Shown piece after piece: positions 1 through 64,000 of a stretch of 64,000 nt of DNA. Numbering within the stretch: the first letter of the stretch is position 1; every line of letters starts with the position of its first letter. Source of the DNA: Saururus chinensis (lineage: Eukaryota; Streptophyta; Magnoliopsida; Piperales; Saururaceae). The position numbers and the translations under genes are program-made. Location of the stretch: the NCBI GenBank assembly GCA_035235625.1, contig CP141145.1:37428668-37492667 (forward strand). Reading direction: 5' to 3'. A model generated the notes under the pieces. That model worked only from the letters and a program-made list of their open reading frames with translations, did no database searches and was not told where the DNA came from.

Positions 1-384
1 ATCGGCAAAATCTGATGACGAAGGAGGGAGAACGGAGTGACCGAAAACTCACTCGGGTTTTTCTAAAACTCACTGGACGTAAAAAGTTTTATGGGCTTAT
101 GTTAAGTTATGGAACTTGATCGTCGGGTCCGGAACTTATATTCTTTTTAATTTTTCCATCTATGTCTTCAACACACGTTCACCTATTGTTTATGCATTGT
201 ACCTCCAAAATTTGCACCGTAAGCGTGCAATGAGGCCCGCGGCTTACGACTAAGCCCCACACCCAACTCTATGGGTATAAATACGGGGTAAATATATAAA
301 TATAAATATGCTAAAGTGTTATATTTTCCCGCTGAAAATTATGAAAAAAATAGCAGGAAATGGTAGAAAATTAGGGACATTACA
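1..384 (-). mobile_element. Partial long LTR (5-kb solo-LTR family), cut by window edge
   Basis: This is the terminal part of an LTR whose rest lies left of the window. It ends in a TTACA terminus at 384, and its last ~380 bases match, as reverse complement, the first ~400 bases of the LTR starting at 3324 and, in the same orientation, the right end of the one finishing at 17135. Shared landmarks are the TATA-like stretch near 275, the block of clustered CpG-derived sites at 215-265, and the inner sequence near 1-60 that recurs at 3640-3725. It is an old, decayed copy. No internal retrotransposon genes follow it. The target duplication cannot be tested because the other end is absent. Confidence 0.8.
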
Positions 385-1864
385 TGTAGGAGCACCTCCA
401 ACACAGTACATGCAATGAACCACAGAATGCATGCTCTCACAGAAATGGAAACAGACGGAAATCCAATGTCGGATTAGTACAGAAATCGTTTTCAATGATT
501 TTATAGGAAATCCCGTTGAAGACAACCTTTCTCGTTCAAACGAATGCGTCCATCCGTTAACAGACACATTTTTTAGTGAAAACAAACCAAACCCATTTTG
601 GTTAATAGAAAACTAAACTCAATAAATAAAAAACCAAACTAAATGAATTTGTCCCAAAATATTATCTTGTTGACCCAACCAATCCGGCTCAGCTGGTCAT
701 GCTTACATGTGGGTTAGCCCACTTAGGTGTATTGGTCCAACATATCTATCCTCTACAAAAGTGGGTTGGCCCAAGGGTCTAATATGAAAGGCCAAACTAA
801 TATCTTATATATCAACGTCATCACCTTGTTCTAGGCAATATGGGACCATTTACCCCTTCAACTAATTTACATGTGTAATTCTCATTCAATACAAAGTGGG
901 CTTGAGTTTTTTACCATATGGGCTTGACCCACTTAAATAATATAAGTTGGACCTACATAAATATTATGGGCTTAGCCCATGTAAATATTATACCCACCTT
1001 AATTATATGGGTTTAACCCATTAAATATAATACTCACTTCTAACATTATATCCCAATTTAATCGGTACATATGATAGGTGGGGCCTTATATGTGCCCAAG
1101 AATTGATTGCAGGTAACAATGGTCTAAGAAGCCGGTTGCTATCCCCTTCAAGTTATGTCCTAATCACCCCTTCTAAAAAGAAAAATGAAAAAATAAAAAA
1201 TAATTTATGCTCTTAAAAGTTGCTTTGTGTTTGTCACTTTGTGTGGCTGGTCTTTGCTTTTCTACACATGTGAATCCAAAACTGGTCCATTAACAATATA
1301 AAGTTACTGGTTAATTTTTAACATATCCTATTGTTGGAATCAAATAATAACCAACACAGCTACGAAGCCATATTTGGAAGGGTTGTTGAGGGGGTAATAT
1401 TGTTTCAAGGCTTAAGCAGGTGCCCACGCTTAATGACCAGCAAGAAGAATATTTCATCTAGCTCAATTTAATTTTTTAAAATAAATTAAAATTAGTTCAG
1501 TTTTAAAAATTAAATAGATCTATTAATTTAATACAAGGCAATATTTTTTTATGATACAATGTAGTTTGTGGTATCAAGTAGAATTGAATATTGGGGCTAA
1601 GGAGGACAAGATAATGCAACCTTATGTGTTGGGTAGTATTTATAATAATGTAAACGATTTTTGGCTTTAATATGGGGTAATGTGATGGGAAATTCTTATA
1701 TGCCACTTATTGCAAGGGATTTTAAGAGACCGGGATTCAATAATATTCAGTAGGACTAAAATTTGAGGCTACCATTCTGTCTCTCACACTTTTCATTTCA
1801 TAAATTAAAGAATGAAAACAGTTCTTCAATTGGAATGCCAATTGGAACTCAGGAATATTGAAAA

Positions 1865-2068
1865 AATAATTTATCCTAAAATAAGTGTCTTGTTTATTTA
1901 GCTGTCAACCACTTTCTCTTCTTCAATGTAATTTTTATATCTATTTTTCTTAAAATACCCTTTATTAGTTTTTTTTAGATAAAGAGTAATTTTAAAAACT
2001 TTTGAATGATACGACGTAAACATTTGACTTTTCAGAATATGACAATTATTTCAAGACGGAGGGAGTAT
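1865..2068 (+). repeat. Stowaway-like MITE fragment
   Basis: The right end carries the GACGGAGGGAGTA terminus typical of plant Stowaway-type miniature elements. The left part (CCTAAAATAAGTG and the following ~35 bases) recurs in the same orientation near 24060, where the copy also ends in a GAGGGAGTA terminus. Two copies in one window with the same end support a repeat family. The left terminal inverted repeat is not clear in this copy. Confidence 0.5.
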
Positions 2069-2834
2069 ATCTAAGGTCATTTATGGACTTGATTCGAGTT
2101 GTTGGCTTATTAGGGAGAAGTAGCACTTGAGGTTGCATATAGATCCAGCCAAAAAAAGAGAGGATGGCATATGGTCCAATTTTTGTTACCTTTGAGAATC
2201 ACTTTTCTCTCTATCATATACAAGATGCAGTCGGTAAACTTGAGTTCGCGTGCAGGTCCGACTGCCCGTAGAGCCTGACTCACGCAACCGCACGTGAACC
2301 TAGACTCACCTCAACGTGTCTTATTATATAGGGATGTTTCCATAAGTGTAATGTTTCTTTTACTCTTTCTATTATGATTGAGCAGTGCAAGCACACTTTA
2401 TTCCAAAGCCATAAAATAGCAAATGCACAGCCTCAAGCAGTGAACATGTACACATTAAAAATGATGGCATATGTTTCTTGCTTTTGGGCGAACTCTAAAA
2501 TTTTGTACTTCTTTTTTGTGTAAGATTTATTTTAAGTAGGGAGAGTTTTTATCTCAGGTAGAGAGGAAGGATAGTTTCATTAATATTTGAAAGGATAATG
2601 ATCTTTACATAACAAAAACACCTACAAAAATTTAAGTGAGCCTTACATAGTTCACTTGGGCTCACTTATCCAATCCAATAAAAACTTATGTGTAAATCTT
2701 TGTTGTGCATTTTTTATGTATAAATATTATTTACTTATTTTAAAATGCACTCTTATGGTGGTCTTACTTGTGCATTAAGGTGATTTTTTTAATCTTTAAA
2801 ACACCCCTCAATTTTGTCAGCCATCGGAACTTTT

Positions 2835-3010
2835 TCCCTCCATGTTGTCAAGTTTCGGTGTCATATTGTCAAGTTTCAATATCATGTTTTAAGTTTTTAT
2901 CTCGTATAGTTAAATTTACCATGTCGCCAAATTTTAGTATTGAGTCATCGGTGTTGTATTGTCAAGTTTTAATGCCATGTTGTCGACTTTCAATGCTATT
3001 TTTAATTTTA
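2835..3010 (+). repeat. Degenerate ~21-bp tandem repeat
   Basis: Units of about 21 bases built around CATGTTGTCAAGTTTC recur six to eight times with variation. The overlapping 108-codon frame reads CQVSVSYCQVSIS-like repeats and is a by-product of the array, not a gene. Confidence 0.5.
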
Positions 3011-3134
3011 AGTTTCATTTTATATCGTATATTTTGGTGCATATTCTATTTTTGGTACCGTGTTACAGTTCTTGTTTTGGTATCAAATTTCTAATTTCAA
3101 TTCTTATATGTCTATGTTAAAATTTAGTTCTTGT

Positions 3135-3323
3135 TTTAGTTTTTATATATTTTATATGCATATTTACCTTATTTACTAATATATGATTAGGTTAATTTAA
3201 AAGTTAATTAAAATTTATGTGTGTTAAGATAGATATTAATAATGTGATTTAATCATTAATTAATTTGGGTAGTGTTACTTATTTGTGTATTTATTTGAAT
3301 AAAGTCAAAATCCTATTTATGTC
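3135..3323 (+). mobile_element. Old LTR-like segment, left piece (split by the LTR at 3324)
   Basis: This piece aligns by eye with the first ~200 bases of the LTR at 58448-59833. Shared landmarks are a TTTACCTTATTTNCTA block, a GATTAGGTTAATTT block and a run ending at a short ATGTC site. The alignment resumes at 9939, directly after the 3324-9933 insertion and its duplicated ATGTC. It is an old, diverged relative of the Athila/Tat-type LTR. The left boundary is approximate. Confidence 0.6.
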
Positions 3324-5164
3324 TGTAAGGTCCTTGATTTTTCTACGATTTTCTATGATTTTTCTGTTATTTTTTTGGTCATTTTCGGCGGGAAAATATA
3401 ACATTACGACATATTTATATTTATATATTTATATCTCATATTTATACCCCTAGAGTTGGGTGTGGGGCTTAGTTGCAAGCCGCAAGCCTTTCTGCGCACT
3501 TATGGCGCAAATTTTGGAGCTACGATACGTAACCAGTGGGTAAATGCGTATTAGGGACATGGATATAAAAATTAAAAAGATTTAACTATATATATGAAAT
3601 CCATTTCATCGGTTTCACATAACCGACATTCCAGTAAGTTTTTTTTCATGTCCACTGGTTTTGTGAGAAAACTCGAGGGCATATTCGGTCACTCTATTCT
3701 CCCTCCTCCGTCATCAGATTTTGCTAATTCTTGTTGAGATCCTCCTTGCCTCACCACCACGAGTTTGTAGGTACCGGCTACAACCGCCGCCACGGCCTCT
3801 TCGCTCTCGCTCCTCCACGAGGTACCGAACCTTTTTTCAGGTTTTTCTCTCCTTTAATCTCGTTTTTAAACTGTAGGTGTATGATTTTGACATCGTTTGT
3901 GGCCGCTCACAACTAGACTTATGTTTAGTTGGCCGCTAGGAACCCATAGGCGCTAGCTAGAACCGCCGCCATGCTTTCTTTGCTCCGTGGTGAGCTACCG
4001 GCACTTTAGTCGGGTTTTGTTTCTACTATTCCATCTCACTGTCCGTGGGATTTTTTGGGCGCCGGTGGGTTTCCGGTTGTCGTCCGGCCACCGATAGGAC
4101 TTCGTCCAGCTTACCTCGACCCGGTGTCGATAGGGGTTTGCCGTTTCCGACCCCGCCTCGCCCCTATTGCCTTGCTCCACCCGATTAGATGCTTTAGGTG
4201 CGTCTCGGGTCATTGCCATCGGCGAGCTGTGGGCCATTTGGCCATCATGGGCTCTGCCCCGGCTCAATGATAGTGAGGGTCAGCCCCACTTGGCCCGATT
4301 ATACACACCGCCCGGAATAGGCAGCTTGTCATTGCCCTATACCGTGCGAGATGCACAACCACCCGCACCATGGGTTTTGGTTGTGGGTGGCTATCGGCGA
4401 TGTCGCCGCTTTGATTGGCCACAGCTAGGGCCTTAGCCCTGTTGGCTTTTGTGGGCCTTGGGTCGCCCCCTTTCAGCCCACTCCCCGCCCTTTTGGGCCG
4501 CTGTGCATGTGGCCACGCGTGTGCTTCTGGGTTTAGACGCCGCATTCGCGCAGCCTGACCATCAGTTGGCTTTGCCACCGAGTGGAGTTGACCACTAGAG
4601 CCTCCTCCACCTCTCCTCTGTCCTTGAGCGTTGCCCCACGCTCTTCGCCCTTATGTGGGCCTTTGTTGACCAAAATCATCGCCATTGGGTGTTGTCCACG
4701 GCCGATTTTGACATCTTGCGGCCGGCTGAGCATGTCTTAGCCACCGGCCGATCTTCAGTGAGTACACCATCGACTTCTAGTCACACCGCCACATATGTTG
4801 GCATGATATTTCTCCCGGCCGCCCTAGTGTGCCGTCGTGGATCGCGGGTTTTGCCGCATTGACTTTTGACACCGTGTTTGGCCGTGATATTTCTGGCACT
4901 TCCTAAACCCTCGGGACAACAGCTCTCTCATCCAGGCAACGGTTTTGACCACCACCGTCGTGTGCTCGCCATCAAACGTCATAATTACGAGGTAGGGGAG
5001 CTTTGAACTCGTAAATTCATGATAACATGCTTTGAATGAGTAGTAGCATGCTAGGATTGTATGATTTCATGCTTTGGATGTTAAGTAACGATCCGATTGT
5101 ATGATGTACATGTAAGCATGATTATATGGTATGTTGAAATGCATATGACATGCATGTTGGTTGT

Positions 5165-5590
5165 AAGTATGTTGGATGTAAGTGTGTGCTAGTGATAACT
5201 AGCGTATTTGTTGGTATGTTTTGTATGTTGATTGAGTATGTGCTAGTGATGGCTAATGTGTATGTTGACATATGTATGCATGTGCTAGTGATGGCTAGCG
5301 GGCATGTTTGAAGTATGTTTGGATTATGCATGTGCTAGTGATGGCTAGCATGCATGTTTGAAGTATGTTTGGATTATGCATGTGCTAGTGATAGCTAGCG
5401 TGCACGTTTGAAGTATGCATGGATTATGCATGTGCTAGTGATGGCTAACGTGCACATTTGAAGTATGTATGAATGTGTGTGCATGTGCTAGTGATGGCTA
5501 GCATGTATGTTTGACGTATGTATGCATGTGCTAGTGATGACTAGCGTGTATGTTTGATGTATGCATGCACTAGTGATGACCAGTGAGCAT
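5165..5590 (+). repeat. ~52-bp minisatellite inside the long LTR (about 9 units)
   Basis: Units centred on TGCTAGTGATGGCTAGC recur about nine times with spacing close to 52 bases. The inverted copy of the LTR has the same array at about 14620-14830 with only about five units, so copy number has changed since the two insertions parted. Confidence 0.85.
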
Positions 5591-6344
5591 GTTTGTAAGC
5601 TATGTATGTATGACCGTATGTGTATGTTATACGTATGTGTGAGACATACGTATGTATGATGACTATTGCCTATGATATGGTTATGTGTAAGTGTATGTGG
5701 GCAGATGTATGGGCGATGGACAGTAAGAGGTGGCAAAGGCTTTGTCTGAATTTGGATACGGTTGTGTAAGCGTATGACAGAGGATAAGAGTATGACGGGC
5801 AAGGATTAGAATGGATCAGTTTAGGTTGGATTGTATGTTGGGCATTTGTTAGACAATAAGAGTGTGCATAATTGTACAAGCATAACGTACAAATTATGAA
5901 GTGAAAAGTAAGTATAATAAGTGAGATATAAGTAAGAGGACGACAACTGGGTTGGCTTTGAGGAGCGTTATTTGAGGATGTCAGTGTAAGATGATTTGGC
6001 CATGAGGTGGATGGCGAAGTATGTAAGACTGTAAGGGTTTGATGTACGATGAGTTTTGTCCATGATGTGGACGGGTAAGTGAAGTCTGTTGCCCTGACGA
6101 ACTAGGGTTTTGATCGGGCTCAGCTTCGGTTTGATCAGTCAAGGACTGTGAGTTTGTGTGGCATAATTGTACCGCATAATATACTTAATTCAAACTTGAA
6201 TTATAAGCACAACTAATGATAGCGTTGTGAGTTTGAGACCTGAGGGTTTGACGGATTAAGTTTCGTGTTTGGGCTGGCTGCTAATGAATCGGCTGAGCAT
6301 TTCTCATGTCTTACCATGGTGTTTATCCTGCAGGATGTTGTATG

Positions 6345-6520
6345 TGTGTTGTATAGAGCACTGGACGTCTGATGCTCTGTTGAGAGAGATGTATGTTTCT
6401 GACTTTGTCTGCGTGTTGTATGAAGCCCAGACGTCTGATGCTCTGCTGAGAGCGACGTATGTTTCTGTTTTGGTTTGTGTGCTGTGTAAGCCCATATGTT
6501 TAATGCTCTGTTGAGAGCAT
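6345..6520 (+). repeat. ~63-bp tandem repeat inside the long LTR (about 3 units)
   Basis: Units contain CAGACGTCTGATGCTCTG or a close variant, followed by GAGAGCGACGTATGTTTCTG-like sequence. The matching array in the inverted LTR copy lies at about 13620-13860 with about four units. Confidence 0.75.
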
Positions 6521-6589
6521 TGTATGATTCCGCCCAAGAGTGGCATTGTATGTTTCTGCCCAAGTAGCACTGTATGTTTTCTGCCCAAG

Positions 6590-6705
6590 AGTGGCACTGG
6601 CACTATAAGACCCATTATGGTGGGCAATTCTCTGGCACTATAAGACCCATTATGGTGGGCGATTCTATGGCACTATAAGACCCATTATGGTGGGCAACTG
6701 TATGA
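6590..6705 (+). repeat. ~34-bp tandem repeat inside the long LTR (3 units)
   Basis: The motif ACCCATTATGGTGGGC with GGCACTATAAG recurs three times at ~34-base spacing. The counterpart in the inverted copy (13437-13575) has four nearly identical units. Confidence 0.85.
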
Positions 6706-7189
6706 CCCCTTATGTGTGGGTGTTTATGTTTGCGCGCTCAGGTAAGTAGTATCATGGATCTACTCTTACCCGTTTGATCCAGTGCCCCATGAGCATTGGT
6801 GTGCCTTACCTTCGAAAAAGTCCATGGCGTCTAGTCACTCCCCAGAGGTTAAGGTGTTGCCCCAGTGGCATTCTTTTCCATTCGACGTTGGAACTTATTA
6901 GTTGTAATGAGCTTCAGTGGTCGATAGTACGAGCACGACTGTAAGTGCATGTGTATGTGTATGAGCACGACTATAAGAGTATGTGGATGAGCACGACTGT
7001 AAGAGTATGTGTACGAGTATGATTGTACAAGTAAGGTCGTACATGTATGGGTAAGTTGTATGAGTGAGCATATGATTGTGCGAGTAAGGTCGTACAAGTA
7101 TGCATATGTTGTATGAGTATGCGTACGGTGGTACGAGTAAGTTTGTAAGACCCTGGATAAGGGTGTTTGTGTAAATTTGATTTGATAGT

Positions 7190-7305
7190 ATGATTTTGGC
7201 ACGATGGTGCCTTTGGTATGATTTTGGCACGATGGTGCCTTTGGTATGATTTTGGCACGATGGTGCATTTGGTATGATCTTGGCACGATGGTGCATTTGG
7301 TATGC
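7190..7305 (+). repeat. 30-bp tandem repeat inside the long LTR (4 units)
   Basis: TTGGCACGATGGTGC plus about 15 bases recurs four times with almost no change. The core GGCACGATGGTGCC is a near-palindrome. Three units are present at 12640-12740 in the inverted LTR copy. Confidence 0.85.
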
Positions 7306-9200
7306 TTGCATGCGTATGAGCATGTTTATGATTATATTATGATGACTGCTTCATGTTTGAGTTGCATTAACGCATGTATTTTTGAACTTATTGAGTTCAC
7401 CGTTTGGGATTTCCCCTACTCGATATTTTCCTAATAAGTATGAAAATACTCATTACCCTATTTTTAGCCCCGTTGCACGGGAGGTTTTGCAGGTTGTGCA
7501 GAGAGCTCCTAGAGATGGATGCTCGCTTCCGAGGTGGATTGATTCCCTTAGACTCAGGTATATGCTTCACTCTCTACGAGTTTATTTGTGCCAAGATCCG
7601 ATGTATTGGGTGAGACAAGATGTTAAGATGTTTATTCTAGACTTTCATTTGGATTAGTCGGTGAACTGTTATTGTCACAACCCGAGATTTTATAAAATAT
7701 ATATAAAGAGTTAAAAAGTAAAATTTGTGCTTGCTCAGGTCACAACCATACACGTATAACCATAAACGTAATATGAGATATTTTATTCCCCAGGAAATAT
7801 ACTGTCCCAAACACATAGGCAAAGAAATAAACAATCTTCTCAAGTCAAAAATATGAACATATACTTAGAAAATTATTGATGTGATCGTAGACTCTGTGGT
7901 CACCAGCTGAAGCTTCCAAAAACTATCTTTTACTGCTTTCTTTTACACCCGTCTATTCCACACTGGGCCCTGCAAGGTCTGGGGGGTGGTGAGTATTTTA
8001 AACTACTCAGTAGGGGTACTTATCCTATTAGACATAAATATAACACTTGGTAGTTTATAAATTTCAAGGTAAATAGACAATACTTTTTGAAAAAGCTGTA
8101 AGGGTGTGCCTCTCACCCAAAAACTTCCCTAGGGCTTCTTCCTACGTATCGAAGATGCTCCTAGGGTTTGTATTACTATTAAAGAATTTGTTACGGATAC
8201 AAAGTAGCAACCTCTTACTCCTCTACAGATTTTTCTTTAAACACTTTGTGCTTGTAGAGGGAAGAGCCACCCATACTCATGGGGCGCCGGGATCTAGAGA
8301 ACAAAGAGTTTTCCCAGGATACTGTCTACCCTAGCGCGCGTAGCCTTGATAGTTGCCCTTCGTTAGGGGCGAATCAGGGATCTTACCCTTCGTTAGGGGC
8401 TCACCAGGCTAATGTGCGTACCATGTATCCGATCCTAAACCGGATTTACCTGTGTACTCTCAATTACAGAACTCTATCGGTACGTCTACCAATTTGAGTT
8501 CCAAACAATTAAATTTCTTACATGCCCGCCTCAAATGGGAATTTCCTTCTCTTTTTCTTCTTCTACGAAGATCAACCTTTCAAAATCCTAGCCTCGCCTT
8601 TACAAGTCATAGTCGTGTTACTGACAATGATTTATAAAGGTAGGGTTAGTCGCTCGTTCCAACGAGACAGTTACCTCTTCTCTATCTCATCTCAGCAACT
8701 CGGTGGTCATGATTGTATGCATTTTCTAAAATTATTTTAATAGAGCATCAATTCCATAAAAACCATATTTCAATCTTATCATACTTTAAAATAATGGCGA
8801 AGCTAGATTTTCTTTATGTCACATATAACATAAAGCATAATTCAAAAGATAAACATTTAATAAATCAAGTATATGAGGCAATTCTAAAACATACATGAAA
8901 ATTAGCTATAATTATTCATATAAACTTTCAAAGACAACCAATGTAAGTATTTATGTTGTAAAAGAGGATAAAAGCCCCTACCTTGACTTCCGTGCGGGAA
9001 AATAACGATACTCTGGACAACCCGAAATTAAATGTTAGAGTTCTTAGCTATAGAGATCTCAAAATAAAAAAATAACTCCGCCATGACGTCCAGCACGCTC
9101 GATTTTGATAGAAACACCTCTTAAATCACTTAAATCAGACTTAAAACGAGGAATAAAAGAAAGAAACAAGTTTAGAATGAACTAAATGAGAACTGATCCT

Positions 9201-9208
9201 TATTTATA
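9201..9208 (-). promoter_or_regulatory. TATA box of nested solo LTR
   Basis: TATAAATA on the minus strand lies just downstream (in the minus direction) of the TGACG cluster. Position and spacing fit the core promoter of the LTR. Confidence 0.5.
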
Positions 9209-9240
9209 GAAAAATGGGAGTGGCGTGTGTCAGGCACGCA

Positions 9241-9318
9241 TGACGCATCTGACGCATTAATGACGCATGTCAGATGCGTCACTGACATGCGTCACATTTC
9301 TTATGCGTGTATCTGACG
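9241..9318. promoter_or_regulatory. Cluster of TGACG (as-1-like) motifs upstream of the LTR TATA box
   Basis: Six TGACG/CGTCA cores lie within 78 bases: plus-strand TGACG at 9241, 9250, 9261 and 9314, and CGTCA at 9277 and 9290. The first three are spaced 9 and 11 bases apart. Paired TGACG cores are the binding sites of plant TGA-class bZIP factors in as-1-type enhancers. The cluster sits directly upstream of the minus-strand TATA box, so an enhancer role is plausible, but this is inferred. Confidence 0.45.
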
Positions 9319-9938
9319 CGCATCAGATTTCTCGACGCTTTAATTAAAAAAAATTATTTTATTTTTTAAAAGTTTAAATATATCATATCTTCTTACCCCG
9401 ATGTCGGAATTTTGCGTTCTTTGTACTGATGGACTCGTATTGACGAGCCATTCGAAACTATACTAAAGTTGGATAGGTTATCTCACATTTTTAAATTAGG
9501 TCCCGCCCATATGACACGTTTCCCAAGGTCATAACCTTTCGTCCTAACCTCCGTTTCGTGTGTTCTTAGGTTCGTTACGCTCGTCTCACCGAGCTCTATT
9601 TATATAAAAAAATATTTAAAAACTTACGGATATTACAGTTATGGCACTTGCACTCAGAGATGCCTGGGAGGGATTTGTATTTAAAGTCTATGATCACAGC
9701 AATTTATTCGTACGTGAGTTTTCAAGTAGCACCTGATGATATTTACTTTGGTTGTACGATGTGTTGATCGTATGATGAGAATATTTAGATGGAAAATGGA
9801 TGTTTTTTGTTTTGAATTATAAACTATTTTATCAGGTTTTGATTTCATCATTTTTCTCTGATTTACAGACGTTATATTGCAAAAATTTTCCGTGAATTTT
9901 AAGGAAAATGTATGAAAAATCTCGGGTGTTACAATGTC

Positions 9939-11880
9939 TTACATGTCTAAAATGAGATTGTTTATATTTTATTTGTAAGGCATGCTTCTCGAATAACTTA
10001 GATAATGTATGCGATAATTCATAACACTCTTTACACTTTTATAAGTGATTTGGACAACTTTTCGGGATATAGACGTGAATGGAATAGCTTAATGAACATA
10101 ACAAAAAACTAAGTAAAAAATATGGATTGTCTAGTAAACAAAAGTTATCTTCCTAAACACAAACTCAAACACTTAATTAAACAGAACTGACTAGATTGAA
10201 TAAACATGAAGCAATTAGAAAATTTGGCAAAATCGACGCCCAATTTGGTTTCAATCACATAAATTAACGTGGGGTTTTTGTTCTTAACTAAAAAATGAAG
10301 AAGAGGGTTGTGTTAAAATTTGATTTTTGATGTATAGGGTGATGGACTTTTGAGTTCACATCCACAATCAAGTTCGGATTTGCCATTAGCGTTTTCTATC
10401 AGAGTTCCAAGGTTTGAAAACTGCATGAGTAATGCAATGAGAGGTTATTAGTGATTGAGATTATGTTGAATGAAACCCTAGTCAAAGTGTTTAGTTCATT
10501 AAGAGACACACATATGTAAATGAGAGTAAAGTAGATGTTTAGAGCAAGGGACAAAAAGAAATAAAAACTTGCAATCTAGTATGGAAAGGACTAATCAAGC
10601 CTAAAAATAAAAGAATGTGAGGAACATTAATTGTAGTTTTAGGTGATGTTTCCTATAGAAACAATGAAACACGAAAGTGTTTTATATGAGGGGCGAGGCT
10701 TCAATCGTGAAGTAGTTTGATCATGTAGATGTTGGTGTTGTAAGCAAGATGGAAGAGCATGAGCCCGACGTCTGCCAAAAGAAATGGGTTTGCACGATGT
10801 TGCCCAACATACAAAACCAATAAAGTAGATTTCAATTTGACTTAGGATTTTAATTAGGAAGTAACTTAGGGCAACCCAATTAAAAGCCTATAAAAACACT
10901 ACTTTACATGAGCAAAAAAGAGAGAACTGCATGAACAAAAGTGGAGAGCCACCAATGCCAAGCTACCTGATTGAAAAAATTCCAAAAGTTTAAGTGACAT
11001 AAATAGCTGAAGGCTGAAGTAGAGGAAAACTACCCAAATTATTTTCGTTTCAATTTTTTTCAAAAAATGTAAAATTTTTAATTACTAATAGATAATATGT
11101 TTTTAATTTCAATGAGTGACTAGTTTTCTTAACTAAGGTTAAGATGAACCTCTTATTAATTTTGTAGAGATTTATAAACTATGTAATTTGGTTAAAATTC
11201 AAATGGGTTTTAATGTTAATTATTATTTTTTCAATATTAAGAGTGGAATTGATTTGGAAATAAATTTAGTCATGCTCTTCTCGTAATTTGAATTAATTTT
11301 TATTAATTGAATGCTTCATTTAAGATGGTTAATTTTTAAAATTGGCTATGAGTTGTGACTTATTTGTATGGATACAACATATGACTTGGTTTTTATTCAA
11401 TTGAAGCGAGAAAGAACATAATTTTAGTATTTTGATTGAAGTTTTAAAAGATAAAAAAATTCATAATAAATAAAATTTAATTCTAATTTATTATGAGCTA
11501 TATTTGAGAAATAAATTGATGAACATATATGTGATTTTTTACATGTTAATAAGAGGAGATTCTGAAACCTTAGTCAATTTTTATTTAATATTTTTAACAT
11601 TTTTAATTATTTTCTTGGTTTAATTGAATTTTAACCTTTATCTTTTACTTGAATTCTGTTGTTGTTTAGTTCAATTTTGCAATTTAAGTTTATTTTCATT
11701 TATTATTTGCCTTAAATCCTTTTGACAAAATTAGTTATTATTTGTATGAATTGTTAATTAGATTAGAGTTTATTTGAGTTAAATTAAAAATAATTTTTAG
11801 ATTTCAACTCTATGGGATTGATAATCTATTTTAGTCGTTTATCTCCTATATATTCATGTGTTTGTGAATAATAATTAAAA
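9939..11880 (+). mobile_element. Old LTR-like segment, right piece
   Basis: This continues the segment interrupted at 3323. Matches to the LTR at 58448-59833 include ACATGTCTAAAAT, GTGATTTGGACAACTTTTCG and AAGCTTAATGAA-like blocks, then a CCTATAAAAA TATA box near 10900 and an AT-rich tail with an ACTCTATGGGATTGATAA block near 11805 resembling the CCCTGAGGTTCGATAA block of the other LTR. It is older and more diverged than its relative. The 3' limit is approximate. No retrotransposon protein is seen. Confidence 0.5.
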
Positions 11881-12030
11881 TTTAATAACACATATTCATC
11901 GAATTTATGAATAGACAATCTCATGTTTTTTTTACTCTAAGCTAAAGGAAGTATAAAAAATAAAAAAAAATAAATTTTTTATATTAAAAATATACATAAA
12001 ATAATATATATATAGAGTCTAGTTTATATG
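11881..12030. other. AT-rich spacer, nothing recognised
   Basis: This is 150 bases of A/T-rich DNA ending in the ATATG target site of the LTR at 12031. No gene or clear repeat end is visible, except that its last ~10 bases may belong to the terminal repeat of the foldback element that continues after 17135. Confidence 0.5.
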
Positions 12031-12949
12031 TGTAACGCCCGAGATTTTTCATCCCTTTTTCTCAAAACTCATAGAAATTTTTTTTTTCCATAAATCGGAG
12101 TCAAAACGATAAAATCCAAAACCTGTTTATAATTTAAAACATCATACGGTTAAACATCGTACGGCCAAATCAAATATCCTCAGGCGCTACCCGAAAACAC
12201 ACGTACGAATAAATTTTGTTATGATCATAGACTTTTAAATACAAATCACTCCCGGGCATCCCTGAGTACAAGTCCCCTAACAGTCCACTAACTGATCCAA
12301 ATGAAAGTCCAGATAAACATCAAGACGTCTCGTCTCACCCAATACAGGAGATCGTGGCATAAATAAACTCGCAGAGAGTCAAGCTGATACCTGAGTCAAC
12401 GGGAATCAATCCACCGCTGAAACGAGCGTCCATCTCCAGGAGCTCTCCGCACAACCTGCAAAACCTCCCGTACAACGGGGCTAAAAATAGTAGGGTGAGT
12501 ATTTTCATACTCAGTAGGAAAATACCCAGTAGGGGAAATCCCAAACGGTGAACTCCATAAGTTCATAAATCCATGCGTCATGCAACTCAAACATGAAGCA
12601 GTCAACATAATATAATCATAACATGCTCAAACGCATACGATCATACCAAAGGCACCATCGTGCCACAGACATACCGAAGGCACCATCGTGCCAGAATCAT
12701 ACCAAAGGCACCATCGTGCCAAAATCATACAATCCAATCAACTTACATAAACACCCTTATCTAGGGTCATACAACTTACTCGTACCACCGTACGCATACT
12801 CGTACAACATACGCATACTTGTACAACCTTACTCGTACAATCGTATGCTCACTCATACAGCTTACACATACATGTACGACCTTACTCGTACAATCAGACT
12901 CGTACGACCTCACTCGTACAGTCTGCACAAAATCATACTTACTGTCTTA

Positions 12950-13190
12950 CTCAGAAACATATTCTCACAATCGTACTCATACTCTTACAGTCGTGCTCAT
13001 ACTCATACGCTTACAGTCTTACTCATACTCATACGCTTACAGTCTTACTCATACTCATACACTTACAGTCCTGCTCATACTCATACACTTACAGTCTTAC
13101 TCATACTCATACGCTTACAGTCTTACTCATACTCATACGCTTACAGTCTTACTCATACACATACAGTCGTACTCACACTCATACAGTCGT
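12950..13190 (-). repeat. ~30-bp minisatellite inside the long LTR (about 8-9 units)
   Basis: Units of CTTACAGTCTTACTCATACT with a CATACG tail recur through the block. The counterpart at 6925-7015 in the other copy has about three units. Overlapping frames reading HTHTLTVLLI-like repeats come from the array. Confidence 0.8.
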
Positions 13191-13436
13191 ACTCATAATC
13201 GTACACATATCAACGACCACTGAAGCTCATTACAACTAATAAGCTCCAGCGTCGAAATGGAAAAGAATGCCACTGGGGCAACACCTTAACCTCCGGGGAG
13301 TGACTAGACGCCATGGACTTTTCCGAAGGTAAGGCACACCAATGCTCATGGGGCACTGGATCAAACAGGTAAGAGTAGATCCATGATACTACTTACCTGA
13401 GCGCGCAAACATAAACACCCACACATAAGGGGTCAT

Positions 13437-13575
13437 ACAGTTGCCCACCATAATGGGTCTTATAGTGCCATAGAATTGCCCACCATAATGGGTCTTATAG
13501 TGCCATAGAATTGCCCACCATAATGGGTCTTATAGTGCCATAGAATTGCCCACCATAATGGGTCTTATAGTGCCA
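13437..13575 (-). repeat. 34-bp tandem repeat inside the long LTR (4 units)
   Basis: Four nearly identical units contain CCCACCATAATGGGTC and TTATAGTGCCATAG. CCCACCATAATGGG is itself a dyad. Low divergence between units points to recent homogenisation. Confidence 0.85.
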
Positions 13576-13619
13576 TTGCCACTCTTGGGCAGAAACATAC
13601 AGTGCCACTCTTGGGCAGA

Positions 13620-13860
13620 AACATACAACGCTCTCAATAGAGCATCAAACGTCTGGGCTTACACAGCACACAGACCAAATCAGAAACATACGTCGCTCTC
13701 AGCAGAGCATCAGACGTCTGGGCTTCATACAGCACGCAGACAAAGTCAGAGACGTACATCGCTCTCAACAGAGCATCAAACATCTGGGCTTATACAACAC
13801 GCAGACCAAATCAGAAACGTCGCTCTCAGCAGAGCATCAGACGTCCGGTGCTCTACATAG
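13620..13860 (-). repeat. ~63-bp tandem repeat inside the long LTR (about 4 units)
   Basis: Units carry CGCTCTCAGCAGAGCATCAG, followed by an ACGTCTGGGCTTCATAC-like block. The related array at 6345-6520 has fewer units. Confidence 0.8.
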
Positions 13861-14619
13861 CACACAGACAACATCCCGCAGGATAAACACCATGGCAAGA
13901 CATGATAAATGCTCGGCCAACTCATCAGCGGCCAGCTCAAACACGGAACTTAATCCGTCGAACCCTCAGGTCTCAAACTCACAACGCTATCATTAGCTGT
14001 GCTTATAATTCAAGTTTGAATTAAATATATTATGCGGTACAATTATGCCACACAACTCACAGTCCTCGACTGGTCAAACCGAAGCTGAGCCCGATCCGAA
14101 ACCCAAGTTCGTTAGGGCAGCAGACTTCACTTACCCGTCCACATCATGGACAAAACTCATCGTACAACAAACCCTTACAGTCTTACACTTCGCCATCCAT
14201 CTTATGGCCAAAACCTCTTACACTGACATCTTCAAATAACGCTCCTCAGAGCCAACCCAGTTGTCGCCCTCTTACTTATATCTCACTTATTATACTTACT
14301 TTTCACTTCATAATCTGTACGTTATGCTTGTACAATTATGAACACTCTTACTGTCTGACAATCGCCCAACATACAATCCACCCCAAACTGATCCATTCTA
14401 ATCCTTACCCGTCATACTCTTATCCTCTGTCATACGCTTACACAACTGCATCCAAATTCAGACAGAGCTTCTATCACCTCTTACTGTCCATCACCCATAC
14501 CTCTGCCCACAAACACATACGCACATCCAAAGCATAGGCAAAATGCCATCATACATACGTATGTCTCACACATACGTATAACATATACATACGGTCATAC
14601 ATACATAACTTACAAACAT

Positions 14620-14830
14620 GCATGCTAGCCATCACTAGCACATGCATACACACGTCAAACATGCACGCTAGCCATCACTAGCACATGCATACATCAAACG
14701 TACACGCTAGTCATCTCTAGCACGTGCACACACATTCTTACATACTTCAAACATGCACGCTAGCCATCACTAGCACGTGCATAACCCATACATAGCATAC
14801 TGACATATTTGCTAGCCATCGCCAACGCAT
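14620..14830 (-). repeat. ~52-bp minisatellite inside the long LTR (about 5 units)
   Basis: The motif GCTAGCCATCACTAGCAC recurs about five times. It is the reverse complement of the nine-unit array at 5165-5590. Confidence 0.8.
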
Positions 14831-16119
14831 ACATAATCCACATCCATAAAACATGCATACATCTCATGCCTATCAATCATACCATACAATCATGCTTACA
14901 CGCACCTCATGCAATCGGATCGTTACTTAACATCCAAGCATGGAATCATACAATCCTAGCATGCTGCTACTCATTCAAAGCATGCTTCATGAATTTACGA
15001 GTTCAAAACTCCCCTACCTCGTAATCACGATGTTCGATGGCGAGCACCCGACGGTGGCGGCGTCGGCGGCGGAGTTGGCGGTCAAAACCGTTGCCTGGCT
15101 GAGAGAGCTGCTGTCCTGAGGATTTCAAAATGCGCCGGAACTATCACGGCCAAACAGAGTGTCAGATATCAATGCGGTAAAAATCCGCGATCCACGGCGG
15201 CACACTAGGGCGGCCGGGAGAAATCTCATGCCAACATAAGTGGCGGTGCGACCAGAAGTCAAGGGTGTACACTCTGAAGATCAGCCGGTGGCTAAAACGT
15301 GCTCAGCCGGCCACAAAGACATCGAAATCGGCCGTGGACAGCACCCAACGGCGACGATTTCGGTCAACAAAGGCCCACATAAGGGCGGAGAGCGTGGGGC
15401 AACGCTCGAGAACAAAGGAGAGGTGGAGGACGGCTCTAATGGTCAACTCCACTCAGTGGCAAAGCCAACCGATGGTTAGGCGGCACGAATGCGGCGCCTA
15501 AACCCAGAAGTACACGCGTGGCCACATGCACACGCGACCCAAAGGGCGGGGGAAATGGCTGAAATGAGGCGACTCAAGGCCCACAAAAGCCAACAGGGCT
15601 AAAGCCCTTAGCGGTGGCCAATCTAAGTGGCGACATCGCCGATCGCCACCCACAACCAAAACCCATGGTGCGGGCGGCTGTGCATCTCGCACGGCAGAGA
15701 GCAAGGGGAGGGTTCACGGTCGAGCAAAGGCCATGAGGCCGTCACTGGCCAAGGCCTGAGCAGGTGAACTCGTCCACCTTCTGTCAAGGTAAAACATACA
15801 AATTCTTGCCCGAGACCGTCCGGTACCGACGGCGTAAAATGGGCAAGAAGGGTCAACGGCACACATGCCGGTAAGGTGGACTAGCTGCGGCTACGGGCCG
15901 CAAGGCTGAACAAGACCCAGAGGGTGGCCCACTGGTGTCACCGGGCTGGGGCGGAGCCAAACTACGGTCCGCTAAATCAAATCCGGCGTCCGACTGATAA
16001 CGTCAGTCACCACGTCCAAAACGGACGTAGGCCAAAAATAGGGGACGACCGGAGAAAACCCGTAAGGGCTGAGCGGCCATGGGGGCGGCGGCTGAATCGG
16101 GCACGGAGGTGTAGCCCAC

Positions 16120-16640
16120 TGCCTTCGCCGGAGCAAGGCGGGACTGGGGGAAGGCCTAATCGGCCGCAGGTCACCGCCGGCGGCCACTGTTTGCCCAAAC
16201 AGTTCGTCGGCGGAACAGTGAACAGAGGGGGAAAGAGGGTGGGGCAGCAGTGCCGAGGCCCACCGGGCCGGGAGGAGGGGCTCCTCACCGTCGCCGGAGC
16301 AAGGCGGTGCCGGACGGAGGTCCAATCGGCCGCAGCTCGCCGCCGGCGGCCCCAAATCGCCCAAACAGTTCGCCGGCGGAAAAACAGGGCAGAGAGGGGA
16401 ATGAGGACGGGCGGCGGAACGGAGGCCCACCGGGCCGGGAGGAGGGGCTCCTCACCGTCGCCGGCCCGTGGCGGCGGCGGAACGGCGCGAACCAGAGTGG
16501 GGGCGGAAACAGGGCAACAGAAAGAGGGAGCGGGACGGCGGAGCTGGGGCCGTCCGGGGCCGGGGGGAGTGGCCTCCCGCCGTCGCCGGCCCATGGCGGA
16601 GCCGTGGGCGGCCGGCCGGCCCTCGCCGGCTCGCGGCGGC
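16120..16640 (-). repeat. GC-rich ~167-bp tandem repeat inside the long LTR
   Basis: The phrase CGCCGGAGCAAGGCGG, or its variant with CCCGTGGCGG, recurs near 16128, 16293, 16461 and 16575, giving a period of about 165-168 bases that shortens at the right side. Units also share a CGGCCGCAGGTCACCGCCGG-like block and a CCGGGCCGGGAGGAGGGGCT block. Dense CpG explains the long overlapping open frames on both strands. The matching region in the older copy (3700-5000) is much less GC-rich. Confidence 0.75.
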
Positions 16641-17136
16641 GGCGGAATCGCAATAACACAGTAAAAGGGGCTCACCGGAAAAGTGGGGGCGGAGCGGCCG
16701 TGGGCGGCCGAGGCAGTGGCCTCTCGGCGTCGCACCGCCGGGGCGGAGCCTGTGCCGGCGTCCAGTGGCCTGCCGGCGGCCGGTGGCGGCCGGGCACAGT
16801 GAAAAGGCGGAATGGGGGGGGGGGCGGTACTGTTCACAATTTCCTTCTGGATCGGGCCGAGCCCGATGTTTTAACTGTGATTCTTTTATTTTTTCCACGT
16901 ACGTCCCCAACGCGCGTTAACCCACTGGTTACGCGTCGAACCTCCAAAATTCGCGCCGTAAGCGCGCAGCGAGGCCCGTGGCCCGCGACTAAGCCCCACA
17001 CCCGACTCTACGGGTATAAATATGGGGAAAAGACACAAATACCCATACGCTGAAACGTCACATTTTTCTGCCGAAAATGACCAGAAAAATGGCAGAAAAA
17101 TCCCAGAAAATCGTAGAAAAATCAGGGACCTTACAA

Positions 17137-17315
17137 TATGAGCCCGGGCTCACGCGCGTTGGCATGTATCTGCGTGTGCCCGGGCTTATTTGGCCATCAG
17201 ATTTACATCCGATGGCCCATCAAACTCACAGGGCATTTAAACCTGTGAGTTTGATGAGCCGACGGCTCAATGAGCTCGGGCACGCCAACACACGTGAACC
17301 CGTGCTTATATTAAC
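17137..17315. mobile_element. Foldback (MITE-like) element hit at its left tip by the long LTR
   Basis: The two halves are imperfect reverse complements. The outer arms share a CGGGNTCACGNGNGTTGGC block, and the inner arms a near-perfect CATCAAACTCACAGG / CCTGTGAGTTTGATG stem around a ~9-base loop at 17235. The left tip continues on the far side of the 12031-17135 LTR (TTATATG next to AGCCCGGG). There is no coding capacity. The family is not recognised. Confidence 0.65.
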
Positions 17316-17318
17316 TTT

Positions 17319-23559
<6,241 letters not shown>

Positions 23560-23585
23560 GGAGAGCACGCTGAGCCGGCTTGGGC

Positions 23586-23593
23586 ATTATATA
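23586..23593 (-). promoter_or_regulatory. TATA box of the phosphatase gene
   Basis: TATATAAT on the minus strand, in a GC-rich surround, lies 166 bases upstream of the main ATG. The distance to a start site near 23555 fits a plant core promoter. Confidence 0.6.
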
Positions 23594-23599
23594 CGGAAC

Positions 23600-26500
23600 G
23601 AGTCAAGGTGGGCAACCGCGATGACTGTCCGTGGCTGCGCTCGTCCGCCCCACTTCCTTCCAGATGTGGGATTATTCCCGACGCCTTCCATTTTTCGACA
23701 CTTGTTCTGGGGGCGGTGGGGACCACTTTCCTTTTTGCTAAATCGACGCTGACGGGATTTGTGAAAGGCAGAGGGATACATAAATTAAAAAAAAACCTAC
23801 GTGTAAGTGTGTAACGCTTTAGCGGGACTGACATTGGCGCGCACTGGGTTGGATTAGAAATTAGTTGAAGACATTATTTGCTACTCGAGTGCCCGACAAG
23901 GATTTATTTAAATTTTATAAGAATTATTCATTCTCGTGATCGACTAGGCATATTCCGGTATATGCCTAGCGCTGTTAAGTAGGTAGATTGAACTTATCCC
24001 ACTAATCAAATATTTCTTTTATTTTAAAATAAGTATCTTATTAAAAAAATTATTTTAACCTAAAATAAGTGCCTAATTTGTTTAGCTATTAACCACTTTT
24101 GTTTTTTTTACATAAAAATATTTTCTCCATTAACATAGTCGCCGGTTACTGTCTGTATAAGTTGGCTCATCATTCTTATATTAATGGTTATATTTAAAAA
24201 TATAATAAATTTTTTTAATGATAAAATTTACATCTAAGAGAAGAAAAATTAACTTTATAATATTTTTTTAAGTATATAATTATTTAAATTAAATAAAATA
24301 TAATTATTAATATAAAATATTTTTTTGTCAAATGGAGCTACTAATTTAAGATAGAGGGAGTAATTTTCATGTATATTTTTTAATATATTTTGTTTACTTT
24401 TTATGTGTTGATAAATAAAAATTAATTTGAAAAGTTTTGAATCCTATGAAGTATTTAAATATTTATGTTTTAAAATAGGACACTAATTTCAATATTAATG
24501 AGAAAGTAAATATTTTTTCTTCAAGTAGGTTTTTTTTAGAAGAATTTATATATATTCATCTTAGCAAATTTTATACTCCCTATGTTCCATATTAATAACT
24601 TTATTTAATTTTTTTAAAATGAACTAAAATTAATTCATCTTTAAAATCATATATATTTATGTTGATATGATGAAATGGGTTTAATGATATCCATATAATA
24701 TTATAAAAGTATTTTGATGGTATTATAAATTTGACTTAAAAGTAAATAATTGAAAAGGTTTAAGATATGGACATTTTGCTACATTAACACGAAGACATAA
24801 AAATTTTCTTATTGGGAGTTAAGAATAGGAGAAAAGACTAAAGAGGCCTATCACGCGCATTATTTTCTATTGCAAAATACTATTTTTACTATTTAAAATA
24901 AGAACTTTGTTATTTGTACCTTGTTGAACTCCTCTAATACAAAATATTATTTTTATTATTTTAAAAAAAGTGACTATTTGCACCTAGTTGAATTCCTTTG
25001 TCCCCTAATTTTTATTTACTCTAGCCAGATTTATTTAAAATTTTCACCTATCCCCTACATCTGAATTCTATTTTTTAATCTCTTTCTCCTATCCCCTACA
25101 CTCCCATTCTTGTCTACTTCGGATACATACTCCAACTTTAGCCTCACTCCCCCCTCCCCCTTCTTCTTCTTCCACCTCTTCTTCTGTTTTTTCTCCTTCA
25201 TTTACATTTTCAACACACATACTATGCCTGCAACTAGTGGCTAGGCTAGCCCATACTAGATATAGACACAGCCTGGCTGGTCGTGGCTCAACTAGGGCCA
25301 CCGTGGATCGCAACTCAGCCTTGGCTATAGCCTAGCTAAGAATGACTAAACTAGATAAATTTAGTCGCAACTGATCACTTTGGTCTTGTTGCTTTTATCT
25401 ATATCAATGACATGGTGAAGTAACACATCTTAGTAGCCGAAACACATGAATCAGACCAAATAAAATAGTTGCTAGGCTATGAAGGAAGAAAAGTGTTCAA
25501 GACGCCTTTGAAAAACTTTTGTGTGGATATGGCTTCGGTACTGTAGTTGGAGAGAGAGATTCTCTTAGAGGTTCAGGTTGAAGGGGGGAGTAGAAGAAAT
25601 TTATGAGAGAATGACGAGGTATTGGAGGAAAAAATAAGAACAAAACAATTTTTAGTCTATCTGGATCACATAAGAATTTAATGGGGTATAAAATAGCCAC
25701 ATTTAAATAAATATATTATATTTTTCTAAAATTTCACTTTAATTAGAAGCTATTATTGCATAGCCGTCGTGCTTTAACTTTTTAACGTTGGGGGGCCCAT
25801 GAAAGGGTGGTGATACACTCAATTGGCTTGACCGTGGAGTTTTGAAGAAGATACAGCTAGCATTACCAAGATAGCAATTTCCAAGTGAAAAAATTTTAAT
25901 CCACGGGCTTTGCATATGAAGACCATGTCCATGATCATGACCCCGCAGGTTCGTCCCTGGATTGTATAACGTGTGGCATCACCTAATTCCAACGTCCACA
26001 CCCACAGTATGAAATATAATCTGAATCTTGACTAACTAATGCTATTTGCCGTCCCAATATCTCAGGTTGTATTCATCACTACTGTGTTTTGACATTGTGA
26101 TTCCCAGAAAGTCACGGTTATCATGCGCACAATTGGATATATGTAACGTGAGATACGACTTACGAGTACATATGAAAGAGAAGGAGAAAATTTTGCCTCT
26201 TGGCTGATGCAATGGACGAGGCCGGGCCTAGCTGATGCTACTGCTACTGCTGATGTTTTTGGCCAATGCCGTGGCCTTAGAAAAAGAGGGGCATACCCAC
26301 TATTAATTGACCCAGATCACTGGTAGTTCAGTAGTTGGTCCTCGGTCCATCTTTGCATACTTTATAATACTCCAATAATCTCCACTTTTTCATAAGAAAA
26401 AGAAGCCCCCAGTGATCACTCGATCAAGTGAATATGCTATATATTTGGGCCATATATGAGAATTGACGTTGCAACTGTTCTCATCTTGCTTACTTTGAGC

Positions 26501-27089
26501 ATGTAGACAAAAGAAAACGATCAAAAGAGAGTAAACAAAGAAAAGTAGGGGCAAAGCCACGCAGGATAAGGTGTCCTGATATATGAATTCTGTTCAAGGA
26601 AAATGCTGCATGGCGTGTTGCGCATCAGTTTTTTTCATCAACCGTCTGCTTAATTTATTCTTCGTTTAGAAAGCGTCAAAGTATCAATCTAGACTTTGAA
26701 CAATGGAAGAAACAGTAATCTAATGCGGCTGTTGTTTCTCTTGTTTATCTTGATTGTCCTTGCCTTTGTGCCTTACGTGGTATAGCTTGTTTCTTTAAAG
26801 CTTGACTGCCTGTCCCTCAGCTTCAAAAGCGTGGCCATGTGCGACCATCCACCACCGTGCATGCATTCCCAGGGCCAAAATCAAACCATTTTGTGGACCC
26901 TGGTTGGCGCCCTGTCCCTCTCTCTTTTGCATGCCTCTGTCTATCCGCATCCAATCAATTATTTCTCCCTCTCTTCCCTTCTGTCATTTGTCCCCGTCCC
27001 GTGGTCACACCCAAGCATCAACAAGGACCTGGCGCGGAAGCTATAGAGACGCTTTTTGCTCATTTTTCTCTTTTGTAGATAAATGATAG
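23600..27089. other. Intergenic region upstream of the phosphatase gene
   Basis: 23600-23830 is probably the proximal promoter. 24000-25060 is AT-rich and holds MITE-like pieces (24060-24362, and a TACTCCCTATGTTCC start at 24575). 25060-27089 looks like low-copy DNA with pyrimidine tracts at 25130-25200 and 26930-26990. I see no gene with a recognisable family. The 94-codon frame at 26802-27086 has no homologue I know. Confidence 0.5.
24060..24362 (+). repeat. Stowaway-like MITE, second copy
   Basis: It begins with the CCTAAAATAAGTGCCTA block shared with 1865 and ends with GATAGAGGGAGTA, a diverged form of the GACGGAGGGAGTA end at 2056-2068. The middle is AT-rich. The left terminal inverted repeat is weak. 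Confidence 0.45.
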
Positions 27090-27856
27090 TACTTATAAGA
27101 AAAAAGATTACTAACCATGCCGTCATTAATAATTTCATTGTATACTCATTTTCTATACATATTAAAAAACATCACTAGTAGGCAATAGTAGGGCTATTAA
27201 AAATATTTTTTTGCGTTGTTAATATAAAATTATTAGCAGCATTTTTGAGCAAGCATGGCTAATAATATATTATTAATAATTATAAAAAAATTAGAAAAAA
27301 ACCTTATTAGAAAAATAATTTTAAAAAATAATAACATTAATTACGATGCTTTAAAAAGCGTCACTAATAAGAAAAAAATAAAAAATATCGCTAATAAGAG
27401 AATATATAAAAAAATTGTTTTAGCTACACTTTTAAAAACGACACTAATAACAAAAATATATTAAAAAAAAACCTCGCAGGCAGGATGACTAGTGGCATGG
27501 TAATTTGGCACTGCTCTTCCGGCATGGACAAGGGAGGGGGAGTTGGACTACAGCACCTGGATGGCATAGGAGATGGAAGGGGAGAAACAAAGGAGGGGAG
27601 GGGAGGGGAGGAGAGGAGAGGGAGGGGGAACCGGGTCAGGAGGGAGGAGGTGTGGATTCCTGCAGGGGAGCCAGACTCTGACACCCGAAAGAGGGGGGAG
27701 CCAGACTGGAACGCGGAGCCCCCTCCTCCAACTGTGTCAATGAAGAGGGTGGGGGCATAGGAGGGGACTGAGGGATGGGGGCAAGCTGGGGGGGGGGAGG
27801 GGGGGGGGAGGAGCAAGAGGGAGGAGAGGGGTTGGGAGCTGGACTCTGACACCCAG

Positions 27857-29467
27857 TGTAATAACCCTAATTTCTAACACGATCTTCTTATATGTTTTGA
27901 TATTTATAATTTTCTTAAGTATTGGTTAGACCTTGTGGAGACGAGCGTAATAAGTCTTAAAATGCGAAGATCGGAGGTCGGGAGCAAAAGTTACAACCTC
28001 TGGGAACGTGTTCAACCGGCAGACCCACTTTCAAAATTTAGGTGGAACGGTTCTTAAATAGTTTAGTATCGTAGGGCTCGTGATTACGAACTCAACGGTA
28101 CCAAGAACGCGCAAATCGAAGTTCAGGATAGGAAGTTACGATTTTTAAAATTTTTAGGAATTAAAAATTATAAAATAATATTTTTCGGCGCGGCGCAGCG
28201 CAACGTGTAGCATGTGCCACACGGCGCGCGCGTCGAAAGCATGATGACCGCGCGTTCGCGGTGACGAACGCATATTCGTCACGCGCGAACGTAGTTTCGT
28301 CGGTGCAGGCCAGATTTTCTGGCGGCGCCGGTGGGCGCCCACCGGAATATTCCCCTCCTCACCTATATATACCCTTGCCGGCCATATTTCTCACCCATAT
28401 CCGATTTTTAACCCCTTCACTGTTTTCACCATTCCCGACCCGTTTTAAGTCCGATTTTCACGTTTCAAGACCCGTTTCCTACTAATTCAAGGGTGCTCTA
28501 TGCACCGGAAGCGTTACTTTCTCGAGACGACCCTTCTAAGACCTCAAAAAACGTGCCCCTTCACTAATCTTCCCTTTTCATCTTTTTACTATTTCTGGGT
28601 CATTCCTAACCCTTTTTAACCCCTTCCAAAGCCCTACCCTACTAAATCAAGGGCATTCTACGCGTTGGAGTGGTTATTCTACCAAAATTCTTGCTCGAAG
28701 GCTGATATATTAAGGCGAGACTCTCTTTACTCTACCAGGAGATTTTCGCACGTGTTATAGGTAGGTAGTTTTAAATTCTAATCGTATGCCGAGATTTTGA
28801 CTCGCTAAAGTTTTACTAAAAGTTTTCTGTTACTTTATGAAAACAAAAGCTCTGACTTCAAAATCATCTCCTCTTTTCGAAAATTTCTTCGAGTTTTGGG
28901 CAATCGTGCCGTCTGGATAGTTCTCGGTTCTTCGGAGCTAAGAATTATTATGATTTTGGATACCGCCAAATTTAGCATCTGGCGCGCACAGGATTGGGAT
29001 GGCATGGGTAAATCCCTTCCTTTCAGTCTCGCGTCGCCCCATGGGCGCGGGTGTAAGTCGTCTGGTATCACGGCATTCTGTGATTGTGTTTTCAGGTTTT
29101 CCGGATGATTTCCAAAAAGAAAAAAATGGCATGTGCACGAAGCATATTCTTAGAACTTAATTCGACCTACTGAGTACGAATTTACTCACCTACCCTCAGA
29201 CTCTGCAGGTGTTTCACTCGAATCTGAAGGAGTCAACAAAGGGTTCCTTTAAATTACAGTTTTGTACTACTGTTTTTGTACTTATGTAAATTATTGTATT
29301 GACCAATGTACAAAGGCATGTGATGCCTAATTTTGACAATCTTTGTATAATACAAAGTATGTTGTAATTACTGTTTTAGTACACGGTGATCCTTGGCAAT
29401 TGTAATTAAATTTTATTACGTTTTCAAAAATTGTTTTCTTTTATTCGAAAATATGAGAAACGTTACA
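27857..29467 (+). mobile_element. Solo LTR (1.61 kb) inside the CACTA-like element
   Basis: The ends are TGTAATAACC and AAACGTTACA, with a perfect 5-bp duplication CCCAG at 27852-27856 and 29468-29472. In order it holds a GC-rich block with dyads (28190-28340, including TGACG...CGTCA), a TATATATA box near 28364, and a CTACTGAGTA/TACTCACC stem-loop (29168-29190) followed by a CTCTGCAGG site. It looks whole as an LTR. No internal region is present. The layout matches the solo LTRs at 7673 and 33532. Confidence 0.88.
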
Positions 29468-30059
29468 CCCAGAGCCCCCACCTTCGGCGACACTAGTTGG
29501 TGGGGGGAGAAAGGGATACAGAGGAAGGGAGGGGCAAGCAAGGAAGGGGCGGACCGGGGAGGGGGACAACGACAAGGGGTGAGTTGGAATCTGGTGCGGG
29601 AACCGTACTCTTGATGCTTGGCGCCCCCTCCTCCAACGGCAGCAATGGAAAAGGTGAGGAGGAAGGGAAACAAATGAGGGGAATGGGGGGAGGCGGGAGC
29701 GAGAGGGAGAGGGGGTAGGGAGCTGGAATCTAGTAGAGGAACCTGACTCCTGCACCTAGAGCCCCCTCCTCTTACCAGGGAGGAGGGAGGGGGCACGGTG
29801 GACAGGAGGTGTCAACGACAAATAGTTGTTTGGGGGAGAAATGAGGAGGGCGGGAGGTTTAACCGTGGCCAGGCAAAATTTTGTTAAGTGCACGTGGTAA
29901 ATTTTGCGAGCGAATTCACTTATATCAAAATTCATTTGCAATGCTTTCTAAGCGTCGCAAATGATCCTTTTAGCAACATTTAGCTATAACATCACTAGAA
30001 GTAACATTATTAGCGACATTTATTTCTATACGTCACTAATAATCAAAGAAAGGAGGGAA

Positions 30060-30060
<1 letters not shown>

Positions 30061-30118
<58 letters not shown>

Positions 30119-30140
30119 AGAGGGAGGAGGGAGAGAGAAA
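30061..30140. repeat. (GA)n-rich tract
   Basis: A nearly pure purine tract, mainly GA repeats with AAG interruptions, within the CACTA-like element. Confidence 0.9.
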
Positions 30141-30567
30141 AAGTAAAATGAGTATTTTAAAAAAATTATGTTTAGCCTATTTGTGACCGCAAATAGTGCT
30201 AACAGTTGTGATGCTTTTAAAAAGATAGTGCAATTATTATTACTATTTGAGTGTCGCAAATAGTAATTTTATTAAAAAAATATTTTTTAGACTATTTGCG
30301 ATGCTCACAAGAAGCGTTGCAAACAATAGTAACAATTGTGACGCTATGGAGTTAGTGGCACAAATGTTACTACTATTTGCATATTTGCAATGTTTCTTGT
30401 AAGCTTCACAAATAGTCTAAAAAATATTATTATAATGAACCATATTATTTGCGACACTCTCTAAAGAGCATCGCAAATAGGCTAAAAATATTTTTTAAAA
30501 TAGCTATTTTTTTCTCTCTCTCTTCACACACTCTCTTCTCCCGCTCACTCTCTTTTCTCTCTCTCAT

Positions 30568-30569
<2 letters not shown>

Positions 30570-30608
<39 letters not shown>
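30570..30608. repeat. (TA)n microsatellite
   Basis: An uninterrupted TA run of about 19-20 units inside the right part of the CACTA-like element. Confidence 0.95.
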
Positions 30609-30613
<5 letters not shown>

Positions 30614-31200
30614 AAAAATATAAAATATTTACCACGCATATATCTATGCGCTACAAATACATGACGTATTTGCAACGTATAGTCATATGCATAGCAAATA
30701 GTGAGTGTATTACTTCAAACTTTTAAATTAATTTCCCTTTCTCTCATCACTTTCTCTTTCCTCACTCTCTTCTTATCTCTCTCCTCTTTCTCTATCTACT
30801 GTCTCTCTCTAGCTTCTATTTACTTCCTATCTCTCTTACGTGCATCAATGTGAGCCTTAACTTTGAGGAGAAGTGAAGAAAGGTAAAAATTTTAAATATT
30901 TATTAAATATATATTATATATTAATATAATATTAAATAATATATATATTTTTTGCTAAGCTTTTTAATTGAAATTATTTTATATTTATTTATTATATATT
31001 ATATATTTAAATTAAATACTATAATATTAAATTTTAAAACTTATTTGATTTATGATATTTTTTTATAAGTGTCACAAATAGTTATTATTTTAAAAAATAT
31101 CATAAATAATTATTTTATTGTTATATTTTTTATATGTCACAAAAAATAATTTTTAACGATACTTTATATTATATCGTTAATAATCTTTTTTATTATAGTG

Positions 31201-31779
31201 TAGTTAGTGAAAACTAGGTAGCAAATAATGAATGTGACCGGAAGTCGATTCAAAGCAAACACACAATGGAGCCGAAGATCCCAATTCAAACTATAAAGAA
31301 AGAGTACGAGAGGAGCATTGGTGAGGACGTTCACGCAAACTAAACCACCGGCTCTGGCTATTACTCTAATGGCTTTGGGGCGGAGTCCTTGTCTGCTTAA
31401 TAAGTTCATTTCTTCAGCTCAGAAGCTAAAAAATTGTTGCACCATCTGGTATCTAGTTTTCAAACATGGGTTGCCGGGCACGCAACTCGATTGACCTTTT
31501 GAGCTCCAACAGTACCTCTGCAAGTGGCCATTTTCTTGAATTTCTTGCTTGCAGTGACCGTGCCCTATTGACTAGCCTGCATCTGAGTTATATGCCTTAG
31601 GCGGTCGGGTATTCGTATCTGCAGTTCGGTTGGTCTTCTCTGCTCGTGCAGTAACCGTGTCCTATTGACATTTTCAAGCTTGAATTGCGGTCTATTTCAA
31701 GTTTTCTTTAGTAGTTCGTGTTCGCTTAAGATTTTTTTTAACACATCGTACTCGTTTAAGATAGACTAATGGAAATTAT
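31201..31779. other. Intergenic DNA, no gene recognised
   Basis: This is low-copy-looking sequence. A GCAGTGACCGTGCCCTATTG phrase near 31552 recurs with small changes near 31650. The 81-codon minus frame at 31164-31409 overlaps the transposon end and has no recognised family. Confidence 0.45.
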
Positions 31780-32750
31780 GAAGACTGGTACGAATAAATT
31801 TAGTTTTCTTCACTTTTTATCACATCCTTTATTGGGATTATTAGTTTATTTCTATCAAGTTCATCTTGATTCAAAACTCTAATCTATGTAATTTTCATTT
31901 TTTACCCTATAAAGTATTAGATATATCATCTCCTTGTTAATTTGAGTCTATTTTAGTAAAAAAAACTTAAATTTTACTTAGAATTAATAAAAATCTTAAT
32001 TTGTGGGTAGGGATTCTTGAGCTTGGAGATCATTTAAGATATCACAATCTAATTAGAGGTAAAGGGTTTTCATTCTAATATTTTTCTTGCATGTAACACT
32101 ATGAATATGGATGCATTTAAGTTTTTGAAGATTCTTGACTGGTTATAGTAATTCTTCAAAGATATGTGATTTGGTATTTTTTTTATATGTTTAAACATGA
32201 AAAATATTAGATTTATCATGTTTTAAGCTTATGTAATAATTATGTAAAATTTCATAATGTTTTGAGAATTTTTTTGAAATTTCATCATGAATTTGGTTCA
32301 ATTTTCGAGTGGAGGAAGACGATTTCCTATAATGAATTATTTGACCGTTCGAACGGGCTAACAAGTCATTCGAATGACTAAACAATTGAATGAGTTGTCT
32401 AATGTTCAAACAACAAAATGGGAAATGAAGTTTTTTGTGTTCCCCTTCGAAAGACTTTGATGGACATTTGAATGGCCATACTATTTTTGGCCTTAGGTTA
32501 GTTTTTTGTTGGATTTTGACCATTTCTTCTAACTTTATCATTATTTCAGTAAATTACAACCATGATTAACTATGACTACTTGCACAAGCCATATTAATTT
32601 CATAAGAACCATGTTGTACATGTTTTAGCCTTAAGTATAGAAATGACTATGCATGTTTAAGCTTAGTATAATAGCCAACTTGATTTAAAACCATAGTTCG
32701 ATTATTTCTTCATATTTACTTCATGACTCTAATAGCTTACTATCACGAGA
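31780..32750 (+). repeat. Left arm of a ~1 kb inverted repeat
   Basis: It matches 36550-37500 read in reverse complement over nearly its whole length. Landmarks are TCTCCTTGTTNATTTGAGTC, TTTGTGGGTAGGGATTCTTG, GGGTTTTCATTC and CGATTATTTCTTCATA. The sequence has the look of an LTR or large terminal repeat, but I find no clear TG...CA end. Similarity is estimated by eye at roughly 80 percent. Confidence 0.7.
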
Positions 32751-33531
32751 GAACATTAATGCTTACACATGTCACTTTAATTACAAATGAACAATGTTTC
32801 ACATGTTTACCTCAACTATAAATACACCCATGTATATATATTTCTGTTCATGCTTATATGACTTTATTTGTCACTATTGGACTATGTTTAATGCATACTA
32901 TGACTAATTTATGTATGTTTACCTAAGCTTGCATGTATTTAACATTGCTCATGTAAGTATTATATTACATACATCATGTAAATAATTTTTTAATAGGCGT
33001 GTAAATGGATAGCTTTTGTCCACTGTCCATCCTCAGCCGTGTCCATCCCCAATGAAAACAAATGGTATTGGCTTGTCCATGCAGACAGTAGTTTTGGCTC
33101 GATCCTTTTACGTATGCGGTTGCAGGCACAACCTGTTTGTGTTCGCGGGTGTCCGTGTCTGCAAGTATATATAATTTTTAACCTGTTTCCCACTTTCCAC
33201 TCTTCATTTCCCATCTCGATTTCAACCTAAATGGCTAAATTGCCATCTCCTCTCATTGTTGCCTTGCATCGCCGCCTCGCTTTGTTCCGCCGGTGGCCAC
33301 CACCTTTCCCTCTCTATTCACCTCATCTCACCCCACTGACCACCAGCCTCACCCATAGCCACCGCCTTCACCTTTCCGTCCGACCGCTGTTCCACCTCAC
33401 TTCACCCTTCTCCCTCTCGTCACCTCCGCCCCTCTTCCTCGCCATTGCTTCCACCATCGGATCTCCTTTCCCTTCAACTCCCTCTCTTTTCACTCCCAAA
33501 ACTCCATCTCTCCTCTCTCTCTTGATCTCCC

Positions 33532-35994
33532 TGTGACGACCCGACCCGGGCCGGGCCCACAAAATCGCCAATAGGAAATTTTTTCTTTTTCCTTGAGCCA
33601 GGAATCATCGTCTGAGTGCGAGAGGTACAACGTTCGTCTACGCACTACGGAGCTTTAAGGCTTCCTCGTACGTAGACTTAGGTTGTAACGAACATATACA
33701 CATGACGAATCTTCATAGTTCGTCGCGTGTAAAATAAAACATATTATTATAATGATTTGGATCGGGCCAACGTTGCCTTGCCGTTGGTTGCCTACGTACG
33801 TATTGGATATTATCCCAATACGATCGGATCCGAACGTAGTTCTGCCTAATGGCTACTACATATTACAAACATCACAAAATCATACGTATAAAATACATAT
33901 CTCCGAATATTTAATCGGAGTATACAAACACTCATCATATATCGGAGTCAAGCGGAAGTTAATAAATTAACGGAATCGTACATCTCGCTCTACCATAGAG
34001 CGGGATCGGAATCTCATACACGTATCTCGCTCTATCACTGAGCCGAGACCGAGAACACAAATTACATGTCTCGCTCTACCCTAGAGCGAGACCACACACG
34101 TCATATAAGTATATATTATGGCATCTAGGTATATAGCATGGCATATAGGTACATAGCATGACATATAGGTACATAGCATGACATATAGGTACATAGCATG
34201 GCATATAGGCACATAGCATGGCATATAGGCACATAGCATGGCATATAGGCACATAGCATAGTATATAGGCACATAGCATGGCATATAGGCACATAGTATG
34301 ACATATAGGTACATAGCATAGTATATAGGCACATAGCATGGCATATAGGCACATAGCATGGCATATAGGTACATAGCATAGTATATAGGCACATAGCATG
34401 GCATATAGGCACATAGCATGGCATATAGGTACATAGCATGGTATATAGGCACATAACATGGTATATAGGCACATAGCATGGCATATAGGTACATAGCATA
34501 GTATATAGGCACATAGCATGGTATATAGGCACATAGCATAGTATATAGGCACATAGCATGGCATATAGGCACCTAGCATGGCATATAGGTACATGGCATA
34601 GTATATAGGTACATGACATAGTATATAGGCACATAGCATAGTATATAGGCACATAGCATAGTATATAGGCACATAGTATGGCATATAGGCACCTAGCATG
34701 ACATATAGATATATAGCATATAGGTATAGTAGCGGGATACAAAGTTGCTTACTGCCCTTATGTCTCGTATAGTAGAGGTACACGGAGTTGCTCGCACAAG
34801 CATCCTTCCCTTCAGATCCAAAGATATTAGACGGAGCTTCCTCTAGCCTTCATATGTTCCTCGTCCTGTACAGAAAGACTACGTATAAATGTTTTCCTTA
34901 CCGGAGACTCTTCTCATTTCCTGTGCCCGTGAGTGGTGGACAGAACCTCCCCTAGTCTAGATTACTTCTCTTGATGTAGTTTGGCAACTTCGGACAAAAT
35001 CCCGTCTTGCTCCGGGCCCATATTTCTTGTTCGTTGCTCGAGGATGACGGGTGGAGCCTCTCCTTGTCTCGGGGCATTTCCTCCTTATACGGTTGCCGAA
35101 TCAAAGAACGGACCTCTCCATTGTGTAGAACATACTTGATTTAGTCAAGAACGCCTCTTGGACTGACTAAATCGGAGTTGGGATGACCAGAAACAGAGAA
35201 AACAAAGTTCGTCGGTGCATGAAGATAACGGGCAGGACCTCCTCTTGTCTTGGGACGTTTCCTCATCATACGGTCTTCAACTCAAAGAACGGACAGCTCC
35301 ATTGCGTAGAGCATACTCGATTTAGTAGGAAACGGGTCTTGAACGGCCTTAATCGGCCTCAGAACGGTCAAGAAAGGAGGAAATGAAAATCTGGGTGAAG
35401 AATGGAGAGAAATGGGGGTTTAAATAGCCCCCCGAGCCGCCGAAAACCGCGGCGCCGCGCCGCCAAAACCGGCGGCGCCGCTGTTTCGGCGGCGGCGCCC
35501 GCCGAAAACGTGCACGGGTCGCGACCGCGCGCGAACCCGCGGCCCACGCGGAACCGCGGCGCGCGGAACCGCGGCGCCCGCGGTAATGCGGGCGCGCGTC
35601 GCGCCGCGTGCCGGCTAACCCAATTTCCATTTTTCTTTTTTTATTTTTTATACTTAAAATTACAAACGCGCGCATCTTTCTACCCCGGAATCGGATTCGC
35701 GCGTTCTAGGTACCGTTGGACTCGTATCGACGAGCCCTTCGATACCAACCCACTTAAAGTAGAAAAACACACTATTTCCAAGTGGGTCCCACCTATATTG
35801 CACGTTTCTCAAATATCGTAATTTCCGGTCCCGACCTCTGTTTCGCGCGTTCTTCGAATCATTACGCTCATTATGCCAAGCTCTACCTGGCTACGGGTAT
35901 TTCATCTAATGAAAACCCTTAATATTAATCTCAAATTACCGGATTACCCTTAACACTTCCCGGGTTAAACGTAACCGAAAAACAGATCGTTACA
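33532..35994 (-). mobile_element. Solo LTR (2.46 kb) with a 20-bp satellite-like array
   Basis: The ends are TGTGACGACC and GATCGTTACA, with a perfect 5-bp duplication CTCCC at 33527-33531 and 35995-35999. Reading on the minus strand, it has a block shared with the LTRs at 27857 and 7673 (GAGCGTAATGA, then GAGGTCGGGACCGG near 35830-35880), a very GC-rich segment with GAACCGCGGCG repeats (35440-35610), a TATTTAAA box near 35425, and then the 20-bp array. It looks whole as an LTR. No internal region is seen. Confidence 0.87.
34100..34735. repeat. 20-bp tandem repeat, about 31 units
   Basis: The unit is CATATAGGCACATAGCATGG with a few alternating variants (GGCAC/GGTAC, CATGG/CATAG). Variants recur in blocks of two or three units, suggesting higher-order amplification. 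Because 20 is not a multiple of three and the unit lacks minus-strand stops, three overlapping minus frames of 163-235 codons stay open with MPCYVPI-like repeats. These are not genes. Confidence 0.95.
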
Positions 35995-36549
35995 CTCCCA
36001 ACCATCATCCTCCATCTTCTTCCGTTGGCTTCCGTCACCGGACCTCCACCTCTCTTGTTAGCCCCTACCTCACACCACTGGCAGACACCCGCCGCCAGTG
36101 GCCTAGCATCCATCCACCCTTCTCTTCTCCCTTTTTCCATAGCTCCCGCCCTGCCCATATCCTTCCTTCCGCTCGGCTCCTCCCCTTCTCCCACTCTTCC
36201 TCGCCATCTCACACTGTCACCTTTCTCTACCAAGCTCCACCATTCCCACCTCTTTTCCCATCTCCACCATTCAAGGCTGCCAGATCATTGCCTGGCACCA
36301 CCATCAACTTAAAGAAGAGGGGCGGTTTTTATAATTGTCTGTGTTCATCCACATCCGTCCGTGTTTGTGACGGGCAGATACGAACGAACAGATCTTGTGT
36401 TTGTCATGGACGGACGGACATGAATTTCACTTGTAAACGATGGTTGTGGACCACCCTTGTCCGCATCTGTCCGTTAACACCCCTATTTGTTAAGTAATGA
36501 TTAAATTTATTTAATCATGATAACCGATTATGTGTTGTAATTTTCTAGA

Positions 36550-37500
36550 TTAGTCATATTGGAGATTGATGTCATTGGGTAACTATGAAGAAATAATCGA
36601 AATACGACTTTAAGACAAGTAGGGCATTGTATTAAGCTTAAACATACATATTCATCTCTATAATTAAGCTAATGCGGTTCATGTCAATATTCATGAACAT
36701 GTCAATATTCATAGTTCATCGTGATTATAATATATTGAATCATGAAAAAGTAAGAAAAAATGGTTAAAAAAATGAATTTAATTCTAAAAATATTATAACC
36801 GTTCGAACGGCATGTTGGCCTGCTCTAATATGAACAAGCATAACCTAATTCTTGTTTGGTCATTCAAATGGCCTGACCGTTCAATTGGCTCAATAGGGCA
36901 ATCGAAAGGTTGGAGAATTGTGAAAACAATCATCTTTTACCTCTTGAAACCGAACCGAAGTGACTTTAAAAATCCATAAAAATCCCCAAAGATCATGAAA
37001 CTTTATATAATAAGTACCTAAGCTTAAAAATGATAGATCTAATATTTTTAATGTTCGGACATACAAAAACAACATCAAATCACATATTTTCGAAGAATCA
37101 ACATAACCCACCGAGAAGCTTCAAAAACTTAAATCTACCTACATTTATGGTGTTACATGCAAGGAAACCACTTGGAATGAAAACCCCTTACCTCTAATCG
37201 GATTGTAGACCTTTCAAATGATCTTCAAGCTCAAGAATCCCTACCCACAAATTAAGGTTTTTGTTAGTCATAAGCAAAATCCATGTTTTTTAATCAAAAT
37301 AGACTCAAATCAACAAGGAGATGATAGATCTAAGATTCCGTACGGATAAAAACGAAAATTACATAGATTAAGGTTCTAAATCAAGATTAAACATATGAAC
37401 TTGAAGGGGATAAACTAATAATCCCAATAGAAGAGGTAAAACATAGGATTATTAAAACAAAATTAAAAGGATTAAAGAGTAATTTGGGAAAAATCTTACA
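36550..37500 (-). repeat. Right arm of the ~1 kb inverted repeat
   Basis: It is the reverse complement of 31780-32750 with moderate divergence. It continues outward to about 37700 with LTR-like AT-rich sequence. Only the hAT-like element (32994-36485) and short flanks separate the arms. Confidence 0.7.
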
Positions 37501-38403
37501 TTAAGATGGATTTCCTCTTTGAGAATAGGGGTAGAACCCTAGCCTCCTCTAAATCTCAACCCTTCCCTAATTGGGAATGAACTAGGGTTTTTCTTTTTCT
37601 AGCAAGTGGCTAATAGGCTAAAAATTTAATTATTGGGCTAAAAAATATGCCTTAAGTGACCCTATAAATGCATATTAGACTCAAAAAATAAAATTAATTA
37701 AACTTAAGCCTACTTAGATAAATTAAGAAAAGGTTGGTAGCTGAAGGGGTTAGCACGCCACATGATATAGACATAGGTCCCTTGATGGGGTATGCTTCCT
37801 TGATTAAGGAATTTAGGTAGAAAATTGACATCAAATTATGGCAATTAGATGGATTGTGCTGGACACTAATATTTCTAATTTAGAAATAAAATTTAACCCT
37901 AATAAATTTATAATAACCTAACCTAATACCCTAAAAAAATAAATCAAGCTATAACACATAATTTTTACATAAATCAGAATATTTAAATTAGAAGAAGCGG
38001 TAGTGACTGTGGCGAGGCAAGGGGAGAGGTGGAGGGGAAGGAGGAAGGGAGGAGAGAGTGATTCTAGTAAGGCCAAGCTGGGGCAAGGTCAAGGGGAGAG
38101 GTGGAGGGGAGGGCCAAGTAGACATTGGATAAGGTGGCTAGGGTTGGAGGGGGGGCAGGGCGGAAAGTATCAGGTACAGATAGGCCACCTACCTTGCATG
38201 TTTACGTGGTGCCTATCACTAATTATAAAATAACTCATTCATGCTCTTTTCTATTAATTCCATTAAAATAATTGACATAATAAGAAAAACGGGTAATATA
38301 TCACATCCTAATTTATATTAGGCATGTCAGGTTGGTACCCTATCTGTGTATAATATTTTTCTATAGGCGGAAGAGGGGAGAGTGAGTCATTCAAGTTCAC
38401 ACT
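37501..38403. other. Intergenic DNA between inverted repeat and NIP7 upstream region
   Basis: This is AT-rich to 37990, then a G-rich patch (38010-38165) in which GGGGAGAGGTGGAGGGGA occurs twice, at about 38019 and 38092. No gene is recognised. Confidence 0.45.
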
Positions 38404-38509
38404 GTCGAACCCGGTTAAACTAGTCGGCCACCGTAACGAGTTAGTGACAAGGGCGAGTTTTAAAACATTGTCCAATACCCACGAACTCGTGCTGGGCCAG
38501 GTCGTTACA
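38404..38509 (+). repeat. 105-bp segment, distal copy, upstream of NIP7
   Basis: The segment runs from CGAACCCGGTTAAACTAGTC to CCAGGTCGTTACA. It is repeated directly at 38876-38979, 472 bases away. Shared blocks include TTTTAAAACATTGTCCAAT and CCCACGAACTCGT. Its origin is unknown; it may be the paired ends of a very small element or a local duplication. Confidence 0.75.
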
Positions 38510-38875
38510 GGACCAACCCATAGAGCTCTCTGACCCGGTTAAACTAAAATAAAGTATGAGTTTTCTCAGCTGAAGTCTAACAGAAATCAGGAATAGGAAT
38601 TCTGAACCACGGATTTTGCTGACGACGATCATTGGAATACTTTCTAGACTAACAAACTCAATTAAAAGAGGAAAGAATGGTTTAGTGAGCTCAAGTCCAC
38701 GAGCTGATTCAAATCCACAAATCTCAATGACAAAGGTTGAATCCATAACCCGAGCTTCCCAGAATCCACAAAAAAGATAAAGATGGCTTCTCAAATCCAT
38801 CGGCCGATAGGTGGTTAGGGTCGGAGACGGAGAGGGGGAGGGGAGAGAATATATTTATCGACCGGGTCAATCCAG

Positions 38876-38979
38876 TTGAACCCGGTTAAACTGGTCGGCC
38901 ACCATTCCGACTTCCGAGTAATGGTGGGGTTTAAAACATTGTCCAATGCCCACGAACTCGTACTGAACCAGGTCGTCGC
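38876..38979 (+). repeat. 105-bp segment, proximal copy, in the NIP7 promoter region
   Basis: It is a direct repeat of 38404-38509 with roughly 75-80 percent identity by eye. It ends about 105 bases before the NIP7 start codon, so it is likely within or next to the proximal promoter. Confidence 0.75.
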
Positions 38980-39022
38980 AGGGCTCCGACCCACAGCCAG
39001 TAGTCTGATCGTTCCCCTCCCC

Positions 39023-39037
39023 TGGGCTAAACCCTAA
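39023..39037 (+). promoter_or_regulatory. Site II (TGGGCT) plus telo-box (AAACCCTAA) of NIP7
   Basis: TGGGCT at 39023-39028 abuts AAACCCTAA at 39029-39037, 47 bases before the start codon. In plants, telo-boxes coupled to site II motifs (TGGGCY, bound by TCP factors) mark promoters and leaders of ribosomal-protein and ribosome-biogenesis genes and tie them to cell growth. This agrees with the identity of the gene. Confidence 0.7.
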
Positions 39038-39083
39038 TCTGCATCTAAAACCCTCTCCCTCCAAAACGAGAAGAAATCGGAGG

Positions 39084-39647
39084 ATGAGGCCCCTGGATGA
39101 GAACGAGACGACGGCCGTGTTCGAGAAGCTGTTCAAGTTTGCCGGCAACAACCTGAAGAACATCGTGGAGCGTCCTGCCCTGGAGGGCCCCGACCCCACT
39201 CCCGGCCGCTACTGCTTCCGTCTCCAGAAGAATCGCGTCTTCTATGTTTCTGAGTCGCTCGTCAAGCGCGCCACCAATATCTCCCGCGACAACCTCGTCG
39301 CCCTCGGCACGTGCATCGGCAAGTTCACCAAGGGCGGCAGCTTCCACCTCACCATCCAGTGCCTCGACCTCGTTGCCGCCCACGCCAAGCACAAGGTTTG
39401 GGTCAAGCCCACATCCGAAATGTCTTTCCTGTACGGAAATCACGTCCTAAAGGGCGGGCTCGGTCGGATTACTGAGAATACGGCGTCGGGCGACGGGGTT
39501 GTGGTGTTCTCCATGTCAGATGTTCCGCTGGGGTTCGGGATTGCTGCCAAGTCGACGCAGGATTGCCGGAAGCTGGACCCAAATGGGATCGTGGTGCTTC
39601 ATCAGGCGGACATCGGGGAGTATTTGAGGATGGAGGACGAACTATGA
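39084..39647 (+). CDS. NIP7: 60S ribosome subunit biogenesis protein NIP7 homologue
   Basis: This is a single uninterrupted 187-residue frame, the usual length for plant NIP7. It starts [16 protein letters not shown] and contains the family blocks [80 protein letters not shown] and [10 protein letters not shown]. Residues ~1-95 form the alpha/beta pre-PUA domain and ~97-175 the RNA-binding PUA domain. In yeast and animals NIP7 works in the nucleolus in pre-60S particles and is needed for 27S pre-rRNA processing; the plant role is inferred from strong conservation. The codons are strongly GC-ending, unlike the AT-rich flanks. A site II/telo-box pair lies just upstream. The gene is intact, and neighbours are unrelated repeats. 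Confidence 0.97.
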
Positions 39648-42082
39648 ACAAGTAAATCTATCAAATGGGGACTTATACTCCTTTTCCAGTAAGTGGGCTC
39701 TATACGATATGCCGATTTTGACGGCGAAGAACTTATGTAATTCTTATTGTGATATTTATTGATGTGAAATATCGTCCTTCTGTAGCGTTTGACTTGTTAT
39801 TTAGTTAATGCATCTTGACATTACTTAGATGCACATACTATATTGTGTTGTTCCGAAACTTCAAGTAGTCACCTCTTTGGGTCACCATCTCTTCCTTGAC
39901 CTACAAATAGAGAAACAATTTTTTTTATTTGTCATAATGATATATAGATTTTTTCCCTCATATTATGGGATCTTCATTCTAGCTGAATTATGTGCCTCAC
40001 CAAAGCTGGAGTTGGATGACACATACAATCGGGGATCTTGTTATCCAGTAGCTTATAACATAACTAGGAGGATGGCATGTCTCTTACCTGATCAAGGTCC
40101 GGTTAACCATCTTACAAGTTACAAAGCCTTGTTTTAGGCCTTTGTTCTCTTGTCAAAATTCCAACTACAGAAGTTGTTAGTAATAAATATTTTCGTCTAG
40201 ATTTTATGCATTCATGTGACAGAATAACTTTTTGAGTAATGCTTCAGCTTCTAATTTGACATAATCCTGTAACAGTATGTGATCTCTCACATTCTCTAGT
40301 TGTCAGTTGTGTCAACTGGTTTTGTTTATTGGTGAGAACTGCTTGCTGGTCTTCTTTTTCGTTTTTTTGGTACAAATTTTTTGCTAATCATTGATTTTGA
40401 TACAAAAAAATATCAGTTGTTTGTTTTTACTTGCATGAGATGTGTCGCTTGTGACATTGCCTTACCATGAAACCTAACGTCGTGCTTCTTTAGTTCAGAG
40501 GATGTTCTTTTGTGGCTGTTACATTTATACGAAAATAGCTTTGAGTTGAGTTTTGGATACAGGTTGGGAGGTTAGAAGTAACATTTATGTGTATTTATAT
40601 TTACCGTCTGCCTATGGACTTCACACTCTTGTTGTGATGGCACATGGCTAAAAAATTTTGATGTAAAAATTGCTAGAATGCTTGCGTAAATGTTTCTGAT
40701 GTAAAATTGACCCTTGTTAGCTGATAATCGACATCCTGTTATTGGTCTCAACTAATTATGTTTCACAGTAACGTGTTTATATGGCTTTAGAACTAAACTC
40801 AAGGTTCTCATGGTAACTCTTTTTCTATAAAGAATAATCTAATAATGGAGTTTTCATCTTGTGACCAATGAGACTACAATCCGAATCACTGTGGAAAGAA
40901 AGTACCCTTAATGGTTTTTTATACTCAACATTCTTTTATATGATTTTTAGTTGAATTTTTGCAATTTAATTGCATCCTTGACATTCTAAATATCTTGGTT
41001 CCAATTATTTCAGGTCTCAAATTGAAGTTGTAGCTGGTAGTTGATACAACACTATATACTATTTTAGATTTCATGGGGGCTTCGTCACTATCCTAAAGTT
41101 GAAAGTTTGATATAGGTTTCAATATATAATAATAGGTTGCAGAATAATTGATGAGATTAGATCCTACGGCTTATTTACCTTTGTATTTATGAGTAATTTA
41201 ATATTGTCAGCAGACGCCATTGGCTGTTCTCCGCAGACAATTTGTATGATCCTAATCTTGCATGCTTTCATGAGGTATTTGGTAATTTTCTTTTTGTTCG
41301 ATTAGGATTTTATGGGTTGAATGTAATGAGATGATTTTTGAACGGTCATCACTGATAGTTTGTTTGTACAAGACGATGCTTAGAGTTTTAGGTTCGTTTT
41401 GATCAATAAATAGTGTGAAAAGAAAAAAGAAAAAAGACATTGTTGTTGGAGCTTTAGCCATGTCTGGTATCTACGAAATTGGTTGAGAAATGCGTGTTTG
41501 CAGCACGGAGTCCGCAGGTGAAGATGGTCTGCGTGCATTTCTGCGGGCCTTATGCTGCAATATGCGAGTAGAAACTGCTACGAAACTACTAAGAAAAGCG
41601 TCATTTTTTAAGAGGATTGCAAAACGGTGATTGAATTTTACAGTGACAGGACGAGTCCAGGGTTGGCCTCTTCATCCACGAAGCTCGTTCGTGGTTATAG
41701 TCTCTTTTGATAACGGACTTCTTCTTGTCTGTCAAAAGAGATGCCAATGGGTAGCTCATACTTTGGCCAAGCGAGCTTTAGCTCTTCAATTCTCCCCGTT
41801 TGTGGGTTGCCACTGTCCCGGATTTCTTATTGTGACCTTTATTTTGTGATGCTTCTGCGTGTCAGATGTGAGTTTGGTTTGGGGTTTGTTTCCATTTAAA
41901 AAAAAACAGAGATACGGGGTTACATCTAACCAATCAGGGAGAGTCAGGGACTTGGGGTTTATTGGGCATATCCTATATATGGAAAACTCCCTAAAGCCTG
42001 ACATTTCTCTACTGCATATCTTTTCACAATCATCCGAAGGGAAGGGGAACCCTTCATTTTAACCGCATTTGCTCCCATTCCA
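39648..42082 (+). other. Intergenic region after NIP7
   Basis: The first ~200 bases are probably NIP7 3' UTR. 39850-41460 is AT-rich low-copy DNA in which I see no gene; frames such as 39829-40137 lack any family signature. 41880-42010 has promoter-like features, listed next. Confidence 0.5.
41930..41980 (+). promoter_or_regulatory. CCAAT box and TATA box upstream of a small ORF
   Basis: CCAATCA at 41930-41936 is followed by CCTATATAT (TATA at 41974-41980). The spacing of about 40 bases is normal for a core promoter and would place a start near 42005. The first ATG downstream in this transcript direction opens the 58-codon frame at 42083. Confidence 0.35.
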
Positions 42083-42259
42083 ATGGCATTCTCAACGCCG
42101 GCAAAAGGGGGAGGGTTCCCCTTCTACTGCCGCCCTTTCTTCGCTATTATTGTTTTATCATCTCTCATGAATGGTCCTCTCATGGCGTGTTCTCGAATTG
42201 TTATTATTTTAAAAACTCATATGTCAAGCTATGCTTCGGTGCAATTGTCTGTGTGGTAG
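42083..42259 (+). CDS. Candidate small ORF (58 residues), possibly secreted or membrane peptide
   Basis: The frame reads MAFSTPAKGGGFPFYCRPFF, then a hydrophobic stretch AIIVLSSLMNGPLMAC, then a short polar tail, and stops at 42259. The basic start followed by ~17 hydrophobic residues resembles a signal or membrane segment. It sits about 110 bases after a TATA box. I know no family for it. It could also be exon 1 of a gene I cannot follow, or chance. GC content is higher than in the flanks for the first half only. Confidence 0.22.
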   Translation: MAFSTPAKGGGFPFYCRPFFAIIVLSSLMNGPLMACSRIVIILKTHMSSYASVQLSVW

Positions 42260-42305
42260 AGTTGTTTCTACATTGTAACTGTCGTTCTGTGTGAATTGGC
42301 ATAGG

Positions 42306-42392
42306 TTTTGCCACGATTTGTGCACTTCAACCAATATCTTCCCATGACACGATTTGCACACTTCAACCAATATCTTCGCATTTCATATTCGA
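42306..42392 (+). repeat. ~43-bp tandem duplication
   Basis: CACGATTTGTGCACTTCAAC followed by CAATATCTTCCCATG occurs twice in tandem with two or three differences. Confidence 0.75.
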
Positions 42393-42558
42393 CTTTGATA
42401 ATCGTCTCTTTTTTATAACCATACTCGTCTCTTGTTTGTACAGTTCGACTAGCATGTTTTTATGAGGCGATGTTTTTGTAATTTTTTCCTTCTTATTTGA
42501 GTTTTTTTCACCACCTTTCTGCCGAAGGGGAAGTGCTTTTCTATGCTCCGTTTTGACA

Positions 42559-42712
42559 GTGAGCCAAGCTAAATAACGCCTGGGAAATATCTAATTTTAA
42601 GATTGACGGCTTACATGCTAGCACAAGTATTACTTACGCTAATGTGCGTTAACATGTATGTCGTCGATTTTGAAATCAGACGCTTCCTATACGTTTCTTA
42701 TGCTTGGCTCAC
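42559..42712. mobile_element. Hairpin element with ~75-bp arms (MITE or hairpin RNA candidate)
   Basis: The sequence begins GTGAGCCAAGC and ends GCTTGGCTCAC; the two halves pair across ~75 bases with scattered mismatches around a short loop near 42636. It looks like a small foldback DNA element, though the length and pairing would also give a pre-miRNA-like or siRNA-producing fold if transcribed. A short TTGA flank on both sides may be a target duplication. Confidence 0.6.
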
Positions 42713-43719
42713 TTGAAGATGGAGTATGCAAAACACTTCCTTTTTGCCTAAAGGGTTATTTGGTAACAACTTGGACCCAAAGGTGGCTAAAATGTCCCAT
42801 TAAGTGGAAGAGTTAGGTGAAAAGCAGGCCAAAAACAGCATTGTGTCTTTTATGCACTGGTTGTCAAACTACTTGTAATTCTATTTAAAGGGAAGGTTGG
42901 CATGAAAACTAATTTTCTGCCTAATGAGACATTTTATGCCGGTGCCCCTTTTGTACCACATTCGGGGCAGGAATTTTTTAATGCGTGTCGCATACCCTAC
43001 TAGTCATGCATTTCATTATTTATAAAATAACTCATCAGCATAATTGTGGGATATCAAGGTAGCAAGTGGTTATAAATGCCAATGAGTTATGCATCAAATG
43101 GTGAAATACATGGCCACACTGAAAATTTTTAGCCCATATAGGTTGGTAAAGCTACTAACTAGTTGAGCTAGCTCATCAAGCTGAATAGGTTTGGCTCGGT
43201 TTTACTCGAATTTAGCTCGGCTTGAAGGAAACTCGAGCTCGAGCTTGGCCCAAATTCAAAAGCAAACAAGCCGACCTCAAATAGGGGCCAACTTGAATCA
43301 ACTCGGCTCAAAACCTAATTAGTTTGACTCAAAATTGACTACAACTCGACTCGATTTGTTATATGTCACTTCTTATATATTATACCTATATTATGTAAAT
43401 TTCTTAACTTTCACCTTCCATGTACCCATAATATTTATAAAATATATATACCATATATATTAATATATGGTATATGATATAATATAATATGGTATATAAT
43501 ACCCATATTATGATATTATATTTCAATCAAATATAGATCCTCCTACTAATAAAATTGGGAATGTAGGTATGATAAAAAAATTATTCCTATTCTACCCTTA
43601 TTCATCTATATAATATTATTTAATTTTTAAATACTACCTTTAATCATTCTAATCTTAACAAATATAAATATGTAATTCAATACATGTTTATAATTTCATC
43701 CATTAAAATTTTTCATAAT

Positions 43720-45060
43720 TCTAAAGGGCAAAATAAGTATGTTTAAATCAATACAATGTACTTACTTCGTCCTTCATAAGGATGAAATCAATAATGAACT
43801 AATTTGTCTATCTTCTATCTCATCTCTCTCTCTATTCATTCTATTTCTCCTCTCTCTCTCTATTCACTCTCTCTCCTCTCTCCTTTGATTATCTCTCTTC
43901 TCTATCTTTCTCCTCTTTCTTTCTATTCTCTTTCTCTTCTCTCTCTCCTCTCTTCTAAATGACTAAATCATGAAAAATTAAAGAAAACATATTGATTTCG
44001 TCATTCACAAATAAAATATATTTTATTTTATATTAAAAATATTTAAGTACAAAAATAAAATAAATAGGTACAAAAATTAAATTATATTTTTCAACTTTCT
44101 CCCTACTTCTAAGAATTGGGGCTCACGTCATGCACATGAGAGACAGACAAGGAGAGAGAGAGAAAGAGAAAGAAGAGAGGAGAGAGAGAGAGAGAAAGAG
44201 GAAAGAGAAGAAGAGAGATAGCCAAAAAAGAGAGGAGAGAGAGATTGAATAGACATATAGAGAGGAGATAGTGAATAGAGATGGTGTGTGAAAAGAGAGA
44301 AAGAGGAGAACAAGATAGAAGAGAGAGGGGGAGAGAGAGGAGAGCAAGATAGAAGAGAGAGGGAGAGAAAGAGGAGAGAGAGAAGAAGAGACATAGCCGA
44401 AAGAGATAGGAGAGAGAGTGAATAGAGAAAGTGAATAGAGAGAGAGGAGTGTTGTGCCCGGTGTAGGCACAATCGGTACACAGGAGTTCTATGCAGTGAA
44501 AGGGAAAGAAGTTGGAAGAAAGGAAAAGGAAGTTTGGAGTTTCATTCATCATGGCCACAAAAGAGGAAGACAATCCCTTTATGGGGAGTCGTGCCCCATG
44601 TTGGGACTCGTGCCACTAGTGGGCCCGGTTCTCTTGTGGTCCACTAGTGTGCCTATTACAAAGCATCCTAAACAACAATTAACTGCTAATCAAAATGAAA
44701 ACTATCCTAATGACGTAAATAAAGTACTAAAATAAGGAAAATACTAAGTCTAACGCACTCGTGCACAATAAGGATAGAAAGTGAATAGAGAGAGGAGATA
44801 AGAGAGGAGAGAGAGAAGAGAGGACAAAATTATTTCATTATTGATTTCATCATTCTAAATGACAAAATCAATCATCATTTAATAGGACGAAATTAGTATA
44901 ATATATTAATTCTATCTTTTGTAATAAGAAAATCAGTATATTATATTAATTTTGTCCTTTAAAAGGATGAAATTATAATTTTTTTTGAAAAAAGTCATGC
45001 ATGCATTAGTGCCTAACTAGCGCCTGCGTGGCAAAAATGAACATTATATTGGTAAATATT
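43720..45060. repeat. Foldback repeat with CT-rich and GA-rich arms and GGACGAAAT motifs
   Basis: The left side (43720-43960) has AAGGATGAAATCA-type words then (CT)n with CTCTATTCACTCT units. The right side (44140-44830) has the reverse complement, GA-rich with AGAGTGAATAGAGA units, then AGGACGAAATT words. A GCCTAACTAGCGCCTGCGTGGC phrase near 45020 recurs near 52855, where similar AAAGGACGAAATT words follow. This defines a dispersed family, with a ~310-base non-GA insert at about 44450-44765. Long frames across the GA tracts are artefacts. Confidence 0.55.
44450..44765. other. Unrelated insert within the GA-rich arm
   Basis: About 310 bases of normal composition interrupt the GA repeats, starting TGTTGTGCCCGG and ending near CGTGCACAA. 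The ends form a weak inverted match. It could be a small mobile element; I cannot identify it. Confidence 0.3.
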
Positions 45061-45526
45061 TTTTTCTCTTGGTTATTTTAGTAATAATTATTTCTTAATA
45101 TTATTTATATAATTATATCTATTATATTAGATATTTAAATAACATTAATTAAATTTTTGGTGACCAATAAAATTTTTATGTAGGGTAATTTATTGACTCT
45201 TATTTTAACCATAGATTTTAAAGTAATATTTATAATTTTAATAGAATAAAATTGTGTTTGTTATAATTTTTTTATTTTTAGAATGTTGATGTGATTTTCT
45301 AAATTAACATGATTTTTTATAGGGAAAAATAGTTTGAGTTGTAAATGAGATTTAAGCTCAATTCGAACATAGGTTCGAGCTGTTATAGTATATTTTCGAG
45401 CTTCAACTGAAGTCAAGTTTTAAGTTTCTTGGCCAAATTAAGCTTGAGTCATGCATCTAGATGTTTGATCGAGCTCGAGTTAAAAAACCTCAAAACTTAG
45501 TTCGACTCAGCTTGTTGGCACCTTTA

Positions 45527-46574
45527 TGGGTTGGTCACATAATTGGTCATGGAAAAATGAAAATGATGACAAAAACATTTTTCAGGCGGAACTGCTTTTG
45601 AGTTGAAATTGTTGTTAAACTGACCCAAGACTGGCAATTTGTTTGTTTAGTTTGTGCATGTTTGCTCTACATAGTCTTTATACATCTTGTCCTTGGAATA
45701 GCTACGGCCAGGTGACCGTTGATGAAGGTGGGCTACTCAGGAGGATGATGGACACTACATTATCCCTAATGTATGAGTTTTTGGCGAAGCCTTACATGCA
45801 TTAGAGAGAGGGAACACACTTGCATCATTAAACTGCTAGAGTTATCAACATTCAACCTACCTGTTTTTTGTAGGGGGGATTGCATATTTAATTTTTATCA
45901 GTCTGGGGAGCCCAAAGTGCATAGTAGGGTGAAAGTCTCTTAAGTCAATATATATGAAGCATTTTCCCAAATGGTGCACTTCAGAGAGGTTTCGGCTTTT
46001 GGGAATTTCTGCCACTTAGAACAATAAACTAGAAAGAAGAAGGGGGAGCCAAAGCTCAAGCCAGGCTCAAGCAAGGGAGGCCTAAGAGCCATGCGAAGGT
46101 AGGGTTGCAAATAGGGTTGGCTTGAGACAATTGGAGGCCTTGGGCAATATTTTTAAAGTAACATCTTTTATATTTAATATCATAGTAGTGTGTTAATTAA
46201 ATAAAAAAAATAAAACTTATTTTTGTTGTTGTTTGATATGTAAATTTATTAATTAAGTTTTTATATCCAAGTTTTGTTAATAGGAGAAATTAAACCTAAG
46301 CAACAAGTATAGGCAGGCAATTGCGGCATAGCCCCCTAGGCGGTTAGATCATGGCCAATGGCTTGTCCCACATAATAGTAGCCTCTCTCACCATCATATC
46401 ATAGTCAGGGCTACAACACCCTAGGCCACCTCCAACTATAATGGGTGCTTGATGTTCTCTTCTTAAAGTTTGAATTACAAGGCCCACCCAAACCTAATTC
46501 AACTAGTTTTATATATTAGAAAATTTTAGAAAAAAAATATTAATAACATAACAAAGTTTTAGACGTGGTTTTAG
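45527..46574. other. Intergenic DNA, nothing recognised
   Basis: Moderately AT-rich sequence with no gene, array or clear element end visible to me. Confidence 0.45.
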
Positions 46575-49500
46575 TGTAATATCCCAGATTTTCCTAGGTT
46601 TCGAAAATTAAACACATAGAAAATATTATATTAACCCCTTAAATTTATAGTTAAATAAATTCCTAAATAGATAGAATTTGTGACTAATACTAATGTGGTT
46701 AGAAAGTAGATAGAAAGAATTTCGAAACCCCACCAAGAACGCGCAAATCAGAGTTTGGATGAGGGAGTTATGACCGTTCATAGGTGAACATATAGTTCAG
46801 GGCCGGTTTACCTGATTTAGATTTGTATTTGGGTCGTTTAAGTTATTTTATGGGCCCGTTTATTTAGAGTGACATAAATTATTAAAATATAGCCCAATTA
46901 ATCAGCATTGACCTAACTTTTAAGGGGATTAGGAACCCTAATTCCTATGATTATAAGAAGACATCTTAGGCATAATTAAGGGAGCTTTTAGGGCCTTTAA
47001 GAAGGGAAGGAGAGAGAAGAAGACGGTTTTTTGGAAGGTGGTTGGGGACAGAGTCGGGGATGAGTGAGTTCGAAGTTCTGACAGTGTTGGATCCATGACA
47101 ACTCAACATTTGAGGTAGGACCACTGTTTCTGTTGATAAATCTAAATGTAATTTGGATAAATTGTGATTTATGCAATTACAATTAATGTGATTTTATAGA
47201 ATTAAAAGGGGGATTTAGTGCAAATCGCCTGCCAAACGGCCACCATCGGGTCGTGGGTCCTCAGCCTTCTGTCTTCTCTTCCCTATATCTGATGAGGTTC
47301 AGCAATCACGACTTCTGGAGACTGTCGCCTTGCACTATGCTGATTGGGCGGAAACATAGTTTTGAATTGGGAAGAAGAGGCTTGGGGTGGTGCAGCAGAA
47401 TGGCAGTAATCGGACTAAGACAAGATCAAGGCCACTGAAATCACTGGACGGCGACGATCCAATTAGGCTCAGCCCATCGCCTGGCAGTGGCGGCTGATTG
47501 CCTCATGAGCAGTGCCAGACATTTAAAAAAAGGGCCTTGGTTCTAAGTGGCGGTAGGGCTAGGCACATTGGGATCGCCGTTAGGCGGCGATCCGGTGAGG
47601 CTAAAGCCCCCACCCTGCCACGGTAGCCAAAGACGACACCGCTAGAGGCCAACAAGTCTCTGGCCGGCCATGGAGAAGACGACCCACTGTGCGGGTCATC
47701 ATTTGGCCTAGGACTGGGCAAGGTAACCCTACCTAATTTTGTCACGACCGAGTTCAGTCTAAACATAAATAAAAAACAATATAAATCGGGTCCAATTCTG
47801 TAAGTTAAAATAGTCAAAAAAATTGAGAAAAAAATTATAAATGACCATGAGAGTATGTCGAGTTCCATGACCAAGTTTTAGATCAGGACAAAATCTTATA
47901 GGCTTTGAAATGACCAATCTACCCTTGTAATTGAATCCTAATGTGATATTCAATAACCCGACTTAGGGGCTTCAATTTAGGGGCCTATGAGTGGATTTAA
48001 AAAATTAAAATAATACATGTATATGTACCCTAATTATAGACCAATGCACAAGTTTAGAAAAAATCACAGTAAGTAGATAATTGACTATTTTACCCCCAAG
48101 TTTAAGGTAAAACTGTTAATTGAACTAGGTCGGTTCAAGGGGTTTACAACACCATTAAATAACAAGAAAATTACCTTAGGTTCATAACATCAAGGAGTAC
48201 CCCTGATATTAGTTTTGGACTTATTAGGGTTTGGGGAAGTCCTAAACAAAATGATAAAAATATCCCTATAAGCAGACAAGCCCACATTTGCGTGAATGGA
48301 ATTAATGGGCCAATTTAATACTGAAACCTCTTGAGAGGTCAAAGACTTACCTGAGAACATAGAGGACTGTGTCCAATGTGAGGATAATTACCTCAATGCC
48401 CTTAGGTGCATTATGACCCATTTTCATAAAAGTTTAATCAGTTAACCCAATGAGGGTTAGGGCACAGAGCATGAACATTTCTAATATCATTATTGAGTTT
48501 GGTTCTTGATAATATGATATGCTTAGACCTGTGTTGGTCTATATTGTTTTTGTTGTTCCTTGTTTTAATGTTTACTACTAATGTTGTGTTAGTAATTTAT
48601 TAGTAGCTTAAGATTAATGAAAGATTAATCAATGGGGTTAAATAGCTTTGAATTGAGCAAAAACACCTAATTAATGTAAAGACTAAAATACCCTTAGAGG
48701 GGCATGAAACCAATTTATAGAGTGAGCAAGGCCATTGACCTAATGATTTGCCTTGGTTAATGAACCGATAACAGTTTTGAGTTTTAACCCTAATCTAGAA
48801 GGGATTGATATGGTTTAGGATAGTCATTCAGAATCATTGCTTGTTAATGAGAAAGCTAGGGTTTATAATGATTTTTTGAGTCTTAGCTCTATTGAGGAGC
48901 TGTTGATTTGATCGTGAAGTTGCACCTCCCCATTGGAGGGAGCTCTTCATGAGCTTAGCTCACCACCGATTTATTGATAATAGTTTAGTGTGCATGCATT
49001 TAGATTAGCTGACATCTTACTTGGTTGGCTTCTCCTGCTATTTCTATTCAGGTGCAGTTGTGGGTCATGCCCTACAACTCCAATCAAGTCCTTATGCGCT
49101 AGGTTGGGTTATGGTACTTCCTCATGGATTCCAGAGCCTGTCTGTCTTTGGGATTATACAGGATATTAATCATCGAGCAATAGTTCGAGAGATAATTAAT
49201 AATATTATTTGATATTGTTTGTTTAATTAGAACAAGTGGAACAATTAATAGACTTACATAAAATATAGGTTGATTGAAAATACTTAAGCATTGCACGTGT
49301 GATGCAATGCTTTTTAGGATATTGTAATTTTTAGGGAGAACTACACTTGGATTCGATCTTATTGGAAACATTAGAGATGTTGTTTGATGAATACATAGGC
49401 ACCCAATCTGAAAAATATCAATTAATACTTCTGTTCTTTTGGAAACGCTCCTCCAATGGGAGGAGGTGCTTGGTTGCTATTTGGTTGCAAGTTCTTTAGA

Positions 49501-51310
49501 CGAGGATGCAGCGAGGTCAAAACATCAGTGGGCAATTGAGGACGACATTGCACTTGTGAGATCTAGTTTTTTACTTTTGTAATTTTGTAAGTAATTGTAA
49601 TTACTGGTGTGAGAGCTAACTTTACTTAGTTATTTATTTTCAAACAGATGAGTGACTTGTACTTATATAGAGGGTTAACCTATTATTTATCAAATTTTGA
49701 CACGTGTAATAATATAATATGTTTTGATATTCATATTTGTGAACCTAAATTATCATGACCTCAATTAATGAGATGATTTGTTTTGTGTTTAAGAAAAAAA
49801 AAATTATTGTGATTTATCGCATGTTCTTTATTTAAAAAGGGTTTTAAAAAAATCTGGGTTTTGACATTTAGTGTAGTTTGAATTTTTTGTACTTATAAAA
49901 TTACTAATATATCCCTAGTCTTTATTAACCCCTCTTTATTATTTTCAGTCATGGTCTAATTTACCCCATAAAATATGAGAAGCTAGGATTAACTCCAAAC
50001 AATGATTTTAATTATTTTGGAGTAGGTTTTGGTCCAAAAATAATTGTTGGTCATGGGGTAGATGACAAATTTATCCCCATAGTTGGACAAGGCTCGCATG
50101 TTAAAAATGTATTGGAAAATAATTTTATTCTAAATTCTTCCAAATTTTATGTCATTAAGGAACATCAAGATATCATAACAAGACTAAGAATATTTTATTA
50201 AGCCTATCAGGTGTAGGTTTACTAATCCATACATGAAAATTAGTCTTGTTGTGTTAGTTTAATGTTTTAAGTTGTATCTAGCTAGGTATGCATAAGGGTT
50301 GTTGACACATGAGCGGTGATCCTATTGTAGCAATCCAAGTTGCACTCTTCATTGCTAATTAGCATATAGATAAGTAACATTGGTTCCTTGTGTGGAAAGT
50401 GGTCATAGTTGACCTCTTAACATTGAGTTCCATGAGTCTAGTTATACTTGCTTCCCTAGAGTTGGGACAATATAAAAGAGTTACAATATGCTCACTAATA
50501 ATAGCCATGATGAAAACCAACTTGTGTGGTCACAGGCTTTTGTGGCCTCAACATTTTTAGGGCTTTGGTCCTTAGACCTTGTTAGGCACTATGTGTGCGC
50601 CTAGGTTTATGGACATCATGGAAGACCCATCTACCTCTAGCCATCGTTGTCTATGAGCATGATGGTACCCACGTCTATAATCCAATGGCTTATCCTAGTA
50701 GATCTCTAGAGCGTTGGGATTTTATGTTCTATTTGACAACCTACTCATTTGAACAAAAGTTTGTTTACTTAAAGCCGTAGAATTAGTGTCCTAGCAACAA
50801 AGTTTAGTTACTCCTTAGAGTTGGTTTTGCTTATAAAGTCGGACTTTATGTCCTTTTGCTAAACATGATATTAAGTCTTGTGACATCCTATAGATGTTAC
50901 GGTTTAGTGTGGTTACATTGTCTAGCGGCATTCATTTAACGATATCACTTTCTCTAGTTCCTTTTCAATTTATAATATTGCATGAATATAAGTAGTTTTG
51001 ACATCTTACTGAGTACTATCGTACTCACACATCTTTATGATGCAAGGATAACTTAGAAAGACAAAAGCTTCAGAGATTTACTACTTTACCAGGTTTGTTA
51101 TTTTAAATTGTTGTTTCATTTGTACATGACTGAGAGATCTTAACAATGTTTACTTTTTGTAAATATTGTTATATTAATAAGATGATAAAACACCTAGAAT
51201 GCTTTCGAAAGAAGAATAAATCATGGTCGGGTACTTTTCCAAAAATGGATTTTGAAGTGATTGAAAAATGTGTCACCTTGAAAATTGTTTCAAAAACCCA
51301 GGATGTTATA
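46575..51310 (+). mobile_element. LTR-like block (TGTAATATCC start), probably with insertions
   Basis: It starts TGTAATATCCCAG like the solo LTR at 27857, and 46720-46760 has the shared ACCAAGAACGCGCAAATCAG block, followed by GTTTGGATGAGGGAGTTATG. Near the right side a TTACTGAGTAC/GTACTCAC stem-loop (51008-51028) and a terminus-like GGATGTTATA at 51301-51310 fit the 3' end of the same type. At 4.7 kb it is longer than its relatives. A second LTR-like start at 47740 suggests nesting. The 5-base flanks do not match, so the pairing of these ends is tentative. No retrotransposon protein is seen. Confidence 0.5.
47740..49370. mobile_element. Possible nested LTR-like segment
   Basis: TGTCACGACCGAG at 47740 resembles LTR termini at 7673 and 60650. 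At about 48955-49045 an AGCTTAGCTCACC phrase followed by CTATTTCTATTCAGGTGCAG resembles the 3' part of gypsy LTRs. The right end was not found, so the end given is a guess. Confidence 0.3.
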
Positions 51311-52690
51311 GTGGGCCGCCCATGGCAGCCCGTAGGCCCTTGCTACTGAATCGGGCTTCAACCTAGCCCGCATAGCCTATAAGAAGAGATAGTCAGGCCG
51401 ACTTGTCCAGCTCGGCCCTAGATGTCGAGGAATGCCCCCAACGAATCTCCCCCACCCAAGAGGGGGGGGCTAAGCCCTAACATTTCTTAGAGACATAGGT
51501 GGAACCCCTTTTTTTTAAAAAAAAAAAATTAACATGTTTGAAAGGGGAGGGGAATTACAAAATTGTCACCCCCTAAAAAAGACAAATTTAATCCCGATAA
51601 CAATAAAATAACTATCATTTTTAATGGTAGGAGGGCCAATTATAATATTTAAAAATCTACAAATAAGGGAGAGTTTAACCTTCTATTCACCCTTTCCTAT
51701 ATTTTCTAAGACTTTCTTTCTCCTCTCTTCCCTTACTCTCAAACTCTTATTCACTTTAATTTTTATTTTTAATTAAAATATAAAAATAAGTTCTCATACT
51801 CTCAAGCTTCAAGATTTAAGAACAAAAGTTCTCAAGTCTCAAGCTTCCTCATCATGGGCAACTCAAATCTCGAGCATCAAGGTCTAAGGTAAGTAAATTT
51901 CATTTAATAATTTAATTTGCCTCTTTTTTCTCTTAGTTTTTTTTGTTTTAAATAATATAGCATCCCACTCCCACTCTAACTACAATGCCTCCTCCCCCTC
52001 CTCAATCACCCCAACCACTAATTTTCCCGAATGAGGAATTCCAGAAATGGACAAAGTCAACTATGAAGGAATCCCACCAATGCCTTCAATGGTTGGGGAG
52101 AAAAAAAGTAGAAACCCTCTATGGAGTAGACCATATGAAGAAAATTATGTTGGACAACCCTAACAACCTAATATGTTCTTCCTAAAAGCCAAATGCAACT
52201 AGTGTAAAAATATTCTAAGCATGAGAATTGGGGGAGGAGGGGGTACTGAACATCTTCTCCAACATGCTAGTTTATGCTCCTCCAAGCATGGACCAAAAGA
52301 ACCCAAACAAGCACAATTCAGTGCCATGAGTGCATCTTCCACCTCTCTTAGTACTTTTAATTTTAATCAAGATACAAATCGGAGGGAATTTGTGAAGTAT
52401 GTTGTGCACACCAAACAACCATTTTCCTTCGCCTATGAGTCCTTGATCGAGATGTATGTGAGGCAAACTCTCAACCCAGCCTTCAACAAAATCTTGTGTA
52501 ATACCTTGAATATAGATATTTTTAAGTTACACAAGGAGTATAAGGTAGAGCTTATTCACACCTTACAAACAATTCTAAGTAAGATTTCTTTAATTTCTGA
52601 TATTGGGACTGGTAACCAAGATATCAGCTATGCATGTGTGACCACTGATTTTATTGATGAATCATGGAAATTTATAAGAGAATAATTTAT
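51311..52690 (+). pseudogene. Decayed hAT transposase gene (BED zinc finger / RICESLEEPER-like), 5' part
   Basis: Two adjacent frames read as the N-terminal half of a plant hAT transposase. 51985-52185 and the start of 52221 carry remnants of the BED zinc finger (CN-CKNIL near 52196, then GGTEHLLQHASLCSSKH). 52337-52682 reads FNFNQDTNRREFVKYVVHTK, then QPFSFAYE, NPAFNKI, NTLNIDIFKL, SLISDIGTGNQ (usual SLTSDIWTGNQ) and CVTTDFIDESWK. The frame then stops; the catalytic second half and hAT dimerisation domain are missing. At least one stop lies between the zinc-finger halves, so it cannot be functional. A GGGCCGCCCATGG-rich region at 51311-51420 may be the left subterminal region. In living elements the protein cuts and moves hAT DNA in the nucleus. 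Confidence 0.75.
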
Positions 52691-52819
52691 TTTAACATAA
52701 TAAAATACTCTCTGCCATTTCAATAATTGAAAAATCATATATTTTTGTTTTAAATGAATACTCAATTAAAGATAAAAGGGAAAATTATTTAAATAATATT
52801 TTTTTAAAAATAATTACTA

Positions 52820-53100
<281 letters not shown>

Positions 53101-53159
53101 TAAAAATAATGTTGTGAATTCGTCATGAGCTTGAGTTTTATGTTTATGTACATAAACAT

Positions 53160-53806
53160 CATAGGGAGCTTCAGGGGGATAGTTCTCTTCACTCACCAGC
53201 TTGGTTTCGCTCCACCCCTTTTTTCCGTGTTGCAGGAGACTGAAGCGCACTAACTAAGACTTGTGGGTCTGTGAGATCGAGATGCGTGAAGCTCTAGAAT
53301 GCAAATATAGTTTTTCTTGCTTGTAAAAAAATCTTCTCCTCCCCTTTTGTTATGTACATCTCTGAGAGGGGTAGCGAGGAGAGAAGAATATGGCTTGATG
53401 ACTATGTATACTGTTTTGTTTGTTTGTTGAGAGCTTGATGATGTAGCTATGCCACATAATGTGAATGGAAACTTTTTTCTTATCTCACTTTTTGTTCTAG
53501 TTCTTTCTGTTATTTTTCTACTTATTTTGATGAGAAGAAATGGATGACAAAGGAGAGATAAATATGAAATGAATGATAGAAGAAATGGTACATGATGATC
53601 CTCTCTAACGGGGTAGCTACGTAGCAAGCGATGCTTGCCACCCAGCTCAAAAATCGGGTCAAGGTCGAATCATGGCCGAAGGCCTAGTCTCATTCTCCAC
53701 TTCGACGCGGATTTGGGAGAAGATGTCAATCTCGTTCTCCACTTCGACATGGGTGGGGGTAGAACAAGAAACGGTGGCCACAGACAAGGGCATGGAGTAG
53801 GATGAC
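53160..53806. other. Short LTR-like remnant and unassigned DNA
   Basis: A CTTCACTCACCAGC phrase near 53190, followed by a T-rich block and GTTGCAGGAGAC at 53231, resembles the 3' part of LTRs elsewhere in the window. The TCTCATTCTCCACTTCGAC phrase occurs twice with small changes (53690 and 53733). No gene is seen. Confidence 0.35.
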
Positions 53807-54087
53807 TGATAAGTATGACTTGTTACTAGATTAGTATTAGGATAATTCTATCTACTTTAGATTCAGTTTACTTTAGTTTTTAGGTTAATTCTTAGTTTCT
53901 TACCATTTTTTTTTAATTTGATTTTGTAAGCTAAGTTGAAGATCGTGCTCTCTACACTTGTGGCCACAAGTGGACATCGACAAGCATAGTGCTTCTCTTC
54001 GGTTTGCAAGATTTTTTTTCTCTTTATTTTTAGTTCTTTTCTTAGTTAGTTTTTGCTTGTTATTTCCCTTTTTACACTTAAAATTGT

Positions 54088-56550
54088 GTGGTGTGTTTGT
54101 GGTGTATGCGTGGTCGTCGCTCCTTACTCCCCCGATTAGTACCATTTGACCACGAGCACGAGCGGACGTCTAGGAGAGCTGAGTTGCCCTCGACCTACAT
54201 CCCTACACCCCCAAACTCTCCCACCAATTCCTCCACCCACACTACTTCTAGCCCCATAATGGCTGAACATCAGTTAGTAGATGCACCACTTAAAGCTCTA
54301 AGGGAGTATTACACTCCCAATGAGTACACCTCTCCTTCATGCATTAGGTTGCCAGAGGTCGCTGCCCAAAATTATGAGATTAAGCCCAATGTCATTCAAA
54401 TGCTTCCATCCTTTTATGGGCTTAATAATGAAAACCCGTATAGGCACCTAGATGACTTCTTAGAACTATGCACAACTTTTAAGCTCTCAAATTTAACCGA
54501 TGAGGCTGTTAAACTTCGCCTTTTCCCTTTCACATTGAAAGATAAGGCAAAGGAATGGCTTCACTCATTAGAGCCAAACACTATCACAACATGGGCCCAA
54601 ATGCAACAAGAGTTCCTTAAAAAGTACTTCCCCATAGGTAAGACCAACCAAATGAGAAAGGCCATAACCACTTTTGCCCAACTTCCTACTGAACAGTTCC
54701 ATGAGAGTTGGGATAGACTTAAGGACCTTCTTAGGAGGTGTCCTCATCATGCTGTCCCTAAGTGGCAATTAGTGCAACGTTTTTATGAGGGTCTTACTGA
54801 ACAAAACCGTCATCTTGTTGATGCAAGTTGTGGGGGAACCTTTTTGCTAAAAAATGAAAATGAGGCATGGAAACTTTTTGAGGACTTGAGTGAAAATTCT
54901 CTTCAACATGCTGCGTTGAATAGAAATGAGAGTGTATTATCTACTTTAAACAATGCCCCCTCTAGGGGTGGCTTGTATGAAGTCAAAAACCCATTAGACC
55001 TCTCCTCCAAAGTTGATATTTTGAGTAGGAAGCTGGACCTTCTTATGACTTCAACCCATCATCCCACTCCCTTCACTCAAGATACATGCACAATATGCCT
55101 TAGCCCAGCCCATACTATCATTGAGTGCCCCTCTGCCTCTCAGTTTCCTGAGCTTGTCCAAGACCATGTGAATGCTACCCAATCCTTCCCTAGGGCTGAG
55201 AACAATCCATTTTCAAACATATATAACCCTGGGTGGAGGAATCATCCTAACTTTTCTTGGCAGACACAAAACCAAGGGGTTATGGGTAACCAACTCCCTA
55301 GGCAACCATTCCAAGTTCCACCAGCCCATATCCACCAACCTCAAGTGCAACCTCCATATGTCCAACCCAATAGGAGTCCAAGTTTTGAAGAAAAGGTCTT
55401 GAGTGCCTTGCAAGGCCTTCAATCTCAATCCCAACTCCTCCACTCTCATACACAATCTATAGCAAAGTTAGAAGCCCAAATTGGACAACTAGCTAATGTT
55501 ATTAACAAGAGAGAGATGGGGACGTTGCCAAGTCAACCCCTACCAAACCCTAAAGGTCAATTTCAGGTAGAGGGAGCTCCTCCCTCTAATGAACAAGTTA
55601 ATTCCATAATGACCCTTAGGAGTGGGAGGATTATTGACAAGAGTGTTGGGGGGACACCAATGATAGATAATAGGACTGAGGAGTTAGAGAGGGCAGCCCC
55701 TAATGAACCTCAAGTAGAAGTTAGTACACCACATGAGAAAGAGTTTGTATCTCCTTCCCCTTCCTTAGAGCCACAGTCTAAGACCACCTCTGAGGGATCT
55801 TATATCTCTAGGGCACCTTTTCCTCAGTGTCTTGATATGGCCCCACCATTTAGAAAAAGCACAGCTAAGATGGATGATATTCTTGAGACTTTTAAACAAG
55901 TTAAAATTAATCTCCCCCTCTTAGATGTCATTAAGCAAGTCCCTGCTTATGCTAAGTTCCTCAAAGACCTATGCACTCACAAACGTAAATCCAAGACCCA
56001 TGTGTCTAAGAAGGTCTTTCTCACCGAGCAAGTTAGCTCTCTTATGAAGTTTGACACCCCACCTAAGTATAAGGACCCTGGAGTACCCACTATTTCTTGT
56101 GTCATAGGTGATCACTCCATCCATAGAGCCCTCCTTGACCTTGGTGCGAGTGTCAATCTACTCCCTTACTCGGTGTATGAACAACTAGGGTTAGGTGAAT
56201 TGCAGCCTACATCAGTTACCTTGCAGCTAGCCGACCGTTCTGTGCGTAAGCCTCGGGGAGTCATTGAGGATGTCTTAGTGAAGGTTGACCGGTTCTTTTT
56301 CCCTGTTGATTTTATTGTCTTAGATATGGAAACCGGTGCCAACCCCACATATCAGATTCCTATCATTCTAGGTCGTCCTTTTCTTGCCACAGCTAATGCA
56401 TGCATAAATTGTAGGACAGGGGTAATGGAGATGACTTTTGGGAACATGAAAGTGCACCTAAATATTTTTTATGTGTCTAACCATTTGCCTGCAACTTCTA
56501 ATGCTGAATATTTTATGGTAGACAATTTTAGATTTGATGCTTATGGATAG
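54088..56550 (+). CDS. Retrotransposon Gag and aspartic protease polyprotein (Athila/Tat lineage)
   Basis: This is an 820-codon open frame. The likely functional start is the Met at 54259 (residue 58, MAEHQLVDAP), because family members begin near this block; the upstream part may be leader. Residues ~110-270 form the retrotransposon gag (capsid) domain with LPSFYGLNNENPYRHLDDFL, LRLFPFTLKDKAKEWL and FLKKYFP blocks. Residues ~334-347 are a CX2CX4HX4C zinc knuckle, which binds RNA. Residues ~660-790 form a retropepsin-like domain with LLDLGASVNLLPYSVYEQLG and an IILGRPFLATA block. In living elements Gag assembles cytoplasmic virus-like particles and the protease matures it. No polymerase follows in any frame before the 3' region, so enzymes would have to come from another element. 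Confidence 0.9.
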   Translation: MVCLWCMRGRRSLLPRLVPFDHEHERTSRRAELPSTYIPTPPNSPTNSSTHTTSSPIMAEHQLVDAPLKALREYYTPNEYTSPSCIRLPEVAAQNYEIKPNVIQMLPSFYGLNNENPYRHLDDFLELCTTFKLSNLTDEAVKLRLFPFTLKDKAKEWLHSLEPNTITTWAQMQQEFLKKYFPIGKTNQMRKAITTFAQLPTEQFHESWDRLKDLLRRCPHHAVPKWQLVQRFYEGLTEQNRHLVDASCGGTFLLKNENEAWKLFEDLSENSLQHAALNRNESVLSTLNNAPSRGGLYEVKNPLDLSSKVDILSRKLDLLMTSTHHPTPFTQDTCTICLSPAHTIIECPSASQFPELVQDHVNATQSFPRAENNPFSNIYNPGWRNHPNFSWQTQNQGVMGNQLPRQPFQVPPAHIHQPQVQPPYVQPNRSPSFEEKVLSALQGLQSQSQLLHSHTQSIAKLEAQIGQLANVINKREMGTLPSQPLPNPKGQFQVEGAPPSNEQVNSIMTLRSGRIIDKSVGGTPMIDNRTEELERAAPNEPQVEVSTPHEKEFVSPSPSLEPQSKTTSEGSYISRAPFPQCLDMAPPFRKSTAKMDDILETFKQVKINLPLLDVIKQVPAYAKFLKDLCTHKRKSKTHVSKKVFLTEQVSSLMKFDTPPKYKDPGVPTISCVIGDHSIHRALLDLGASVNLLPYSVYEQLGLGELQPTSVTLQLADRSVRKPRGVIEDVLVKVDRFFFPVDFIVLDMETGANPTYQIPIILGRPFLATANACINCRTGVMEMTFGNMKVHLNIFYVSNHLPATSNAEYFMVDNFRFDAYG

Positions 56551-56559
56551 AGGTCCATC

Positions 56560-58447
56560 TTTTGTAGCATTAGCCCATAATCAAGTTATGCCTTCTAATT
56601 TTTCTACATCATCTTTTTGGAGACTTAAGAGAAGAGCCAATGCTAATATCTACCAGCCGCCCTGATATATTTGAGAATGTTGGCAATGTCTGGCTGAAGA
56701 CATTAAACTTAGCGCTTCTTGGGAGGCAACCCATGTTTTTGATATATTTCTTTACCTTCCTTTTGTTTATTTTCTTTGCTTCATTTAGGCTTTATTTACT
56801 TATTTTCTCAGTTTTTTTCTCATTATAGTTTTTCTTCTTTTATGAGATCTAATACTTTAGGTTTGGGGGAATGCTCATCACTTATATTTATTTCTTTTCT
56901 CCAATCCTATGTACTTCACTTTCAGATTAGTGGATTAGTTATGCTTTCAGGTGATATCTTTCTTTTCCCTCTCTTACTTATTCTTGTCATTGTAGTATAT
57001 ATTTTCTTTAACATTGAGGACAATGTTCAGTTTAGGTTTGGGGGTGTAGAAAGATAATTTTTCTTTATTATTTTTCTTTTAGGATGTTTTAGAGTATTTT
57101 TTTTTCATTTTTCTTTTGTTCTTTTCTTTTAAGTGGGTTTTATCGCTTATTTTCTTTTAAAAGTATATGTCTGTTTTTAAAGAGATCAATTTCATGAAGA
57201 AAGTTCAAGTAATTAATTAAGTGATGAAAATGATTAAGTGAGTAATTTCTATTTTATTTTCATTATCTTGGATAATTGTGCTTATATTTTTAAATCACAT
57301 TTCACACACTTGAAACTTGTAGGAATATAATTTTATGATTTATTACTTGTAATCTTAGTGGGATATCTTTAACTGAGCATATATTTTTGAAAACTTGGCA
57401 ATTGAGTAATTTTTAATATTTTATGATAGATCTTTATGCTTAGCTTTTATTTGAAAAAAAATGGGATAAGGTGTATAGAAAAAAAATGAAAAAAAAATAA
57501 TAAAAAAAATTTTAAAAAAAAAGTTGAAAAAAAATGATGATGAAAAAAAAAATTAAAAAAAAGGTTTGTTTCTCTTTTTACTGAGTAACCGGACCTTGTG
57601 CCTAGGCAAGTATAAGGGATCGCGTCAAAAGGTGAAAAGTTGAGATAAATTCTTTTATGACTTGCTTGGTTCTGTAGCCTTTATAGTTCGAGTTATTAAG
57701 CCTGAGGGGTGTTTCAACACCTAGTGCCTTGAGCCAACTGGATTAGGGAAACTGGCTTAACGCTTGTTACATGGACTATTTAGAAAGCTTAATAGAACTA
57801 AGTATTGCACAAGTCATATTTTAAGGTATATTATGCTCTTATTCCCTGAATTTAATTTGAAGGCTATTACATGAAGGTTTATTATGAGGTGTTAAAGATG
57901 AAAGATTGTCATTGTTATATTTTTGAGTTAGTGAACTTTAATGAGCTTGGGTAATGGGTAACATAAGATATGCTTGTTAATAAAGAATGAAATCATATGA
58001 CTATAAAGTTTCTACACTTTATATTTTTGAAATGTATATATATAGTTGCACAATTATTTCTAAGATGGGGTTATAAAATGGATTATTCCTTACTTGAAAG
58101 TGATCAGATCTTAATTGTTTACTTGTTTCAAGTATTTGTGGTTAGTTCTTTTTAAAAATAGTTATGTGTTTTTAAGAGAAAATTATTTTTCAAATTTTTG
58201 TTTTCTTGTTTATTTGTTTTATTTTTCTTAGGTTTTAATGTTTGTGGGTATCATTACTGCAAACCCTCACGAGACACAACTTGTCCAACTAGGGACACAT
58301 AGGGGTTTAAAGGCTTGTTGCATATGCTAAATGCAATCGTGATTCCCTACGAAAGTGGCTTTTATTTATTTTATTTTTTTTAGATTAGTTGTTTTATTTT
58401 ATTTTTGTTTTGCTCGAGGACTAGCAAAATATAGGTTTGGGGGTATT
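56560..58447 (+). other. Non-coding 3' region of the gag element with polypurine tracts
   Basis: Three GTTTGGGGG tracts occur at 56861, 57037 and 58435. The last abuts the LTR and is the likely primer for plus-strand synthesis. Conserved lineage motifs CTTGGGAGGCAACCC (~56718) and ACATTGAGGACAATGT (57011) are present. An A-rich tract lies at 57470-57565. Frames of 60-93 codons are T-rich and not convincing. Confidence 0.6.
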
Positions 58448-59833
58448 TGATAAGTATGAAATCTATATCTATTTTATATGTCTTTTTACCTTATTTGCTA
58501 GTTTAGATTAGGTTAATTTAGAGTTAGTTATGGTTTATTTAGATTAAGATAAATATTAGTATTTTAGTTTAATTATTAATGATTTTGTAGTTATTAGTAG
58601 TTTAGATGTGTATTTAAACAAAGTTGGAATTTTAATTATATTCTACATGTCTAAAATATGGTATTTTATGTTTTGTAGGTAAAGTGCACTTATTGAAGTA
58701 CTTGGACGATGTTTGAAATGCTTGAAAATAGTCTTCACATGCTTTAAAGTGATTTGGACAACTTTTCGGAGTTATAAACAAGTTAGAAATTAATATGGAC
58801 ACGAAGGAAAGCTTAATGAATAGTCCGGGAAAATAGAAACACTGTAGCCGATCGATCGGGGTCACTTACCGATCGATCTGGATAACGTGAATTCAGACAA
58901 AAAAATAGTGTAGCCGATCGATCGGGCATGCAGGGCGATCGATCAACATAACGTGCAGTTTCCTTGTTTAACCCAAATTCCAATCCTTTTCATATTGGAT
59001 TTCTTCCTACGGAACTTATGCCTATAAAAAGCCATATTTGGCTTAGAATTAGGGGATTCCAGTAGATTTTAGAAGGAGAAAAAGGAAGAAGAAGATGGAA
59101 GAGAACTCAAAGCTTTCAATGGAGATTCAAGTGCTTTCTTCTACCATGGAAGGCTAGACTTTTCTTTTACTTAGGAGTTGATGAAGCTATAGATAAGTTT
59201 CAGTTTCTTTTCTTTTTAATTTAGATCTCAGTTGTGAATGATGACAATTGTATGATATTGATTTCCTTTTTAATGGAAGAGCTTTTAATGTTTATTCAAG
59301 TCTATGTTGATTTGTTGTCTTGTAGATGATAGATTGATATGGTTTTGATATTTGCATCGATTCTAATTTCTGTGATTTAGATGAGATGGTCATACAATAG
59401 TTTTAATGTTCAGATAATTAATGACTTGGATGAGTTATACTAAGATTAGACGGGTCATGCCTATAGCTAGTTTAGTGTAGATGATCCGTGCTATTGTCGA
59501 AGATAGTTCATGCCATGGAAGTTAATTAATGATTCTTTTTGAAGTAATTCTAGCTTGTAGCTGAGAATACTTGTTCATGTTCACACTAGATTTAGATTAA
59601 AAGTTAAGGAATTGTTATGGTTTTATAGTGAATTCAATTTCCTAAGTAATTTCCATCAAATTAATCTCTTATTTTAAACTAGTTGATTCCTTTCTTTTGC
59701 TTAATTTAAGTTTAAGTTGTTTTTAGTTTTTAAATCAGCAAATTCCTCTTTAGATTTAGTAATAACCCATCCGTCCCTGAGGTTCGATAACCCTTAAATA
59801 CTTATCCTAGTACAATTACCTTGTACACTTGCA
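58448..59833 (+). mobile_element. 3' LTR of the gag element (~1.39 kb)
   Basis: It begins TGATAAGTATGA right after a polypurine tract and probably ends CACTTGCA at 59833. A TATAAAAAG box lies near 59023. Upstream of it, four GATCGATC palindromes sit in 58853-58935, inside GCCGATCGATCGG-type phrases. The tail has the CCCTGAGGTTCGATAACC block usual near the end of Athila/Tat LTRs. An older relative is split at 3135-3323 and 9939-11880. Confidence 0.7.
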
Positions 59834-60012
59834 AAGGGTTTAATTATAAACGATCAATGACCTCTTGACAGTGATGAGGTGGCTGCTGGTCTGGAATCAC
59901 TGCACCCAAGTGGGCTCCGATGACGATCGACTCCATCGACGAGTTTGAGCTTGTTCCCTGCATTTTCTGTGCCATCCTCACCGTTTACGAGGATGACCTC
60001 GCCCACCCCCGT
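59834..60012. other. Short spacer, nothing recognised
   Basis: 179 bases between two elements. No gene or array is visible. Confidence 0.4.
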
Positions 60013-60649
60013 TGTAACGCCCGCCCATTTTTTATTAATATAATATTAATGATCTTGTCCGACGTGCGTAATTAGTACACACGAACCGGATTGACGGGTG
60101 TTAATCGTGAAACGATCGTATGCTCAAAGTAGAATATGTCGGAGTATTTGCACAGCCAAGAAAAAAATAAAAACATATTGACAAAAAGTTTATAACATAA
60201 GTTTAATATACATACCAAAATTTACTGTACATGGAGCCAGTAGTTATAAAAACATGATTATCTTGGCACATCATGTCTTTACACGTCGGTCACATATATA
60301 ATTACATTATGTAGAAAACACACGACTATTTGAAAAACTTTTCTTCTTTCCCTTCCTCCATCATCGCAACATCTGCAAGGGTTGGGGGTGCATGAGTATA
60401 TTTATACTCAGTAGGTTTGTTTAAAAATCTAAAAGAAATGCTAAGCAAAAACATCTTTTAAAATCAAATCAAACAAATTCACAAAATCAATCAAATCCAC
60501 AAGCCGCGATACCCAACGGCCTACCTCCGCGCTCATGGGACAACAGAGGCCACTAAGGGAAGGAGTTTCCCCATGATACTCCACCCTGTGCACGCCACTA
60601 GCCGATCATTTTTCTCGGTAGGCATCAAAACAGTGTATGAAACCACAAC
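60013..60649 (-). mobile_element. Left part of another LTR, interrupted by the LTR at 60650
   Basis: It starts TGTAACGCCCGCC. Read on the minus strand it has the CCTACTGAGTATA/TATACTCATGC stem-loop (60391-60415) followed by CCCCCAACCCTTGCAG, the same 3' layout as in the other LTRs, and a GATCTTGTCCGACGTGCG block near the end resembling 33600-33640. Its 5' part presumably lies beyond the window after the nested LTR. Confidence 0.6.
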
Positions 60650-61254
60650 TGTCACGCCCCGGTGATGCCCGACCCGAGCCGAACCCGGTCCAAGGGCCGG
60701 TCAAGCGCGCGGGGGCGACGAAGTGAAAATTGAGAAAACGATCTAGCGGAAGACTTAACCCTAACCACGGGCGATTAACAGCAACACGGAGTGCGCACAA
60801 TCCTTTGAGCAAGAGTAAATAAAAGGGAAGAAAAAGGTATTGCTTATCACAAAGTAAACAACAATCTCAAACCCACAAACTTAGTTAAGTAAAGCCCACA
60901 CCGGCTCAAAATAAGTCATAATCATCACAACTGTATTATATGACATAAATCCAAAACAAGAACCCTACACAAAGGTTCGTACATAAAGCATGAAAGAAAC
61001 GATGATAAGTCACTCAACGATCTCCATCATCACACCCAAGCTACCTCTGACCTTTCCTCAAAGAGGCAATCCTGTCCGTCTGCGTGTCGCACCACGCAGC
61101 CCCAAATCAAAACACAAAAGAGGGGTGAGTTTTAACACTCAGCAATGGTTTTAATATCACTGTCAACGTAGAAAATACGATAGCTTAGAAATGAGATCGT
61201 TCAGATCAAAGATTTACATGGTGCATCACTTTCTGATCACACATTCATATCACC

Positions 61255-61790
61255 TAACACTGCATCATAATGCATAATTCAACCTGCATGGATGTATCTC
61301 TAGCATACATATTCCCACATGCATTCACATCATACCAATCCCGCATGGATGTATCTCTAACATACATATTCCCACATGAATAATATCATCACCACCTGCA
61401 TGGATGTATCTCTAACATACATATTCCCACATGCATAATAGCATCACAACCTGCATGGATGTATCTCTAACATACATATTCCACATGCATAATATCATCA
61501 CAACCTACATGGATGTATCTCTAACATACATATTTCCACATGCATTTTATCATCAAAGTCAACATGCATGGATGTATCTCTAACATACATATTCCACATG
61601 CATAACATCAAAATCAACATGCATGGATGTATCTCTAACATACATATTCCACATGCGTAACATCAAAATCAACATGCATGGATGTATCTCTAATATACAT
61701 ATTCCACATGCATAACATCAAAATCAACATGCATAGATGTATCTCTAACATACATATTCCCACATGCATAATGTCATCACAATCCACCTC
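61255..61790 (-). repeat. ~55-bp tandem repeat, about 10 units
   Basis: Units contain GCATGGATGTATCTCTAACA, then TACATATTCCCACATGCATA, with a variable tail of 10-20 bases. Unit length varies from about 45 to 57. Tails fall into two types (ATCATCACAACC and ACATCAAAATCAAC), grouped in runs, showing stepwise amplification. Confidence 0.9.
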
Positions 61791-62196
61791 CATCAAGGAG
61801 TAATCACACGTTAACGTCACACAGACGGGAGCATAGACAAGGCCACGAAGGCGTGTCATGGTACAAAATTCTACACAAGAATTCAAGAAAGATCGGGGTT
61901 GTCAATCCCTAATACTGCTCGCCCTGGACGATCCTGGCCAAGGATGTCCCATTCTCACACAGAGAATCTAGAGCAGGGGTGTTCGCCCAGGGACATCTCC
62001 TGCGGAGGGAAGAGCCCGAGTTCTCACACAAAGAACCCTAGAACACGTGGTAGCGGGGTGCACACGGCATACCACACTGGATTCTCAGGGTCCAGATGAC
62101 ACACATAATAATATTCTCACATATCCGCAAGACAAGTACACAACTCGTCCCCACATCATTCCATTAAACAAGACTCAACCCGGGGAGTGCACTCGT

Positions 62197-62266
62197 TCCA
62201 CACAGGAACTCCAAATTGTTCCACACAGGAACTTCAAATCGTTCCACACAGGAACTTCAAATCAAA
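62197..62266 (-). repeat. 23-bp triplicate inside the LTR
   Basis: GTTCCACACAGGAACTTCAA plus three bases occurs three times in a row. GTTCC...GGAAC gives each unit a small dyad. Confidence 0.9.
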
Positions 62267-64000
62267 ATATGTCCTTTCAGACCAATCAAGTTGCGATTAA
62301 TCCACGACCGATAAACCCGGCACACAATTCCATCACATTGCATCCAATCGGTCAAATTCGATTAATCACAATGAAGCCTCAATTGGAAATCCATTTTCAT
62401 GATGCGTGCAGCATGGTACATGTGTGGGCAAAGCATACATGAATCCTAATCATGATAAGTGCTCTCACCAGCCCCTAATGCATCATTCATAATCACGATA
62501 TTAAGCTTCAACATCATCATTTAACCCCCACATGTGTGTGTGTAACTAGTAGAAGCCTTTCACATAATGCATATCAACATGCTTGAAAATCAACTCACTA
62601 CCACACTACACATGTGAATTTCTATCTAAACATGAATTCCAGCGGAAATCATAGTAGAAGAATCGTTGAAATCACAGCTAGATTCAAAACTCAACCACAA
62701 GGGCTAAACACCTATAACATCACTCATTTCATCATTGAGTCATGGCATTCACCAACATTCACACACCATTAATCACAATTTATCATGACAAATCAGTCCA
62801 ACAATGATTGTAGTCCTACTGAAAATATATGCTTAACCAAAGGGAAACAACCATTCATAATTTCAAGATAATGATTCCAACATCATGCCACAAAGCATGT
62901 CATTCCATCATCTCTAAGCATATATCTCAACTCCATAAACTCAATAGCATGCATTTCCAGTAGCCTAACATAGCTTAAAACACTCCACATTCATATAAAA
63001 TTGGCAAGCTAAAGTGGAATCATCAAAATAGACATCATATGCACAACACACAATTTCCTGTGTAGCCGATCGATCGCCCTTCAGGCCGTTCGATCGGTTA
63101 CACACAAAAATTTGAAATTTACAGTTCAGCCGATCGATCGCCCTGCAAGGCCGATCGATCGCCAACTCGGCAGAACAATCATCTTCTTCCTTTCGCAAAA
63201 TTAAACCGAAACACCATAGATAACACTTCAAATCCACATCTAACACCCTAATCATCATCAAAAGTCCTCCTTGACTTCCAGAATATCAAACCAAACCATA
63301 ATAATGCAAAACACTAAGAAATCGGGATTAAATAATTCTATTTTCTAATCTTACCATTAACACACTAAATCAAGCAAACCATTTTGAAATAAGCCAAAAA
63401 TGGAGAGTTTTACCATGGATAAACAAAGATTTTGAAGACCCATTACCTCAGCACTTGATTAAGCTCGGATTGAAGAGTCACCCTTCTTGAAATCCTTGAA
63501 AACACAATGAGTTTGAATTAAACTCTAATAGAAATCGATTTACCCAAGAAATCCCTAATTAAACCTTAGATCTAGGGCTTGTTGGTAGTAAAAATCGAAT
63601 TTTGAATGTTAGGGTTTGTAGTAAAACACAAATCAGTAGCTTTTGATGGTAAAAAACGAATTGAATCAAGGGGAAAATGGTAGATTTGGAAGAAATTAAG
63701 AGAAAAGCCAATGATTAGTGCTTAATTAGAGTAAGCTTACTTTAATCAGCTTCTAATTCGGGCCTAAGTGGGGATTAGGCCAGCCCTCCTTCCTTAGCCT
63801 ATTCTCAAAAATGGAAATGGCTCTGGTTTGCCCTTTTATAGTAAGGGTTGGGGTAGGCATAGGTAAGTTTTGGGGTGTAAATATAAAAAGTAGGCTAAAA
63901 GTGGGTATTTTGCAAATTTAAGCACAATTTAAGCCTAATAAAATTCTGAAAATTTTTGTGTGACCTTAAGTATATGTCTAGGTTTATTTGAAATAAAAAT

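Follow-up and report, generated by a model that had tools for sequence, protein, structure and literature searches.

Hairpin copies in the window

The window, a 64,000-nt stretch of Saururus chinensis DNA, harbors seven copies of a short stem-loop built on GAGTA and TACTC (hairpin 1), each of which folds on the strand originally stated. The motif GAGTA-N2-12-TACTC occurs at 5 sites, where 0.32 would be expected in the window, and none of 100 shuffles reached five; most of the seven copies have unremarkable fold energies (z from 0.01 to -2.70). No Rfam family reached its gathering threshold in the window, and a tRNA search of the same stretch found none. The left and right words first proposed for the stem, CTACTGAGTA with TACTCACC, are both present in three of the seven copies (29168, 7988 and 12493), but the other four deviate: that at 60391 has the left half of the proposed word only, that at 51008 starts with TTACTGAGTA and ends with TACTCACA, and those at 7429 and 61122 read CTAATAAGTATGAAAATACTCATTA and TTGCTGAGTGTTAAAACTCACC, respectively. 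Similarly, the expected downstream TGCAG is found in five copies but is absent at 51008 and 61122. The hairpin does lie near the 3′ side of the LTR, as its end is found ca. 300–500 nt downstream wherever it could be located. The description of the hosts as seven otherwise different LTRs, however, has to be revised; the copies at 7429 and 12493 belong to one family, ca. 85% alike, so that the seven copies represent six families. Short blocks link most of the remaining copies to distant families, several of the LTRs being distantly related.

In the family I LTR, hairpin 1 (GAGTAT-GAAA-ATACTC; 12493..12518, minus strand) is followed by CACCC, a hairpin CCCGT/ACGGG and TTTTGCAG↓G, arrows marking putative splice positions. 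A donor-like word, GAG↓GTAGGGGA, is located 2.5 kb upstream of the hairpin (15010..15020, minus), at most 7 nt from the largest GC drop. The same copy contains a two-hairpin P block (13336..13400, minus, ends approximate) with loops TATCATGG and CCCCATGAG, and its LTR 3′ end, GGGCGTTACA, lies at 12031..12040 (minus). A second family I copy carries a decayed hairpin 1 (7429..7455, plus) and a donor-like AG↓GTAGGGG (4990..4998, plus). Nested in a family I copy is a family E LTR that lacks an internal part (TGTAATATCC...GGTTGTGACA; 7673..9637, minus), with ATAAC on both flanks, whose hairpin 1 (GAGTAGTTTAAAATACTC; 7988..8014, minus) is followed by CACCACCCCCCAGACCTTGCAG↓G and whose donor-like AG↓GTAGGGG (8975..8983, minus) stands at -967 relative to the hairpin. 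The family A LTR contains, in order, a leader word TTTTAAGTCCGATTT (28443..28457, plus), a donor-like TATAG↓GTAGGTAG at -407 (28756..28768, plus) and hairpin 1 (GAGTACGAATTTACTC; 29168..29190, plus), then TACCCTCAGACTCTGCAG↓G. The form GAGTAC-TATC-GTACTC is present at 51006..51028 (plus), its placement in an LTR being putative. The W60391 family contributes hairpin 1 (GAGTATAAATATACTC; 60391..60415, minus) and a stretch containing the P block (60478..60602, minus), and the family H LTR contributes hairpin 1 (GAGTGTTAAAACTC; 61122..61145, minus) with a covarying hairpin 2 (CTGCGTG-GTGCGA-CACGCAG; 61080..61099, minus).

The stem-loop is real, exists in thousands of genome copies and is typically housed in retrotransposon end-repeats. 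Across the one genome from which all genome-wide counts and alignments derive, the strict hairpin pattern is matched 3,423 times and its reversed form 0 times, ACTGAG-N6-18-CTCACCC has 3,595 matches against 139 reversed, and ACTGAGTB.. has 616 against 94. The ACTGAGV.. (GAGV) pattern shows no genome-wide excess as a whole (328 versus 351 reversed), its GAGC..GCTC subset being real. Viral contigs gave 8 pattern matches, none with a primer binding site (PBS) downstream, which were taken as chance. One family A element (L077) encodes a chromovirus-type pol, with RVT_1, RT_RNaseH, H2C2 and rve in order within one open frame. In this element, a Tf2-1-like SH3 (E 5.6e-29) precedes a Chromo match at the expected place, which at E 1.1e-4 and 22.5 bits falls below the Pfam cut-off of 25.1. 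The PBS word TTGGTATCGGAGC, presumably suited to initiator tRNA-Met, follows the L002, L027 and L060 LTRs, and the combined LTR-end-plus-PBS word occurs at 239 genome places with 0 reversed. The LTR ends are assumed to indicate the Tekay/Del clade. Among 20 LTR ends selected by PBS, the hairpin was not found in 8.

Ordered blocks around the hairpin

When ten LTR sequences were compared by blastn, families A, B, C and E proved to carry blocks in a fixed order: a leader, the 5′-splice-site-like AG↓GTAGGG at a drop in GC content, the two-hairpin block, hairpin 1 as the last block, a C/T-rich run and CAG. A variant of the donor-like word reads GTAAGT. Families other than these four contain only part of the series; family I has every block except the leader, with a longer gap, and families H and K have the hairpin, a U-rich run and a second hairpin. 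None of the blocks is shared by W51 or L49. The 3′ end of the hairpin unit lies ca. 300–350 nt from the LTR end in A, C and E, no LTR end having been found for family B, and TATA and LTR starts were found by pattern for some families only.

The donor-like words were initially chosen by eye, and one earlier splice-site matrix was approximate. A leave-one-family-out donor matrix ranked them first in 5 of 8 LTRs (A, B, E, E45 and C41), among 3,412–4,552 positions on both strands; in C40 the top match lies 4 nt from the initial register, in I the word ranks second, and in L46 the word, a doubtful donor, ranks eighteenth. The search covered LTRs outside family K, whose loci comprise 600 bases only; no donor was seen in W51 and W60, and none was located in H. 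GC content falls at the donor in all ten LTRs, which form five groups (A, B, E, I, and C with L46), from a mean of 0.467 to 0.300. For 8 of the ten, the span has its largest GC drop within 30 nt of the donor (chance 1–13% each), the exceptions being A and E_L043.

On the acceptor side, the 3′ arm of the hairpin runs into CTCAC, which is taken here to be plant branch-point-like. Nine of 10 rows from families A, B, C/L46 and E have AG↓G 19–21 nt after CTCAC, and all 7 K rows have it 48–52 nt away, with a hairpin in between. Extra AGs follow the A of CTCAC at 8–10 nt in families A and B, in L041 and in two of the three E rows, and at 13–14 nt in I. For family H the acceptor is doubtful, AG↓G being found by pattern in 2 of 16 rows; the spacing set included these 16 rows, 7 of the 10 K rows and 5 of group I. 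Families A, B, C and E have the donor-like word, branch-like site, pyrimidine run and AG in intron order.

Pairing and covariation of the stems

A kept RNA structure, with a second covarying hairpin, is supported. Hairpins 1 and 2 in the 35 rows of H and K are 92.3% paired, compared with 89.4% when shuffled (0 of 500 shuffles as high) and at most 47.3% when slid. Compensated stem pairing, as originally described, was recovered between families H and K; compensated changes occur between families only, with 27 double-change cells in the 35-row alignment versus 12.7 shuffled (0 of 500). Stem pair 4, for example, is U-A in 23 rows and C-G in 9, both sides having changed between H and K, and the core TGAGT/ACTCA hardly varies. 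Such changes did not extend to hairpin 1 in 40 loci chosen by the P block, a selection in which the stem was not used, where pairs 1–5 are nearly invariant without covariation; sequence as well as pairing is therefore conserved.

The P block is formed by two covarying hairpins, and its word has 998 genome matches with 0 reversed. The P0 stem gives 121/140 paired (shuffled mean 108.8, maximum 119 in 5,000) and P2 gives 60/84 (mean 42.4, maximum 55). Furthermore, the loops TCATGGGG and CCCCATGA are complementary, with compensation in L040. Paired double changes thus exceed shuffles for the H and K hairpins, P0 and P2. A sense-strand test comparing G.U with A.C gave a mixed outcome: the ratio was 17:4 for P0, 24:14 for H and K (p 0.14), 11:14 for P2 and 7:4 for hairpin 1 of the P-selected loci. 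Duplicates of one locus (L015, L039, L037, L044) were removed from alignments A1 and A2, as was L073, with a hairpin 2 deletion, from A2. The ACTGAGTB.. loci L049, L051, L054, L067, L068 and L076 did not join group H and were left out; L118, L120 and L131, with differing flanks, were left out of a 14-locus set; and L116 and L117 were excluded from alignment A3 and included in the P0/P2 pairing test.

A candidate leader intron and its alternatives

The surroundings of the hairpin favour a leader intron, with the hairpin at its 3′ splice site, over 3′-end formation or packaging, to which some probability is still given. There is close to an even chance that the hairpin forms the structured 3′ end, or 3′ splice site, of an intron-like unit inside R of chromovirus LTRs. 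The arrangement suggests that the elements sort spliced from unspliced RNA, splicing itself being a prediction. The spliceosome would use the donor-like and CAG↓G sites, and the hairpin may partly hide or position the branch point, leading to incomplete splicing. Spliced RNA would be translated, whereas unspliced RNA would retain the structured block for packaging, dimerisation or export and would be the form that is copied; under this proposal LTRs without the intron-like unit would go unseen for that reason. A fuller and rather speculative version, considered somewhat unlikely in its entirety, is that a large plant chromovirus lineage keeps a whole intron in R, its message being spliced, with an intron-borne kissing-loop element selecting unspliced RNA for packaging and the hairpin serving as a branch-point switch through which splicing stays partial; the intron would therefore survive every round of reverse transcription.

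In HTLV/BLV and the foamy viruses the major 5′ splice site lies in R, downstream of the start site, and the unspliced RNA is the genome. The likeness is a donor inside R of the LTR; the difference is that here donor and acceptor candidates would share one LTR, with structured blocks between them and splicing proposed. Plant LTR elements are generally without introns, Ogre and EVADE being exceptions, and the introns of Ogre, EVADE and BARE yield subgenomic or short-GAG RNAs alongside full-length RNA (PMC12786077). An intron in a plant LTR element would be the feature in common with the present elements, but the accessible part of that source describes no LTR-internal intron (PMC12786077). The same review reports a MusD kissing-loop structure, among the MusD/IAP RNA transport elements, that lets full-length RNA exit the nucleus; the P block likewise has complementary loops, an analogy of form only (PMC12786077). 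Benachenhou et al. describe the LTR as TATA, R, polyadenylation signal and U5, with residual R conservation tied to stem-loops, and state that variable LTR length prevented the building of HMMs for plant Metaviridae (PMC3601003); the blocks found here fall in that group. A literature search that lay mostly outside subscription papers found no report of an LTR intron or of this hairpin. An ordered, structured R region would offer a handle on how these elements, which account for much of the DNA in many plants, separate translated from copied RNA, in addition to a way to classify and delimit their LTRs.

Intron-less LTR copies, with donor joined to acceptor, were sought genome-wide in families I and A with gapped exact words, and none was found in either; the family I donor word itself has 3,194 genome matches against 83 reversed. 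As the words were exact, diverged intron-less copies would be missed, and the zero count fits either no splicing or the exclusion of spliced RNA. Intron-less DNA copies would be expected only where spliced RNA undergoes reverse transcription.

The strongest alternative to a leader intron, though an unlikely one, is that all blocks form a single genomic-RNA signal for packaging, dimerisation, primer placement or cap-independent translation, the splice-like words being accidental. The covariation of several hairpins, the complementary loops compensated in L040 and the lack of spliced-RNA-derived copies in the exact-word search of I and A agree with such a signal, but it has to treat as accident the coincidence of donor word, GC drop, branch-like CTCAC and CAG↓G in several families. 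More doubtful still is a polyadenylation apparatus, in which the hairpin would be a structured upstream element marking the 3′ LTR copy for cleavage ca. 100–300 nt downstream. In LTRs inspected by eye, TTGTA- or AATAAA-like words do occur downstream of the hairpin in the last 300–500 nt of the LTR, yet the conserved donor block, the far-upstream GC step and the fixed CTCAC-to-CAG spacing are left unexplained.

A DNA-level palindrome, with a dimeric transcription factor on TGAGT...ACTCA half sites, would account for the near invariance of the core. It is very improbable, given that half-site spacing changes with the loop, that a U-A pair has become C-G in K, with both sides changed, that the neighbouring hairpin covaries and that G.U exceeds A.C in P0; variable loop length and double changes together disfavour a protein-binding palindrome. 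Equally improbable is shared ancestry of recent copies without selected function, since, although a few loop types cover most of the first 100 matches listed of the 3,595, the blocks persist between LTRs that mostly share little else, and double changes preserve the pairing.

Abundance of the hairpin and the elements that carry it

The GAGTA/TACTC stem-loop (hairpin 1) recurs far above chance, with 5 such inverted repeats in the window against 0.32 expected and 3,423 matches to a strict pattern across the genome (516 Mb, 11 contigs) against 0 for the reversed pattern. The exact stem form first proposed is present at three of the seven window places and absent from the remaining four. The claim of seven different LTR families fails: the 7429 and 12493 copies align across kilobases, and the one at 7429 is decayed. 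The 7429 copy, of family I, is interrupted by a family E LTR of ca. 2 kb lacking an internal part (7673–9637, minus strand), which has ATAAC on both flanks and carries the 7988 hairpin; family I sequence resumes at 9638. No LTR was demonstrated around the 51008 copy. The window holds retroelement pieces, including an 822-aa open frame that matches Retrotrans_gag and, weakly, an aspartyl protease (54082–56550, plus strand), and a NIP7-type host gene amid the repeats, a NIP7/UPF0113-like open frame (39009–39647, plus strand; PF03657, PF17833).

Two pairs of genome loci ca. 7 kb apart (L001/L002 and L003/L004) probably represent two elements, each bounded by its own LTR pair, with LTRs of ca. 1.74 kb each and within-pair identities of 96.8% and 98.1%, respectively. 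TTGGTATCGGAGCC follows the 5' LTR of the first, and one piece of this element encodes RT, RNase H, integrase and a Tf2-like SH3, with a chromodomain match scoring under Pfam's cut-off. In LTRs whose end could be placed, the distance from the hairpin down to that end is ca. 300–500 nt. A word spanning the LTR end and PBS occurs at 239 genome places; among the matches listed, six successive ones on one strand, spaced by ca. 7.15 kb (G000 C1:20677342-20713151), suggest elements arrayed head to tail with LTRs in common. Twenty LTR ends were sampled from 100 of the 239 places, with varied words and the hairpin ignored in the choice. Ten of them showed a clear hairpin (0–2 mismatches) within their last ca. 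640 nt and two (L135, L151) a degenerate one; in the other 8 it was not found. The hairpin is thus common in these LTRs, not universal.

Shared blocks and paired structure

Comparison of ten LTR sequences by blastn yielded short blocks in a kept order: a U3 block, a leader block, a structured P block and the hairpin block, the P block lying mostly 80–350 nt upstream of the hairpin and 825–888 nt upstream in family I. The complete set occurs in four families only. In this comparison the leader block was not detected in family I, family H has the U3 and leader blocks with P and hairpin blocks not detected, and W51 and L49 show none. L46 is closely related to C (72% across 499 nt), and the long match between H and W60 comes from an H copy nested in W60; at 60478–61782 in the window, a family H LTR appears to lie directly upstream of the P block that belongs to the 60391 LTR, masking the donor region of the latter.

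The P block word, TATCATGGG-N18-45-CCCCATGAGC, has 998 genome matches and 0 reversed. The covariation shuffles leave the relatedness of rows in place and their figures are not probabilities. The first stem, P0 (28 distinct arm pairs from 45 rows), has 121/140 cells paired against a shuffled mean of 108.8 and a maximum of 119 in 5,000, with 29 double changes against 8.5, and P2 has 60/84 cells paired against 42.4. The P0 and P1 loops are complementary, with a compensated form in L040 (TCGTGGG/CCCACGA); they do not pair in L041 and L46 and are elsewhere set by the search word, such that the loop contact is supported by few families. The P2 loop often contains GGTATC (e.g., L002, the W60391 P block), a word also present in the PBS, and might conceivably contact the primer tRNA.

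Hairpin 2, beyond hairpin 1, covaries in 25 family H rows, its score being reached by 2/500 shuffles, and family K has GAGC/GCTC in place of GAGT/ACTC. For H and K together (35 rows), paired cells (92.3% vs. 89.4, sd 0.7) and double-change cells (27 vs. 12.7, sd 2.8) each exceed all shuffles (0/500), and slid alignments pair at most 47.3% of cells; the numbers of pairs with a double change (296/500) and of further pair types (467/500) are not above shuffles. GAG and CTC are set by the search words, making those pairs uninformative. In 40 loci chosen by P block alone, out of 100 of the 998 matches, the hairpin is present with up to 3 mismatches in 34 (25 distinct) and shows no covariation, pairs 1–5 being near invariant; longer stems vary by locus (TATAAA/TTTATA, TATTTT/AAAATA). 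Judged from sequence, the hairpin and its neighbours are a real, conserved, structured module, and recent copies alone do not account for it.

G.U exceeds A.C in P0 (17 vs. 4), the excess is not clear in the H and K hairpins (24 vs. 14, p 0.14) or in hairpin 1 of the P-selected loci (7 vs. 4), and P2 has none (11 vs. 14). These counts lean, not decisively, to a structure that would act as sense-strand RNA.

Splice-site-like sequences and the copied RNA

Between leader and hairpin, families A, B and C carry a donor-like word, AG|GTAGGG or GTAAGT, followed by a TTTTAAAYTC-like stretch; E and I match both less exactly. A leave-one-family-out matrix, not fully independent as the sites were first chosen by eye, ranked the donor first in 5/8 LTRs; the top match of C40 lay 4 bases from the first placing, I ranked 2 and L46 ranked 18. 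GC falls at the donor in 10/10 LTRs, and the largest drop of the span lies within 30 nt of it in 8, the exceptions being A and E_L043. The family I donor word, GATTACGAGGTAGG, has 3,194 genome matches against 83 reversed.

Downstream of the hairpin 1 stem follow CACC, a C/T-rich run and CAG. From the A of CTCAC to AG|G is 19–21 nt in 9/10 rows (families A, B, C/L46, E), and, with a hairpin between, 48–52 nt in K (7/7) and 40–42 nt in I (5/5); the first AG in H lies at 45–48 nt in 10/16 rows. Such spacing would be in keeping with a branch point followed by a 3' splice site. Closer AGs also occur, at 8–10 nt for families A and B, for L041 and for two of the E rows, and at 13–14 nt for I. K, with a U-rich run followed by a hairpin 2 that finishes in GCAG, looks the most 3'-splice-site-like. 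The best of several readings, tentative and a little short of probable, is that the hairpin serves as the 3' splice site of a putative intron located in R; it is held slightly lower because of the four-family limit of the block set.

If spliced RNA were copied, LTRs without the unit (the candidate intron, donor to CAG|G) would be expected. Exact gapped words found none in family I or A, which, given the 3,194 donor-word matches, suggests that the copied RNA is unspliced. This fits either a unit never spliced or the exclusion of spliced RNA from copying. Retroviruses keep spliced RNA out of copying, and the same exclusion is one option for these LTRs; the P block, located inside the unit, readily suggests itself as a putative sorting signal. 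PMC12786077 describes plant LTR elements as generally intron-less apart from Ogre and EVADE, and also mentions BARE; according to PMC3601003, no HMMs were built for the LTRs of plant Metaviridae. A literature search confined to an open-licence library turned up no report of a plant LTR with an internal intron.

Family I LTRs, L013 and L014 among them, could form an alternative stem between GAAAATACTC and CCTACTGGGTATTTT, the latter immediately 5' of hairpin 1. In the family H copy at 61060–61145 (minus strand), the pyrimidine run is bordered by CCCC and GGGG, which are predicted to pair with each other and so to leave the run looped out between hairpins 1 and 2.
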